Source: a virus
Direction: 5' to 3' (one strand)
IMG/VR virus record: IMGVR_UViG_3300025574_000002
Span: 1 to 49,888 of that record
DNA: 49,888 nt
The notes beneath the pieces are model-generated. The model did no database searches. It had not been told where the DNA came from and worked only from the letters and a program-made list of their open reading frames with translations. Below, one piece after another: positions 1 to 49,888 of the stretch. The position numbers were made by a program, and so were the translations under genes. Every line of letters begins with the position of its first letter. The stretch's first letter is position 1.

Positions 1-127
1 GATAAGTTGATGAGGATGCCTGCTGATGAGAAGCGTCAAGCTCTCCATGATAGGTGGGTAGCTCAACAGGCTAGTGGTCAGGAGACTGCCAGTGAACCTT
101 TGAAGATGTCCAATGAAACTATACCAC
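1..127. repeat. 127-bp direct terminal repeat (left copy)
   Basis: The first 127 bases are identical to the last 127 bases. A coding frame passes through both copies without interruption, so the repeat marks a circular or circularly permuted molecule rather than a gene boundary. A length of exactly 127 equals a common largest k-mer of de Bruijn assemblers, so it is most likely an assembly overlap and not a biological terminal repeat. Confidence 0.95.
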
Positions 128-3100
128 AAACTCCTATTGACGAGGCGGCTAAGACTACTACAACCTCTACAACAGGTGAGGAAGTTCCTCCTAGCACGGG
201 GAAGGAAGAAGCTGATAAGAGACAAGAAGTAGCAGATGCGGAGAACAAAGAAGCTCTCCCATTTGCTGTTAATGAGGGGCCTAATAATGCTAAAGAGGTA
301 GATGGTAAGACGGAGCAGACACAATCTGATCTTGAAAAAGCGAGAGCGGAAAAGATATCTCAAGACATGGCTGAGTGGCAATCTCAGGGAAGTCCTGCTA
401 GTGCCAATACACTAAGAATACATCCACCATCTATACAGCAAGATGTATCTAAAACGTCTGTTCCCGGCGACGTAGACCCTGTCAAAGCCTCATTGCAAGT
501 TTATGACCAAGAGAAGGCTAATGACTTGCCTATTGGTAGAACACCAGAGGAAGAGTTACAGGATAGGATGGAAGGAAACGGAGCTAGATATTCAGAAGGG
601 AAAGTAGACCCTTCTGACTTAGCTCGTTTCAATGAGCTTAACCAGCAGAGGAGTAAGATGCTAGAAGATGGAACTGCTTTCACACCAGAGGGAGGATTGC
701 ATCCTGAGTATGAGAAGGCTTGGAAGGAGGCTGAGGGGATAAAGAATAAGTATGATGGGCAGACTCCTGATAGTGTGAAGAGTGGTGGGGACATTTCAAT
801 GTCAGAGGGATTGCCTCGCCACATTGTAGACCACATTAACTCTGGGCAAGCTACTACTGGCTCGGTCATCAAGATGGTTGCAGAAGCTCATGGCAATATG
901 TATCAACCACTAGCTAAAACTATCCATGAAAATATGGATAGTGCTAGTCGCAGAGTTCCTTGGAAGAGTAATCCATTTGTGGAAAGGTCAGAGTATCAAC
1001 CCCCAACTAAACCAAATGAGTTTGGTCATGGAGATGAAGTCACAATGGCAACGTTAGATGCTATCCATGCTCCTACCGTGATGGAGGAGGCAATGCACAG
1101 TATCCTTGCATCCAAAATTCCACAAGAGTGGGCTAACTTGAGAGGTTCTCAGTTACATAAAGCCCTCAGTGACTATATCAATAATCCTAAAAGTAACCCT
1201 CACATCAAAGATTTAGCAGGTGCATACTTAGATACCGCTAAAGCTCTTGGAATACATGAGCATTTGTTTGGAGATAAAGGGGTTGCTGGCTCTCCTGATA
1301 GTGCAAAGAAATCTGGATTGGCTAATGGGTTTGAGAATGGGTATGCCATGGGAAGCTTTGACGAGTTCAAAGCTCACGCATTTGTCAACAGAAAGTTTCA
1401 GGAAGTCCTCAACAAGATTCAAACGACTGGTAACAGGACAATGTGGCAGAGAGTGGTGGATGCTATCTCTCACCTGTTGGGAGTTCCTGTTAATCAGAAG
1501 TCTATGCTCGACCGGGTGTTGAGGTCTAGTAGTGAGTTGATTAAGCAGGAGAGGCCAGAGGGAGAGGTTGGCAAAGACTCTAGGTCAATGGGTGCACAAC
1601 CAAATAAAAACAAAAACAGAGCTGTCAACAAACCACTCTCCTCTACTACCTCTAAAGACCTAGGTTCTTGGGGTTCTAAGTTCGGCTCTGGCCTCGACAA
1701 CATTCGCTCCATCCCTCACAAAGGAGCTAAGGTGTTGGCAGATGCTTATCAGAGGGCACTAGACTACAGACAACAACTAACAGGCAAATACACTAATGCC
1801 TCCCTAGACGCAGCTAAAGGTCTCACCGCGCGGGACAAGATTACCCTCTCCAAGGCCATAGATGACTATAGAATTAACAAAATCCAACCTAAAGGATTAT
1901 CCCCTGAGGCGGACAAATGGTTCAAGACTAACCAGAGTCTGATAGACCAACTTGGTAAGGAGCACATCAAGAACAATGTTCCCATCCAAGGGAAGGATGG
2001 TCAGTTCCGTTTGATGAAACAAGACCCTAACTACTGGCCTACTATGGCCAATCAGCAAGTGGAGAACACCTTCCGCCAGCATGAAGACTTGGCAAAGATG
2101 ACTTCCTTGCAGAAGGAGTTCACTGACTACTACCAACAGAAGCTAGGTTATACTTCTAAAGACGCCCAAGCTAAGTTCGATAACTGGAAGAAAGCTATCT
2201 CTGGTAATATGGATGGTTCTGGTATCTCCCATCAAGACTACTTTAATGCCCTGCGTAAGTCACAGGGAGACCCACTACCTCCTTCATTCAGAGAACAAGA
2301 CCCTGCTAGGAATATGTCTCGTTACTTTGATAGAGCAGGTATGGCTATGGCTCACTATACTCATGTCGAGGCGAATCACAAAGCCATTGCTGCTCTAGGG
2401 ACAACTAAAGATGCTTGGGGTAAGAGTGTTCAACAGTATCCAGAAGGTGGGATAGCTAACAACAAATTTGGCAAAGCAGCCGTAGGCCAATTCCACTCCT
2501 CTCCAAAAGACACTTCTCAGCAGACAGAGGAGGGTGCTTCTTCTCTAGTAACAGCCCTATTCATTTCCTCGCCGGGATTAGAAGTCCATAAGCTAGGTTC
2601 TAACTTTGTGAAATCTGTTCTCTATGCTCCCAATCCCTATGTAGCTGTCAGGGCAATTAGTCATGCTATCTTCAATATGAGAGAGGGCTGGACTCATGCC
2701 AAAGAGGGCGGTCTCATAAAACTATCAGCCTCCTCTGCCAGTGACATGCTCGACTCCTCTCTGACTACTCACCAGAGGATGGCAGGGATAGCTAAGGTTG
2801 TTAGGTCAATCTCCACTCTCGGTGGTATGACTACCAAAGCTAATGCTGCTTACCAGCAAGCTTACTTTGAGAATATGCTAGTCTCTCGTATATCCAAGGC
2901 TAATGCTGGTAATGTTACTAGCCAGAGGATGTTGAAACATTGGGATGCTGACTACCAACTAGGTAAGAAGTATAACCAATCTGAGCTACAACAACTCGCC
3001 TCTACTGCTGCCGCCTACGTCCATGGAACAGGTGACATCCGACAGATGCCAGCTTGGATGATGTCTGAATCAGAGATTAGTGGCTTCATGCAACTAGCTC

Positions 3101-4038
3101 ATTGGTCAGTTGCTCAGACTAATAACTTCTTGCATGATGTGTGGCTCCCGGCCAAGAAGGGAAACTTAATGCCTTTGATGACTGGACTATTTGGCAGTGC
3201 GGTAGCTGGTTATGCAATTAAGGAATTGCGGGAGAAGATTCAAGGTAAGCATGGAGCTATACCTAGCTTGCAAGAAATTGGAAATAGTGAGAAGGGGTTT
3301 GAAGGGAATAAGAGTTTGTTGATGTATAATGCAATAGCAGGGATGCAGTATGCTGGATTTGGGGGGTTATTCAGTCAGGTGGCTAAATGGCCTTTTGATG
3401 CAGCATATAAAAATACTCCCCAAGGTCTTACATTTCCTCTTGATGAATTTACAACTGACATAGCAAGCACTATTCACAATGTAACAACAGCAATGGCTAA
3501 TGACCCTAACGTGAACTATGTTGACCTAGCTGCTGCCGTTGCTCAACACTTACTGGGCAGCAACATCAAGCTGGCTTCTATAGCTCTAAATTATGGTATC
3601 AATAATGGATTAGTGACTGGTCTGCCAGCAGAGAAGAAACAACTAGCAGATAAGCTTGGTCAGTTAAGGAGATTTGATATGGTCACTGGCTTACCATACA
3701 ATGAGATAGACCAAGGTTCTAATCCCTATATGAATATTGAGCAGAAGAAGTTCAAGATGGAGCAGGACATTCCGACAGCTATGAAAGAGTTACCTGCCCT
3801 AGTGAGTAACATCATGCAGACCTATCAAGGACAACCTGACATAATGATGCAGAAACTGAAAGCGTTAAAGGAGAATCAGTATAGCACCTTCCCATCAATG
3901 GAACAGACTCCCATCTCCTTCATCAAATACCTTGGTTACTTGCAGCGGGAAGAAGGCCCTGATAAAGCTCAGGGTGCTTTGATGGATTATATGTGTCACA
4001 AGATGGTCAATGAGGCAAAGGCAAGTGTTGTGCCTTGA
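1..4038 (+). CDS. Giant internal virion / polyvalent protein, C-terminal 1345 residues (N-terminus at 48919-49761)
   Basis: This is the continuation of the gene that begins at 48919; joined across the repeat it encodes about 1626 residues. I infer a large virion protein that is carried in the head and ejected with the DNA, because it is the last gene of the tail/injection block and has the patchwork build of phage polyvalent proteins. A zincin-like region lies around full-length residues 630-790: the sequence EEAMHS (near 643-648) sits where HExxH is expected, followed by a conserved-looking stretch with YAMGSFDEF, W-RVVDAISHLLG and LDRVL. The first metal-binding histidine is replaced by glutamate, so peptidase activity is doubtful. 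The long C-terminal part (after about residue 850) is mostly helical with Ala/Gly-rich segments that could contact membrane. The N-terminal few hundred residues here are acidic, Ser/Thr-rich and probably disordered. The stop is TGA at 4036-4038. Confidence 0.8.
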   Translation, partial: DKLMRMPADEKRQALHDRWVAQQASGQETASEPLKMSNETIPQTPIDEAAKTTTTSTTGEEVPPSTGKEEADKRQEVADAENKEALPFAVNEGPNNAKEVDGKTEQTQSDLEKARAEKISQDMAEWQSQGSPASANTLRIHPPSIQQDVSKTSVPGDVDPVKASLQVYDQEKANDLPIGRTPEEELQDRMEGNGARYSEGKVDPSDLARFNELNQQRSKMLEDGTAFTPEGGLHPEYEKAWKEAEGIKNKYDGQTPDSVKSGGDISMSEGLPRHIVDHINSGQATTGSVIKMVAEAHGNMYQPLAKTIHENMDSASRRVPWKSNPFVERSEYQPPTKPNEFGHGDEVTMATLDAIHAPTVMEEAMHSILASKIPQEWANLRGSQLHKALSDYINNPKSNPHIKDLAGAYLDTAKALGIHEHLFGDKGVAGSPDSAKKSGLANGFENGYAMGSFDEFKAHAFVNRKFQEVLNKIQTTGNRTMWQRVVDAISHLLGVPVNQKSMLDRVLRSSSELIKQERPEGEVGKDSRSMGAQPNKNKNRAVNKPLSSTTSKDLGSWGSKFGSGLDNIRSIPHKGAKVLADAYQRALDYRQQLTGKYTNASLDAAKGLTARDKITLSKAIDDYRINKIQPKGLSPEADKWFKTNQSLIDQLGKEHIKNNVPIQGKDGQFRLMKQDPNYWPTMANQQVENTFRQHEDLAKMTSLQKEFTDYYQQKLGYTSKDAQAKFDNWKKAISGNMDGSGISHQDYFNALRKSQGDPLPPSFREQDPARNMSRYFDRAGMAMAHYTHVEANHKAIAALGTTKDAWGKSVQQYPEGGIANNKFGKAAVGQFHSSPKDTSQQTEEGASSLVTALFISSPGLEVHKLGSNFVKSVLYAPNPYVAVRAISHAIFNMREGWTHAKEGGLIKLSASSASDMLDSSLTTHQRMAGIAKVVRSISTLGGMTTKANAAYQQAYFENMLVSRISKANAGNVTSQRMLKHWDADYQLGKKYNQSELQQLASTAAAYVHGTGDIRQMPAWMMSESEISGFMQLAHWSVAQTNNFLHDVWLPAKKGNLMPLMTGLFGSAVAGYAIKELREKIQGKHGAIPSLQEIGNSEKGFEGNKSLLMYNAIAGMQYAGFGGLFSQVAKWPFDAAYKNTPQGLTFPLDEFTTDIASTIHNVTTAMANDPNVNYVDLAAAVAQHLLGSNIKLASIALNYGINNGLVTGLPAEKKQLADKLGQLRRFDMVTGLPYNEIDQGSNPYMNIEQKKFKMEQDIPTAMKELPALVSNIMQTYQGQPDIMMQKLKALKENQYSTFPSMEQTPISFIKYLGYLQREEGPDKAQGALMDYMCHKMVNEAKASVVP

Positions 4039-4222
4039 TAAGACACATAACTGTGTTTTTGTCTACATTGTCGAAAGATATACAATGTTCAATGCCACAC
4101 TTAGAACAGATACCAATAGCAAAGGGATGACTTAAATTACCACCACACAAAATAATTTTCCAGTTTTTAATATGAAAATGATTGCATCTCCATAGTCGAA
4201 ATGTAAAATGAAGTTTATTCAT
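4007..4222 (-). CDS. Small zinc-ribbon-like protein
   Basis: A 71-residue protein rich in Cys and His: a C-x-H...W segment near residues 13-21 and C-x2-C-G-x3-H-C near 39-46, the pattern of a small zinc ribbon. It is the last gene of the leftward block, 72 bases after the replication ATPase gene, and its end overlaps the end of the giant virion gene on the opposite strand by 32 bases. No function can be assigned. It could be a spurious frame, but the paired Cys motifs and its position in the operon argue for a real gene. Confidence 0.5.
   Translation of the reverse strand: MNKLHFTFRLWRCNHFHIKNWKIILCGGNLSHPFAIGICSKCGIEHCISFDNVDKNTVMCLIKAQHLPLPH
4043..4060 (+). terminator. Weak candidate terminator after the late operon
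   Basis: Just after the stop codon, ACACA and TGTGT pair around a four-base loop and run into five Ts. A second small hairpin (AAGGCA/TGCCTT, 4018-4036) precedes it. The stem is short, so this is a candidate end of the rightward late transcript, where it meets the leftward genes. Confidence 0.35.
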
Positions 4223-4294
4223 ATCTTATCCAATCTCTTCTTATGCAAGATTTCTTACAACTTCTACCGGCTAACTTTTGGTATTCATTTGGTG

Positions 4295-5662
4295 TCATAA
4301 TTTCCTGTATATTATTGTATCCTCTCCCGTTGTTTCATCTTTCACTGTCTCCGTCGCTATCTGATTAGTAATCGTCAGGAACTCAAGAGCTTGCTCTAAT
4401 TCCTGACGACCTACTATTTTGTGACAAGCTACAAACATATCCACAAAATTATGTGGCCTAGCGTGCAGCATGGACATTATCTTCTGACTAGCTTTAGACT
4501 CAGCAGTCTTACCCTCTAGTATAAGAGCTAAGTGCATATTCTTCTCCTCCTCTTCTAACTCCCCTATCACCTCTTTGAATATAGAAAGAGGTATCTCCCC
4601 CACCGGTCTACCACAATCATCTCCCTCTGCATGGTCACTGAACCACTTAGCTATAGCTAACTTCTTTACATGGATGTTCTTACGAGCGTAGTAAGGAATC
4701 ATCTCTGGCGACTTATTACAGAATCCTTTTTTATTATACTCATCCCACCATATAGAAAGCCATGCTTCTGCCTCATCACTAACCTTTATTTCTCCATGAA
4801 GGGCGGTCAGTTTCTTTATATGGTCTAGTAATTCTTTCTGAATGACTAACTGTTCAGGTGTAAATCCTGGGAGTGACCAAGCGTTAAATCTATTCTTGGT
4901 AGCATAGATACAAGAAGTGCGGGAAGTAAATCCTTCACCAACTAAATCCTCATCGAAAGTAGTTTGCATGAAAGATGGTGTTGTCCCGGCTATAAGACTT
5001 AAACAACCTCTTTTTATTCTGTCATTACCCCTGGAGATGGTAGAGCAATCATGGTCATCTGGACAGTCAAAAGCAGATAAAAGAAAGTTAACAGTGTTAT
5101 TGGTATTTTTCTTCAGAAGCGAGGACAACTCAGGCAATACAAAGCACACACTACTATGACCATAAGCTCTCATGTTTCTTTTACCATCTGGCATCTCCTC
5201 AACCCAGTTAACATATCTATAATTCTCTGCAATAGTTTTGACAAGAGATTCACTGGTTATAGAGTCTGGAGCAACTGGAATCAATAAAGGTTTATGAATC
5301 TCTCTTTGCTTACCGTGGTTAGAAGCAGGAACTTCGGTTGCATTTTTAACATGAGATTCTTTAGCCGCTTCTAATAATGCCTTATCATCTGTAGATTTAG
5401 CCAACTTAGTATTGGTCTCTGCCATATCAAGAGTCCAATAGCGAATAAAGAAACCTACCTCTTTCAAGATTAACCCCTTACCAACACCGGGTGGACCAGT
5501 AAGGATGACATACATATTGGGATATAATGCTCTATGCTTAGAACCCATCCATACTCTCCTCTGCAAAGAGGCAGCGATAATATAATACCATGACCACTTG
5601 ATATAGTTGTCAGGTGATGGGAGAGCAGACGTATAGTATTTCCACTTCTCGAAATTGTTCAT
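4295..5662 (-). CDS. DUF3987-like replication ATPase (putative helicase/primase-type)
   Basis: A 455-residue P-loop ATPase with Walker A GPPGVGKG near residue 56 and a Walker B-like segment FVLPELSSLL near 174-184, followed by an S-R-G-N-D region and ATTPSFM-type sensor sequence. This layout matches DUF3987-type proteins, often found in phage replication clusters where a DnaB helicase is missing; no DnaB was seen in this genome. The start codon overlaps the stop of the polymerase C-terminal gene as ATGA (5659-5662), so the two are probably translationally coupled. Its role in unwinding or priming at the fork is inferred from context. Confidence 0.7.
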   Translation of the reverse strand: MNNFEKWKYYTSALPSPDNYIKWSWYYIIAASLQRRVWMGSKHRALYPNMYVILTGPPGVGKGLILKEVGFFIRYWTLDMAETNTKLAKSTDDKALLEAAKESHVKNATEVPASNHGKQREIHKPLLIPVAPDSITSESLVKTIAENYRYVNWVEEMPDGKRNMRAYGHSSVCFVLPELSSLLKKNTNNTVNFLLSAFDCPDDHDCSTISRGNDRIKRGCLSLIAGTTPSFMQTTFDEDLVGEGFTSRTSCIYATKNRFNAWSLPGFTPEQLVIQKELLDHIKKLTALHGEIKVSDEAEAWLSIWWDEYNKKGFCNKSPEMIPYYARKNIHVKKLAIAKWFSDHAEGDDCGRPVGEIPLSIFKEVIGELEEEEKNMHLALILEGKTAESKASQKIMSMLHARPHNFVDMFVACHKIVGRQELEQALEFLTITNQIATETVKDETTGEDTIIYRKL

Positions 5663-6789
5663 ACCCAGTCTATCTCCTGTAGTCCAGTTGCATTAGCAAT
5701 GTAGTTTCCTTGCGCATCCTTCTTTGCACTATTCCAATTAAATCCAACATTCTGCTCAGACTTCATATTGAAGTTTGTTCCGTCCACCGGACTAACTAGT
5801 GAGATATTCATATATTCTTTCATCTTCCTTTTGCACTCATTGACATCCAACAGAGGACATTGGACTAGATAGGAGTCATGAGTGTCTGCTAATATGTCCC
5901 ACTGTTTGTTCTCCAGTTCTATGTGCTGTTGTAAGCTAGTAGCTGCTATCCTAGTTATCTCCCCAACTGTTGACTGAGCAGACCAAGCATAATACTCTTT
6001 CATCTTTTCCTCCACTCTTTGGTCTGTTATCTCATAAGGATGGCCAAACAAATTAAACAATAACCTCGTCTGTAAAACTTGGTTCTCTATCCTTCTACAT
6101 CTCTCCGGTATCTCTGGGAATAGTGAACGATACACCAACAAGAACTCCCCTGCTGTCTTCATAGGTAAGTAAATAATGCCCTCCGATTTCTCCAGTATAT
6201 TCATCCTGAATGACTGAGCTTCGATGCCATAGTTTGCACTGTGACAAGTTTGTTTTGCCAAGTAATAGTATCTTTCTTTTGCTGACCAGTTGTCTGACGA
6301 TTTGATAAGTGCGTCTATGTCTTTCCAAAATGGATTTAGCTTTAATTCTTGTATAGGCGTATCGCATAGGGTATTTACATTGAAGTCCTCTATCAAACCA
6401 CCAGACTCTTTTAGTTTGTTAGTCCATATATCTTTGAATAACTTTAGAGCTACATAAACATGTGGCTTAACTCCATTGATAAATAACTGGCGATAGTCTG
6501 CTGCGTCACACTCGTAAGCAACTATCAATGCCTCAGCACCTGATTGGTCTGATTGGATGAATACTCTGAGTATCAACAGTTCTAGCTCCGTGAAGAATCC
6601 TGTCTCACCAGTCTTTAGCCACTCCAAGCACTTCTCCTTCAAGGCCTCGGTGAACCCATCAGGACGGTATATCTCTCTCATGTGCTTCTCAATGTTCTGG
6701 AGGTTAGAACCCCAATACCCTAGTATCTTAGTGGAGGAGCGACGGAAAGTCTTTGTCCCCGCGAGTTTGTATGTTGTGCTATTTTTCAT
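5659..6789 (-). CDS. Family A DNA polymerase, C-terminal (palm/fingers) half
   Basis: This part carries the polymerase active site. From the ATG at 6789 it has 376 residues: AGTKTFRRSS and SNLQNI near residues 11-32 (equivalent to the TGRLSS...NLQNI template-binding region), motif A SDQSGAEA near 80-87, motif B AKQTCHSANYG near 178-188 (the fingers helix with K and Y), the WSAQSTVGEI helix near 280, and motif C THDSY near 303-307. An upstream TTG (6831) in the same frame is possible, but ATG 6789 overlaps the preceding small gene and keeps the aligned region complete. The exonuclease half is encoded separately at 7185-8768, so a working enzyme would need both polypeptides. Confidence 0.88.
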   Translation of the reverse strand: MKNSTTYKLAGTKTFRRSSTKILGYWGSNLQNIEKHMREIYRPDGFTEALKEKCLEWLKTGETGFFTELELLILRVFIQSDQSGAEALIVAYECDAADYRQLFINGVKPHVYVALKLFKDIWTNKLKESGGLIEDFNVNTLCDTPIQELKLNPFWKDIDALIKSSDNWSAKERYYYLAKQTCHSANYGIEAQSFRMNILEKSEGIIYLPMKTAGEFLLVYRSLFPEIPERCRRIENQVLQTRLLFNLFGHPYEITDQRVEEKMKEYYAWSAQSTVGEITRIAATSLQQHIELENKQWDILADTHDSYLVQCPLLDVNECKRKMKEYMNISLVSPVDGTNFNMKSEQNVGFNWNSAKKDAQGNYIANATGLQEIDWV

Positions 6790-6934
6790 TGTGAATTTTA
6801 CGACAAAATCCTCTTGGATAGGATAGCACAAGATTATTATATTTTTGATTTTTCATTATCCACTTATACCCATGCTTTAATAGCCACCGTTCTTCAATTT
6901 TATTTGGACGCATTATCAATCGTGAACGCTTCAT
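6779..6934 (-). CDS. 51-residue basic protein between the polymerase halves
   Basis: A short gene that starts inside an ATGA overlap with the 85-residue gene (6931-6934) and ends overlapping the start of the polymerase C-terminal gene. The product is basic and aromatic-rich (about 11 Lys/Arg; contains RPNKIEERWLLKHGYKW). No family recognised. The overlapping starts and stops on both sides indicate translational coupling and support it being read. It may be a small cofactor of the split polymerase or a recent insertion product. Confidence 0.5.
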   Translation of the reverse strand: MKRSRLIMRPNKIEERWLLKHGYKWIMKNQKYNNLVLSYPRGFCRKIHNEK

Positions 6935-7188
6935 TTTGTTCTCCAAATACCCCACACACTGTTACCAAGCTGGCGAATAACTATTTCTTTAGGTGCAACC
7001 TTGTATCTTAAGTTATTAGGGTCGAACGAGACATTAATAGAATAACCTATTTGAAATCCTTCTGATATCAAAAATTTAAGAGTGTGCTTCACTTTAGGAA
7101 ACATTCTTTTATGTGATTTGGGAATTGGTCTGTCAACGATTGGGATGATAGTCCACTTTATAAACTTATTGGTAACAGCATAACTCAT
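6931..7188 (-). CDS. 85-residue protein between the polymerase halves
   Basis: Starts at an ATGA overlap with the stop of the exonuclease-half gene (7185-7188) and ends overlapping the next small gene the same way. The product is basic with beta-type alternation (VKHTLKFLISEGFQIGYSINVSF region) and no recognised motif. It lacks LAGLIDADG, GIY-YIG or HNH residues, so it is not an obvious homing endonuclease, although it occupies the place where one might be expected. Its position inside the polymerase locus is the only functional hint. Confidence 0.6.
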   Translation of the reverse strand: MSYAVTNKFIKWTIIPIVDRPIPKSHKRMFPKVKHTLKFLISEGFQIGYSINVSFDPNNLRYKVAPKEIVIRQLGNSVWGIWRTK

Positions 7189-8768
7189 AACAATGTCTCC
7201 TGTCTTGGTGCTGTGAATACTTTCCCATCATCTCCTCTCCATGGAGTGAACTTCAAAGCAGAAGTCTCCTTCGCCACTTTCCTGTATTGCAATACTAAAG
7301 GTATCACAGCGTTCTCTGGATACTTCATAGCCAAGCGATACATAATCTTCTTACCTAGAGAAGGTAATCCAGTTTGAGGAGAACGCCATAGAACAGGATA
7401 ACCTAAAATATCATGAAAGTAAGCGCAGCATTGTTTATTAGAACCGGGGAATAATTTGGTCTTCCCTTTCAAATAAGTCTTAATCTCTGCTAAACCCTCT
7501 TCACCTATTAGCAAATTAATCATCCTGACATACTGCATCATTAGCTTATCATTCTCTTTGGTCACTTCCTCCAAAGCTTCTTGACTATATGAGATACCTT
7601 GAAGGGTCATTAGTAAGTAGGGGACTATTGAATCATTAGCACACCTTATACTAACCTCAAGGCCGGGGATAGTCTTAGCATAAGATGTTATAGCTTCGTG
7701 TATAAGAGCCATAGTATAGACGTCCTTCCCGCAGTAAGCTAACTTCTTCATCATATCCTCTCTGGTAAAATAAGCTTTACTATCTGTGTCTTTGTGGAAC
7801 TTCTCCCATGTCCAGTAAGATACGCAATGACCAAGTGATTTCTCTATCGACGGAAAACATCGGTGCATAGCCAACATAGTATCATAACACTTGTAAACAG
7901 GAATGCTATACTTGAAAGCCAGAACAAAGAAATCAAAAGAAGCCCCGTTATGAGCAACCACAATGTTATCCCTAATAGCAATTGCCAATGCTCGCATAAT
8001 AAGATGATAAGCAGAGTAAGCGGGACGGTAACGATTATCAAGAATAGGAACACTATACACAGTCCTACTGTCAAAAGAGAACGCGAAACATAAGAGATTT
8101 TGTTCTTCATAATCTGTTTCTATGTCGAAGTAGAAGAAAGAGTTTTTTGTTTCTTTGAGGACTTGGATGACCTCATCTGCAGCAGGGTAAATTTTATAAC
8201 TTGGCTTTTGCCTGTTGATGGCTTTCCTATAAATACTATCACCAGATTGGGATATAAGTTGTTTGACCTTCCATATATCTCTCTTAAGCCAGAAGGCGTA
8301 ATTAGCTCGTTTAGTAGGGGAGAGGGCTTTAGTGTCACCTTCATCCTCATCATCACCTGATACCTCATCGTCTGAATTATAGTTTTTAGAATCTTCATTA
8401 TATTCACTTTCCCAATCTTGAGGGTCTGCTGCATCTTGGGGATAGTAGGACGCAATAGCTGGCAGACCTCTTACTGTCAGAACAGACCCCCTCAACTCAT
8501 TAAGTGTGTAACCCTTTGCTTCTTTCTCTGCCCACTCAAGCATAGCATATTCGCCTAAAAGAAGGACTGCCTTAGTCCCCTCCAAGAAATCAGACTTGTC
8601 TTCCATCACTCTAACATCACACATCATCTGATTAAACTCTGGGCGCAAGAAGTCATTGAACAATATACCTCCATTGGCAGACAGAAGGTTAAACTTATCA
8701 AAGCGTGATGGGTTAGACAGGATAACTGTCAACCCACAATACCTACTCTTTGGAAGGTTGCGCAACAT
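7185..8768 (-). CDS. Family A DNA polymerase, N-terminal half: UDG-like domain plus 3'-5' exonuclease
   Basis: From ATG 8768 the product has 527 residues. Residues about 1-175 look like a uracil-DNA glycosylase-fold domain (VLLLGEYAML near 70, LRGS near 92, YYPQDA near 110, ending in WLKRDIWKV). Then comes a DnaQ-like 3'-5' exonuclease: ExoI FDIETD near 214-219, ExoII VAHNGASFD near 271-279, ExoIII YCGKDVYT near 345-352. The chain continues into the thumb (NKQCCAYFHDILG, then VLQYRKVAKETSALKF) and stops just before the TGRLSS-equivalent segment, which begins the separate gene at 5659-6789. I infer proofreading polymerase encoded as two subunits. The start overlaps the preceding 59-residue gene. 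Confidence 0.85.
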   Translation of the reverse strand: MLRNLPKSRYCGLTVILSNPSRFDKFNLLSANGGILFNDFLRPEFNQMMCDVRVMEDKSDFLEGTKAVLLLGEYAMLEWAEKEAKGYTLNELRGSVLTVRGLPAIASYYPQDAADPQDWESEYNEDSKNYNSDDEVSGDDEDEGDTKALSPTKRANYAFWLKRDIWKVKQLISQSGDSIYRKAINRQKPSYKIYPAADEVIQVLKETKNSFFYFDIETDYEEQNLLCFAFSFDSRTVYSVPILDNRYRPAYSAYHLIMRALAIAIRDNIVVAHNGASFDFFVLAFKYSIPVYKCYDTMLAMHRCFPSIEKSLGHCVSYWTWEKFHKDTDSKAYFTREDMMKKLAYCGKDVYTMALIHEAITSYAKTIPGLEVSIRCANDSIVPYLLMTLQGISYSQEALEEVTKENDKLMMQYVRMINLLIGEEGLAEIKTYLKGKTKLFPGSNKQCCAYFHDILGYPVLWRSPQTGLPSLGKKIMYRLAMKYPENAVIPLVLQYRKVAKETSALKFTPWRGDDGKVFTAPRQETLL

Positions 8769-8922
8769 TGTTAAATGCAAATTGAAGTTTATCTCTTAGA
8801 GATTCTATGGTGTGAGTGAAATTACCAATTATTTTAATCTCTTCAACAGTTCCTAGTATTTGAGTAGTAACTTCTATATCACCAGAAGCTAATGATTTAC
8901 GTTCAGAAAAATTAATTTGCAT
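8743..8922 (-). CDS. 59-residue hypothetical protein upstream of the split polymerase
   Basis: Starts with MQINFSERKSLASGDIEV at ATG 8922, with an A-rich leader, and ends with TAG inside the start of the exonuclease-half gene (26-base overlap). Mixed alpha/beta composition with no recognised motif. Position within the replication operon and the overlap suggest a real, coupled gene. Confidence 0.55.
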   Translation of the reverse strand: MQINFSERKSLASGDIEVTTQILGTVEEIKIIGNFTHTIESLRDKLQFAFNNVAQPSKE

Positions 8923-8935
8923 AATAAGGTATCCC

Positions 8936-8974
8936 TTCTATTTAACCTAGGAAGGGAGTAGCTAGGTTGTTTAA
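8936..8974 (-). repeat. Short inverted repeat AACCTAG / CTAGGTT between genes
   Basis: A 7-bp perfect inverted repeat, AACCTAG (8943-8949) and CTAGGTT, sits in the gap after the SSB-like gene. On the minus strand it is followed by an A/T-rich but not T-only run. It may be a weak attenuator or processing hairpin. Confidence 0.35.
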
Positions 8975-8975
8975 C

Positions 8976-9563
8976 TTAGTAACCCTTTCCACCATCCGGA
9001 GCCTGTCCAAAGATTTCATCCACGCGAGGCCAGTATTTACACATAGCCTTACCTGTCTTTGGATTCTTCATAATATCCCCCTCAGGGAATTTGCCAGTAG
9101 ATTTAGCTTTGGCAATCTGTTCGGAAGTGGGACTCTTACGCTGGATGTCTTCCTGCGAAGACATCTGAACCATCACTAGCATTCCATTTAACTGTTCGAC
9201 GTTTGGATTCTCAGGGTCTTCTTTCGACCCATCCAAATCCAACACTTCCCACAATGATGGCTTATCAGCATTGTCTGAGACGAACACTCTTTTCCGTGCA
9301 TTAGCTGTCCGTTCCACATCCACCGAACCATCCTCATTGAACATCTTTGTCATGTATGGAAAGGCACAACGTGCTTTTACTCCAGCGATGTTCACATCTT
9401 GTCCTGCCACATTGTATGTGGTAGGTGTAACTACTTCTGTCTCAATAGTGATACCAACATTACCCGTTTTAGAGGGGGCAAAGGTGGCTTTAGTGATACG
9501 GTTGACGAAGCAAGTATCTGTTGGGAATTGGATACTTGCGTTCCAGTTTATTGGTATGCTCAT
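8976..9563 (-). CDS. Putative single-stranded DNA-binding protein (DUF669/SSB-like)
   Basis: A 195-residue protein beginning MSIPINWNASIQFP, the INWN...FP opening seen in phage DUF669-like proteins, followed by a beta-rich segment (TKATFAPSKTGNVGITIETEV) typical of an OB-like fold, and an acidic then Gly-rich tail ending PDGGKGY. It lies between the Sak4-like ATPase and the polymerase, where phages commonly encode SSB. I infer that it coats single-stranded DNA during replication and recombination. No alignment could be run. Confidence 0.5.
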   Translation of the reverse strand: MSIPINWNASIQFPTDTCFVNRITKATFAPSKTGNVGITIETEVVTPTTYNVAGQDVNIAGVKARCAFPYMTKMFNEDGSVDVERTANARKRVFVSDNADKPSLWEVLDLDGSKEDPENPNVEQLNGMLVMVQMSSQEDIQRKSPTSEQIAKAKSTGKFPEGDIMKNPKTGKAMCKYWPRVDEIFGQAPDGGKGY

Positions 9564-9642
9564 TTTGTTTTGTTATGATGGTAGGTCATCACCCATTTTG
9601 TTTCTTTGTTAATCCCAGTCCCTTGGTGAGGACGAGGGAAAT

Positions 9643-9837
9643 TTAATGTTCCAGTGTCAGAAGATAAGCTCCAACCTCTGCTAAGTCAGCGCAGTAGTGA
9701 GCACACATCTTTGGCTGTCCTTGTCCCTGTGCCTGTTGGTCAAACCCACGCTGATTAGGATGTAAGGTCTTGGTCGGTTCTGGGTAAGCTACTAACCACC
9801 CATTTGCTATTTTGTTTATTTGCAATGTTTCTATCAT
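9643..9837 (-). CDS. 64-residue hypothetical protein
   Basis: A small protein (MIETLQINKIANGWLVAYPEP...) with a Gln/Gly-rich middle and a CAHYCAD segment near residue 46. The opening resembles short phage proteins with a W-V-A-Y core found beside recombination genes, but no function is known. Its leader is A/T-rich without Shine-Dalgarno. About 80 bases of non-coding sequence separate it from the SSB-like gene. Confidence 0.6.
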   Translation of the reverse strand: MIETLQINKIANGWLVAYPEPTKTLHPNQRGFDQQAQGQGQPKMCAHYCADLAEVGAYLLTLEH

Positions 9838-9850
9838 ATGTTTCCTTTGT

Positions 9851-10735
9851 TTATTTTATTTGTTTATTCTTTTTGTATTTGACGAACGTGTTGTAGTTCG
9901 ACAAAATATATTTAGGCACATTCACTAAGCTGCTAGTCCCACAATCTCTCATATCATCAGCTTGTGTTTGCCATAGATGAATAGCCCTGTATACAGGGTC
10001 ACTAGCCTTGCACCACATATCAATAGTAGCATCATCTACTTGAAACTTCTCTCTCATCCTGTTCCTCTCCTCTATACCCTGAGGCTTACTTATGACTACT
10101 TGAGCTAATGCATCAGTAAAGTTCTTACCCAAAGTATCTGCTACTTGGCCAGTCAGCAGAGGGCGTATCTTACCATTGTAAGTGCCGTCTTTATTCCTAT
10201 CATCCTGCTCATGGCAGATAAAAATTACATCGCACCGGAGAGCTTTGAATAGATTCCATATCTCTTTGAAATACTTTAACTTCAAATCCCATTGAACAAA
10301 CTTATTATACTCACCCTTCTTACTGGTAGCCAAGTCATCCTCATTCACTTTGAACCATTGGTGGTATCCATCCTCGATACCTGTGCATCCATCCATTATT
10401 AATGTCTGCTCGTGAGACAATTTCATCCCCTCAGTCTCCAAGAACTTAATCAGTGCATCCTTCCTATTAGGCGGTTGGCTGGTTCCAGCCCGTCTAACTA
10501 CAGAGTCAACATAAGAAGGGTCATAGAATGGAACTAACGGAACATCCCCACGATGTAAATGCGCAGAGACTTTCCTATCATAAGTCAGGATTACTGGATT
10601 AGGAAATGTGAGTGCGCTAGTAGTCTTGCCTGCAAACGGTGGACCTTGGATTATCAATCTCACTTGATTATCCTCTGACTCTGATAGATATTTGCAGCCT
10701 ACTGGTTTGTATAGTTGTGATTTTATTTCTTCCAT
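9851..10735 (-). CDS. Sak4-like RecA-fold ATPase (phage recombination)
   Basis: 294 residues with Walker A GPPFAGKTT near 31-39, a Walker B-type TLIMDGC near 112-118, a sensor-like VIFICHEQDD near 180-189 and a PLLTGQVADTLGKNF segment near 203. This arrangement fits the phage AAA_24/Sak4 family of single-strand annealing ATPases. It would act with the neighbouring SSB-like protein and the Cas4-like nuclease in recombination-linked replication. The start is 1 base before the end of the kinase gene. Confidence 0.75.
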   Translation of the reverse strand: MEEIKSQLYKPVGCKYLSESEDNQVRLIIQGPPFAGKTTSALTFPNPVILTYDRKVSAHLHRGDVPLVPFYDPSYVDSVVRRAGTSQPPNRKDALIKFLETEGMKLSHEQTLIMDGCTGIEDGYHQWFKVNEDDLATSKKGEYNKFVQWDLKLKYFKEIWNLFKALRCDVIFICHEQDDRNKDGTYNGKIRPLLTGQVADTLGKNFTDALAQVVISKPQGIEERNRMREKFQVDDATIDMWCKASDPVYRAIHLWQTQADDMRDCGTSSLVNVPKYILSNYNTFVKYKKNKQIK

Positions 10736-10736
10736 A

Positions 10737-11234
10737 TTATAGTTTGATTTGTTTTACCTGCTCTAATAATTGTTCTGGTGTTCCAGAATTGTCTAACACA
10801 TAGTCCCACTCCTTTTGTGAGTCTAACTCTGTCTCTGATGGGTGAATGTCTATTGCATTACTAGGTCTCTCTAGTCTTATCATCACACCTCCATGCCCCT
10901 TAACCCACTCATACTCATTCTTAAATCGGACATCAGGTATCAATAGATACTCAAATCTATGCAAACTCTCTAATGCAATATCCATCTTATTCAACCAGTA
11001 ATCATCACCGTATATGTTACGGCGGAAGTCTGTCCCCCACCCTTGGAGTATTAAACGAAAGCTAGGTTTGTGCTGGTCTATGTATTTGGTAGTAACTCCA
11101 CAAGCCCTAGCTACTTCTTTCTTCAATTCACCTGCGAAATAATACTTAACACAACCGGGATACATGAGGGATAGCATTGCTGCTACTGTATCTTTTCCTG
11201 ATTGTTTCTTCCCTGAGATGCCAATGATTTTCAT
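10737..11234 (-). CDS. Deoxynucleoside monophosphate kinase
   Basis: 165 residues with P-loop GKKQSGKDT near 8-16, an LQGWGTDFRR segment near 63-72, a DVRFKNE Walker B-like segment near 100 and the HPSETELD motif near 130, all features of T4 gp1-like dNMP kinases. It phosphorylates dNMPs to dNDPs, feeding nucleotides into phage DNA synthesis. The start overlaps the nuclease stop (ATGA, 11231-11234). Confidence 0.82.
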   Translation of the reverse strand: MKIIGISGKKQSGKDTVAAMLSLMYPGCVKYYFAGELKKEVARACGVTTKYIDQHKPSFRLILQGWGTDFRRNIYGDDYWLNKMDIALESLHRFEYLLIPDVRFKNEYEWVKGHGGVMIRLERPSNAIDIHPSETELDSQKEWDYVLDNSGTPEQLLEQVKQIKL

Positions 11235-12304
11235 ACTTCATTATATTTAAGCGGATTGAACTGAACTCTATTAAAGTCTCTCCTCAATAGAACCTCAGCT
11301 ATGTTATCTGGATTCCTACAACAATCCCAAAAGGAACACTTCGAGAACTTTCTCTCACATGAGCCATTTAGTATCCCCTCTTTCGGTAAGTAACCAGTCT
11401 TAACAGCCTGACTTAATTGTTTTATCTTGTCATCAAGAGTCAACTGGAAAGCATCCAACTCAGCAGGTTTGATAGTCATGGTATCAGACCTAATGAACTT
11501 AGTCTCATTAGGGTCTTTGTTCAAAAAGATAGCATCAATGAAGCATGCAACATTAGTTCTACCTAGCTGGCCAAGGACAGAATCTGGGTGCATTGAAGCC
11601 ATAAGTTTAATGGCCAAAAGATACATCCTTAGTTGCCGGGAGAGTTGAAACTGTTCAAAGTAACCTTGGTTGTCCCAAGATGATGTAGTCTTCCAGTCAC
11701 CGATTGCATAGCAACCGTTGCGGAACTTACCTATCTTGTCTATTGTCCCACAAAGATTAACTATAATGTAATCATCTTCGTAGTAGCGAATTGAGAAGGT
11801 TACTTCGGTAGCAGGCTGGAGGAATTGTTTCTCACCTTTGCAGGTGGGGCATGGTTCAGGTATCACCAATGTAGTGTCAGTCAGTGGAGCACTGCTATGC
11901 CCCGTCCCCCTACACTTCCAGCATGGTAGCACTAACTCTATCAAGTCAAACGCTGTTTCCTCTAGGACATAATCTTGCCACAAATTCATACAGACTGTGC
12001 TAAGATGCTTATCATCCTGTAACCATCCCTGATACTTACTCGGCTCCTTAGTCGGAATACCTAAAAACAATTCGTGAGCCAGCTTCCTAGCAAGTATTAA
12101 ATCTCCCTTAGTCTTGTAGGCTATATCTATAAACTTGTGGACAGCTATCCCATACACCATGCTAGTTCCTGATAGCTTCTCCCTATACCCACCAGCAGAC
12201 AGTCCATCATCCCCCAGAGAGCCTACTACTGTCCGGTAGAAGTCTAGGGTGCAAGCGCTGTGCGAAAGTGATGTTGCATCAATATTAATTATTAGTTTGG
12301 ACAT
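11231..12304 (-). CDS. Cas4/RecB-like PD-(D/E)XK exonuclease with an inserted zinc-finger
   Basis: 357 residues. Catalytic features of the RecB/Cas4 nuclease fold: GIAVH near 52-56, GTID near 186-189 and IGDWKT near 201-206 (D203, K205), then a Q-rich helix (FEQFQLSRQLRMYLL). A Cys at 18 and four Cys in 316-329 (SCERKFSKCSFWDCC) are placed as in the 4Fe-4S cluster of AddB/Cas4 nucleases. Unusually, a DnaJ-like double CxxC unit (CWKC near 128 and CPTC near 152) is inserted before the active site. No cas1 or CRISPR array is present, so a role in DNA end processing with the Sak4-like ATPase is more likely than adaptation. Confidence 0.78.
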   Translation of the reverse strand: MSKLIINIDATSLSHSACTLDFYRTVVGSLGDDGLSAGGYREKLSGTSMVYGIAVHKFIDIAYKTKGDLILARKLAHELFLGIPTKEPSKYQGWLQDDKHLSTVCMNLWQDYVLEETAFDLIELVLPCWKCRGTGHSSAPLTDTTLVIPEPCPTCKGEKQFLQPATEVTFSIRYYEDDYIIVNLCGTIDKIGKFRNGCYAIGDWKTTSSWDNQGYFEQFQLSRQLRMYLLAIKLMASMHPDSVLGQLGRTNVACFIDAIFLNKDPNETKFIRSDTMTIKPAELDAFQLTLDDKIKQLSQAVKTGYLPKEGILNGSCERKFSKCSFWDCCRNPDNIAEVLLRRDFNRVQFNPLKYNEV

Positions 12305-12749
12305 AGGTTCGGCTTTCCTTTCTAACTATACGAGATATTTGTGGTTGACTGCATTGGAACTTTTCAGCCAGTTCATACTGATTGAGATTACCCTCACTAT
12401 ACAGTCTGCAAATTTCAGCTACTTGATAGTCAGATAAAAATCCATGAGCAATACCACATGACCTGCGACCCTTAGAATCCATATCTTGTATATTCTCCAG
12501 GTGCGTTCCAAGAAAAAGGTGGTCTGGATTTACACAGAGTTTGTTATCACATTTATGTAATACAAATAACCCAGGGCTTGTGTTGCCCTTATGATAATGA
12601 TAAGAAGCTACATGTGCTCTTACATGCTTTCCGTGGATAGTAAACTGACCATAACCGTTGCTAGTCCCTTCTTTCCAAATCCAGCAAGAATCTTCTTGCA
12701 ATGGATTGACCTCAAACTTTTGCAAGAAACTAAAATATGTATTTTTCAT
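12285..12749 (-). CDS. Free-standing HNH endonuclease with C-terminal helix-turn-helix
   Basis: From ATG 12749 the product has 154 residues: SCWIWKEGTSNGYGQF near 21-36, then HKCDNKLCVNPDHLFLGT near 65-82, which is the HNH core with the Cys pair of the HNH_3 type, then a DNA-recognition helix-turn-helix (YELAEKFQCSQPQISRIV near 126-143). Such proteins are free-standing homing nucleases. It lies between a short reading frame and the Cas4-like gene, overlapping the latter by 20 bases, which looks like a compact insertion. An in-frame upstream start at 12773 is also possible. Confidence 0.8.
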   Translation of the reverse strand: MKNTYFSFLQKFEVNPLQEDSCWIWKEGTSNGYGQFTIHGKHVRAHVASYHYHKGNTSPGLFVLHKCDNKLCVNPDHLFLGTHLENIQDMDSKGRRSCGIAHGFLSDYQVAEICRLYSEGNLNQYELAEKFQCSQPQISRIVRKESRTYVQTNN

Positions 12750-12820
12750 TCTAACACCCCACAAGGTAGCCAAGTCTTACCGTGGTCGAGGGAGTATTCT
12801 TTTGCATATGACAATCTCAT
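12746..12820 (-). CDS. 24-residue open frame just upstream of the HNH gene (possible gene remnant)
   Basis: A tiny frame starting 3 bases after the stop of the 80-residue gene and ending in an ATGA overlap with the HNH gene. It contains YSLDHGKTWLPCG, which resembles the opening of a small beta-rich protein, so this may be the front piece of a gene cut by the HNH insertion, or a leader peptide. Evidence is weak. Confidence 0.3.
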   Translation of the reverse strand: MRLSYAKEYSLDHGKTWLPCGVLE

Positions 12821-12823
12821 AAC

Positions 12824-13066
12824 TTATCTCTTCCTTCTCTTTGTGAACTCATCCGTATCTATCCCCACAGACCTAAGACCTTCCAGGACTTTCCTCTTAC
12901 CGGGAGACATATACGGAACAGGTTCTTGTTGTGATTTCGGTTTGTTTGTTCTAGCTCTATCTGGTCTTGTTACATTCAGATATTGCTCGAAATGTTCTAG
13001 CAACTTTCCATCTGACATTGCTTCCAGCTTGGCAGCATTGCAGTTCATCCATTGGTCGAGGGTCAT
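12824..13066 (-). CDS. 80-residue basic hypothetical protein
   Basis: Acidic/neutral N-terminus (TLDQWMNCNAAKLEAMSDGKLLEHF) and a Lys/Arg-rich tail ending TKRRKR, suggesting a nucleic-acid-binding tail. Its ATG overlaps the stop of the 284-residue gene (ATGA, 13063-13066). No known family. It could be a partner of the preceding protein. Confidence 0.6.
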   Translation of the reverse strand: MTLDQWMNCNAAKLEAMSDGKLLEHFEQYLNVTRPDRARTNKPKSQQEPVPYMSPGKRKVLEGLRSVGIDTDEFTKRRKR

Positions 13067-13917
13067 AATCTAATCAACCGGACATATGACTCAGTGATAG
13101 AGTGCTGGATATTCTTGAGAGGGGCTAACTTTACTTTGATATTAACTATCTCTTGTTGTGATAACCCCAACCCCTCTTTAACAAAAGGTTCAAGGTTATC
13201 ATTATCCTCTATCCACTCATCCATCTTTCTCATCCACACTGGCGCGCTGCTCTTAGGAGCTATTGACTCAGCTTTTAATTGCACTTCGCCAGCGTTACCG
13301 AAGCCCGGAATGTAGGCTATGATTACTCCAACATCATGTTGCCGGGAGATGTTAACTGTCTCATACCACTGACCATACTTGTGGTCTGGTGTGTCCATGT
13401 TCTCTATCAGGTAGCGTATGGATTGGTTGATTCGGTTGTAGAGAGTAGTTGGTGCTATCCCTGTTTCATCTGTGCACCAGACAAAATAGCGATAGACTAT
13501 GGACTGCTTATCTACCATCATCTTATCTATGTATTCTTTAATCTCTGCTCCATATATCCTCTTGAAGTATGGAGCATTAGACTTGTGACTCCACCCTGAT
13601 GGCTTGTTGGATGTCACTAAATTGACTAGCTTCTGAGCAACAGATGGGTTGCTGAAAGCTGGTTTGATGTCAGGGGGGTCTGGCATATTATTATATTGTT
13701 CTTCCACAAACTTCAAAGCATTACTCATCGCTGCTGAATCTAGTTTGCAAGCCATTCTCATTAGTGTATTAGCATCCTGTTGGCAGAGATGAACTCTCTT
13801 CCCCTCCAAGTCAATGAAGGTCTTAGCGAGAAGGATGTCGCACACCATGCACTTCTGTTTGACTTCTGGTTGTTCTGGGGGAGGAGTAGGAGTTAGATTA
13901 CCGGGTGGCATTTCCAT
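13063..13917 (-). CDS. 284-residue protein with N-terminal Cys motif, first gene after the activator's promoter
   Basis: A proline-rich opening (residues 1-18) leads into CMVCDILL near 23-26 and HLCQQD near 43, a possible zinc site. The rest is mixed helical with LYNRINQSIRYLIENM near 160-176. No family recognised. It is the first protein gene downstream of the sigma-54-type promoter at 14481-14498, after a roughly 550-base structured leader, and is coupled to the next gene. I infer a middle gene, possibly a replication accessory protein, from position only. Confidence 0.65.
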   Translation of the reverse strand: MEMPPGNLTPTPPPEQPEVKQKCMVCDILLAKTFIDLEGKRVHLCQQDANTLMRMACKLDSAAMSNALKFVEEQYNNMPDPPDIKPAFSNPSVAQKLVNLVTSNKPSGWSHKSNAPYFKRIYGAEIKEYIDKMMVDKQSIVYRYFVWCTDETGIAPTTLYNRINQSIRYLIENMDTPDHKYGQWYETVNISRQHDVGVIIAYIPGFGNAGEVQLKAESIAPKSSAPVWMRKMDEWIEDNDNLEPFVKEGLGLSQQEIVNIKVKLAPLKNIQHSITESYVRLIRL

Positions 13918-14480
13918 ATTAGTTATATTAGTTGTGATTAAATTATATGGCTACTAGCTGCCAGTTTATTGGTTAAGGGTAGACTCGTCCTAGGTTGGCT
14001 TGATAAGGCCGTTTATTCCCATGAGTTCATCATATACCTCATGCAGCTAGGCTTCCTCATCCACAGACTAATTGGTAGTAGCCAAATTGTCCTCAGTCGT
14101 CCCGTCCTCGCAGGCAGGGAGTCTCCGTAGAGACTCGTTTCTTACACACGCTGAGGCGTTAGATGTCCTTACTTAGAGGACATCGGGAAGCAGACTCACA
14201 TATTATAGTTGTCGAGTCATTAACTATACAGTTATGTCCACAGTCCACGCGAACAGGTATCATCAGATAGCCCACCGGCGTATTGAACCAGACCAACAAC
14301 TGCCTCGTCTCACCGAGTGTCACCATCATAGATAGTCTCTTTCAAGACCCTAAATGATATAGTGGAAAAGAACCCGCCGGGGTGCGCTAATCTTACGGGA
14401 AGCGTGGCGGGTGTTGTTAAAAGCCACTTACAATGTAGGAACAACGAGGTCAATCAAATACCTACCAAGTAAATCTATAT
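13918..14480 (-). ncRNA. Candidate structured leader or non-coding RNA (about 560 bases)
   Basis: No convincing gene lies between the activator and the 284-residue gene. The stretch contains perfect short hairpins: GAGTCTC/GAGACTC around CGTA (14119-14136), GATGTCCT/AGGACATC around a 7-base loop (14162-14184), and a GC-rich stem near 14372-14412. It is richer in GC than nearby spacers and would be transcribed leftward from the promoter at 14481-14498. It may be one long RNA or a short RNA plus a leader. The boundaries are not defined by sequence alone. Confidence 0.4.
14364..14412 (-). terminator. Intrinsic-terminator-like hairpin about 60-100 bases after the sigma-54-type start
   Basis: On the minus strand ACCCGCC (14412-14406) pairs with GGCGGGT (14378-14372) around a 27-base loop, and the second arm is followed by TCTTTTCC. 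A transcript from the predicted start near 14471 would be about 105 bases if it ended here, giving a small RNA; read-through would feed the downstream operon. The long loop lowers certainty. Confidence 0.45.
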
Positions 14481-14498
14481 TAGCATTTTCCATGCCAA
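14481..14498 (-). promoter_or_regulatory. Sigma-54-type (-24/-12) promoter, leftward, downstream of the activator gene
   Basis: On the minus strand GTTGGCATGGAAAATGCTA has GG at 14496-14495 and GC at 14484-14483 with ten bases between, matching the TGGCACG-N4-TTGCW consensus. The predicted start is about 14471. The core TGGCATGGAAAATGCTAATATAG pattern is the same as at the late promoter (26787), which is strong internal support. It lies about 30 bases past the stop of the activator gene and points into the replication genes. Confidence 0.8.
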
Positions 14499-14509
14499 CG
14501 TCTAGCAAA

Positions 14510-14528
14510 ATGTTTAGAGTTCTACTAT
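14510..14528 (-). promoter_or_regulatory. Conserved upstream element TAGTAGAACTCTAAA
   Basis: On the minus strand TAGTAGAACTCTAAA begins so that TAGAAC starts 28 bases before the GG of the -24 box. The same element at the same spacing precedes the promoter at 24277-24294. Identical sequence and spacing suggest a protein-binding site used at these two promoters. It overlaps the end of the activator gene, including its TAG stop. Confidence 0.5.
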
Positions 14529-15403
14529 CTTATAGTTCCCCACACCGTATGGCGAACTACATAATTCTGAATAGACCTTACGTTCAACGAGAGGTCTAGT
14601 ATCCCATTCCTAAGTGAGTCACCATGCTCCTTGAGAAAGTCTTCATGGCCGGGCAATGACTTACAGATTGGTATCACATCACACATCCTACTCACTAACG
14701 GTTTGATATGCATCTCTAGCATACTAATCCTAGCATACAAGTCCTCTCTAAATGTTCTATCCTTTACCATCTGTTTCAGGTTCTTGTTAGTGGCAAACAC
14801 AAACTTACAATTCACCGGAACCTCAGACATTGCACCGACAGGGCATACGCACTTCTCCTGTATCACCCTCAACAACTTCGATTGCATCATCAAAGGTAGC
14901 TCACCTACTTCATCAAGGAACATAACTCCATCTGCTGCTTCTGCCATGAAACCTTTCCTGTCTGTATATGCTCCTGTGAAAGCTCCTTTGACATAGCCAA
15001 AGAGGATAGACTCTATGAGTGTCTCTGGTATGCCAGCACAGTTGATAGCTTTGAACATACCTTTCCTATCAGCTATCATAGACTTAGCTATTATCTCTTT
15101 TCCTGTTCCTGTTGGCCCTATGATTAGAACTTCATTAGGAGCCTTAGATGCTTTGGATGCTTTGACCTTCAACTCTAAAGTCTCAGGGTCTTCCGTTATG
15201 AACTTAGCCAGATGTAGTTCACCTGCTGATAGTGTGTCTACTAAAGCCCACTTATCATCTATCCACTTGACAGCATATGGTAGATTGAACTCTACTATCT
15301 TATCTCTTACTGTATCTTCCATCCCCTCATTAGACAGATAAAGTTCTAACGTCTTACGAGATGGTATCTTTCTCTCAGGTTGTTGTGCTTGTGGTAGTGC
15401 CAT
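14525..15403 (-). CDS. Phage sigma-54 activator: AAA+ enhancer-binding-protein core without receiver or DNA-binding domain
   Basis: 292 residues. It carries every hallmark of the sigma-54 interaction AAA+ domain: Walker A GPTGTGKE (96-103), the sigma-54-contacting loop GAFTGA (140-145), Walker B MFLDEVGELP (161-170), sensor I FATNKNL (203-209), arginine-finger segment FREDLYAR (218-225), and a sensor II NVRSIQN (274-280). ATP hydrolysis by a hexamer of such a protein would open promoters bound by sigma-54 RNA polymerase. The N-terminal 85 residues show no receiver, GAF or PAS pattern, and the protein stops right after the lid, with no Fis-type helix-turn-helix, as in the few known activators that work from solution. 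Five -24/-12 promoters in the same genome, one starting just after this gene, make a phage-run sigma-54 programme the natural reading. Confidence 0.92.
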   Translation of the reverse strand: MALPQAQQPERKIPSRKTLELYLSNEGMEDTVRDKIVEFNLPYAVKWIDDKWALVDTLSAGELHLAKFITEDPETLELKVKASKASKAPNEVLIIGPTGTGKEIIAKSMIADRKGMFKAINCAGIPETLIESILFGYVKGAFTGAYTDRKGFMAEAADGVMFLDEVGELPLMMQSKLLRVIQEKCVCPVGAMSEVPVNCKFVFATNKNLKQMVKDRTFREDLYARISMLEMHIKPLVSRMCDVIPICKSLPGHEDFLKEHGDSLRNGILDLSLNVRSIQNYVVRHTVWGTIR

Positions 15404-15406
15404 AAA

Positions 15407-15742
15407 TTAAGTAGCTGGATAGTAAAACATTCCCTTGCTAAATCCATAGTAGTCTGATATGAATACAAAGTCTCCTTGAAAAATACCGTTCTTAGATGTA
15501 TAGGCTCTTTCACTCTCCAAGTCAATTACTATATCGTGGCCAAAGAATACATCCCATCCACACCAATAACGATTATCAACCAGAAAAGCTGGCATAAGCC
15601 ACCACTCTTTTTTAGTTATATCAACTGGTAATGATTCTCTCTCCTCTTTAGTTACAATTCTAGCTGTAAAGCCTTCGCATGATTTTTGGATTAAGATGTT
15701 TAATGCTAAACGGGATTGTTGTGGTGTTGGTTGTTTTATCAT
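15407..15742 (-). CDS. 111-residue hypothetical protein
   Basis: The ATG at 15742 (MIKQPTPQQSRLALNILIQKS) follows the stop of the upstream gene by 5 bases. The product has a helical opening and a Trp/aromatic-rich middle (KKEWWLMPAFLVDNRYWCGWDVFFG). No family recognised. It is immediately upstream of the activator gene, so the two are probably co-transcribed. Confidence 0.6.
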   Translation of the reverse strand: MIKQPTPQQSRLALNILIQKSCEGFTARIVTKEERESLPVDITKKEWWLMPAFLVDNRYWCGWDVFFGHDIVIDLESERAYTSKNGIFQGDFVFISDYYGFSKGMFYYPAT

Positions 15743-15747
15743 ATTGT

Positions 15748-16065
15748 TTATTTCTTTTTGAATTGTCTTTCCCTCCAAGCTGCCCAAAGACTAATAGCCT
15801 TAGGCCCTGTATATGTTAAGCTGTGATTCGCTTGCACTTGGAATCTAACCTCTGGTGTCCACTGGTCTAGCAGGTGTTGCTCCTTTGCTACAACAATCAT
15901 AGACTTCCCATCGGACATAAAGGCTATCTCATCAGGGTCAAACTCCATAGCCATTACAGTTGCCCGGCGGGGTATTGTGTTGACTGTCTGACCATATTGA
16001 TTGCGGTATAAGAAGCGAGCATATTGACACTTGTTCAAGTCAACGACTATACGATTATCTTTCAT
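15748..16065 (-). CDS. 105-residue hypothetical protein
   Basis: Mixed alpha/beta protein (MKDNRIVVDLNKCQYARFLYRNQYG...), with a basic C-terminal end AAWRERQFKKK. The ATG overlaps the stop of the zinc-finger gene (ATGA, 16062-16065). No recognised domain. Confidence 0.6.
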   Translation of the reverse strand: MKDNRIVVDLNKCQYARFLYRNQYGQTVNTIPRRATVMAMEFDPDEIAFMSDGKSMIVVAKEQHLLDQWTPEVRFQVQANHSLTYTGPKAISLWAAWRERQFKKK

Positions 16066-16412
16066 ACCTCTTTGTTCCCTAAGAATCGGTCTAGGTCTGA
16101 GCCAACCTTTGTGTCAGACAAAGTTTCATCTCTAGCTTCATCTGCCTTCTTTTCCAACCATTCTTCATAAGCTTCTCTCTTTTCCCCCTCTCCATCGATA
16201 TAACCATCTCCATTGCATCGAGGACAATCAGCTTCCTCACAATGTTCTTTGCACTCAGCACAAAGGTCTCCCATAAGAATAGGAGCACCACAACAATTAG
16301 ACTCACCCACCTTACCAGTCTCCTCACAATCAGGACACTCAACTCTATTATCTTCTGGTGGCATCATAGCATCATACTGTGCTTGTGCTCTATCAAATCC
16401 ATTATCTTTCAT
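16062..16412 (-). CDS. 116-residue DnaJ-like zinc-finger protein
   Basis: Cys-rich core: CPDC near 26-29, NCCGAPI near 39-45, CAEC near 51-54, CPRCNGDGYID near 63-73, which includes the CxxCxGxG signature of DnaJ-type zinc fingers, followed by an acidic helical tail. Small proteins like this are common in phage replication regions. The start overlaps the ligase stop as ATGA (16409-16412). Function unknown; protein or RNA contacts are plausible. Confidence 0.65.
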   Translation of the reverse strand: MKDNGFDRAQAQYDAMMPPEDNRVECPDCEETGKVGESNCCGAPILMGDLCAECKEHCEEADCPRCNGDGYIDGEGEKREAYEEWLEKKADEARDETLSDTKVGSDLDRFLGNKEV

Positions 16413-17353
16413 AAGTCTATCTCATTTCTTTTGCCCACCATGATAGGTGAGCGTGGTTTGATTTTAGTTCCGTGTTGTTTTGATTTATACACTATCATCT
16501 GCCCCAACCATTTGTCTTGGTTATCCCAAATCTCTGCTCTCTTTTGGTCTGTTAATACCCCTCCACCGACATTGAACTCTAGGCCAAAAGTATTCCTAAC
16601 TCTGAATGAACCTAATACACACTTCCCTATCATCCCCTCTTTGAATGTGGAGCGATTCATCCTGCCTAAAGCATTCCTCTTCACCGAATTGGTGTTCAAC
16701 ATCTGCTCGTTGAACCCTATAACAATAGCCTCAGCCCTAACATACCTAGCTAATTTAATAAGGTATTGTTCGTTAAGAGTGGAGCGGTTATCAATAGTCC
16801 CCTTCTGAACATAGAGGCTGTCAGGAAATCTCCAACAAATACCTTCTCCCTTCTCAGCTTCAACCTCTTTGAAGTATAAGAATAGTTCCTCTGGTGTATG
16901 ACAAACTACTGGTTCGGCGGGAACAACATCTGCCAAATCTTTACATTCAAACTTAGCTATCTCTAACCTCTCTGTATATGGTATCCCTTTACCTTCATCC
17001 CACAAGTCAATTATGTGAAACTTAATCTCAGTAGAGCGTGGGTCTAACCTGTCCATCACTATGGACTGTATCTCGTTGTAGGTTAGCTCTCTATTCCCCA
17101 ACTCTGTATCCAGACCATAAGGTTTATTCTTCGAGCGTGATTGTAGTTCTAGATTAGGTATCTTCTTGATAGTTCTACTAGCTAAGTCTCCCAAGACTAT
17201 ACCTCTGACACCATCCTCTTTGAATGTAGCTACCCTGCTCCCCGGCTTTTTACTCCATAACCCTTGTATAGCCTTGAGGATAGTTAAGTCATCATGCTTG
17301 TCATGTGGCTCTAGCAGCGTGGCAGCAAGCATTGGTTTGTCGAAGGGTATCAT
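16409..17353 (-). CDS. ATP-dependent DNA ligase
   Basis: 314 residues with nucleotidyltransferase motif I KEDGVR (Lys45 as the adenylated residue), a motif III-like segment IKFHIIDLW near 110-118, motif IV EGICWRF near 169-175, motif V YLIKLARY near 197, and an OB-fold C-terminal part (MIGKCVLGSFRVRN near 240). It seals nicks in phage DNA during replication and repair. The length fits small phage ligases. The start overlaps the end of the 78-residue gene. Confidence 0.85.
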   Translation of the reverse strand: MIPFDKPMLAATLLEPHDKHDDLTILKAIQGLWSKKPGSRVATFKEDGVRGIVLGDLASRTIKKIPNLELQSRSKNKPYGLDTELGNRELTYNEIQSIVMDRLDPRSTEIKFHIIDLWDEGKGIPYTERLEIAKFECKDLADVVPAEPVVCHTPEELFLYFKEVEAEKGEGICWRFPDSLYVQKGTIDNRSTLNEQYLIKLARYVRAEAIVIGFNEQMLNTNSVKRNALGRMNRSTFKEGMIGKCVLGSFRVRNTFGLEFNVGGGVLTDQKRAEIWDNQDKWLGQMIVYKSKQHGTKIKPRSPIMVGKRNEIDL

Positions 17354-17565
17354 GGTCTTTTAGGTTTGAATCTTAAGAAAGCAATACCATTTATACATAC
17401 CCATACCCTACCATCGCTACTTATCTGAACACCAAAGTCTAATGTAGGGCAGGCTTTATCAAATTTATGTTGGGCTATTTGGTCAAGAATTATTTCAAGA
17501 TTCTCCACTGATAACCTACCTTGTTGATGTGTTTCTTCGTATTCTTTCATAATCTTAATCATCAT
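17350..17565 (-). CDS. Small hypothetical protein between helicase and ligase
   Basis: About 71 residues starting at the MMIKIMKEYEETHQQGRL segment; the ATG lies inside the end of the helicase gene, so translation is probably coupled. Helical N-terminal half and a beta-type C-terminal half (VQISSDGRVWVCINGIAFLRF). No family recognised. Confidence 0.6.
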   Translation of the reverse strand: MMIKIMKEYEETHQQGRLSVENLEIILDQIAQHKFDKACPTLDFGVQISSDGRVWVCINGIAFLRFKPKRP

Positions 17566-19879
17566 CCTCCTCACTCTCGTCTCCAACTAATCCTGTCCCC
17601 TCATCAGGACTATCCTCTGGTAACTTATTCTTAAATTCCTCTAAATCTTGCCCACCTTTGATAGCCAAGTCAGACCAAGGTTCCCTGTGCCGAACAATCT
17701 TACTAAGACAACGTAGCCCTTTGTTCGCTATGTCAGCAACCTTACCCTCAATAGTTCCCTTGAAGAATAAGAGAGTCTGCTTAGTGATAGACAAACTTGT
17801 CAAACGGGGAGCACGACCTACACCTTGGACTAGTTCGATAGGAGACCACGTTGGTGTGATGATAACTTCCCTTGGTCTGGTGGGTATCTTTGGAATATCT
17901 TCCTCTACAACATAGCCAGACTCTTTCCTCCGGCACTGCTTGTCCTTTGGCAGCCACTCATCAGTGTGATGTAGTGACAATCCAACACCCCCTGCTTTCA
18001 GGGTGTAGATACAGTATAGAGTCTTCCCCGACTGGAACTTATCTATCTCTCTCTGCCTCTCCTCCATAGACTGCATACCTAGACGTAAATGTTCTGGCAG
18101 GTCTATTAGAGTCTTATCCTCTACATCCTCTAGGTCAAGAGAATCTAACATCTCCTCCATAGTAGTCCCCATCTTCTCCAACTGCTCTGGCTTAAGAGAC
18201 TTAATCTTAGCCCTCTGCTTCTCCTTATGTGTCAGACCAGTCTGTCCACCACCCCAAATGATACTTATCTCATCCCTCTTTATCCCCCTCTTCTCAAACT
18301 CCATAACCATTGCAATGATAGTCTGCTTGAAGGATAGCGCACAGACAGCAGCTTTCCCCCTAGCTACTATATCCTGCATCCTATCTACTAATATATTCCT
18401 ACGACAATACTCAGCAGCCATTCGGAACTTGAGGAAGCGGACTAGCAATGCCATCCCAACAGGAACTCCACCACCTATGCTGAGAGCTTCTAACCTAGCT
18501 TTCTCTGCCACATACTTATCCCAAGCTTTGTGATAGAAGTCATAGTCCTCCTTCGTCTGGAAGTCAATCATCTCAACATGATTGTCTGCCTCAAACTGTG
18601 GTCTAACACCCTTAACCCTTACAATATAATCATCTAAGTCTTCCATCAACCGCTCTACTGCCGCCTCATTATAATCATTGGGGTCTTGTTGATTACCATG
18701 CGCATCTGTTCCTGCAATGGCTTTAGCATAAGCAGGCCATGTCTCGTTGGTAAGGACAGCACCGGGCGGGAAGCCAGACTTATGACCGCAGATATATTCT
18801 AGAGATTTGTGAGTAGAAACAGCCCAGCACTTAGCTTCTGATACCTTGGTGAATGGGGTAGCGGAGATGAATAATTGCTTGGGCTGGAACTTACCCATCT
18901 CATTGAGAGCGCAAGCTATGTTGTGTTGTAAGGAGCCAGCGTTCTTTAGACCTTGACACTCATCCCATGCTATAACAGCAGGTTGAACATTCCTCTTCCA
19001 CAACCATTTCTCCTCTTCCTCCCCATTAACTATCTCTGTTGTTCTCTTTAGCCAATACTTACCAGAAGTAGAGCGTAGCTGTTCTATGTTAATAACTGAT
19101 GTATCTTCTACTCCTAAATTGAAATCTCTCTCTAGCACTCTTTGAGTCTGTGTTACTATAGATGCTTTAGTAACGTAGAGGAATGGTATGTGGGACATTG
19201 TCTTCCCTACATGGTAGTCAGCATCCCGCAACCGACAAATTAGTCCCCCAGCCATCCAAGTCTTACCAGTCCCTGTGCCGGAGAGGATTAGAACAGATGA
19301 CAAGTTCCTCTTGATTAACTTATCCCACCCTTCAGCAACAGCTTTCTTCTGAAACCAGAATAGAGAGCATGATTCATTAGGTGATGGCTGGAGACCATAG
19401 TTATCCTTAGCTCCTAATGGCTCTTCTTTCTTGGCTTCCTTCTGCTGTCTGACTTGCTGGTCGAAGTTTTCTTGCTCAACAGCGTCAAGGATTTTGTGGA
19501 AGTCATCAACTTCTTTCTTGGCAATAGGCTCAGATAATCCCAAAGACTTTTCACCCTCAATTGGTATTGATACCTGTGTGGACTGATGTTGCTCTTTCCT
19601 ATTATTGTAATCTTCGTGATTCTTTAGGATGTCCAGCTCTAAATGGTCTCTCTGCTTACCGAGGAACTCTTTCAACTGAGCGAAAGTTAATGTCCCTTTG
19701 GACAACTCGGGATGCTGGTTGATATACTCACCACCATACCCTAGCTTACTATACACTCCTTCCCATGTCTTTATAGCTCCAAAGTTCCAAGCTGAGAGAA
19801 CTTGGTTGTGAGCAAGGATAAGCTGGTCCCGGATTTTCTTATCTTGCTTCTGTTGTGGTGTTAGTGGTATCTTAGGCAT
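17555..19879 (-). CDS. SF2 (SNF2-like/DEAD-type) helicase
   Basis: 774 residues. Motor motifs are clear: Walker A SGTGTGKTW near 201-209, DEAD-box equivalent WDECQGLKN near 308-316, motif III FISATPF near 341-347, motif V region TLKAGGVGLSLHH near 630-642, and motif VI VQGVGRAPR near 694-702. An N-terminal 170-residue region with charged helices and a strongly acidic tail (EESEEDDD-like) flank the motor. It likely remodels or unwinds DNA during phage replication or recombination. It is the longest gene of the leftward block. Confidence 0.85.
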   Translation of the reverse strand: MPKIPLTPQQKQDKKIRDQLILAHNQVLSAWNFGAIKTWEGVYSKLGYGGEYINQHPELSKGTLTFAQLKEFLGKQRDHLELDILKNHEDYNNRKEQHQSTQVSIPIEGEKSLGLSEPIAKKEVDDFHKILDAVEQENFDQQVRQQKEAKKEEPLGAKDNYGLQPSPNESCSLFWFQKKAVAEGWDKLIKRNLSSVLILSGTGTGKTWMAGGLICRLRDADYHVGKTMSHIPFLYVTKASIVTQTQRVLERDFNLGVEDTSVINIEQLRSTSGKYWLKRTTEIVNGEEEEKWLWKRNVQPAVIAWDECQGLKNAGSLQHNIACALNEMGKFQPKQLFISATPFTKVSEAKCWAVSTHKSLEYICGHKSGFPPGAVLTNETWPAYAKAIAGTDAHGNQQDPNDYNEAAVERLMEDLDDYIVRVKGVRPQFEADNHVEMIDFQTKEDYDFYHKAWDKYVAEKARLEALSIGGGVPVGMALLVRFLKFRMAAEYCRRNILVDRMQDIVARGKAAVCALSFKQTIIAMVMEFEKRGIKRDEISIIWGGGQTGLTHKEKQRAKIKSLKPEQLEKMGTTMEEMLDSLDLEDVEDKTLIDLPEHLRLGMQSMEERQREIDKFQSGKTLYCIYTLKAGGVGLSLHHTDEWLPKDKQCRRKESGYVVEEDIPKIPTRPREVIITPTWSPIELVQGVGRAPRLTSLSITKQTLLFFKGTIEGKVADIANKGLRCLSKIVRHREPWSDLAIKGGQDLEEFKNKLPEDSPDEGTGLVGDESEEDDD

Positions 19880-19881
19880 AA

Positions 19882-20094
19882 CTAAATATGTTCTATCTCA
19901 TTAACCGAGCGTCCAAGGTCATGGTGAAAAGTAACACCACTTGGTATGATAAGTGGTTCGTCAAGTGAGAACCTGTAATACTCAGCCACACCTGAAAATC
20001 CGTGGTCAGTAGATGTTATGACACCTGTCAGCCCTTTTGTAAGTCGGCCTACTGTTATTCTTATCTTATCACCAACTTTGAATTTATCATTCAT
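19882..20094 (-). CDS. 70-residue KOW/SH3-like protein
   Basis: The opening FKVGDKIRITVGRLTKGLTGVITS fits a KOW-type SH3-like beta barrel, found in nucleic-acid-binding and transcription or ribosome-associated proteins. It sits directly before the helicase with a 2-base gap. Its start overlaps the upstream gene (ATGA, 20091-20094). Function unknown. Confidence 0.6.
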   Translation of the reverse strand: MNDKFKVGDKIRITVGRLTKGLTGVITSTDHGFSGVAEYYRFSLDEPLIIPSGVTFHHDLGRSVNEIEHI

Positions 20095-20540
20095 ATCAAC
20101 TCCTCCTCTTTCGTTACAAGTTTCTTTATCCCTATCACCCTAATCTTAGCCATATGCTTCCCCTTCACCCAACTATACCCTATGGCATTTGCTTGGTCTT
20201 GAGTGTAGTCAAATAACTCCATCAACTGAGCAGCAACTATCTTTATGTTTGCCTTCTCAATCCATCCTGCCACTCTCGCTTTCTCCGAAGTGTTCTTTTG
20301 ACGCTTCCAATTAGTATTGGACTCTAGCCACTCAGCATAAGACCATAGTTTAGGATACTTTAGAGGCTCTCCAGAGTGTTCTTCAAACTGGACTTTGAAG
20401 AGCAAATCATCTTTGATAGCATGGTGGATTATTAGAGCAACCTCGTAGCTTGGTAGCTGCCTTGTGCCTTTGAACTCAGACCCTAAGGCAAGCTCAATTA
20501 TAGCATCGAGCGGGAGGGTTATCTGTTTAGAAGATTTCAT
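20091..20540 (-). CDS. 149-residue hypothetical protein
   Basis: The start at 20540 (MKSSKQITLPLDAIIELALG) is preferred over an upstream frame opening because the region upstream (20564-20668) is a long inverted repeat. Mostly helical, with W-S-Y-A-E-W and W-K-R-Q-K-N segments. No known family. It precedes the KOW-like and helicase genes in one operon. Confidence 0.6.
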   Translation of the reverse strand: MKSSKQITLPLDAIIELALGSEFKGTRQLPSYEVALIIHHAIKDDLLFKVQFEEHSGEPLKYPKLWSYAEWLESNTNWKRQKNTSEKARVAGWIEKANIKIVAAQLMELFDYTQDQANAIGYSWVKGKHMAKIRVIGIKKLVTKEEELI

Positions 20541-20563
20541 TTGTTGTGATTTGTCAGTGAACT

Positions 20564-20695
20564 TACTAAAGAGAGTCCTCAAGTTGATACGTCTACCAAC
20601 CACATTATTAGGTCTAGTGCCTAGCCTAGCATAAATGCCAGTTAGTGTTATGAGGACTCTCTTTAGTAGATACTGCTATTAGAAGCGGCAGTATC
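20564..20695 (-). repeat. Long inverted repeat: 18-bp perfect arms 69 bases apart, plus adjacent 8-bp hairpin
   Basis: TACTAAAGAGAGTCCTCA at 20564-20581 is exactly complementary to 20651-20668. Next to it GATACTGC/GCAGTATC (20669-20676 and 20688-20695) forms a second hairpin. The structure lies between two leftward genes and has no run of Ts after it, so it is more likely an RNA processing or stability element than an intrinsic terminator. Confidence 0.7.
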
Positions 20696-20711
20696 AGACA
20701 CTTGATACTAC

Positions 20712-21293
20712 TTAGGCCGTAGCAGGAGCTTTATTAGCCTGCCGCTTTGCTGCAATGGCAGCATACTTGGCTTCAATAGCCTTGCGCTGTTTCTTCAGCG
20801 GACGAATCTGGACAATGATTTCATTAATCTTACCAGTCAGTTCGTTGTATTGGTCTTGCTTGTCAGCCTTGACTTCACCCTTGTCATCATAGACATCAGC
20901 TTCTTCAATTGTCTCGGTGAGTGCATCAGCTTGGTCTTGCAACTCAAGAATCTGGTCAGCCAATTCTTTCTTGGTAGCACCACCAGTATCCAACGTTTCA
21001 AATGCTTTGAGAACATTATCCCAAATCAGATGACCATGCTCGTCTTTGTTGTTCGGGTCAGTAAAGGCTTCAATAGCCACTGCACGCCAGAAGCGTTCAA
21101 TAACTTTAGATGCAATATCTTCACCCAATGCTTTAATACTTTCATGCAAGTTTAGCGGATTGGTTACAACAGTCCAAAAGGATTGTCCTTTATATGGTGA
21201 TGTTTTACCAAACTGAGTTTCGCTCAGTTTGGTGACTACACCATTACGGAGGAACTGTGGAGGATTTTCTTTACTATGTGTATGGTTACTCAT
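20712..21293 (-). CDS. 193-residue coiled-coil protein under its own sigma-54-type promoter
   Basis: An N-terminal 100 residues of mixed fold (FLRNGVVTKLSETQFGK..., SFWTVVTNPLNLHESIKALGED) are followed by a long heptad-type helix (ELADQILELQDQADALTETIEE) and a second one that is Lys/Ala-rich. No family recognised. It has a separate leader, a -24/-12 promoter at 21435-21452 and a long inverted repeat after its stop, which suggests that it is made in quantity. An abundant DNA-binding or scaffold-like early protein is one possibility. Confidence 0.65.
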   Translation of the reverse strand: MSNHTHSKENPPQFLRNGVVTKLSETQFGKTSPYKGQSFWTVVTNPLNLHESIKALGEDIASKVIERFWRAVAIEAFTDPNNKDEHGHLIWDNVLKAFETLDTGGATKKELADQILELQDQADALTETIEEADVYDDKGEVKADKQDQYNELTGKINEIIVQIRPLKKQRKAIEAKYAAIAAKRQANKAPATA

Positions 21294-21434
21294 TTGTCTT
21301 GTTTATTTTGTTTGTTCAGTGGCATCCTTGTCATTTACTTCCCAGTGCCTTTCGGGAAGTTTAGTTAGCTAACTTGTCGCGACTAACTGAAATTGATTTG
21401 TATATTATGTGTTGTGACATAAGAGATATACTAT

Positions 21435-21452
21435 AAGCATTTTTCGTGCCAA
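21435..21452 (-). promoter_or_regulatory. Sigma-54-type promoter, leftward
   Basis: On the minus strand CTTGGCACGAAAAATGCTTA has GG at 21450-21449 and GC at 21438-21437 with ten bases between; it is the closest of the set to the TGGCACG-N4-TTGCW consensus in its -24 half. Predicted start about 21426, leaving a leader of about 130 bases with a hairpin (ACTTCCC/GGGAAGT near 21336-21361) before the coiled-coil gene. Confidence 0.8.
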
Positions 21453-21496
21453 GCAGGGTAGAGAAGTAGTTGATACAACTGTCAAACTATAGACTT

Positions 21497-21850
21497 TTAA
21501 GTATCAGTTACCCATTTTCCAGTAGCGCGTAGTAGGGCTTCGCAGAGTTGGGAGGGAGAGGCTTCAAGTATTGCTAGACTTGCGCCTTGTTCAGACCAGT
21601 CTGAGTCTATACCAAGCATTTCAGCTAGTTTGTTGATTACATCTATTTTAGTTTCATGTCCCTGCTTCTCAATCACCGGCACAATGGCATCACGGGAGGA
21701 GAGATAGGGTGGCACTCCATGATATTCTTCGTCGTCTATATAGTGTTCACCATATACTTCTGACCATGCTATGAGTGATTGCCTGTCTTGCTCTGTTTGT
21801 TTCCACCCATCCAACTCCGCGATTGCTTTGATTTGGTCTTGGTCTTTCAT
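21497..21850 (-). CDS. 117-residue small phage protein (ABA-sandwich-like)
   Basis: The ATG at 21850 is chosen because it lies 1 base after the upstream stop and directly precedes the conserved-looking opening IKAIAELDGWK. The GVPPYLSSRDAIVPVIEKQ segment and the C-terminal CEALLRATGKW resemble the phage ABA sandwich family of small proteins, whose role is unknown. Negatively charged overall. Confidence 0.6.
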   Translation of the reverse strand: MKDQDQIKAIAELDGWKQTEQDRQSLIAWSEVYGEHYIDDEEYHGVPPYLSSRDAIVPVIEKQGHETKIDVINKLAEMLGIDSDWSEQGASLAILEASPSQLCEALLRATGKWVTDT

Positions 21851-21851
21851 T

Positions 21852-22184
21852 TTAGTTATCTCCTCTTTCATCATGTTCTATACTACCCATATCAGCGTCA
21901 GATTCTTCTTGTTCCTTTCTTACTTGGTTGATTGCGGAGAGGAGTGATGAAACTGATTCGTGAATAGATATTATAACTCCATCTTCCTGAATACCTAGCT
22001 GGAATCGCATTGGTTGTTCGGAATCAGCATAAAGTGAGTAATCATTCTTCTCCAACCAATCCAACGCATCGGCTTTTTGGATTAGGAGGGCAAGATTGTC
22101 CATTACTTCTTTTCGCTTACCAACGAGAAGTATATCAGTGGCAATGTGATTCGCCTTTTGTTCTGCTTGGTTTTGTGGGGTCAT
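21852..22184 (-). CDS. 110-residue hypothetical protein
   Basis: Helical N-terminal part (MTPQNQAEQKANHIATDILL) and a short beta segment (PMRFQLGIQEDGVIISIHESV), then an acidic end. The ATG overlaps the stop of the preceding 36-residue membrane protein (ATGA). No known family. Confidence 0.55.
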   Translation of the reverse strand: MTPQNQAEQKANHIATDILLVGKRKEVMDNLALLIQKADALDWLEKNDYSLYADSEQPMRFQLGIQEDGVIISIHESVSSLLSAINQVRKEQEESDADMGSIEHDERGDN

Positions 22185-22291
22185 ATTATTTTTTTGAATA
22201 GGTTAATTAATTGCAAATAAAGTAATCCAAATAAACACCAGAAGATTCCGTGTAACGCACCAGCTAATTCATTAAATTGGTATTCACTCAT
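22181..22291 (-). CDS. 36-residue single-span membrane protein
   Basis: The product has one hydrophobic stretch, LHGIFWCLFGLLYLQLINLF, followed by KK, so it is a small inner-membrane protein with a basic end. It is linked to the next gene by an ATGA overlap (22181-22184). The start context (AACCGAACGAAGTTGCC before the ATG) is nearly the same as that of the neighbouring 38-residue gene, which supports both being translated. Function unknown. Confidence 0.55.
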   Translation of the reverse strand: MSEYQFNELAGALHGIFWCLFGLLYLQLINLFKKII

Positions 22292-22306
22292 GGCAACTTC
22301 GTTCGG

Positions 22307-22423
22307 TTATTGGCTTAAATGAACACATCCACCTATTCCAATGCAGATTGCAAAAATAATGATTGCAATTCCTATTGAGTCTCCAAGAATTGTATTTCCA
22401 AAATGTTCTTTCGGTTCTTTCAT
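22307..22423 (-). CDS. 38-residue single-span membrane protein
   Basis: Begins MKEPKEHFGNTILGDS and continues into the hydrophobic span IGIAIIIFAICIGIGGC. The ATG overlaps the stop of the 69-residue gene (ATGA, 22420-22423). It forms a pair with the adjacent 36-residue membrane protein. Function unknown; holin-like or host-membrane modulation are guesses. Confidence 0.55.
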   Translation of the reverse strand: MKEPKEHFGNTILGDSIGIAIIIFAICIGIGGCVHLSQ

Positions 22424-22629
22424 GGCAATGTGGTTCGGTTATTGGCATCGGTGAGGATGGCTTCTGCTAAATTTGATAGCGACAATCTTATAGACGATTT
22501 AGCTTCTCTCCTAACTAGCTCCGCCGCAAACCTCTCACCAGCTTTGAAGGCGTCGAGTTGGATTTGTTTGATTTCTTCTGCTGGCAGTCTGTTATCGTGC
22601 CAGTTTGCCCATTCTTCCGCTGTTTTCAT
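22420..22629 (-). CDS. 69-residue small helical protein
   Basis: ATG 22629 overlaps the upstream stop (ATGA), giving MKTAEEWANWHDNRLPAEE and then IKQIQLDAFKAGERFAAEL. This EEW...IQxDA pattern is typical of many short, uncharacterised phage and bacterial reading frames. GC-richer than the replication genes downstream. Confidence 0.6.
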   Translation of the reverse strand: MKTAEEWANWHDNRLPAEEIKQIQLDAFKAGERFAAELVRREAKSSIRLSLSNLAEAILTDANNRTTLP

Positions 22630-22871
22630 TGTTTGTTTCCTTTCTTTTGCATGACGTGTGGGAGGGTGGAGTGTTCTGCCCATGCTTTATCTAATCCACA
22701 ATCACAATTATTTAGTGGAGAATATCCCGTAGCGCAACTGGCTCTATGTCCATTTGGATACATTGCCAATTCATCACACACCTTGCGGAGTTGGGTAAGT
22801 TCGGCTTCATAGTCATCGGTTTTCGCTTCGGATTTATTTTTATTTGACATCGTGGTTCGGGGTTGGCTCAT
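22626..22871 (-). CDS. 81-residue hypothetical protein with Cys cluster
   Basis: A charged opening, a helix LTQLRKVCDELAM and then C-x5-GYSPLNNCDCGLDKAW with three closely spaced Cys, possibly a metal site. Sits in a GC-richer stretch of small genes and couples to the next gene by ATGA. No family recognised. Confidence 0.55.
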   Translation of the reverse strand: MSQPRTTMSNKNKSEAKTDDYEAELTQLRKVCDELAMYPNGHRASCATGYSPLNNCDCGLDKAWAEHSTLPHVMQKKGNKQ

Positions 22872-22886
22872 GCGGAGCGTTGGGCA

Positions 22887-23126
22887 TCATTGCCCAGCCC
22901 TTTGTTTTCGCAGACGGATTATAGTGTCCACCGATTCGTTTATATCGTTGGTGAATTGAGGACTTACCATGTAGGCATCGTCCTCAACGAATTGACCATT
23001 GGCTCGTTGTTCTGCGCTGGCTTTTGACCAAGTTGGAGTTCGAGACGCGCAGCCCGTGATGCCCAACAATTCCATGCAGGCGACAGCTAGTATCGCTGGC
23101 AGTCCGATTGATTTTAGCATTTTCAT
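22887..23126 (-). CDS. 79-residue lipoprotein
   Basis: Basic start, hydrophobic helix IGLPAILAVACMELL and lipobox GITGC (Cys near 26) followed by Ala-Ser, a standard signal-peptidase II site. The mature part is short and charged, ending in RLRKQRAG. It is probably anchored in a host membrane. It may take part in lysis (outer spanin-like) or superinfection exclusion; sequence does not decide. Confidence 0.65.
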   Translation of the reverse strand: MKMLKSIGLPAILAVACMELLGITGCASRTPTWSKASAEQRANGQFVEDDAYMVSPQFTNDINESVDTIIRLRKQRAGQ

Positions 23127-23524
23127 ATTCCGTTTTTCTTGGTTGGTTCAGGCGTTGACCCGCTGCGCCTGATGTCGGCGTTGTGCTGCTTGGCGTCGGC
23201 CACTTGTTTGCAGGCACGGTAGCCGGCCATCCGTGCTTTCGTTGCCGTCCGAATCATCGAGCGACAAAATTCCACGATTTGCATTTCGCAGTCGTGACAC
23301 ACATTCAGCCCTTCCGAGCCGATGACATACAGGTTGATGTTTCGGACTTCACCTGCGGGAGCACCACAGGCGCGGCACAACAAGCCCAATGGAGCCAACC
23401 CGCGTTGGACGGTTTCTTTTTCACTAATAAGTTTTTTTGGTGTTCGTGAGTCAGTTGGCAAATCATTCATCAAGCCGTCTTCAATATCTTGTTCGTTGAA
23501 TGTTGGTTCAGTTGGTTCGTTCAT
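23123..23524 (-). CDS. 133-residue zinc-finger protein
   Basis: CRACGAPAGE near 50-53 and CHDCEM near 76-79 form a likely two-part zinc site, then a basic helix (CRSMIRTATKARMAGYRACKQ). Both ends overlap neighbours by ATGA. A regulatory or nucleic-acid-binding role is possible, but no family was recognised. Composition is GC-richer than the replication genes. Confidence 0.6.
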   Translation of the reverse strand: MNEPTEPTFNEQDIEDGLMNDLPTDSRTPKKLISEKETVQRGLAPLGLLCRACGAPAGEVRNINLYVIGSEGLNVCHDCEMQIVEFCRSMIRTATKARMAGYRACKQVADAKQHNADIRRSGSTPEPTKKNGI

Positions 23525-23829
23525 AATCCAGACTCCTTCATTGCGTTTGCGCGGGTGGTGTAGGTGGCTTGTGACCTATGACGGCTCCAATGTCCGACAG
23601 GAGCATTTTGCCACAATTTGTTTAGTTCAAAGTCAAAGCGTTCCCATTGCTCATCCGTCATCTTCTCCTCAACCCAAAGAGCGATTTGTTGCCATTCGGT
23701 TTCGAGGACTTGACTCTTAACTAATCCATGTCTATGTAGCCAAAAGAACTGTTCGCTTGTGACTCCATATTTAATCCTCTCCGGCAACAATCCCGCGAGA
23801 TAGAGTTTGGCTTCGTGTGGGGTTAGCAT
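23521..23829 (-). CDS. 102-residue hypothetical protein
   Basis: Begins MLTPHEAKLYLAGLLPERIK and is rich in Trp (W near 30, 46, 52, 62, 73, 80). No known family. First gene of a tight string of small ATGA-linked genes running down to 21497, preceded by a 150-base spacer with an inverted repeat. Confidence 0.6.
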   Translation of the reverse strand: MLTPHEAKLYLAGLLPERIKYGVTSEQFFWLHRHGLVKSQVLETEWQQIALWVEEKMTDEQWERFDFELNKLWQNAPVGHWSRHRSQATYTTRANAMKESGL

Positions 23830-23837
23830 AAATTGAA

Positions 23838-23919
23838 TTGGTAGTTGCGAATATACTTCTAGCTGCTGTTAACAACTAATGCTGCAATACATTAACAGAA
23901 TATACTGCAACACTACCAA
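23838..23919 (-). repeat. Imperfect inverted repeat between the lysozyme-like gene and the next small gene
   Basis: TTGGTAG and CTACCAA bound the structure, TTGC/GCAA lie just inside, and an inner CTGTTAA/TTAACAG stem closes it. There is no T run in the direction of transcription, so this looks like an RNA processing or stability element. Confidence 0.5.
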
Positions 23920-23982
23920 ATTGGTGGTCTCGCCAAGGTTTGATTGGCTTAACCTAAATTGTGTTGTTCTTTGTGATGTTTG

Positions 23983-24255
23983 TCATAAATGTAAAATCCT
24001 AACCACATTTACTTTCCATCTTTGATTTCCAACCAAATCCACTTTAGGAGGACAGTAAATGTCTGCAAGTAGATAGATAAAATGTCGGTCGATTTCCACC
24101 ACCTTGTAAGTCCTTTCAGCATGGATAATCGTATTGATGCAAGCTTGTCTTGGTGTTGTAGTGACATAGTGTTGTTTGATGCCATAAGGCCACTTGGTAT
24201 CTTTACCACCTTCGGCTGTATATATGGCGTCAGCTAGAGCGTCAACGGTTATCAT
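23983..24255 (-). CDS. Putative lysozyme-like (muralytic) protein
   Basis: 90 residues. The pattern ADAIYTAEGG near 8-17, WPYGIK near 22-27, CINTIIHAERTYK near 39-51 and the end LADIYCPPK...NQRWKVNVVRIL matches a small lysozyme-fold family that I recall in phages and bacteria, in which the Glu of AEGG would be the catalytic residue. It lies only 12 bases after the predicted start of the sigma-54-type promoter at 24277-24294, as expected for a late lysis gene. No other endolysin was recognised in this genome. Confidence 0.5.
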   Translation of the reverse strand: MITVDALADAIYTAEGGKDTKWPYGIKQHYVTTTPRQACINTIIHAERTYKVVEIDRHFIYLLADIYCPPKVDLVGNQRWKVNVVRILHL

Positions 24256-24276
24256 AATTGTGATTTCCCTTTCTTA

Positions 24277-24294
24277 TAGCATTTCCCATGCCAA
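24277..24294 (-). promoter_or_regulatory. Sigma-54-type promoter, leftward, before the lysozyme-like gene
   Basis: On the minus strand CTTGGCATGGGAAATGCTAT has GG at 24292-24291 and GC at 24280-24279, ten bases apart. Predicted start about 24267, leaving about 12 bases before the ATG. It carries the TAGTAGAACTCTAAA element 28 bases upstream, as at 14481-14498. Confidence 0.82.
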
Positions 24295-24308
24295 GTGATG
24301 ATTCTATA

Positions 24309-24335
24309 TTTAGAGTTCTACTATTAAATAGAACT
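24309..24335 (-). promoter_or_regulatory. Upstream element forming an interrupted palindrome AGTTCTA / TAGAACT
   Basis: AGTTCTA (24314-24320) and TAGAACT (24329-24335) are inverted copies separated by 8 bases. The left copy is part of the TAGTAGAACTCTAAA element shared with the promoter at 14481-14498. This is the geometry of a dimer-binding operator. It is not known which protein would bind; the phage activator itself shows no DNA-binding domain. Confidence 0.5.
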
Positions 24336-24430
24336 GTTGTGTCATAAAACCTACTGTCAACTGCTGTTACAAGTAGCAGAGGAAAGATACTACATGGCGA
24401 GGTAACTGACAGTAGGTTTTAGGACACAAC
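24336..24430. repeat. 24-bp inverted repeat (23 of 24 paired) with nested stem
   Basis: 24336-24359 and 24407-24430 are reverse complements apart from one base, with a 47-base loop that holds a smaller CTGCT/AGCAG stem. It lies in a 637-base gene-free stretch (24256-24892). It is not followed by a T run on either side. Possible roles are an RNA structure or a protein-binding cruciform. Confidence 0.7.
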
Positions 24431-24659
24431 ACAAGTTAGTTAACTGTCTCTTAACATCCAACTAGCGATAAACAAGATACTCAAACTGTCTAGCATATCT
24501 TGTAACATTTAGACTTGCCGGGTGGCATAATCTACTCGTCACCCCTTACTATTTATCGGTTTCGTGCGCTAGTTCTTTCAATAGTCATGGCAGTAAGTTT
24601 CAACTGCACGTTCTTCCATCCAGTTATCTTGAAAAGCAATGAGTTTTGTGATTATATTA

Positions 24660-24677
24660 TAGCATTATTTATGCCTA
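24660..24677 (-). promoter_or_regulatory. Weak promoter candidate: sigma-54-like or extended -10
   Basis: On the minus strand TAGGCATAAATAATGCTATAAT has the GG-N10-GC spacing (GG 24675-24674, GC 24663-24662) but AGG instead of TGG and no -24 CG. It also reads as an extended -10 (TGCTATAAT) for a housekeeping sigma. It lies just after the terminator at 24774-24843 and could start the next leftward transcript. Confidence 0.35.
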
Positions 24678-24773
24678 GCAGAATCTACAATCATTATCAG
24701 ACCCTTTATCTTTTAAGATTATCAGGGCAGCGTTCAAGTTTGCGTGGAAACTATGTTGCATTGTCGGCAACAC

Positions 24774-24843
24774 AAAAAGAGCCTTTAAGACATAATAAGG
24801 CGTGAAGTGAATCACGTTTGATTAAATGGTCTTGGCTCTTTTT
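24774..24843. terminator. Bidirectional intrinsic terminator
   Basis: AAAAAGAGCC (24774-24783) pairs with GGCTCTTTTT (24834-24843), with an inner CGTGA/TCACG stem. Either strand ends in a GC-containing stem followed by five Ts, so it can stop transcription both ways. It closes the transcript of the first early gene (24893-25483). Confidence 0.75.
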
Positions 24844-24892
24844 ACATTAGGTAAGATTATGGTTTGAATAGACTAGTTAGTTGTTTGATTGA

Positions 24893-25483
24893 TTAGGTAG
24901 CTTTCAACAGAGTTTGCTGCCGTTGAATTTCTTTTTCCAAGTTAACCTTGGCAAGTTGCAAGTCTTGCAACTTGGCTTCTGCTTTTGTGATTTTGGACAA
25001 GTCAGGGGGATTAGTAACTTGGACTTTCAGCAACGCCTTTTCAGCATCGGCAATGATAAATACGATGTTGCAATGTTGCTGTTGCAATGTTAACTCATCT
25101 TCACCGATTAGGGTATGCCGCAACTTCACCGGGTTAGTCTCTGATTTCTTATCATAGACATAAGTCGCTGTTGAACTGGTTACGTTTCCAGCATGGATTT
25201 TTCCGAATTGCTTGGCAAGAAACAAGTTGACTTGCTCGACAATTTGTTTCCACACTGACAATTCAACGTGCTTGTCGGGATATATTTGCGGATAACGAGA
25301 AACGTATTCGTTTTTCAGTGTATCACACAAACTTTGTCGGTTCAGTTTCAGCTTACTTTTCACTGCTTGTTTTGCAGATTGCTGACTTGCGAGTTTTACC
25401 AAGACTTCACCAAAGGGAAACTCTTCTAATTGGACTGGTGACTCTGCGAGCTTGCTTGTGGATTGTGCTAGTGCTTGACTCAT
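24893..25483 (-). CDS. 196-residue lead early protein with coiled-coil end
   Basis: Opens with a Ser/Ala/Gln-rich segment, then a mixed helical region (FGEVLVKLASQQSAKQAVKSKL, LSVWKQIVEQVNLFLAKQF), and closes with a heptad-type helix (AEAKLQDLQLAKVNLEKEI). No known family. It is the first gene left of the divergent region, follows a long non-coding leader and ends at a strong terminator, so it is probably an independent, early-expressed unit. A host-takeover role is a guess from position. Confidence 0.6.
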   Translation of the reverse strand: MSQALAQSTSKLAESPVQLEEFPFGEVLVKLASQQSAKQAVKSKLKLNRQSLCDTLKNEYVSRYPQIYPDKHVELSVWKQIVEQVNLFLAKQFGKIHAGNVTSSTATYVYDKKSETNPVKLRHTLIGEDELTLQQQHCNIVFIIADAEKALLKVQVTNPPDLSKITKAEAKLQDLQLAKVNLEKEIQRQQTLLKAT

Positions 25484-26180
25484 AACTAATTAGTTGTTTC
25501 AGTATCCACAATTTCACTTGTCCAGTGTTGGCTAACTGGTTTAATGCTTGTGAACACTAGGCAACTAACTAGCCTAGTCAAACCATAACTTACGGGTGAA
25601 CGGATGACTACTGGCTTACAGTCTATGGGTATTAGCCAAGACTAAAGGTCTCCAGTCTCACTTTGTTCTAGCTTAATGTCGGGTGCCCGGTTCCGTATGG
25701 ACTAGGGTATTAATCGACAAAGGTTTTCAGCGGTGTTAGGACAATATCAGCTTACCTAGTCATACCCGTATCAATTCACGTCCCTATTGGCAATAGGCTC
25801 TTTAATCGTGCTTTACAAGGTGATACTAGCTACTTACTTCCCTAACCTTACTAGCTTACTAACCTGCTAACGAGTTGACTTAACAGCTCGCAACTATGAC
25901 CGCCAACATACCCTTACGCGGTTTAATCCCTCGCCAATCTCTGCAGTCATATAGAAAGCAGTTTAACTAGCGAGTTAAGTATTCCATACCCCAAGAAATA
26001 AAGCAAATTTTTATTCCATTGATTATTAGGGCTTTATGACTGGACTGAAAGATTTATCACAACAGAGTAGCTTTCCCTCACTTCGTTCGCCCTTTACATA
26101 ATAAAGGTTATTAAGTAAGTCTAGCGGGAATGTCTAGTCAAATGGTCGTTATATCAGCTAACGATATAAGTGTCTGTTCT
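25484..26180 (-). other. About 700-base gene-free leader region left of the origin candidate
   Basis: No convincing reading frame on either strand. It contains small hairpins (CCTATT/AATAGG near 25784-25798; related GAGTTGACTTAACAGCTCG and GCGAGTTAAG segments near 25871-25980) and is less AT-rich than the DNA to its right. It would be the 5' leader of the first leftward transcript if that starts in the AT-rich tract, making it a candidate structured RNA. Confidence 0.35.
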
Positions 26181-26333
26181 ATCACTCCTTTTATGAAATA
26201 TGAAAAATATATATATATATTATATTATATAGTATTATACTGTATTCTACTATGTTACACCTTGTTGATAGAACTTGATATAACTTTGTAGAAGGTTACG
26301 CTTTGACCACTTTTTTGGGGGACGTGATAGAAC
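26176..26333. promoter_or_regulatory. Three GTGATAGAAC-type motifs flanking an AT-rich tract
   Basis: GTTCTATCACT (26176-26186, inverted), GATAGAACTT (26267-26276) and GTGATAGAACT (26324-26334) share the core TAGAAC, also seen in the upstream elements at 14510-14528 and 24309-24335. Between them (about 26195-26245) lies a nearly pure A/T stretch of alternating TA. This looks like a protein-bound regulatory or unwinding region with divergent promoters. Confidence 0.4.
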
Positions 26334-26464
26334 TATGACTTATATCAGGAGTTGGTATAACGAGCAAACAGCCAGAAACATTGGCTTCTACAAGCTACCC
26401 GAAGAACGACAAGAATAGTCGGATATAGATAGTAGGTTAGCTTATACTCTGCATTAGTATTACA

Positions 26465-26592
26465 CTAGCTAATCCACCACATAACATCCGCTAATACTAA
26501 TACACCGGATAAGCATAGCTAATCAGTATCAGCCTAGCTAATGATGATTATAAGCATCAGCCTAGCTAATACTCTGTATCATCCTAGCTAAT
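26465..26592. repeat. CTAGCTAAT iteron-like repeats
   Basis: CTAGCTAAT occurs exactly at 26465, 26534, 26562 and 26584, with ATAGCTAAT at 26515 and several GCTAATACTA-like partial copies. Two copies share the longer ATCAGCCTAGCTAAT. Steps between copies are 50, 19, 28 and 22 bases. Next to an AT-rich tract and between divergent gene blocks, this is the layout of an iteron-type replication origin or a multi-site operator. Confidence 0.5.
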
Positions 26593-26662
26593 GCTAATAC
26601 TAATCATCATCTTGTCTAATCATCATCTTGGCTACTCCTTACTAGTAGCTAGCCTACTGGCC

Positions 26663-26714
26663 TAGGGAGAAACCCGAAGTTGGATGGCGAAGTGCCACTA
26701 TACATCTCTCCCTA
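26663..26714. repeat. Inverted repeat TAGGGAGA / TCTCCCTA upstream of the late promoter
   Basis: Perfect 8-bp arms 36 bases apart enclose a TGGC/GCCA hairpin. It lies about 70 bases before the late sigma-54-type promoter. No T run follows. It may be the end of a structure tied to the origin region. Confidence 0.5.
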
Positions 26715-26784
26715 CACAATAAATTTTAGAAACCATTTCACAATAGAACACCAACTGAGAAGGGATAGTAAGGTAGCTATAGAG

Positions 26785-26802
26785 CTGGCATGGAAAATGC
26801 TA
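26785..26802 (+). promoter_or_regulatory. Sigma-54-type promoter of the rightward late operon
   Basis: CTGGCATGGAAAATGCTA has GG at 26787-26788 and GC at 26799-26800 with ten bases between; TGGCATGGAAAATGCTAAT is identical to the promoter at 14481-14498 on the other strand. Predicted start about 26812, only about 4 bases before the first ATG (10 before the second). It would drive terminase, portal and the rest of the late genes. Confidence 0.85.
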
Positions 26803-26815
26803 ATATAGTAAGTAT

Positions 26816-27094
26816 ATGGCTATGATTATCATACGACAGTCCTTTCAGGCAGAGATGCTAGAGGACTTTGAGAAAGAGGCTGGGGAGTTGAAGAAGATGT
26901 TAGCTGGGAGAGAGGTAGTAGTAGGGGGGAAAGAGTATGCAGAGAGGAGATTATGGGTTGTGGGGGAGAGTGTAAAAGAGTTGAAGAAACAGATGGAAGA
27001 CCCTGGTAGACATTTCTCTCAGTATGAAGGGGGGTATAGTCCAGAAGAGGCAAAGAGATTTGAACAATTTAAGAATGGAGAAACTGCAATATGA
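26816..27094 (+). CDS. 92-residue first late-operon protein
   Basis: Starts MAMIIIRQSF; an inner ATG at 26822 is an alternative. The rest is strongly charged and helical (EMLEDFEKEAGELKKMLAGRE, SVKELKKQMEDPG). No family recognised. The predicted transcript start lies 4-10 bases upstream, so the mRNA would be nearly leaderless. Confidence 0.6.
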   Translation: MAMIIIRQSFQAEMLEDFEKEAGELKKMLAGREVVVGGKEYAERRLWVVGESVKELKKQMEDPGRHFSQYEGGYSPEEAKRFEQFKNGETAI

Positions 27095-27167
27095 TATGCA
27101 CATTGAATAAAGACTGTGGTTTTTGGGTTAGTTTGGGGACTGAGAAGATAGTTATCTGGACACCCTA

Positions 27168-27587
27168 ATGGGAACTGACAGTCAAATTTTAGCTGCTTAC
27201 AGACAGGGGTTAACTCCCGAACAGATAGCAGAAGACTTAGACTTTCCTGTGTATGCAGTAAAGGCTAAGTTGATGAATTTATCTTCTGACTATAGGAAAG
27301 CTTGCGGTCAGGAACCAGAGGAAGATAGTGAGTTAAACCTCTCCCGCGAAGAGCAGATTACCATAAAGAGGAAGCTCATGGATACCTTCTTATCTAGCGA
27401 AGATGAGCACGTTATAGTCAAGTTGGGGACATACTTGCGAGATGATGGTAAGGGGAGAAAGGATGTTGTTAAGCAGATGGGGAACATTGGAAATCTGAAT
27501 ATCCTACAACTAGTTAATGGGTCTATCTCCCAAGCAAGAGAAAACTCCCGCTCTTTGAAAGATAGTCTAAAGATGGTTACTGCATGA
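27168..27587 (+). CDS. Putative small terminase subunit
   Basis: 139 residues. An N-terminal helix-turn-helix-like segment (ILAAYRQGLTPEQIAEDLDF, then VYAVKAKL) fits the DNA-recognition part of a small terminase, followed by a helical oligomerisation-type region. It sits directly before, and overlaps by 4 bases, the large terminase gene. It would recognise phage DNA and hand it to the large subunit. Identification rests on position plus the HTH. Confidence 0.6.
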   Translation: MGTDSQILAAYRQGLTPEQIAEDLDFPVYAVKAKLMNLSSDYRKACGQEPEEDSELNLSREEQITIKRKLMDTFLSSEDEHVIVKLGTYLRDDGKGRKDVVKQMGNIGNLNILQLVNGSISQARENSRSLKDSLKMVTA

Positions 27588-29572
27588 CCAAAGATGAGTT
27601 CATCCAGTTGTCTCCCCAAGAGCAAGAAGCCTTCATAAATGAAGGTGGTATAATTTCTTCTGTTGACATTCCTACTAATGTGGTTTGTTGTGATTCCACT
27701 CTAGTTGTCAATGAAGAACAGAAGGTTGAGTTCCTTCCAACTCAGGTTCATGATTTTCCTGAGTCAAGTAGCGCAATGCTCACTCAACCTTCTGCACAAT
27801 TTAATGCAATGAACGAAGTGAGGGAACCCCAGTCTGTAGTGAAAACCCAAACATACACAGAACCACAACCTTTGTTGTCAGATGCTCCTAACCGTGAGGT
27901 GGAGAGTAGTTCCGTTTCTACTACCACATCTGACAACCCTTCCACCGCCGATGTAGATACTACCCAATGGACAGAGGGATTTGATATAAAAGACCCAGTA
28001 GAGTTACTCTTCTTGCTGGATGAGGATGTAGCAAATGGGGTAGTAAAACTCCACAAGTGGCAAGCAGAGTTTATGTATGACTTTGCTCAAGAGACCAACA
28101 CCAAGGAAAATGCTTTCAAAGCCTGTGTCCAAGCATGTAATGGTTCGGGAAAAGATAAGTATATTGTCTCAGCTTGCGTGGTCTGGCTTTGTATGCGCTA
28201 CGGGCTGGCACGTGGAGTTGTTACCAATGGCTCTGGTGTTCAGCTAGATAATCAGACTGAGGCATATATCCGATACCTTTGTCAAAGGGCAAATACTATC
28301 TTTGCCGGGGGAAAAGACCTAATCTGGAAATGTAATTATCGTTATTATGAATGCATCCCAACTAAATCACCAATTGTCCTCTTTGCTACTGACGAACCAA
28401 ATAAGGCAGAAGGCTATCACCCTCTTAAAGCAGGCGGAAAAATGGCCATATTTGCTTCAGAAGCAAAGGCTATCCCAGATTCAATCTTTACTGCTCTTAT
28501 ACGCTGCACAGGATTTACGCACCGCATCGATGTCTCAACACCCGGTAGAAGAAACGGTTATTTTCACGACCGCTGTATCACAGCCGTTCCTAGGAGTGAA
28601 GTCAAAGACAATGCCACAAATGTCACTATACTCTACAAAGTAACTGCTTTTGACTGTCCACACATAACAGCTAAAGAGATAAAAGAGTTTGAAGACGCTT
28701 TGCCGGGTGGTGTTCATAATCCAGTTTATCTCTCAGGTGTATTAGCTGAGTTTTCTGATATGGATGAGATGGTAGTTATCCCATCTCATTTTGTAATGTG
28801 GGCTATGAGAACTGCTCACCAGCAAGTTAAGTGGATACAAGAACCTTACAACAAGGGTGGATTGGATTTATCAGATGGTGGGGCGGAGACTGTCTTGGTA
28901 GTTAGGAATGGAAATAAGCATCTAAAGACTATCCCATTCCGGTTTGACAATACAGAAGATACACTAGATTTCTTAGAGGAGGAATTCAAAGCTAATGAAC
29001 TCACGAATAGAGATGCATATATTTATGCGGACTCATGTGGTATCGGAAAGCCAATGCTTAATGCTCTCCGTCGCAGAGGGTGGACAAATATACGGTTTGT
29101 AGACTCGCGTAACCGTGCTGTCGAGCCCAAAGTCTATCTCAACCGGGGAACAGAGTTGTTCTTTAATGTGCGTAAACTTCTCGAACGACATGAGCTGATT
29201 ATTCAAGAGGATAAGATGCTTTTGAAGCAGATGTCCACTCGCTACTACAAGATTAATAATAAATCTATCCACCAGCTACTTACCAAGCTAGAACAGCGTT
29301 CGCGTGGTTACCCATCCCCTGACCGAGCTGATGCTTTCAATTTAGCTTTCTGGGATTACAAGTCTACCTTTAGTAGGACAGACTTTAGTGCAGCAGCACC
29401 TGACAAACCATATGAGTTGCAGGAGCTAACTCCTATTATCCCTATATTTTCTCTTAAAGAGTGGGCTAGTGATGGTCAATCTTCTTTAGCTACCTTTAGG
29501 AGAAATGTTAGTAAACGACAACCAATAAATCATCTCCAGCGAGAGTTGGAGAGATACATAGAAAGAAAATAG
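27584..29572 (+). CDS. Large terminase subunit
   Basis: 662 residues. ATPase: the adenine-motif region HKWQAEFMYDF near 157-167, a Walker A variant ACNGSGKD near 184-191, Walker B-type AIFASEAKAI near 287-296. Nuclease: GGLDLSDGGAE near 424-434, YIYADSCGIGKPM near 484-496 and RADAFNLAFWD near 584-594, consistent with an RNase H-like fold and its acidic residues. It cuts and pumps DNA into the prohead. The first 125 residues are a Ser/Thr/Gln-rich, probably disordered extension that is unusual for the family. Confidence 0.88.
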   Translation: MTKDEFIQLSPQEQEAFINEGGIISSVDIPTNVVCCDSTLVVNEEQKVEFLPTQVHDFPESSSAMLTQPSAQFNAMNEVREPQSVVKTQTYTEPQPLLSDAPNREVESSSVSTTTSDNPSTADVDTTQWTEGFDIKDPVELLFLLDEDVANGVVKLHKWQAEFMYDFAQETNTKENAFKACVQACNGSGKDKYIVSACVVWLCMRYGLARGVVTNGSGVQLDNQTEAYIRYLCQRANTIFAGGKDLIWKCNYRYYECIPTKSPIVLFATDEPNKAEGYHPLKAGGKMAIFASEAKAIPDSIFTALIRCTGFTHRIDVSTPGRRNGYFHDRCITAVPRSEVKDNATNVTILYKVTAFDCPHITAKEIKEFEDALPGGVHNPVYLSGVLAEFSDMDEMVVIPSHFVMWAMRTAHQQVKWIQEPYNKGGLDLSDGGAETVLVVRNGNKHLKTIPFRFDNTEDTLDFLEEEFKANELTNRDAYIYADSCGIGKPMLNALRRRGWTNIRFVDSRNRAVEPKVYLNRGTELFFNVRKLLERHELIIQEDKMLLKQMSTRYYKINNKSIHQLLTKLEQRSRGYPSPDRADAFNLAFWDYKSTFSRTDFSAAAPDKPYELQELTPIIPIFSLKEWASDGQSSLATFRRNVSKRQPINHLQRELERYIERK

Positions 29573-29573
29573 T

Positions 29574-29828
29574 ATGCATTATGCAAATGGCAGAGAAGCA
29601 AAGAATGGCGACACAGTGGTTCGCTTAGGGCTTAATCCCTATCAAAAAACAGTATGTGGTATTTTAACAGATGTTATTCCCGGAAATGATTCATGTAATG
29701 GGTCATTATCAGTCCCGCAGACTGCATTCCAAATGGGATGCGTTAATCTTGCAGAATGTCTACACTCCGACGATATAAACGCTTCCATTGGCGATATTAA
29801 AAGCGTGAAAGACATTAGTAAACAATAA
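29574..29828 (+). CDS. 84-residue hypothetical protein
   Basis: Opening ANGREAKNGDTVVRL resembles short SH3/KOW-like beta proteins of phages (NG-x-A-K-x-GD-x-V). Begins 1 base after the terminase stop. Function unknown. Confidence 0.6.
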   Translation: MHYANGREAKNGDTVVRLGLNPYQKTVCGILTDVIPGNDSCNGSLSVPQTAFQMGCVNLAECLHSDDINASIGDIKSVKDISKQ

Positions 29829-29844
29829 AACAGAAAGAAATAGT

Positions 29845-30132
29845 ATGCCCTTTGATAAATGTCCAATGTGTGGATTCTCAGACCAACCAAAACCATTAAT
29901 GGCTCATCAGAAGATGGCTCATTATATCTCTAAGACATCAGGTAAAGAGATGGTGATGAATCGTGATGAAGAACAGTTCGACACTACTACTGGTGATGGT
30001 GATGATAAGAAGATTGTTACTTGGGTGCGGAAAGATATTTGGGAAGTGCAGAAAGCTAAAGAGGCAGCTGCTAAAGAGGCCTTGAAAGTTAAAGCCCCTG
30101 CTCCTACACCTGCTCCTACACCTGCACAATAA
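29845..30132 (+). CDS. 95-residue C2H2-like zinc-finger protein
   Basis: CPMCGF near 6-11 and H-x4-H near 21-26 give a C2H2-like finger, followed by an acidic middle and an Ala/Lys helix ending in PAPTPAPTPAQ, coded by 12-base repeats. Lies in the packaging block between terminase and portal. Role unknown. Confidence 0.65.
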   Translation: MPFDKCPMCGFSDQPKPLMAHQKMAHYISKTSGKEMVMNRDEEQFDTTTGDGDDKKIVTWVRKDIWEVQKAKEAAAKEALKVKAPAPTPAPTPAQ

Positions 30133-30133
30133 T

Positions 30134-30436
30134 ATGAGCACTAAACCTAAAGACATAGATGCTGAGGAAGAGCAAGAGGGTGAAAAAGATAATCCTAAGA
30201 TGCCGTCAAAGGATTCAGGGGTGACAGTTTCTGAGGACTTCCAACAGAAAGCTCACCAACTTCTTCACAAAGCTACCAAGCATGAAGTCTCTCACGCTCG
30301 TTCTAAGATGAATGACCGAGATGATGAGATTCGTAAAGAGGAGATGGCTGATGAGAATAAAGGTAAGAAGGGTGGGAAAGGTAATCAACCTGAGGAGTTC
30401 TCTACAGAGTCTGCCCCGCCCGGTGTAGATGTTTAG
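30134..30436 (+). CDS. 100-residue charged hypothetical protein
   Basis: Almost entirely charged and low in complexity (DAEEEQEGEKDNPK..., ENKGKKGGKG), so probably disordered. No family recognised. Sits directly before the portal gene, where some phages encode head assembly helpers. Confidence 0.55.
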   Translation: MSTKPKDIDAEEEQEGEKDNPKMPSKDSGVTVSEDFQQKAHQLLHKATKHEVSHARSKMNDRDDEIRKEEMADENKGKKGGKGNQPEEFSTESAPPGVDV

Positions 30437-30458
30437 TGATTCTTTGATAAATTGACTT

Positions 30459-32342
30459 ATGACTTCCCTCTCCAACAATAATGAATACATCAACACAACT
30501 GACTATGATAAGTTAGAGCTTAAACTGAAAGAGATTAAGCAAGTGTTAGATGATGCCATGGGGCTTACTATCACTTCTCGAAAACTTCGGTATGCTGAAG
30601 TGGATGTTGAGTTGGAGAGGGAGGCTGAAAGAATACAGCCGGATGAGATGTATATTCCAGTTCACACAATAGATACTAACATTCGCCGGGAGCAATCATC
30701 ATATATTCAGTATATCACCCAATCTCCTAGGGCTGTTATATTAAAAGGTGCAGATGACTCAACAATCGATTTAGCACTATTGGAGGATGATTTGACTAAG
30801 AAGTTGAGGTATGATGGCTGGCAGAAGCCTATGTTCGCCAATGTAGATAACTTTCAAGCTAATGGGTATGGAGTGATGGAGGTAGTGCAAGATAAATCTT
30901 GTGGTGGATGGGTAGCTCATGAGCAAGTTCAATCATCTGACTTTGGCTTTACGACAGATACTAGAGACTTACAAGCTTGTGAGATGTTGGGTAGGACATA
31001 TCACTATACTAAAACTAAGTTGTTGAGTATGTGTGGAGACCCTAAAAATCCGAAGGATAGAGATTGGGACAGAGAGCAAGTGGAGAAGGTAGTCTCTAAA
31101 GACTCTCAAGCTAGTGGTGCTGAACCTATGGAACCAGCAGAGGACAAAGATAAGTCTTTATTCCGCGTTCAGAAGATAATGTTTCGTGTCAATGGGGTAG
31201 TTCAAGTAGGATGGGCTTGTATAGGTATTGCAGATGATTGGCTCAGGATGCCTAAACCTTTGTATATTGGTCGAACGAAGCAGGCTCCTGCTCAACCTGC
31301 TCAACCTGCTCAACCTGTAATGCAAGGAATGCCTCCCCAACAGATGCAACCCCCAGCACCTCAGTGGGTAGAAGCTTATGAGACCATGTATCCATATGTT
31401 TTATTCCAGTATCTAATCAGCGAGAATGACACTATCTCTAATCTAAAGGGCAGGATTTATCTAGACCAAGATGTGCAAGAGGGATTAACAAGTCTGTTGT
31501 CTAGCACTATGACACAAGCTCGCCGGGCAAGTGGTCTTTATGCTTCTCAAGATAGTGATGACCCTAATGATGATGTGCTGATGCAGAAGAATGTAGCCTT
31601 CAAACCTAACTGTCTTATCAACAAGAAAGTTACATTTGCTTCTCTTAAAGCGCCAGAGCCGGGTGTGTTTAGTGCAATACAGATGTTGCAAGCGGGTAAT
31701 CAGCAAGAGACTAGTCAGATTAACTTCGCAGAATCTAATAACCAGAAAGATAGTAGAAAGACTGCTACTGCTATCAAAGAGTCTAGGTCTCAGAGACAAG
31801 AACTAACTGGTGTTCAAGTTGTCCTATTCTCCTTAGCGCTCACTGAGCTGTATCAGAAGATGGTTGGGATTATTAAGTCTAGAGTATTAGCTGGCTTGAT
31901 TAAAGTGAATCCACAAGTATTACCACTCTATCAAACTAAGATAATCATAAAACCATCTGGTGATGTGGATGTGATAGAGAAGCAGCAGTTGATTGGTATG
32001 ATGACAGAAGCATGGCCTTTCATTCAAAATACTGCTGCTGCTACTATCTTTATGTGTGATTTACTGGAGAAGATGTTCCCCAATAATGCAGCAAGATATG
32101 TTCAAGCTATCATGCAAGACCAGCAGCAGAAACAAAGTCAGCAAGCTCAACAGCAACAACAGGTGATGCAGTTTGCTCAACAACTAGGCCAGCAAGTTGT
32201 AGAGTTGAGTAAGCACAGTGACTGGTTCTCTGATATCGGTAAGCTACATGCTTTCCCTGTGATAGAGCAAAAAGCTCAACAAATTAAACAAATAGCAGAG
32301 CAGATGCAAGTAGGGAAGAAACAGCAAGGACAATCAGCGTGA
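30459..32342 (+). CDS. Portal protein
   Basis: 627 residues. Position after the terminase and before scaffold and capsid, the length, the N-terminal helical region, the MFANVDNFQANGYGVMEVV segment near 127-146 and a Gln-rich C-terminal helix (QQQKQSQQAQQQQQ near 555-570) fit podovirus portal proteins. It forms the dodecameric channel for DNA entry and exit. A QPAQPAQPV repeat near 274-285 is coded by 9-base tandem units. Confidence 0.8.
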   Translation: MTSLSNNNEYINTTDYDKLELKLKEIKQVLDDAMGLTITSRKLRYAEVDVELEREAERIQPDEMYIPVHTIDTNIRREQSSYIQYITQSPRAVILKGADDSTIDLALLEDDLTKKLRYDGWQKPMFANVDNFQANGYGVMEVVQDKSCGGWVAHEQVQSSDFGFTTDTRDLQACEMLGRTYHYTKTKLLSMCGDPKNPKDRDWDREQVEKVVSKDSQASGAEPMEPAEDKDKSLFRVQKIMFRVNGVVQVGWACIGIADDWLRMPKPLYIGRTKQAPAQPAQPAQPVMQGMPPQQMQPPAPQWVEAYETMYPYVLFQYLISENDTISNLKGRIYLDQDVQEGLTSLLSSTMTQARRASGLYASQDSDDPNDDVLMQKNVAFKPNCLINKKVTFASLKAPEPGVFSAIQMLQAGNQQETSQINFAESNNQKDSRKTATAIKESRSQRQELTGVQVVLFSLALTELYQKMVGIIKSRVLAGLIKVNPQVLPLYQTKIIIKPSGDVDVIEKQQLIGMMTEAWPFIQNTAAATIFMCDLLEKMFPNNAARYVQAIMQDQQQKQSQQAQQQQQVMQFAQQLGQQVVELSKHSDWFSDIGKLHAFPVIEQKAQQIKQIAEQMQVGKKQQGQSA

Positions 32343-32352
32343 AACATATCAT

Positions 32353-32616
32353 ATGATGACTAAAGAATCAATCGCACTAGCCACTAAGCTTCACGATGAA
32401 TGGCTTAAACATCCCACTACGCAGGATGCTATCAAGATTTTGAAAGGACGGTATGACCACTACAAGACTAAATTGCAGACAGATATTCTGGTTGCCAGTA
32501 ACAAGGAGTCAGAAGATAAGTTACGTTCTGCAATGACAACTGCTGAGACACTTGGTCTACTTCTTTTTCAAACAGACAAATTTGTAGAAACACTTAACAA
32601 ACTAAACAAGGAATAA
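32353..32616 (+). CDS. 87-residue helical protein between portal and scaffold
   Basis: Starts MMTKESIALATKLHDEWLKH and is helical throughout. Small proteins at this place are common in podoviruses with unknown role. Ends 1 base before the scaffold gene. Confidence 0.6.
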   Translation: MMTKESIALATKLHDEWLKHPTTQDAIKILKGRYDHYKTKLQTDILVASNKESEDKLRSAMTTAETLGLLLFQTDKFVETLNKLNKE

Positions 32617-32617
32617 T

Positions 32618-33814
32618 ATGCCAGACCCCGCAGAAGTAAAAGTAGAACAACTCCCAACCATAACACAATCTACCCCGGCACCTCAGTCTACTCCAAAGGC
32701 TGCTGAGGAAATGACATTCAACTCGCTGGAGGATATAGATGTTGAGCAGTTGCCAGAACAGAGTAAAGAAGGGTCAACAAAGGTTGAAGCTCCAGTGAAG
32801 GTTGAACCCCCTGAAAAGAAGATTGAAGAGGTAAAACTAAAATCAGAATCAAAATCAGAGGGCGAGAAGAAAGGCGAGGGTAATACTGAGGAGTCTAAAC
32901 TTCCTTCATACCTAAAAGCTCCAAAGACAGAAGGGAAGGTAGAAGAGTCGGGTGAGGGGAAGGGGGTTATTAAACCTATTCTCCCTAAACCAGATACAAG
33001 AGATTTCACAGGCTTCTCAAAGGAAGAAGCTGATGCTGGTAGAAAGATGGCTAATGATGCTTTTGCTATCTATAAGAAAGCAATATCAGATAGGAATGAA
33101 TTGAGTAAGTTGAAAGATACTTCTTATCTCCAGCACCCTAATGCTTATACACTAGACCCTGAGTTTCGGAAAACACAAGTTCAATTATCCTTTGCTCAGA
33201 AAGAAGCGAATTACTGGGAGAATCAGCTATCAGAGATGGACTCTGGTAAGCCGCTAGTTCCTATTACTGGATTTGACAGTAAGACAGGTCATCCAATACT
33301 TGGTCAACCTATCCCTGCTACCAAGGCACTGGAGGAAAAGGTTAGAATGATGATTCATAATTGCTATCAAGCAGGACAGGACTTTCAGACAAAGTTGGCA
33401 GAGTATCCTGCTAGATATGCTAGTCAGATTAAAAATAGTGTAGCAGGTATTGAGGATTTCCGTAAACAACAATTTGGTTGGGTTAATGACTCCAAGATGC
33501 TAGACTACTCTATCAATATAGAAGGTCTTGGGGAAAGAACTCTCAAACAGATAGGGGAGGATGTTAACAAGATGATTCCACCTTGGATGCACTCTAGTCC
33601 TGCTGTCCCACTTATTCAAGACTTAGTAATCTCAGTCCGATTATTACAGGCTGAGTTGGCGGAGGCAAAGATAACAAAAGCTGTTGAGACATATAAGGAA
33701 AATGAGCAAGAATTGGTAGAGCCTTCTAGCAGAGAAAAGAGTTCTAGTCGAGGAAAGGGGCAGAAGGTTCATGGGGTAGATGAGTTTGTAACAGACCCAT
33801 CTCTAGGTATTTAG
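32618..33814 (+). CDS. Putative scaffolding protein
   Basis: 398 residues. The first 130 are very acidic and Lys/Glu/Pro-rich (disordered), followed by helical segments (DAGRKMANDAFAIYKKAISD, LSFAQKEANYWENQLSEM) and a basic tail (SSREKSSSRGKGQ). This charge layout and the position directly before the major capsid gene are typical of scaffolds that shape the prohead and are then released. Confidence 0.7.
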   Translation: MPDPAEVKVEQLPTITQSTPAPQSTPKAAEEMTFNSLEDIDVEQLPEQSKEGSTKVEAPVKVEPPEKKIEEVKLKSESKSEGEKKGEGNTEESKLPSYLKAPKTEGKVEESGEGKGVIKPILPKPDTRDFTGFSKEEADAGRKMANDAFAIYKKAISDRNELSKLKDTSYLQHPNAYTLDPEFRKTQVQLSFAQKEANYWENQLSEMDSGKPLVPITGFDSKTGHPILGQPIPATKALEEKVRMMIHNCYQAGQDFQTKLAEYPARYASQIKNSVAGIEDFRKQQFGWVNDSKMLDYSINIEGLGERTLKQIGEDVNKMIPPWMHSSPAVPLIQDLVISVRLLQAELAEAKITKAVETYKENEQELVEPSSREKSSSRGKGQKVHGVDEFVTDPSLGI

Positions 33815-33820
33815 CATACC

Positions 33821-33838
33821 TTGGCATGATAATTGCTT
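33821..33838 (+). promoter_or_regulatory. Sigma-54-type promoter before the major capsid gene
   Basis: CTTGGCATGATAATTGCTTA has GG at 33823-33824 and GC at 33835-33836 with ten bases between and the consensus TTGCT. Predicted start about 33848, leaving a leader of about 124 bases. It begins 7 bases after the scaffold stop, so the capsid gene gets its own promoter. Confidence 0.82.
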
Positions 33839-33892
33839 ACTAATAACTTGCTTCTGCTGGTAAAGGGCATTACCATTCGCTACTTATTTTCT

Positions 33893-33936
33893 AAAGGGCA
33901 TTAGAGTCACAGTTAACAACTGTCTCTAATGCCTTT
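33893..33936 (+). repeat. Strong hairpin in the capsid leader
   Basis: AAAGGGCATTAGAG pairs with CTCTAATGCCTTT with one bulge, and ACAGTT/AACTGT closes the stem on a 3-base loop. It is followed by a mixed GTGCTTT rather than a pure T run. It could stabilise the 5' end of the capsid mRNA or partly stop read-through from the upstream operon. Confidence 0.65.
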
Positions 33937-33971
33937 GTGCTTTAAGGGACTACAAAAAGAAAATAATTTAT

Positions 33972-35297
33972 ATGCCTGTATGGTATAGTCAGCCGTCTAC
34001 TTTTGGTAACGCTACTACAGAAGATGTCAGTAGGTTTAATCAACTTCCATTTTACCTCGTTCGAAATGAGGTAAAGCAATTTCCAACTTGGTCTGTCTTT
34101 GACCAACTCTATGGAGATATTGATTGGCAAGCAAATGAAGGTAATGTGATGAAAGGTGTTACGCCTCAGCGTTCTCCAGTTAGTCGCTCTTTCTTTCATC
34201 CAAATGCCCTTACTAAAGTTCCTAGTAAAGACATCTATCAAGTCACTGAGTCTGTTGAGCAAGCATTGCTTTATAGTCATCAATATGAATCTTATCAATT
34301 TAACTTCCTGCCATCTTTTACGGCATTCTGGAAGACATACTTGCAGTTTGCAAACACTGACATTGTTCGCCAGATAGCAGTTAGTAATAACCAATTCATT
34401 GAGACAATGATGTGGGAAGGTTCTCCTTACTACTACATTGCTGGTGTTGGTCTCCAATACGGAGCGCCTACCCAACTTGGTAATGATTCATTCAATGCAG
34501 CTAATAGTAAGACTGCTGCATGGTTGAATGCTGTTACTCTTGGAACTGGTGGTGTTGCTGGCATCTCAACTACAGGTCTACGTCTCCGAGATGTGTTCAA
34601 CGCCTTTATGAATTTGCAAGAGGATTTGGCTGCTCCTGCTTTTGATGGAGCTAAGAACATGCCCAAAGATAACGAGGGTTTGAAGGGTAAGTATACTTTA
34701 CTTGTTCCCTCTGAGGATTTCTTGAACTTCTCATTTGACCCTGACGTATTGAATAAACTTCAAGGTCTTGCTCCATGTGACTTGAATTTGTTGTTTAATG
34801 ATTTCAAAGGTCTTTTGTTTGGGTTTCTAACCTGCAAAATTAACAAGTATCCTGTTCGCTATAATACAGCTGATGTTGGGGATGGTAATGGCAATGTATT
34901 GTATTCTGCAGGAACTCCAATTGCCCCTGAAATCTTTGATGCGACAGATAATAAGTGGAAACCAAATCCTTATTACACTAGTCGTGTTACTGCTCCATTC
35001 ACTATCACTTGGATGCTTGGTGCTGACCGTGCTAAGACTATCAAAGTTGGGCCTCCCCCGAAAGAGTTTGCTACGACTAATATGTCTGGAAAGAAGTTCT
35101 ATTCTATGCGCTGGAATGGGGAAGTTCAGCTGACTGACCAAGTATTGATATTCGATGCTAATGGAACTCCTTCTCTTAACAACTATGGCAAGCAACTTAA
35201 ATTTATTTCTGAGTTGACTCATGGTTATTTGGAAGGTGAACGTCGTCATGCCTTCCCAATCTTGTCTAAGAGAACTCGTCCTAGTAATGTTGCCTGA
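33972..35297 (+). CDS. Major capsid protein
   Basis: 441 residues. Order (portal, scaffold, this gene), size, and Phe/Tyr/Pro-rich beta-type composition (FHPNALTKVP, SYQFNFLPSFTAFWKTY, MMWEGSPYYYIAG) fit a HK97-fold major capsid protein. It has its own sigma-54-type promoter, and a strong terminator lies after the following gene, as expected for the most abundant virion protein. Assignment is by context and composition; no alignment could be run. Confidence 0.8.
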   Translation: MPVWYSQPSTFGNATTEDVSRFNQLPFYLVRNEVKQFPTWSVFDQLYGDIDWQANEGNVMKGVTPQRSPVSRSFFHPNALTKVPSKDIYQVTESVEQALLYSHQYESYQFNFLPSFTAFWKTYLQFANTDIVRQIAVSNNQFIETMMWEGSPYYYIAGVGLQYGAPTQLGNDSFNAANSKTAAWLNAVTLGTGGVAGISTTGLRLRDVFNAFMNLQEDLAAPAFDGAKNMPKDNEGLKGKYTLLVPSEDFLNFSFDPDVLNKLQGLAPCDLNLLFNDFKGLLFGFLTCKINKYPVRYNTADVGDGNGNVLYSAGTPIAPEIFDATDNKWKPNPYYTSRVTAPFTITWMLGADRAKTIKVGPPPKEFATTNMSGKKFYSMRWNGEVQLTDQVLIFDANGTPSLNNYGKQLKFISELTHGYLEGERRHAFPILSKRTRPSNVA

Positions 35298-35331
35298 TGT
35301 CAAAACAAGAAAAACATATAAAATAAATATT

Positions 35332-35919
35332 ATGAATATTATAACTAAACTCTTCGAAGACTTTCTTAATCTTGTTAAGAAGCCTATCACCATTGGTGCT
35401 CTTGCTTTTGGTCTTGTTACCTCTAGCCAAGCACTCGTAGTAACTGGAACTGTCCTTCCCGGCCTTTGGACTAATGTTCTCACCGGGCCAGTTAATGTTA
35501 GTCAAATTGTTCTTATAGCTCCGGTTGCTACTAATGCATCTGGTATATTTGTGGACAGTGCAACTAGCAATTTGACTTATGTTACACTTGCTTACACCAA
35601 TGTAATTAGCTATTTGACTAATAGTATGACTATGACTAATAGTTATGTTGCTGGTCAGTGGAATCCATTCTACACTAACTATTGGGGTGTTCCAACATTC
35701 CTAACGAATAGTGTTGGAACTAACTATGTCTTGGTGGATTGTGCAAATATAGTTCCTTCACAGACCAACAGTTATCCTGCACTGGCTCTTGGCGTTGCTG
35801 CTTCAAGCACAACTGTTATCCAGAACATTAACCAGAACTTCTATCGTGGCATCTGGGTTACTAATTCTAGTAGCTCTCCCGGCCCTTTGACCTACACAGT
35901 CACCTATACAGCACGGTAA
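35332..35919 (+). CDS. 195-residue Asn/Thr-rich protein with signal-like N-terminus, co-transcribed with capsid
   Basis: ATG 35332 gives MNIITKLFEDFLNLVKKPITIG, then a hydrophobic stretch ending ...SSQALVV that resembles a secretion signal. The rest is Asn/Thr/Ser/Tyr-rich beta-type sequence with repeated TN pairs. It could be a head decoration or a fibre-like protein. It shares the capsid transcript and is followed directly by a terminator, so it is likely made in large amounts. Confidence 0.6.
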   Translation: MNIITKLFEDFLNLVKKPITIGALAFGLVTSSQALVVTGTVLPGLWTNVLTGPVNVSQIVLIAPVATNASGIFVDSATSNLTYVTLAYTNVISYLTNSMTMTNSYVAGQWNPFYTNYWGVPTFLTNSVGTNYVLVDCANIVPSQTNSYPALALGVAASSTTVIQNINQNFYRGIWVTNSSSSPGPLTYTVTYTAR

Positions 35920-35926
35920 TTCATTC

Positions 35927-35974
35927 GGGGTAGGGTTGCAGTAACTTCTACTGTAACCCTACCCTTTCTATTTT
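35927..35974 (+). terminator. Strong intrinsic terminator after the capsid unit
   Basis: GGGTAGGGTT (35928-35937) pairs with AACCCTACCC (35955-35964), with CAG/CTG extending the stem, followed by TTTCTATTTT. The next gene's ATG starts at once after the T run. Confidence 0.85.
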
Positions 35975-36319
35975 ATGCTTAGAGTCATTACAATTTGTGA
36001 AAAGAATGTAGTTCCTGTCCCGGCAAAAGCAATTACAGTGGCAGCTAACAAAACAACTGTTGTCGTTCCTGACCTTACATCTTCTCTCTTGGGTGCAAAT
36101 AATTCTCACGAGACTGCAGCTATTACCATCCAGAACACGGGAACAGCAAATGATGTGTATTATGCCTTTGGACAAGATTGCGATAATGTTACTAACTTTC
36201 ATGGGTTGTTACAAGCAGGTGTAATGCTTAACTGCCCAACTACTCAACAGGTAAGTGTATTCACAGCAACTGGAACAACGATAGCAGTTTGTATCCTAAA
36301 ACGTATAGGTGGACTATGA
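35975..36319 (+). CDS. 114-residue small virion-type protein
   Basis: A beta-rich protein (MLRVITICEKNVVPVPAKAI..., AAITIQNTGTANDVYYAFG, FTATGTTIAVCILKR) of a type found in phage structural blocks with the NTG-x-A...FG pattern. It starts right at the end of the terminator and overlaps the next gene by 4 bases. Likely a minor decoration or fibre-associated protein. Confidence 0.55.
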   Translation: MLRVITICEKNVVPVPAKAITVAANKTTVVVPDLTSSLLGANNSHETAAITIQNTGTANDVYYAFGQDCDNVTNFHGLLQAGVMLNCPTTQQVSVFTATGTTIAVCILKRIGGL

Positions 36320-37134
36320 TTAGATATTTGTTATCTTTAGTGTTTGTAACCAGTGTGGTAGCTGGGTCTCCTACGTTAAATCCTGTGTTGAGTGGTGGTG
36401 GAAGTGGTGGAAGTGGTGGCGGCGTCCTACAGCCAGCACAGTTTTATGGCAGCATCGCGGTGACGAATAGACAGCCAATCGTGAATTTTGATCATGTGCA
36501 AAGCATCAATTATTCCGACGCTGGCAATAATTTATTGCTAGACGATAACGGACTCTATGACCCTGCAAACGATGTGTATGCAATCCTTGTCGGTGACCAA
36601 AGAATTTTGAATGACGTAGTTGGTTCTAATGTTTTGGACTTTTCAGGAAATGGCAACCCGATTCGAGCATATAATAACTGGCGATTCTTCGGCACCATAA
36701 CCGGCAACGGCAGCGACCTGACGAATATAAATTCGATGAATATCGTCGGGGCAGTTTTTAATCCAAATGGCGGCTCCGGCGTAACGATGAACTTTGGAAT
36801 TTTGGCAAGCAAAGGACTTGTAAGCGATACCGGAACTAGGTCCATATCGGGTTTTTCATTCAACGGCACCACTGTTACTGCCACCAACGGCGTGGCTTCT
36901 TATGCAACCAGCACGACAACCGTGCCAGTAATTGCAACTGGTTTCACTAACACAACCGGCGTCACCGGGTTTCTTCCAATAACTGCGGCAACCGGGCTTG
37001 TGCGTTATGACTGCCAGTCAAACATTGTTTCAACGTCGGCCACTGTGACCAGTCCAATGGATGTCGTCCTTCAAAACAAAGGCTGGGCGACATGGACGAC
37101 GATAACCACCAACGGACTTTTCCACGCATGGTAA
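36316..37134 (+). CDS. Fibre-like protein with signal peptide and GNGSDLTN motif
   Basis: ATG 36316 (ATGA overlap) gives MIRYLLSLVFVTSVVAGSP, a clear signal-type start, then a Gly/Ser linker (residues about 30-40), and later ITGNGSDLTNINSMNIVGA near 132-150. This GNGS-LTN-x-N motif recurs in fibre-like proteins of Verrucomicrobiota-type genomes and their phages. From about 36430 the DNA is noticeably richer in GC than the upstream capsid region. Likely a surface or tail fibre component, perhaps a recent acquisition. Confidence 0.55.
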   Translation: MIRYLLSLVFVTSVVAGSPTLNPVLSGGGSGGSGGGVLQPAQFYGSIAVTNRQPIVNFDHVQSINYSDAGNNLLLDDNGLYDPANDVYAILVGDQRILNDVVGSNVLDFSGNGNPIRAYNNWRFFGTITGNGSDLTNINSMNIVGAVFNPNGGSGVTMNFGILASKGLVSDTGTRSISGFSFNGTTVTATNGVASYATSTTTVPVIATGFTNTTGVTGFLPITAATGLVRYDCQSNIVSTSATVTSPMDVVLQNKGWATWTTITTNGLFHAW

Positions 37135-37156
37135 CACTAAAGGACGAAAGTTAATT

Positions 37157-37417
37157 ATGAAATTTCTTAAAAAGCTTTTAGGCCGGAAACTTTATTATGC
37201 GGCGGCGCTGCTATCCGCCGGTTGCGTCATTGTAATGCTATTTTCTGGCTGTGCTACGCATGGCGGCTGGCCGTGCTGGGCTTGGAAAGCAAATACTGAC
37301 CAGAAGAATGAGAGATATGCCGAACAACAACTGGATATTGCCTGCACTAATTTATTAAACGCAGCGAACGCTTTGAAAAGTCATCCTTGGCCTACAAATT
37401 TGCCGCCTAGTAAATAA
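37157..37417 (+). CDS. 86-residue lipoprotein
   Basis: Basic start (KKLLGRK), hydrophobic span and lipobox LFSGC (Cys near 31), then a Trp/Cys-containing mature part ending in SHPWPTNLPPSK. Targeted to a host membrane. First of three lipoproteins in this block. Confidence 0.65.
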   Translation: MKFLKKLLGRKLYYAAALLSAGCVIVMLFSGCATHGGWPCWAWKANTDQKNERYAEQQLDIACTNLLNAANALKSHPWPTNLPPSK

Positions 37418-37435
37418 GATACTGAACAAAAATTT

Positions 37436-37663
37436 ATGAAAAAACCAACAACTCCAATGCAAGAAAAACAGGACGAAAACTATAGGCGCGAAGCCGATTG
37501 GCTCCATGCCGTGGTTCTACGGCTGGCGCGCAAGTCAATAAATCGCGTGGTAAAGACGGTGCTCACGCGAGCCTATGAGCGTGGCCAGATAGACAGCATC
37601 ATCATGCACCAAATGGCCGCGTGCTGTGACCGCATCTTGTGGCCGAATCGCAACAACGAATAA
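37436..37663 (+). CDS. 75-residue basic helical protein
   Basis: Arg-rich helix (VVLRLARKSINRVVKTVLTRAYERGQI) and a C-terminal CCDRILWP. GC-rich codon use. No family recognised; lies between two lipoprotein genes. Confidence 0.55.
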   Translation: MKKPTTPMQEKQDENYRREADWLHAVVLRLARKSINRVVKTVLTRAYERGQIDSIIMHQMAACCDRILWPNRNNE

Positions 37664-37680
37664 GTAATCCTGACTAATTT

Positions 37681-38067
37681 ATGAAAACCAACCTGTTCCT
37701 AATCGTCCTAGCCCTGTCCTTCGCGGGCTGCGCGTCTGGTGAACCATTGCCGGTTGACCATCCGCCCGTGTTCGCGCTCGTGATGCAGAACACCAACGGC
37801 ATCCCCGATGTGGCTATCGGCTACTACCTTTCGCCCGCTGCGCCAGACTTTACGCTGGGCGTAAATTCCACCAACCTCACCCGGCTTGGCACGGCAGCGG
37901 GCGCAGCGGTCAACTCGTTTCCGATTCCAACCAACGTGCCGCTCGGCTCACTGTTGACCGGCGTGGCCACCAATTATGATGGCCGCGTGAGTATCTACTC
38001 TGCACCTATCGTGTTTACCAATCAACCGCCGCCGCGCCCCGCCACGCCGAATGCAGTTGTGGAATAA
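37681..38067 (+). CDS. 128-residue lipoprotein
   Basis: MKTNLFLIVLALSFAGCASG has a lipobox FAGC at residue 17. The mature part is Pro/Asn/Thr-rich beta-type (IPDVAIGYYLSPAAPDFTLG, TNLTRLGTAAGAAV). Among the GC-richest genes in the window. Possibly surface-exposed on the infected cell; function unknown. Confidence 0.65.
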   Translation: MKTNLFLIVLALSFAGCASGEPLPVDHPPVFALVMQNTNGIPDVAIGYYLSPAAPDFTLGVNSTNLTRLGTAAGAAVNSFPIPTNVPLGSLLTGVATNYDGRVSIYSAPIVFTNQPPPRPATPNAVVE

Positions 38068-38075
38068 ATAAAGTT

Positions 38076-38357
38076 ATGTCGCAATTCAACGATGACGAAA
38101 AGCGAAGACTGTTTCAAACGCTGGATATGCACAGCGACCAAAACGCGAAGATTGAGCGTGGGCTTTATGGCGACCCAGAAAACAAAGTAAAGGGCGCGCT
38201 TGACCAGATTGAAGATTTGAAGGGTCAAATTCATAAAATCGAATACTGGATTTTGAAGCACAATTTGAAGACCGCATTTATTTCTGGAGTAACCGCCTCT
38301 GTGGTGTTGTTTGCAAAAATGGTTGGGTCATGGTTTTTCATGCGTTCAGAGAAATAA
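38076..38357 (+). CDS. 93-residue membrane protein, holin-like
   Basis: A charged N-terminal half with GDPENKVKGALDQIEDLKGQI (coiled coil) and one C-terminal span, TAFISGVTASVVLFAKMVGSWFF. This build is common in small phage membrane proteins annotated as holins. It sits in a membrane/lipoprotein cassette that may be the lysis module. Confidence 0.5.
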   Translation: MSQFNDDEKRRLFQTLDMHSDQNAKIERGLYGDPENKVKGALDQIEDLKGQIHKIEYWILKHNLKTAFISGVTASVVLFAKMVGSWFFMRSEK

Positions 38358-38358
38358 T

Positions 38359-38586
38359 ATGCAATCCTTTCTTCAAGATATTCAAGATTTGATAACCTTT
38401 CTGGAACAATATAAACTGGCAATCATGTTTGCAGGTGGTTGGTTCCTTCATAAGTTTATCCCTTACTGTAAAGACAATGGTGGTTTGAAGACTGTGATTC
38501 AAGCTATCTGGTATAACCCCACAGTTACGAAAGAAATAAAACAAGATGAAAAAGTTACTTCTATTCCCACTGCTCCTGTCAGTTAG
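38359..38586 (+). CDS. 75-residue membrane protein overlapping a lipoprotein gene
   Basis: ATG 38359 follows the previous stop by 1 base. One hydrophobic span (LAIMFAGGWFLHKFI) lies near residues 20-34, with a basic/polar C-terminal half. Its 3' end overlaps the following lipoprotein gene by 41 bases in another frame, a layout like inner/outer spanin pairs, although this protein is short for an inner spanin. Confidence 0.5.
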   Translation: MQSFLQDIQDLITFLEQYKLAIMFAGGWFLHKFIPYCKDNGGLKTVIQAIWYNPTVTKEIKQDEKVTSIPTAPVS

Positions 38587-38806
38587 TATTCTAGCTGGCT
38601 GTAATACCACTACAGCAACATATACTAATGGTCCTGTTACCATGAAAGTTAGTAATATGCGTGAAGCATGGTCAACTGACTCTTATGACTGGCAGTTTAG
38701 CACCAATGGAGTATTTCATGCTACTGCTACAAAGAGTGGCCCCGATGCTACTACTGTTCAGGCATTTGCTAATATCGTTGGAGCAGCAATAGCAGCTAAA
38801 CCTTAA
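38546..38806 (+). CDS. 86-residue lipoprotein (possible outer spanin)
   Basis: MKKLLLFPLLLSVSILAGCN has lipobox ILAGC with Cys at 19. The mature part (ATYTNGPVTMKVSNMREAWS...) ends in an Ala-rich helix. The gene starts inside the membrane-protein gene upstream. Either an outer spanin or an exclusion lipoprotein. Confidence 0.6.
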   Translation: MKKLLLFPLLLSVSILAGCNTTTATYTNGPVTMKVSNMREAWSTDSYDWQFSTNGVFHATATKSGPDATTVQAFANIVGAAIAAKP

Positions 38807-38817
38807 TTGAATAGGTT

Positions 38818-39225
38818 ATGTTCACCCAAACCAAACTGCTAGTAAAGATTTCTCCTGACTACCTTGAGTTGCAGGAATATCTTTACTACAGTTCGGAACG
38901 GTTTGGGCAGTTGAGGACAATGACTGGTTCTGATGGTATAAGTGACCCAAAGTGGTTACAGGTGTTCTTGGAGAAGTTTGGGGAGTATCTTTGGTCAGGT
39001 ATAATACATGATGGTGGGTTTAAGAATAAACTAGAACAACTACAAGAAGATGGTTCTTGGGCACCTATCACACTAACAGAAAAACAAGATAATCAACTAA
39101 TAGATGAATGTATGGAATCTCAAGGTGCTCCTTGGCTAACAAGAGAACTTGTCTATGACGCACTTCAACTCTTTGGCTGGTCTGCATTTGACCATGACCG
39201 TTTAACCGCTCCTCCGCCACAATGA
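38818..39225 (+). CDS. DUF1353-like protein
   Basis: 135 residues with SDGISDPKWLQVF near 39-51, YLWSGIIHDGGFKNKL near 58-73 and a later LIDECMESQGAPW...VYDALQLFGWSAF, which follow the DUF1353 pattern (tDgaS, HD, aD..f...G). These phage proteins are common in lysis or tail regions with no proven role. Overlaps the next gene by 4 bases. Confidence 0.55.
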   Translation: MFTQTKLLVKISPDYLELQEYLYYSSERFGQLRTMTGSDGISDPKWLQVFLEKFGEYLWSGIIHDGGFKNKLEQLQEDGSWAPITLTEKQDNQLIDECMESQGAPWLTRELVYDALQLFGWSAFDHDRLTAPPPQ

Positions 39226-39818
39226 GACTTACCCTAATTATCTTGCTTATTGGCCTATCATGCTACGCTCAGAAGTCTACTGATTCTAGCTTCGGTGGTT
39301 ATGGTGTAGTATTCTACAACTACATAACAGTGTATGGAACTGTGTATGCTGTTAACTACATTGGGGATGGTAGTAGTCTAAGCAACTTACAGTCCACTAA
39401 TTTCATGGGAGTAATAGACCAATCTAACTTACCACCAACTATAGTGTATAGTGGTTTTGGAACACCATACTATATTGGTGGAGTGCTACTTAGCAACCAG
39501 ACTGTTACTGCTACGACATTCAAAGGTAATGTGACAGGTAACTTAACAGGTAATGTTACAGGTAACTTAACGGGCAATGTTACTGGCCCCTTTGGAACTA
39601 TAAGTCTATTTGTCACCAATAATGCTGAGGTAGGTAATAGTCTGACAGTTGATGGAGATACCATACTAAATAACGTGATAGTCAATGGGACTCTGTCTTT
39701 CACGGGAGCGTCAAGTTTGGTGACAACTAACTTACACATTTTCACTAATAGTCTCTTCACCCAAGGTTGGAACTTAGGCTTTACTAATGGCCTACTGATG
39801 AGTGCCAAACGATTTTAA
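39222..39818 (+). CDS. Fibre-like protein with signal peptide and GNxTGN repeats
   Basis: MRLTLIILLIGLSCYAQKS is a signal-type start. YIGDGSSLSNLQSTNFMG near 47-64 is the GNGSxLTNL-type motif, and residues near 102-121 are repeated GN(V/L)T units. The rest is Asn/Thr/Leu beta-type. Likely a receptor or surface-contact fibre part; the signal-type start is odd for a virion protein. Confidence 0.55.
   Translation: MRLTLIILLIGLSCYAQKSTDSSFGGYGVVFYNYITVYGTVYAVNYIGDGSSLSNLQSTNFMGVIDQSNLPPTIVYSGFGTPYYIGGVLLSNQTVTATTFKGNVTGNLTGNVTGNLTGNVTGPFGTISLFVTNNAEVGNSLTVDGDTILNNVIVNGTLSFTGASSLVTTNLHIFTNSLFTQGWNLGFTNGLLMSAKRF
39525..39584 (+). repeat. Five 12-bp tandem repeats (GGTAAYNTNACA) inside the fibre gene
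   Basis: Five adjoining 12-base units of the form GGTAATGTGACA / GGTAACTTAACA code for Gly-Asn-(Val/Leu)-Thr. The copy number could change by slippage without shifting the frame, altering fibre length. Confidence 0.75.
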
Positions 39819-39824
39819 CTTTAT

Positions 39825-39903
39825 GAGACACACTAGCAAGCCATGTGGCGGTGGTTCCTTGTTTACACTTAGTGTTGCAACTGTTGGTGTGTCTCTCTTT
39901 TAA
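39825..39903 (+). terminator. Terminator-like hairpin after the fibre gene
   Basis: GAGACACAC (39825-39833) pairs with GTGTGTCTC (39887-39895), followed by TCTTTT. The loop is long (53 bases) but holds an ACACT/AGTGT hairpin. It fills the only sizeable gap in this stretch, before the gene at 39910. Confidence 0.6.
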
Positions 39904-39909
39904 TTTATT

Positions 39910-41130
39910 ATGGAACAAAGCCATCCTCCTTATGTTGCTGGTGCTACGTCTATTCCAAGAACACTCCTTCGTTGGTTAGATGTCAACCCACAGAATGGGC
40001 CACTCAGCAGGAATCAAACTACAATCACCTTGCCAGCTTTTACCGGAAATAATGAAACGTGGCTAGGAGTTAGTGACATCATCACTGCTTTTAATTTCGA
40101 ATCACCTAACAACTTCTCCTTGCACACGATAGTGGGGGTAGCTAATCCTAATTACACTCTCTGCATCTCTTATCATATTGGTGGAGTGATGACTCGATAT
40201 ATCATCTGGTTAGCTAGTGGCTCTGTGATGAACCAAGATATACCGATGTATAATGGCCAGCCCGTCAAGAAGAACTTTCGTTTTGAAGTGTGGTCTAGCT
40301 CACAAGGTAATGCTACTCAAGTTAGTGCTATTACAATGTATACCTCAGTAGCAGGTAGTCAAGATTACAGGTGGGGGTTAGATGCTGCGTTAGTGGGGAA
40401 TGATGGGCAGGTTGGTAGTTTTGGAAATGTAGCATCTATTGTTCCTAGTATTATAGGAAATCTGTATTATCAGTGGAACAACACAACTCTTGTTAACTCT
40501 AGTGATGCTGAGACAAATTGGTTTGATTCATATCATATTGATACTCAACAAAACTTAGCCGGAACATACTATGCTACTACATCAGGGATATATGGGCAGG
40601 TAGTTATATATAGTTTTGTTAATGATTATGTTACAAATAGCAAGACAATAACATCACCTACAAAACAGTTTGTTATTGTTTGCTGGCTTGGAACTCAAGC
40701 AGGTAATATAATATCTCTGTCAAACAGTGCATCTGTTGGTGTGTTTCTGTTGGCGAGTAATGGGGATGGGACTTACAATGTCAATGGAGCTTTAGTTCCC
40801 CAACTAACTGCAAACAAATGGTTAGTGATAACTGGAACCTTTAATAAGATTGCTATTTACACTCTTGGATTTCCTAGGCCAGTTGTGGATGCTGATTACA
40901 TTGATATTACAGCGGGGGTCGCAAGCACTATCTCTAATGTAACACTATTAGACAGTGGCAATACAACTCTATCACAGATTCAAGAGTTTTCTCTTTGGAA
41001 GAATGGTGCTAGTTCTTTGATAGCAAATAGCACACTTCAAAATTATATTGACTATCTGAACATAGTATATGCAAGAGCATATACTTTACCTCTAACCTTC
41101 CCCTCTAATTCTGCATCCTTAACAAACTAA
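39910..41130 (+). CDS. 406-residue tail fibre/receptor-type protein
   Basis: Starts MEQSHPPYVAGATSIPRTLLRWLDVN; beta-rich throughout, with many Asn/Thr/Ser and aromatic residues and no helix-rich regions. The KQFVIVCWLGTQAGN...GTYNVNGALVPQLTANKWLVITGTFNKIAIY section resembles a concanavalin/LamG-like sandwich. Position before the tail connector genes suggests a virion-surface or host-binding protein. Confidence 0.5.
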   Translation: MEQSHPPYVAGATSIPRTLLRWLDVNPQNGPLSRNQTTITLPAFTGNNETWLGVSDIITAFNFESPNNFSLHTIVGVANPNYTLCISYHIGGVMTRYIIWLASGSVMNQDIPMYNGQPVKKNFRFEVWSSSQGNATQVSAITMYTSVAGSQDYRWGLDAALVGNDGQVGSFGNVASIVPSIIGNLYYQWNNTTLVNSSDAETNWFDSYHIDTQQNLAGTYYATTSGIYGQVVIYSFVNDYVTNSKTITSPTKQFVIVCWLGTQAGNIISLSNSASVGVFLLASNGDGTYNVNGALVPQLTANKWLVITGTFNKIAIYTLGFPRPVVDADYIDITAGVASTISNVTLLDSGNTTLSQIQEFSLWKNGASSLIANSTLQNYIDYLNIVYARAYTLPLTFPSNSASLTN

Positions 41131-41134
41131 TATT

Positions 41135-42559
41135 ATGAGTCAACAAGTCTTAACCACAGGTCTCGACCCGACATCCTTTACCTCCATCACGGGTGCTCAA
41201 CTAGCCCAGATGGTCAACAACGCTACCTTCGCTACCGGGATAGGTGGTGTGATAGTTACAGTAGATGGAGCAGGTGGTGGGCCAACTACTCCCAACGCTA
41301 CTTCGGATACAACTCTCCAGACTTATGTGTGGGTGAGATTGGGTAACCCAGTAGCCAGTAGTAATGCAAACAGTAGCGCAGTCGGTTATGTGTGGAATCC
41401 CAACGCTGCTAACCCAACAGACCCAACACAGCTACTCAACTGGAATCCTATCACCGCTGGTTCTATTGCAGCAGGTTCTATCATGGGTTACATGATTGCT
41501 GCTGCTACTATCCCTGCTTCTGCCCTGCAAGGTGGTATTACTAGTAGCCAAGTAGTTGGACTAGCTGCTCTCTTTGCCTCTGCTCTTACATCTTCCTCTA
41601 CTCCTAATGGTGGTGCTATTGCTGGCTCATTTGGTGGTGGATTCTCATTACTTGCCCAAGCTGTTACTGCTGGGACGATTGCTCCCGGCGCTATTAACTT
41701 ACCCAATCTGTTCTCAGGAACTCCCATCGCTCCCTCGCTAATTGACACAACAGCAAGTTCCCCGGCAGCAGGGTCTATCTTGCAAGCTCCAACAGGAACT
41801 GGTTCGATAGCTCAATGGATTCTTAATGCCGTAGTAGCAATGGGAAATCCCGGTGGTGGTCAGGCAGGTTATATTCCAGTTGCTCAGAGTAATGGAACTG
41901 TCTTATGGACTGCTCCTACTGCTGCTTTCCCTGCTGGACAGATAGCTGCTAGTGCCGAAGTGACATCAGGGTCTATAACTGTTACTGCTGTTGCTGCTAC
42001 TACTAATTCATGGATTTGCAGCACGGCTAATACTACCGGACTTATAGCCAGTCAGACATTGATTACTCTATCGGGTTATGGGACTAAATATGCTAACCTA
42101 AATGGTTCATGGTTAGTAACGGCGGTCTCTGCTGGTGTTAGTTTTACTGTTATTACAACTAGCAATATAGCTGGCTCTGGAACTACCACTATCGGGACTA
42201 GCAAATTCTGTAACTACAATGCTACCACTTTATCTTGCCTCAATGTAGCTAACTCAACTGCACTTGTAGGAGCAGGGGCTGGAGCTATTACTACTTATGG
42301 GACTACTCTTACTGTCCCATCAGTCTTGTGGAATAGTGCTGGTAACTACACTATCTTCTTTGTTACTCCAAAGGGAAATGCTAACTACATTGTCCACGCC
42401 CAAGTAGCAGAAGCCAGTTCTACTACATCACTCTACACAGCTAAAGTGATAGCTAAGAATGCTAACTATGTGACTATACAAACATGTTTAGTAACATATA
42501 GTGGGGGATTAACAGTTACACCGACTGATGTTACAGATTTGTCTGTGACTATCATCTAA
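41135..42559 (+). CDS. 474-residue fibre-type structural protein
   Basis: Ala/Gly/Thr/Ser-rich beta-type sequence with repetitive TAGSIAAGS, GAIAGSFGGG and GQIAASAEVTSGSITVTAV stretches, ending in a globular-looking region (YTIFFVTPKGNANYIVHAQVAEAS). Typical of phage fibre or spike shafts with a C-terminal tip domain. No specific family recognised. Confidence 0.55.
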   Translation: MSQQVLTTGLDPTSFTSITGAQLAQMVNNATFATGIGGVIVTVDGAGGGPTTPNATSDTTLQTYVWVRLGNPVASSNANSSAVGYVWNPNAANPTDPTQLLNWNPITAGSIAAGSIMGYMIAAATIPASALQGGITSSQVVGLAALFASALTSSSTPNGGAIAGSFGGGFSLLAQAVTAGTIAPGAINLPNLFSGTPIAPSLIDTTASSPAAGSILQAPTGTGSIAQWILNAVVAMGNPGGGQAGYIPVAQSNGTVLWTAPTAAFPAGQIAASAEVTSGSITVTAVAATTNSWICSTANTTGLIASQTLITLSGYGTKYANLNGSWLVTAVSAGVSFTVITTSNIAGSGTTTIGTSKFCNYNATTLSCLNVANSTALVGAGAGAITTYGTTLTVPSVLWNSAGNYTIFFVTPKGNANYIVHAQVAEASSTTSLYTAKVIAKNANYVTIQTCLVTYSGGLTVTPTDVTDLSVTII

Positions 42560-42566
42560 TACTATT

Positions 42567-43553
42567 ATGTCAGTCAAATACATTTTGAGCCAAGTGGGAG
42601 CTAAGTCAGGCCTCAACCCTGCTGCTACCTCCTCACGAGCTACCCTCCTACGCTGGCTCAATGAAGCGGCTAGAGAGTTGTATGACCAATCTGACCCCCC
42701 AGGTTCTTTGATGGAACAGGCTTTCAAGGTCAATGGTGACCAGACTATTACCTGTCCACAGTATGTAGGAGCGATAAGGGGGGTGAGGGAGTTAGATAGT
42801 CATATTACTTGGTCTATTAACCAGATGCGTCCTAGATATAATCAGTTTAACTGGGGTGATAGTTGGAGGAACTTGAGATTGAAGAATATCCAAGCATTAA
42901 TGGCAACTGTCACCAATACATCTGCTGGTGTGATAACAGTTGCTACTGTGGAGAATCCTCCTATCCAAGTAACTGTTAGTGGGCCTACTGCTACATCTAC
43001 TCTTTCAACAGAGACTATTGTGATGACTTCTACCACAATGCAGACTGCTAACAACTACACTGATTATACAAGTGTTAAGAAAGATAGAGTAAATACTTGT
43101 GATGTAACACTGTCTGATGTGGATGGAAAGGTGCTAACTATCATCCCCAACAACCAACTATCTGCTCAGTATCAGATACTAGATGTTTCTGTGTGTCCTT
43201 GGTTATCTGTCTCTACTAGCTCGCTAGACCACTACCTAGAAATCTTATTCAAAGTCTCTCCAACTCAATTGCAGAATGATACTGATGAGTTTGTTTTTGG
43301 CCAGAAGTATGATGACATCTTGGTGAACAAGTGTATCCAGTTGTGGTATGAGGAGCAAGGAAAGCCAGACCTAGCAGCTGCTTTCGACCAGAAAGCTACT
43401 CGCTCCCTAGCTCGCAAGCATCAAGACCAGAATGCTGCAACTGAAGATATGATAGCAGTAGTTGCTCACCCGCATGATTCAATTTTACCAAGAGTTAGGC
43501 AGGGGCGGGGAAGATATTATCGTGGGTATGGGGCAAGAGGATACGGTTACTAA
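42567..43553 (+). CDS. Head-tail connector / adaptor (tail tubular A-like)
   Basis: 328 residues. The opening LRWLNEAARELYDQSDPPG near 28-46 is the helix pattern of podovirus adaptor proteins (T7 gp11/P22 gp4-like), and the later FGQKYDDILVNKCIQLWYEEQGKPDLAAAFDQ near 243-274 is the conserved helical end. A central beta insertion and a Gly/Arg/Tyr tail (GRYYRGYGARGYGY) follow. It would join portal to nozzle. Confidence 0.7.
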   Translation: MSVKYILSQVGAKSGLNPAATSSRATLLRWLNEAARELYDQSDPPGSLMEQAFKVNGDQTITCPQYVGAIRGVRELDSHITWSINQMRPRYNQFNWGDSWRNLRLKNIQALMATVTNTSAGVITVATVENPPIQVTVSGPTATSTLSTETIVMTSTTMQTANNYTDYTSVKKDRVNTCDVTLSDVDGKVLTIIPNNQLSAQYQILDVSVCPWLSVSTSSLDHYLEILFKVSPTQLQNDTDEFVFGQKYDDILVNKCIQLWYEEQGKPDLAAAFDQKATRSLARKHQDQNAATEDMIAVVAHPHDSILPRVRQGRGRYYRGYGARGYGY

Positions 43554-43557
43554 CAAT

Positions 43558-43728
43558 ATGAAAATGTCATATACACAACTTGTTGAGGAGCGTAATAAGA
43601 TGAAACGCGTCTTGGACACTGGACGCAAAAGTCAACCTTACTACAAACAAGCTCAAGATAAATATGCACAAATACAGGCTCAAATAAAGTTTATATTTAG
43701 AGCTAATCACCATAAAACTAATCAATGA
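43558..43728 (+). CDS. 56-residue basic helical protein
   Basis: ATG 43558 (MKMSYTQLVEERNKMKRVLD) follows the connector stop by 4 bases; its end overlaps the nozzle gene. Basic helix with no recognised family. Confidence 0.55.
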   Translation: MKMSYTQLVEERNKMKRVLDTGRKSQPYYKQAQDKYAQIQAQIKFIFRANHHKTNQ

Positions 43729-45611
43729 GTGAAATAGTAACACAAAAAGGCTCCGAGTATAATCAAGCATCCTTCATAGGAGGGATGAACATGCTCCTAG
43801 ATGATACTAGGTTGCAGACTAATCAGTATCGCATAGGTTTCGACCTAACTAATCGTTATGATGCATTAGACCCTGTTCTTGTATCAGTCCAAGATGAAAG
43901 CGTCCCTTCTGGCAACATACAGGAGCTTGTAACTTTCGGTGAGTATGTGATAGTCTTTGTCAATGGTCAAGCTTATTATCGTTACTATGATGATTTAACT
44001 TGGGAGAAGATTCAGGGCTTTAACATGTCTCCAACTGCACCCCGTCTTTGGACTTGCAGTGTTCCAGTTGGATTAACTAATTATATCAGATTAGCTACTA
44101 ATAGCACTCAACTACTCTCAGGAGTTGGCCTTAATGCCCTATATACTCCATCAGCAAATGGGGGTATCCAACAGTTAAACCTTGCTGGCGCGGCAGCAGG
44201 TAACTTGCCAGGACTCTTAATCCAAGATAACATCAACCAGCCTCAGTTCATATTCTTAGACAATACTGGATTACCTATTGTTCGACAAACTCAGAAATTC
44301 AGTCAGTGGTCTATTGGTTTCACAGACGCTACTAATACAGTCATCGGCCCGGCAATGGGTCAACTATCTACTAACTATGATATGCGTGAGTATGTTCCTG
44401 TAGGCAATTGTATGTGCTGGTCAAATGGTATCTTGTTTGTTGTTAGCCCTGATTTTAGTTCTATTTATCGCTCTGTGTCTGGTAGACCTTTAGACTTTGT
44501 GGTGAATGTAACCAATCAACTGGTTACTACATCTAGCCTAAAGACTATTAACGCAATCCCCATGACTGCTTTCTGGCAAGCTGGTGGTGGAGATGCAACA
44601 ACTACATCTTACAGTGTGGGTGTTGGTGGGATATCCTGCATACGGTCACTGTCCTCTGGTGGCATATTTGTAGCAGCTAGTAATGCTAACTTTACAGTTA
44701 CACTTAACCAGACTCCGGGTGCTCCTACTATCTTCGGGGAGTATTTGTTCAATAGGACATTTTTATTTAATGCTACCTGCCTATCTGACAGAGCTATCTT
44801 TGACTCCATTGGTGATACTCGATTCATCGAGTTGACAGGTATTCGCTCCTTCAATGCAGTAGAGTCTATTCAAAATCAAGGAAGAAATAGTATCTTCTCA
44901 TCCACTATACAAGGAGCATTCGGTCCGGAGGAGAGTCCTATGATTCAGGACGCTACTGCTACGGCTTGTGTGCTGTTCAACAACTATGAGCTGTATAGCG
45001 TCAATACTATCTTTGGGCCAGCAATAGCAAAATATGACACTATTAACAGCTGTTGGACATCATTTGATTTACAGCAAACTAACAATACAGCAGTTAAGAT
45101 ATTTGCTAAAATTGAACTAACAGTTCTACGTTTATTTGCTGTCACTGCAGATAACAAGCTATATACCCTCTACATTGGCCCTGATGTTACTATCCCATAT
45201 TTCAGAACTATTGGTATATGCTCTTCTATTCTGTGGGCTGGGACTACTATCAAAATGTCTCACCCGAAAATGGAGTTAAAAATGGATAAAGTAAGAGCTG
45301 TGTTCTCCAAGATAACAGAAGATGCTACCTTCTCAATGACTCCTTATTTTAATAATAGGACTAGCAGTCTAGAGACTTTAACAAAGACTATAACATACTA
45401 TCCTTCCCCAGTTCCCAATGTAGATTCCTTAGCATTACCAGATGTTAATACCATGTTAGTAAATCTATTATGGTCAACACCTGGAGTTGAACAATGCTGG
45501 AAATACTTTATGACCTTCACTTGGACTGAGGGGTCTCTTATTCAGTTCTCAGTTGAGATGCAAGAGTTGACACCCAATAATCCAGAACAAACACAAGGAG
45601 TAGAACAATGA
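43725..45611 (+). CDS. Tail nozzle protein (tail tubular B / P22 gp10-like)
   Basis: 628 residues. The opening EYNQASFIGGMNMLLDDTRL near 10-29 and VSPDFSSIYRSVSG near 242-255 match the beta-propeller-like nozzle proteins of podoviruses (F-x-GGMN opening). Its place directly after the adaptor supports this. It forms the end of the short tail through which DNA leaves. Confidence 0.72.
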   Translation: MSEIVTQKGSEYNQASFIGGMNMLLDDTRLQTNQYRIGFDLTNRYDALDPVLVSVQDESVPSGNIQELVTFGEYVIVFVNGQAYYRYYDDLTWEKIQGFNMSPTAPRLWTCSVPVGLTNYIRLATNSTQLLSGVGLNALYTPSANGGIQQLNLAGAAAGNLPGLLIQDNINQPQFIFLDNTGLPIVRQTQKFSQWSIGFTDATNTVIGPAMGQLSTNYDMREYVPVGNCMCWSNGILFVVSPDFSSIYRSVSGRPLDFVVNVTNQLVTTSSLKTINAIPMTAFWQAGGGDATTTSYSVGVGGISCIRSLSSGGIFVAASNANFTVTLNQTPGAPTIFGEYLFNRTFLFNATCLSDRAIFDSIGDTRFIELTGIRSFNAVESIQNQGRNSIFSSTIQGAFGPEESPMIQDATATACVLFNNYELYSVNTIFGPAIAKYDTINSCWTSFDLQQTNNTAVKIFAKIELTVLRLFAVTADNKLYTLYIGPDVTIPYFRTIGICSSILWAGTTIKMSHPKMELKMDKVRAVFSKITEDATFSMTPYFNNRTSSLETLTKTITYYPSPVPNVDSLALPDVNTMLVNLLWSTPGVEQCWKYFMTFTWTEGSLIQFSVEMQELTPNNPEQTQGVEQ

Positions 45612-46021
45612 GCGCACGTTCTTTTAGATTACCACTTGGCATATTTTATGCTTACTTTGATGGAGAGATGGAACCAACATTCAAAAATTTACTAGACTTT
45701 ATACAAGTTAACAAAACTGATAAAGTGTTCAAAGGGTATAGTGAAGAGGAGATTGTTCAGATGTTGAAGGATGGGATAGAAAAACAATCACTATACTTTG
45801 AACAGGGGTTTGATGGTAGAATAGTGGGCTGCATATTGGCCGAGGTAGACCACACTAGGAAACTAGTATTTGTCACAGAGAACCTTTCTATGTCTCTAGT
45901 TACCCTCAAACGCTTTGCAGCTAAGTTAAAACTACAACACCCCGGCTATGATATAGCAGGCAAGAGACATGGAACAGACAGATACTTTGACACTAAGAAA
46001 CTTTATACAAAACTTATATGA
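45608..46021 (+). CDS. GNAT-like acetyltransferase-fold virion-operon protein
   Basis: 137 residues with a GNAT-like order: helix FKNLLDFIQVN, then FEQGFDGRIVGCILAEVDHTRKLVFVTENLSMS (beta 4-5) and LVTLKRFAAKLKLQHPGYDIAG. Proteins like this are frequent just after nozzle genes in podoviruses. Substrate and activity unknown; it overlaps both neighbours by 4 bases. Confidence 0.5.
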   Translation: MSARSFRLPLGIFYAYFDGEMEPTFKNLLDFIQVNKTDKVFKGYSEEEIVQMLKDGIEKQSLYFEQGFDGRIVGCILAEVDHTRKLVFVTENLSMSLVTLKRFAAKLKLQHPGYDIAGKRHGTDRYFDTKKLYTKLI

Positions 46022-46953
46022 TTAATAATTGGAAAATTGAAACCAAGTTAGGACTGCGATACTACAGTGGTCAACAGGGTAGTGGAGCTAGTCAGGGGCT
46101 ATCAGCTTCTAAAGGTAATAGTTCTAATACGTCTAGCGGTTCTTCCTCGTCTACCTCTACCCCACAGATGACACCGGGTCAGTTACTCTCACTATACCAG
46201 TCAGCATTGCCATCTATGTTGTCTACAGCTAGTAAGGCTACGGCTAATACTCCCGGAGCACCAGCTATGGCAGCAGCTAATCAAGGTGCAGTAGCGGGTG
46301 TAAATGCCATCAATATGAATGGCCTCTCACCCGGCGAAGCTAATGCTGTGGAGCGGTCAACTAATCAAGGTAACTTGGCAACAGGTAATTTGGGGAACAG
46401 CAACGCTACGAATGCTATTGGAAACGCTATGAACTTTGGTGGTGCTTTTAACAGCAAGATACCATTGCTCAATGCCTCCACCAACACAGCAACAGGTGTA
46501 GCTAATGCCGGGACTAATATCTTGGGAACTAGCTTAGGAGCTTTTACTCCACTGGCCAGCAATGCTTCTGCTCCTATCTCAAAGAGCAATTCAATCTTTG
46601 GTTCCACCGGCTCCTCAGTTTCTAATAGTTTAGGAGTTAATGATGCTCAGAACCAGTCCTCCGGGGCAGGATGTTTCTTGACGACCGCTTGCTGTCAGCA
46701 CAAAGGATTACCAGATGATTGTGAAGAGCTAAACATCCTGAGGAAATTTAGGGATGAGTATGTTGATAAGTATCTGGTTGAAGAGTATTACAAAATTGCT
46801 CCATCAATTGTAAAGAAGATACAAGATAGACCTAGAGTTCTTGATTACATCTATGATGTAATTGTTAATTGTGTAGGACATATAAAGCATGGGAATCCAG
46901 AAGGTGCTCTCTTGGACTATAAAATAATGGTCAACCACCTCAAATCTCTATAA
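46018..46953 (+). CDS. Internal virion-type protein with Cys-rich C-terminal domain
   Basis: 311 residues. Residues about 15-215 are Ser/Gly/Asn/Ala-rich and low in complexity. The end is a compact domain starting CFLTTACCQHKGLPDDCEEL near 222-241, then ILRKFRDEYVDKYLVEEYYK. This CFxTTAC...LPDDC-EL--LR-FRD pattern recurs at the ends of unrelated bacterial and phage proteins. The N-terminal part may be flexible for injection. Confidence 0.6.
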   Translation: MINNWKIETKLGLRYYSGQQGSGASQGLSASKGNSSNTSSGSSSSTSTPQMTPGQLLSLYQSALPSMLSTASKATANTPGAPAMAAANQGAVAGVNAINMNGLSPGEANAVERSTNQGNLATGNLGNSNATNAIGNAMNFGGAFNSKIPLLNASTNTATGVANAGTNILGTSLGAFTPLASNASAPISKSNSIFGSTGSSVSNSLGVNDAQNQSSGAGCFLTTACCQHKGLPDDCEELNILRKFRDEYVDKYLVEEYYKIAPSIVKKIQDRPRVLDYIYDVIVNCVGHIKHGNPEGALLDYKIMVNHLKSL

Positions 46954-46956
46954 CTT

Positions 46957-47337
46957 ATGGATATGCCTCCTGTTTGGGAAATGTATAATCTGCCTGCACC
47001 AGTAGGTGAGATGTCAGTTGCTGCTCCTGATGAGTCAGGTGTAGGTCAATCAGCCAGTCAACCTAATACACAGAAAGCAAATAAAGGGTTGATTGGTAAG
47101 TCGTTTGATTCTGCTCTCTCTTCCGATACAGGTGGGATGCTTGGTAACTCAGGCAGTAAAGTTAACTTGGCCGGGGGGAATGGTAGTATAGCTAATAGCT
47201 TTACTGCTCCGCTCCAGTCTATAGGAACATCTGTTGGTCAGACAGTTGGTAGTATGTTTGGCTCAATGGGGCAGAATGTGAATGACTTCTTGAAAGGCAA
47301 CAAAACACCAAACTACGAATTTAACCAAGACAACTAA
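46957..47337 (+). CDS. 126-residue low-complexity virion-type protein
   Basis: Begins MDMPPVWEMYNLPAPVGEM; the rest is Gly/Ser/Asn-rich (SALSSDTGGMLGNSGSKVN, GSMFGSMGQNVNDF). Likely a small injected or tail-associated protein on positional grounds. No family recognised. Confidence 0.5.
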   Translation: MDMPPVWEMYNLPAPVGEMSVAAPDESGVGQSASQPNTQKANKGLIGKSFDSALSSDTGGMLGNSGSKVNLAGGNGSIANSFTAPLQSIGTSVGQTVGSMFGSMGQNVNDFLKGNKTPNYEFNQDN

Positions 47338-47338
47338 T

Positions 47339-48913
47339 ATGAATCAACTGTTAGGCAATGTTTTAGCAGCAATGTTTGGGGGGCCACCTCAAGATAATCT
47401 TGATGCAAGTAGAGACCCTGTAACAGGAGAGTTAACAGCTCCTCCAATGAGGACACCCGGCCTTGGAGAGAAGATATTTGACTCTGATACTGCTAGGCAA
47501 GAAGCTTCTATTAATACTCAGTGGAAACTTGCAAAACCACAGGCAGAATACCAACTAGATATTGATAGAGATATCGCAGGGAAACAGATAGATACACAAC
47601 CCTACCAGAATAATCCTCTCCTAGGTGCTTATGGTTCTCCGAAAGCTAATGATACTATCCCAACTGTCGGCAATAGTGGTATGTTTATGGGACTAGCTGA
47701 CCATGCTGCACCAGAAGATTATCATAACTTTACCTCTGGTAGCCCTACTAATGCTAATGTTTTTAATGAGAATTTAATGGGTAAAGAAAGAGCTGGCTGG
47801 GTCGACCAGACTATAAATCCAAGACTGTCATCCGCTTCTCTTGAACCGAATGTAGTATCACAGTCCAGTATGAATACTGGTCTGCCACCTAGAACAGCAG
47901 CAACTCAAGCATCTACTCAAAATATACTTGCTAACACTGACAATCGTCAAGCACGATTTGAGTCAGAGAATCAGCCACAAAGTCAGAATTTATATCTGAA
48001 ACAACAGACTAATGCTGGTCACTCTGCTGACAATGATGCTATCATGTTGTCTAACATGAACAGCAAATTCTTAGCAGAACATGGACGCCTTCCAACTGAA
48101 AATGAAACGGCAGCGTTACAAGCTACATTCGACAGAAATGCTGCCCAGTTTGGTGTCAATGAGCAAGGTATTAACTTAGGAACTCAAGCACTGGAAGATA
48201 GAGCTAGGAACTACAATGCTGGCATCATACCGATAAGAGGTGGGGATACACCATTTGCTGCTAAAGTTAATTCCCTCGGTGTAGAAGAGATGCCCGGCAT
48301 ATCACCAGCATACCATAATATGTTGCAGCTTATCAATGCTAAATCTGGTGCTGGGGGTGTAGGAGGCGTTACTACTCCTAGTGGTGGAAGTTTTATACCA
48401 CCCCAAGGTGAGGGCAAAGAAATAGGGCCTAGTATTTATGGAGCAAACCCTGACACAACAAGTGGTGCAGGAGCAGTGGGTAAAGGTTCTGGTGAAACCT
48501 ATAAACATCCAGATGCTATAAGCGGCGACCAAAACATAGATTCTCTGGTAGCTGCTGCTAAAGATGAACTAGATAAGAATGGTGGTAAGCCTACACCACT
48601 TTACAAGCACATTACCGATTTACTACACGAAGCACATCAACAAGCTTTGTATAGTCAAAAACGTCAACTTCAAACTCAAAGAGTTGGCGAGGGAGCTATC
48701 CCGTCGTATTGGAGGGAAGGCAGTCTAACTGGTATGAATGGAGAACCACAAGTTTATAATCCCTTTGTAGGACTTCCTGTTGCTGCTGGTCAGATGGAAG
48801 CTGCTCTTGAACCACACTTCAAAGGTGGTATCAGAAAATTAACCAATCTAGTAACACATGGAAATCCAGAAGGAACTGGTGATTCTCTGTATGACTATCT
48901 GTTCAATCAATAA
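47339..48913 (+). CDS. 524-residue internal virion-type protein
   Basis: Starts MNQLLGNVLAAMFGGPPQDN; a polar, Asn/Gln/Ala/Gly-rich sequence with a helical central region (LSNMNSKFLAEHGRLPTENETAALQATFDRNAAQFG near 237-272). It lies between the small low-complexity protein and the giant virion gene, where podoviruses encode the proteins that extend the tail through the host envelope. Function inferred from position. Confidence 0.55.
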   Translation: MNQLLGNVLAAMFGGPPQDNLDASRDPVTGELTAPPMRTPGLGEKIFDSDTARQEASINTQWKLAKPQAEYQLDIDRDIAGKQIDTQPYQNNPLLGAYGSPKANDTIPTVGNSGMFMGLADHAAPEDYHNFTSGSPTNANVFNENLMGKERAGWVDQTINPRLSSASLEPNVVSQSSMNTGLPPRTAATQASTQNILANTDNRQARFESENQPQSQNLYLKQQTNAGHSADNDAIMLSNMNSKFLAEHGRLPTENETAALQATFDRNAAQFGVNEQGINLGTQALEDRARNYNAGIIPIRGGDTPFAAKVNSLGVEEMPGISPAYHNMLQLINAKSGAGGVGGVTTPSGGSFIPPQGEGKEIGPSIYGANPDTTSGAGAVGKGSGETYKHPDAISGDQNIDSLVAAAKDELDKNGGKPTPLYKHITDLLHEAHQQALYSQKRQLQTQRVGEGAIPSYWREGSLTGMNGEPQVYNPFVGLPVAAGQMEAALEPHFKGGIRKLTNLVTHGNPEGTGDSLYDYLFNQ

Positions 48914-48918
48914 TTACT

Positions 48919-49888
48919 ATGCCTGACATTTCTACAATAGACCCAAAGGACTTAGATTTCCTTAGGCAACAAGGTTTCACAGATGAGCAAATACAGAAAG
49001 GTTCATACACTCCCCCATCATCCACAAAGCCTTCAATAGGTGCAGGAGAAGCTTTAGGTGAACACGCTGCTTCTGGTGTGTTACCCGGTGCCGCTTTCGC
49101 TGCCGCTGCTCCTCATGGTGCTGCTTATGGTGCTAGCTTGGGAGCTATGATTCCCGGTGCTGACTTGACAGGTATTCCAGAAGCTATTGGTGGTATTGCT
49201 GGTGGACTAGTTACTGGTGGTGCAGCTTCGTGGGCAGCTTACAAAGCACAGCATGGCCTCCTCAATACAGTAGCCCCTGAGTTCACTCAGAAGATGGATG
49301 AGAAGTTAGCGCAAGGAGCAGAGGAACATCCAATAGCCTCAGTCGCCGGGGACGTTCTTGGCAACTTACCCTCTATGGAGTTAGCTGCTCCCAAGCTCGC
49401 TGAGTTGCCATATAGAGCAGCTCTTGGTGGAACCATCGGTGGATTACTCCCACTAGCACAAGGCCATGCTCCCGGCTGGCAAGACTTAGCATCAGGTGCT
49501 GCTAACATGACACTGTTTGGCAAATCAAGATTTGAGGGTGAGAGTCGGGAGGGTGGAGAGCCAAATGATAAGGAACAAGAGTCAGAAGAGAATCAGGGGC
49601 AGGTCCAAGGACCACAAGGTATTTGGATGGAGAAGACAGGAGATGGTTATAGGATAAATGACAAGCAAGTAGGAGATGCTTTCAAGAAACTAAATCCTCC
49701 ACCTGCTAAAGTGGATGATGCTCTGAACAATCCTGAATACTACGCTGCTAAGAATGAGTGGGATAAGTTGATGAGGATGCCTGCTGATGAGAAGCGTCAA
49801 GCTCTCCATGATAGGTGGGTAGCTCAACAGGCTAGTGGTCAGGAGACTGCCAGTGAACCTTTGAAGATGTCCAATGAAACTATACCAC
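48919..49888 (+). CDS. Giant internal virion / polyvalent protein, N-terminal part (continues at 1)
   Basis: An uninterrupted frame from ATG 48919 to the end of the window; the 281 codons before 49762 join in frame to position 1, giving about 1626 residues in all. It opens with MPDISTIDPKDLDFLRQQG, then about 120 residues of Ala/Gly-rich helices with GAMIPGADLTG and GGIAGGLVTGG (about residues 50-105) that could be membrane-active, then an acidic linker (residues about 205-230) and a charged region with NPEYYAAKNEWDKLMRMPADEK. The hydrophobic Ala/Gly part supports a role in crossing the host membrane during DNA entry. Confidence 0.8.
   Translation, partial: MPDISTIDPKDLDFLRQQGFTDEQIQKGSYTPPSSTKPSIGAGEALGEHAASGVLPGAAFAAAAPHGAAYGASLGAMIPGADLTGIPEAIGGIAGGLVTGGAASWAAYKAQHGLLNTVAPEFTQKMDEKLAQGAEEHPIASVAGDVLGNLPSMELAAPKLAELPYRAALGGTIGGLLPLAQGHAPGWQDLASGAANMTLFGKSRFEGESREGGEPNDKEQESEENQGQVQGPQGIWMEKTGDGYRINDKQVGDAFKKLNPPPAKVDDALNNPEYYAAKNEWDKLMRMPADEKRQALHDRWVAQQASGQETASEPLKMSNETIP
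49762..49888. repeat. 127-bp direct terminal repeat (right copy)
   Basis: Exact copy of bases 1-127. See the left copy: it closes the circle and keeps the reading frame of the giant virion gene open. Confidence 0.95.

Follow-up and report, generated by a model that had tools for sequence, protein, structure and literature searches.

The locus between the gene at 14525-15403 and the start of the capsid gene raises the question of whether a phage can bring its own activator of sigma-54 RNA polymerase and place its genes behind promoters that respond to it. The window analysed here is the whole stretch of viral DNA, 49,888 nucleotides in length; its relevant features are listed in Table 1.

A predicted sigma-54 activator without a C-terminal HTH

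The candidate activator is a protein of 292 aa, with an N-terminal extension of about 65 residues followed by a complete AAA+ domain containing GAFTGA, and without a C-terminal HTH. In a profile search it matched PF00158 with 185.6 bits (E 8e-55; cut-off, 20.2 bits). A previous sequence-only reading had described a GAFTGA AAA+ protein with Walker A and B, arginine finger and sensor II motifs at this position, and every one of these was found: Walker A (GPTGTGKE), GAFTGA, Walker B (VMFLDE), the arginine-finger region (FREDLYAR) and sensor II (NVRS). PF00158 is common to all 33 activators from related phages, and their alignment showed the catalytic positions to be invariant or nearly so. The phage activators terminate shortly after sensor II, and HTH families were absent from the profile matches of all 33. 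The closest PDB structures to an AlphaFold2 model of the window protein (pLDDT 96) were the AAA+ domains of the bacterial enhancer-binding proteins FlrC, NtrC4, FleQ and NtrC1; the 65-residue extension matched nothing in PDB, its fold being without assignment, and this unexplained segment could be a DNA binder. A C-terminal HTH is usual in bacterial enhancer-binding proteins and absent in those of group 5. Judged from its sequence, the window activator is a predicted enhancer-binding protein of a non-standard kind, having neither a C-terminal HTH nor a shared upstream enhancer motif.

The -24/-12 sites

We found exactly five occurrences of TGGCAYGNNNNNNGCT (TGGCAYG-N6-GCT) in the window, all of them in spacers between ORFs, with the elements arranged as in sigma-54 promoters (GG-N10-GC in a TGGCAY/TGCT context). 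The five sites correspond to those listed before in number, in placement and in the ten bases from GG to GC, with coordinates agreeing to within 1-2 bases. Shuffled sequence did not produce similar numbers, the mean for the shuffled window being 0.09 (about 0.1 expected) and none of 100 shuffles reaching five. A generic consensus with two mismatches allowed gave 10 matches versus 5.3 expected; with 3 of 100 shuffles also reaching 10, a score this loose has only weak significance for the window by itself. A scan for sigma-70-type promoters between 20500 and 27200 gave fewer matches than shuffles and was uninformative.

Table 1. Positions of the activator gene, the -24/-12 sites and the capsid and RNA features in the window
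Feature	Position	Strand	Remarks
abiF-RNA-like hairpin	14372..14411	(-)	in non-coding stretch after the 14482(-) promoter
-24/-12 site TGGCATGGAAAATGCT	14482..14497	(-)	predicted start about 14471
Sigma-54 activator gene (predicted)	14525..15403	(-)	PF00158, relatives, structure model
-24/-12 site TGGCACGAAAAATGCT	21436..21451	(-)	predicted start about 21425
-24/-12 site TGGCATGGGAAATGCT	24278..24293	(-)	predicted start about 24267; gene 23983-24255 next
-24/-12 site TGGCATGGAAAATGCT	26786..26801	(+)	predicted start about 26812
Capsid-gene -24/-12 site TGGCATGATAATTGCT	33822..33837	(+)	predicted start about 33848
Two tandem AGGGCA-hexaloop hairpins, capsid leader	33858..33906	(+)	33858-33875 and 33889-33906
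Major capsid protein gene	33972..35297	(+)	order after terminase, portal, scaffold; strong conservation
Sixth, weaker candidate site TGGCATATTTTATGCT (TTGGCATATTTTATGCT)	45637..45652	(+)	intragenic, before gene 46018-46953

The putative promoter at 14482(-) reads into a stretch of about 554 nt in which no ORF reaches 70 aa and then into exonuclease, kinase, Sak4-like, DNA polymerase and primase genes; that at 21436(-) precedes gene 20712-21293 and a helicase-ligase-activator block; and that at 26786(+) is the first of the rightward block of packaging and structural genes. No site stands directly before the activator gene itself. The sixth candidate, which was not in the earlier list, falls inside ORF 45608-46021.

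Conservation of activator and sites in related phages

The comparison set consisted of 35 related phage genomes or fragments (36 records for the spacer control), recruited via searches with the terminase, the capsid and an activator alignment; a single-sequence activator scan of viral contigs gave none. On sequence grounds it is this comparison, and not scoring of the window, that settles the reality of the sites. In the spacer control, the N6 spacing yielded 129 sites and nine other spacings only 2-9 each, and 107 of the 129 were outside ORFs of at least 100 aa, though such ORFs occupy 82.5% of the DNA. Positions left free by the pattern also matched the sigma-54 consensus, with T at -13 in 95%. 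All 35 phages, which are kin and not independent samples, have a sense-orientation site upstream of the capsid gene; the corresponding counts were 0/32 for scaffold, 1/33 for portal, 0/32 for helicase and 0/32 for polymerase. In 27 of 33 phages the activator gene has a site behind it, as in the window with 14482(-), and sites were also present at homologues of genes 20712 (5/5), 26816 (3/3) and 23983-24255 (2/8), and at those of the gene after the sixth candidate site in 6 of 23 relatives.

The notion that the AAA+ gene is a captured host regulator without a phage role, or bacterial DNA in the contig, and that the sites arose by chance, could draw on the weakly significant result that relaxed scoring gives when the window is taken alone, and on the bacterial records present in the phage collection. 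We give it almost no credence: the spacer control and the invariable capsid placement exclude chance, and the window belongs to an IMG/VR virus record, has a terminal repeat of 127 bp and encodes a phage terminase and polymerase. The activator matches in the phage collection were mostly to bacterial DNA entered under phage names, as in contigs of Acinetobacter phage MD-2021a that carry PrpR, ZraR and GlnG annotations. Two other candidates were set aside: G038, which has an AAA+ match and lacks capsid, terminase and polymerase genes as well as sites, and the 41-kb phage record MT121960, which has an activator-like match and was not counted because it contains no N6 site.

The sites might instead be operators of an unrelated dimeric DNA-binding protein, as TTGGCAT-N5-ATGCTAA is nearly an inverted repeat and some copies, such as TTGGCATGGAAAATGCTAA at 14482(-), are quasi-palindromic. 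This is very unlikely, since the capsid set is strictly asymmetric (left always GG, right always GCT, always sense), the base before TGC is more often T than the A that symmetry would require, and sigma-54 promoters are matched both in spacing and at the free positions.

If the sites are sigma-54 promoters, they could still be driven by host enhancer-binding proteins, as appears to be the case in Pseudomonas phage YuA, with the phage AAA+ protein doing something else, such as adjusting host sigma-54 genes. The relatives revealed no shared upstream motif above random, and hence no enhancer that would tie the phage protein to the sites; however, a shared enhancer for a host activator was likewise not seen, and activator and sites are conserved together, every one of the 17 near-complete contigs found through the capsid alone having both. 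We therefore regard control by host activators as improbable. A 15-bp upstream repeat was observed in the window only.

The capsid leader and the non-coding stretch

The capsid assignment rests on synteny, because the protein matched no profile; none of 50,697 phage records matched it either, and the best terminase matches were to Akkermansia phages (27-30%). Within the capsid leader, the tandem AGGGCA-loop hairpins are conserved and apparently undescribed so far: AGGGCA forms a hairpin with a stem of at least 4 bp in 41 of 41 occurrences in leaders versus 3 of 405 elsewhere, and the pair types of the stems vary. The abiF-RNA-like hairpin scored 29.2 bits (E 0.001-0.004), which is below the Rfam gathering score of 37.

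The host

Possession of sigma-54 by the host is an assumption. One member phage was binned with an rpoN-bearing MAG; the MAG of another, labelled archaeal, gave no PF04552 match, and this binning is probably contamination. A capsid search of 395 genomes of the phylum of G008 returned only G008 itself. When compared with 51 genomes of that family, the DNA of the G008 phage matched only within the activator coding region (15.0-15.2 kb), and hence provided no CRISPR-spacer or prophage evidence.

Proposed mechanism

We consider it highly probable that an HTH-less activator supplied by the phage opens host RNA polymerase-sigma-54 at middle and late phage promoters, probably without enhancers. Features legible in the DNA itself point this way, namely an activator domain that is complete and has no HTH attached, a promoter motif exact in sequence and spacing, the conserved placement and the lack of a sigma-54 gene in the 18 phage records checked. 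The proposal made earlier, that middle and late genes are served by a phage activator and by -24/-12 promoters to match it, is thus strongly supported, both parts being conserved across relatives. The protein would be a minimal AAA+ ring, presumably active as an ATPase, that retains every catalytic and sigma-54-contacting motif and is without the DNA-binding domain. It may be produced alongside the early/middle replication genes, because no -24/-12 site directly precedes its own gene, and would then open closed complexes of host RNA polymerase and, presumably, host sigma-54 waiting at the phage promoters. Both the replication block, which runs leftward, and the packaging and structural block, which runs rightward, would be under their control, and one of them would serve the capsid gene specifically; an early-to-late order is likely. 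As it has no HTH, the activator most likely acts either from solution or by contacting the holoenzyme directly, and would not need fixed enhancer sites.

To a wider reading we give even chances: that a widespread group of uncultured phages runs its replication and structural programme through a self-sufficient, enhancer-free minimal activator, which would give host sigma-54 polymerase a global licence and probably turn on sigma-54 genes of the host as well; coupled to it would be a conserved RNA control element of two hairpins, located in the leader of the capsid mRNA that sigma-54 drives.

Comparison with known systems

Phages that replace or modify sigma factors are known; the new elements here are an activator encoded by the phage itself and a capsid promoter whose conservation extends across a divergent group of phages. 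If our reading is true, the phage contributes the ATP-powered opener required by sigma-54, while promoter recognition stays with the host, which would be a new strategy of host polymerase takeover. It clearly predicts that the host possesses sigma-54 and would offer a naturally minimal activator for the study of enhancer-free sigma-54 opening, and activator plus capsid promoter form a searchable signature of a group barely represented in the phage records searched.

The earlier statement that no well-described phage precedent exists was too strong, as three -24/-12 promoters are annotated in the structural gene region of the YuA record (AM749441). Their dependence on host rpoN was reportedly shown by Ceyssens et al. 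in 2008 (J Bacteriol). Phages YuA and M6 of Pseudomonas (Yuavirus, Mesyanzhinovviridae) resemble the window phage in having host sigma-54 promoters in the structural region. However, no activator was detected in YuA, and its promoters miss the strict TGGCAYG-N6-GCT pattern on their strand, which the window sites fit; in addition, nothing in the phage collection containing YuA matched the window capsid, and no structural genes homologous to those of YuA-type phages (Mesyanzhinovviridae) were found in the window. In the part of the literature covered by our searches, no case emerged of a sigma-54 activator that a phage encodes and that controls phage genes.

Among bacterial proteins, FleT, FlgR and CtcC are AAA+ sigma-54 activators without a D domain, and FleT has been named in a review as the sole known activator without both R and D domains (PMC7175178; PMC7482065). 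The phage activator likewise lacks a D domain, as do FleT and the group 5 activators, but differs from FleT, FlgR and CtcC in being phage-encoded and in having a short N-terminal extension of unassigned fold in place of the receiver domain. PspF and the AAA+ domains of FlrC, FleQ and NtrC1 share its AAA+ fold and GAFTGA loop and can be aligned over the whole domain; however, PspF and related proteins carry an HTH and bind to enhancers, whereas the phage protein ends after the AAA+ domain.

T4 gp55 and SPO1 gp28 are phage-encoded sigma factors, and in these systems, as predicted here, it is a protein of the phage that steers host RNA polymerase towards late promoters. T4 and SPO1, however, provide the sigma factor, whereas the window phage would provide an ATP-driven opener and apparently uses the sigma-54 of its host.

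Conserved -24/-12 sites

About two dozen related contigs were recruited from IMG/VR by terminase and capsid searches, and more distant relatives were reached with an alignment of the activator, giving a comparison set of 36 phage genomes or fragments (1.78 Mb) in which capsid identity to the window ranges from 90% down to 27%; one of the 36 records collected, G038, turned out to be a non-member. The sequence-only reading had reported five TGGCAYG-N6-GCT sites placed in spacers before genes, and both points were borne out: five sites, all intergenic, occur in the window against 0.09 expected, and none of 100 shuffles reached five. When the two elements were fixed and only the spacer was varied over the 1.78 Mb, N6 gave 129 matches, against 3, 6, 3, 2, 2, 6, 4, 9 and 7 for N2, N3, N4, N5, N7, N8, N9, N10 and N11, respectively. 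Of the N6 sites, 107 fell outside ORFs of 100 aa or more, even though 82.5% of the DNA lies within such ORFs; matches at the other spacings were 10 outside and 31 inside. Positions left free by the pattern also agree with what is expected of sigma-54 promoters: -13 is T in 95% of sites, TGG is preceded by T in 64%, and A/T prevails in the spacer and after GCT. Further out, information is near zero. Related phages are not independent samples, and neither E-values nor shuffles allow for shared ancestry, although the flanks are not conserved between more distant genomes.

We found a site upstream of the capsid gene in all 35 phages, within 260 nt in 34 of them, always in the sense direction and typically 120-230 nt 5' of the start codon. 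The same test gave 0/32 for scaffold, 1/33 for portal, 0/32 for helicase, 0/32 for polymerase, 0/33 for exonuclease and 0/34 for the activator's own gene. Sites also precede gene 20712 (5/5) and the first rightward gene, 26816 (3/3), with partial conservation at genes 13063 (12/24) and 46018 (6/23), and in 27 of 33 phages a site lies no more than 700 nt after the activator gene.

In the regions 26786-26816 and 24255-24293, predicted starts fall only about 4-12 nt ahead of the first start codon, and a site-to-ATG distance of 30-38 nt recurs in relatives, suggesting that mRNAs from the 26786 and 24278 promoters are leaderless or have very short leaders. Inspection by eye also showed a long imperfect inverted repeat immediately upstream of the 24278(-) promoter; it may serve as an operator, or as an enhancer specific to this promoter.

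The activator protein

The predicted protein stood up equally well: its 292 residues match PF00158 with 185.6 bits (Pfam cut-off 20.2), and GPTGTGKE, GAFTGA, VMFLDE, FREDLYAR and NVRS are all legible. Conservation in relatives, proposed earlier as a check, extends from the capsid site to the activator, PF00158 being present in 17/17 near-complete contigs found through the capsid search alone; the six contigs from that search without it are all fragments of 14-34 kb. Activators of relatives are about 245-355 aa long and end shortly past the sensor II motif, with catalytic positions invariant or almost so. PF00158 is matched by each of the 33 full-length copies, and none of their matches is to a DNA-binding family; the sigma-54 DNA-binding domain is absent from all 18 phage records searched. 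The AlphaFold2 model is confident (pLDDT 96), its top PDB matches being the AAA+ domains of FlrC, NtrC4, FleQ and NtrC1, and sequence profiles extend to PspF. Two helices and a hairpin make up the N-terminal 65 residues, which are weakly conserved and showed no resemblance to PDB entries.

Proposed mechanism

The most economical reading of these sequences would be that the phage activator opens host sigma-54 polymerase at phage sites. Host polymerase with host sigma-54 would wait at the -24/-12 promoters as an inactive closed complex, to be opened by the phage AAA+ ring. No site directly precedes the activator gene, which belongs to the replication block, so its first expression would need some other promoter; promoter 21436(-) leads, in the window, into the block ending with the activator, so positive feedback would be possible. 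No shared motif was found upstream of the sites, which, together with the lack of an HTH, makes activation from solution the better guess. Such activation, proposed here for the phage protein, is on record for other activators that lack a DNA-binding domain, among which a review counts FleT, FlgR and CtcC (PMC7175178; PMC7482065).

Genome organization

The window, an IMG/VR virus record, carries a direct terminal repeat consistent with a complete genome in circular assembly. Two gene blocks diverge from about 25.5-26.8 kb; gene calls were mechanical, and capsid identity was assigned by gene order. The ORF-free stretch separating the blocks is a possible origin or early promoter region. The apparent split of the DNA polymerase into two genes is shared by the relatives compared.

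Directly downstream of the 14482(-) promoter lies a second ORF-free stretch, with 250-690 nt of non-coding DNA at the same place in several close relatives; it possibly yields sigma-54-driven non-coding RNAs, which are perhaps a counter-defence decoy. Two of the tRNA-like genes found there in relatives have long insertions in the anticodon-arm region.

Features of the window and, where a record is named, of its relatives
Feature	Position	Strand	Remarks
Activator gene	14525-15403	-
-24/-12 sites	14482, 21436, 24278	-
-24/-12 sites	26786, 33822	+
Leftward block	to 4295	-	helicase, ligase, activator, exonuclease, kinase, Sak4-like protein, two DNA polymerase pieces, primase
Rightward block	past record end to 4038	+	large terminase (database matches); portal, scaffold, capsid, tail (gene order)
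DNA polymerase, seemingly two genes	5659-6831, 7185-8780	-	exonuclease-side and polymerase-side pieces
ORF-free stretch after activator	13918-14471	-	about 550 nt
abiF-RNA-like structure	14372-14411	-	29.2 bits, under gathering score 37
tRNA-like gene, L073	779-852	-	post-activator stretch
tRNA-like gene, L076	2676-2784	+	post-activator stretch
tRNA-like gene, L015	760-872	-	post-activator stretch
Inverted repeat	24338-24432		TTGTGTCATAAAACCTACTGTCA / TGACAGTAGGTTTTAGGACACAA
ORF-free stretch between blocks	25484-26785		1.3 kb
Very AT-rich run	near 26190-26240		between blocks
Four imperfect 21-bp repeats	26453-26592		between blocks; each ending CTAGCTAAT
Two AGGGCA-hexaloop hairpins	between predicted start 33848 and ATG 33972	+	capsid leader
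Direct terminal repeat	1-127 = 49762-49888		127 bp

Capsid leader hairpins

One or two AGGGCA-hexaloop hairpins are conserved in the capsid leaders of the 35 phages. A closing stem of at least 4 bp was present at 41/41 AGGGCA sequences in these leaders versus 3/405 elsewhere in the same genomes, with varied pair types at stem positions 2-4. GCUUCU, GCUACU, GCCUCU or a near variant lies just 5' of the hairpin in 37 of the 41 cases, and the loop possibly pairs with the upstream GCY in a pseudoknot. The element, which had no match in Rfam, may control the capsid gene at a second level, that of translation.

Host clues

One member, contig C112 (49,908 bases, equal in length to JAKLES010000002.1), was binned in a Deltaproteobacteria MAG, G008, which contains rpoN; capsid and DNA searches of this MAG's kin gave no independent support for the host link. 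A second MAG that includes member contigs carries an archaeal label and gave no PF04552 match, which probably reflects contamination. Among named phages, the terminase matched Akkermansia phages best, at 27-30% identity, which is only a hint.

Comparison with known systems

The earlier view that such a system had no precedent was too strong: three -24/-12 promoters are annotated in the structural region of Pseudomonas phage YuA, and Ceyssens et al. reportedly demonstrated their rpoN dependence in 2008. The phage-activator profile had no significant match in YuA, which therefore appears to rely on an activator from its host, whereas the present group encodes its own. Activator and -24/-12 promoters are each of a known kind; the novelty, as judged by sequence comparison, lies in a predicted activator that the phage itself encodes, in the minimal architecture of this protein, and in the conservation of a capsid promoter across a divergent group.

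Follow-up and report, generated by a model that had tools for sequence, protein, structure and literature searches.

A phage sigma-54 activator with neither receiver nor helix-turn-helix domain accompanies a conserved set of sigma-54-type promoters

We describe a phage genome that carries its own sigma-54 activator together with a set of promoters of the sigma-54 (-24/-12) type. The DNA analysed, here called the window, is the whole stretch of 49,888 nucleotides of IMG/VR record IMGVR_UViG_3300025574_000002. We consider it highly probable that the phage-encoded activator, the sigma-54 of the host and the phage's own promoters form a middle/late switch. We also think it likely, with less assurance, that a group of tailed phages is controlled in this manner, its middle and late expression running entirely via host sigma-54, with a constitutive activator of the phage's own, a full promoter set and positive feedback. 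Sigma-54 polymerase needs an activator to open DNA, and hence a phage that supplies the activator would gain a class of promoters that is silent until switched on and stands apart from the sigma-70 machinery of the host. To our knowledge, sigma-54-based control of phage transcription in this mode has not been described previously; a search of the open-access literature turned up no case in which a phage encodes a sigma-54 activator and also has a sigma-54 regulon of its own.

Results

The activator and its layout are as follows.

14525 to 15403, minus strand: gene of the sigma-54 activator (bEBP-like AAA+ ATPase), 292 aa, ATG start
Residues about 10 to 66 of the product: N-terminal domain
Residues 67 to 292 of the product: AAA+ core and complete lid, with no helix-turn-helix (HTH) behind it

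The 292-aa ORF is a true sigma-54 activator AAA+ protein, on which profile, fold and tree agree. Pfam PF00158 (Sigma54_activat) matched residues 69-231 at 7.7e-55, over positions 2-167 of the 168 in the profile, and a profile search of the PDB matched FleQ, NtrC1 and PspF at 1e-74 to 1e-58. By direct reading, the chain contains Walker A (GPTGTGKE), Walker B (FLDE), sensor I (FATN), the arginine fingers (FREDLYARI), sensor II (NVR, with R276) and an intact GAFTGA loop at residues 140-145. Walker A and B, the arginine fingers and both sensors are invariant or nearly so across the aligned phage activators. An AlphaFold2 model built with ten phage sequences (pLDDT 88) comprised the AAA+ core and complete lid. 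A fold search with this model gave Z 24-27 against FlrC, NtrC1, FleQ and PspF, with Lon far behind; against FlrC (4qht), Z was 26.7 with an rmsd of 1.9 over 224 residues, and the model ends where the AAA+ domain of FlrC ends. The profile phrog_7998, from a family without assigned function, matched the AAA+ part only (3.3e-36, profile positions 17-190 of 339). The first-pass annotation had taken the gene for a phage-encoded sigma-54 activator, and both parts of that reading are supported, the identity by the PF00158 match, the fold and the tree. The profile search against activation domains that it had proposed gave the full-length PF00158 match, and the grouping with non-activator AAA+ families that it had named as the contrary outcome was not seen, sigma-54 activators matching far better.

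At its C-terminus the protein reads LNVRSIQNYVVRHTVWGTIR and then stops, 16 residues past the sensor II arginine, and the lid lacks the usual W-P-G ahead of NVR. Pfam on the whole protein found no receiver, GAF, PAS or HTH and no match outside the AAA+ part; likewise, the N-terminal 71-90 residues of six members of the family gave no known Pfam domain, receiver included, and the protein is accordingly not an NtrC-type response regulator. Thus the annotation was right that the protein has no Fis-type HTH, that its first 85 residues are not of receiver, GAF or PAS type and that its lid is without W-P-G. Five full-length orthologues, 45-61% identical, have the same end point and the same NVRS- lid, and we therefore regard the short C-terminus as genuine. 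Judged from its sequence, the phage protein should work like an activator, yet it is no typical enhancer-binding protein, since a C-terminal Fis-type HTH is missing.

The annotation had further described the protein as a minimal AAA+ core. This holds as far as the receiver and the HTH are concerned, but not for the N-terminal part, where residues ~10-66 form a small conserved domain with predicted H-H-E-E-H structure (alpha-alpha-beta-beta-alpha, pLDDT about 80-85), an order of elements that differs from that of a receiver. Because this region is folded and conserved, the activator is better described as an AAA+ protein plus a small N-terminal domain. Neither the profile searches nor the proposed structure prediction, run on the whole protein, gave a known DNA-binding domain in residues 1-85, and the fold search, run with the whole model rather than this domain alone, matched the N-terminal domain to nothing identifiable.

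For relatives, we probed IMG/VR with a promoter 17-mer, TTGGCATGGAAAATGCT, first seen downstream of the activator gene. It returned 16 records, three of which (52.7, 50.7 and 53.2 kb) encode an HTH-less activator of about 290-315 aa; these three carry 7, 6 and 11 sites of the promoter pattern, respectively, and none of the reversed pattern. A second promoter 17-mer, TTGGCATGATTCTTGCT, led to more activator phages, namely the close orthologues G025 and G027 and the distant G059, G049 and G042. The two 17-mers alone retrieved the activator-encoding G006, G010, G016, G025, G027 and G059, together with two shorter records. The activator of G017 was added via an alignment search. Single-sequence searches of viral contigs with the activator and with the helicase gave no matches, and a search of genome contigs returned host-type activators only. 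Six orthologous phages were compared, G000 (the window), G016, G010, G017, G025 and G027, which have 22 gene clusters in common.

An HTH is absent from the activators of all phage relatives found. In the tree, the ten phage activators included group in a single clade (support 100/99), separate from the 13 host activators, a host sample that is small and in which one protein, from L042, has just 28 residues past the lid motif. The placement relative to HTH-less host activators that had been proposed was thereby obtained in part. The GAFTGA loop varies in relatives: GAFTDA (G017; L025, 9968-10870), GAYTGS (G027; L153, 1303-2199) and GAFTSA (L154, 685-1485). We count the changes in G017 and G027 against the main reading; comparable changes are known in working activators. 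The human-gut phage MT121960.1 (Phage DP SC_2_H4_2017; L019, 1312-2223) encodes a more distant HTH-less activator of 304 aa, with an unusual Walker A (GETGTDKE) and uncertain placement, and has zero sites of the window's sigma-54 pattern.

The promoters matching the activator lie outside the gene covered by the first-pass annotation, and they give the activator its meaning. Six exact matches to TGGCAYR-N4-WTGCW were found in the window.

Site A, 14482 to 14497, minus strand: TGGCATGGAAAATGCT, 28 nt past the activator stop, reading into the replication operon
Site D, 21436 to 21451, minus strand: TGGCACGAAAAATGCT, upstream of the operon 21293-14525, in which the activator gene is last
Site E, 24278 to 24293, minus strand: TGGCATGGGAAATGCT, in the control region, with ORF 23983-24255 beginning 23 nt downstream
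Site C, 26786 to 26801, plus strand: TGGCATGGAAAATGCT, opening the rightward late block (ORF 26816, followed by the terminase gene)
27584 to 29572, plus strand: gene of the terminase large subunit, whose best match is from Akkermansia phage Chambord (30%)
Site B, 33822 to 33837, plus strand: TGGCATGATAATTGCT, upstream of the gene of about 440 aa presumed to encode the major capsid protein
Site F, 45637 to 45652, plus strand: TGGCATATTTTATGCT, inside ORF 45608-46021 and upstream of ORF 46018

Markov models of order 1-4 predict only 0.08-0.23 such matches. Five of the six sites lie in the ~14% of the window left non-coding by a simple gene caller (binomial p 3e-4), and all aim at the next gene on their own strand. 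Across the six orthologous phages, 42 copies of the motif have the N4 spacing, against 0-2 for each other spacing from 0 to 10; when the fixed letters were scrambled, the count averaged 0.37 and never exceeded 3. The free positions of the pattern are also biased among 36 sites, with T before TGGCA in 26 and T at the final A-or-T position in all. The three Akkermansia phages nearest among named phages by terminase have no sites of this pattern. By their letters, their fixed spacing and their orientation to genes, the sites in the six phages read as sigma-54 (-24/-12) promoters.

The positions of sites A, B, C and D are kept in all six orthologous phages, and site F (near c25) has an equivalent in five. 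Site A lies between the activator gene and its neighbour c7, facing the replication block; site B between c16 and c17, the gene of ~440 aa; site C ahead of the terminase operon; and site D ahead of the operon with helicase, ligase and, last, the activator. In G025 one ORF call on the opposite strand intervenes between site D and the operon. From gene order we presume that c17 is the capsid gene, the genes of Akkermansia phage Chantilly running terminase, portal, protease, major head protein; profile searches of c17 gave no support for a capsid. Three further phages, G060 (via L126 and L168), G038 (via L086) and G061 (via L127), have 16, 10 and 7 sigma-54-type sites, respectively, and no detectable PF00158 activator on their contigs. 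These phages may use host activators or activators of another kind, and such cases of many sites without a detectable activator count against the main reading.

Around site A and the activator gene, we found the following features.

14510 to 14526, minus strand: candidate upstream element AGTAGAACTCTAAACAT (relatives' consensus AATATAACTCCTAACAA), separated by 12 nt from the -24 element of site A that follows it
24306 to 24322: second copy of the candidate upstream element, before site E
13918 to 14472, minus strand: long leader behind site A, non-coding and structured (z -2.7)
13063 to 13917, minus strand: neighbour gene of the c7 family, 284 aa, the first gene behind site A
4295 to 12304, minus strand: replication block, into which site A reads (DUF3987 primase-helicase, family A polymerase halves, Sak4-like protein, dNMP kinase, exonuclease-like protein)

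A de novo search for motifs in the DNA preceding 27 sites gave TAATATAACTCCTAAC, with LL 86 against 51-58 in shuffles. Each of the six phages has the element ahead of site A, at a distance of 10-33 nt from the -24 box. In G010, G017, G000 and G016 it also precedes several other promoters; sites B lack it, as does site D in the window. The element may serve as an enhancer or operator, or it may simply reflect shared descent. The c7 neighbour adjoins the activator in each of the six phages, and G042 shows the same adjacency. It gave a weak winged-helix match and a low-confidence model (pLDDT 63), too weak for a fold assignment.

An Rfam scan returned nothing at gathering thresholds; within the leader, 14372-14411 (minus strand) matched the abiF RNA below threshold (29.2 bits, cut-off 37), a match absent from the relatives searched. 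The G010 leader behind the activator (L020, 2676-2784) holds a tRNA-like gene by Rfam (37.5 bits, cut-off 29), with no ARAGORN call. In the replication block, the family A DNA polymerase is apparently split (5659-8780, minus strand) into an exonuclease part (7185-8780) and a polymerase part (5659-6831), as in the relatives, and an HNH endonuclease with a C-terminal HTH (12285-12773, minus strand) is apparently inserted. Four 21-nt repeats similar to ATCAGTATCAGCCTAGCTAAT (26453-26592), perhaps an origin or a binding array, lie about 200-330 nt upstream of site C, and an inverted repeat with 25-nt arms, 96% complementary, lies upstream of site E (24335-24431).

Sigma-54 itself (PF04552) is absent from the eight phage records searched, including the window, G006, G010 and G016; since these encode none, host sigma-54 must serve. 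The best terminase matches are Akkermansia phages (30%), and relatives occur in 13 of 387 Verrucomicrobiota genomes. The idea that Verrucomicrobiota might be the host phylum comes from that 30% match. Sigma-54 should then be present in the host: it was found in 191 of 193 Verrucomicrobiota genomes sampled, a figure that is consistent with the model and no proof of the host.

Discussion

We propose that the first activator is made from an early promoter, presumably dependent on sigma-70. A scan for a sigma-70 promoter that could start the loop stayed below chance expectation and found none, which counts against the proposal. The activator would then assemble as a hexameric AAA+ ATPase and, driven by ATP, remodel host sigma-54-RNA polymerase in the closed complexes at the phage -24/-12 promoters. 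Acting at site D before its own operon, it would create the positive feedback that the layout implies; acting at sites A, C and B, it would turn on the replication block, the terminase block and the presumed capsid gene. The placement of the sites suggests that the operons for replication, packaging and head formation share one signal, with these operons as the presumed middle and late classes. Since it lacks a receiver domain, the activator is probably active once made. It also lacks an HTH and would thus probably contact polymerase from solution, a plausible mode of action, in the manner of DctD250, FlgR and CtcC. DctD250, a lone AAA+ domain, activated many sigma-54 promoters without enhancers, more weakly than a tethered activator (PMC3844500), and further mechanistic precedent can be drawn from PMC7482065.

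The same regulon could instead be served by a DNA-tethered activator. The tether would be the activator's N-terminal domain or a partner protein, for instance the product of 13063-13917, and would use a AATATAACTCCTAACAA-like element that precedes the -24 box by 10-55 nt. A conserved element at a subset of promoters does fit a tethered activator better than a free one, and we count it against the main reading; the motif scored above its shuffles, and each of the six phages has it at the promoter that follows the activator gene. However, it is missing at the presumed late promoters and at window site D, and part of the motif signal reflects common descent, since the promoters following the activator gene are homologous to one another. 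The activator's N-terminal domain is conserved, yet residues 1-85 show no known DNA-binding fold, and the winged-helix hint in the neighbour c7 is set against a model of low confidence. Taken together, the upstream element, the conservation of the N-terminal domain and the constancy of c7 beside the activator keep tethering a serious though rather unlikely reading. These features also bear on the suggestion in the annotation that the protein is unregulated and acts from solution, which stands as a plausible reading.

The main reading, a phage activator working at phage promoters, is also challenged by the suggestion that the target is the host, with the activator firing host sigma-54 genes or sequestering sigma-54 polymerase. 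A free constitutive AAA+ activator is promiscuous, DctD250 having induced most of a sigma-54 regulon (PMC3844500), so host sigma-54 genes would probably be affected too; but the phage's own promoters keep their positions in six diverged genomes, which makes host effects at most a side effect and an activator directed at the host improbable. Still less credible is an AAA+ protein with another role (packaging, replication or protease-like), the TGGCAY-N4-WTGCT sites serving something else. Phages commonly carry AAA+ ATPases, and some homologues with altered GAFTGA, TyrR and DhaR, are known not to use sigma-54 (PMC3162934). Against this, the GAFTGA of the window protein is intact, its nearest solved structures are all sigma-54 activators, and the sites agree with the sigma-54 consensus both in their letters and in its exact spacing, and are found together with the activator gene. 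Finally, the short C-terminus might have come from a frameshift or premature stop in the assembly of an ordinary HTH-bearing activator, as a second reading frame seen by eye past the stop codon could suggest. This origin was rejected, with practically no weight left to it: the five orthologues, on separate contigs, share the end residue after NVRS-, and in all six phages the DNA past the stop is a promoter and a non-coding leader.

If the switch operates as proposed, it would add a new class to the recognised means by which phages schedule gene expression, and host rpoN would be a host-range factor for these phages. Natural AAA+-only activators would offer simple models and tools for sigma-54 transcription. 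The activator and its promoters also provide a sequence handle for spotting such phages in metagenomes.

Among known systems, PspF resembles the phage protein in having no receiver and an AAA+ core, which in PspF is constitutive and matches the phage model at Z about 24. PspF has a C-terminal HTH, absent from the phage protein, binds enhancers and is checked by PspA. In other phages, an early product redirects transcription to later operons, as do T7 RNA polymerase, the SPO1 and T4 sigma factors, Mu C and P2 Ogr; these switches act via sigma-70-type promoters or via a phage polymerase or sigma factor, whereas this phage would supply the ATPase activator only and rely on host sigma-54. FlgR of Helicobacter and Campylobacter and CtcC of Chlamydia are, like the phage protein, AAA+ activators that end past the lid without an HTH. 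Unlike it, they carry an N-terminal receiver or regulatory domain under a kinase, where the phage gene encodes a domain of ~66 residues of another kind. FlgR is reported to be enhancer-independent, according to work cited in PMC3162934, and GAFTDA, found in the relative G017, is FlgR's variant. FleT of Rhodobacter sphaeroides (type Ic) has neither a signal-recognition nor a DNA-binding domain (PMC3162934), as is the case for the phage protein, a likeness in domain content; FleT, however, is a host flagellar regulator. Set beside type Ic (FlgR, CtcC, FleT), the phage activator is without an HTH, and a candidate upstream element is present. DctD250, the central AAA+ domain alone, is constitutive, promiscuous and enhancer-free, and would be the laboratory equivalent of the action proposed here (PMC3844500); it was made by truncation, whereas the phage protein is natural and keeps its small N-terminal domain.
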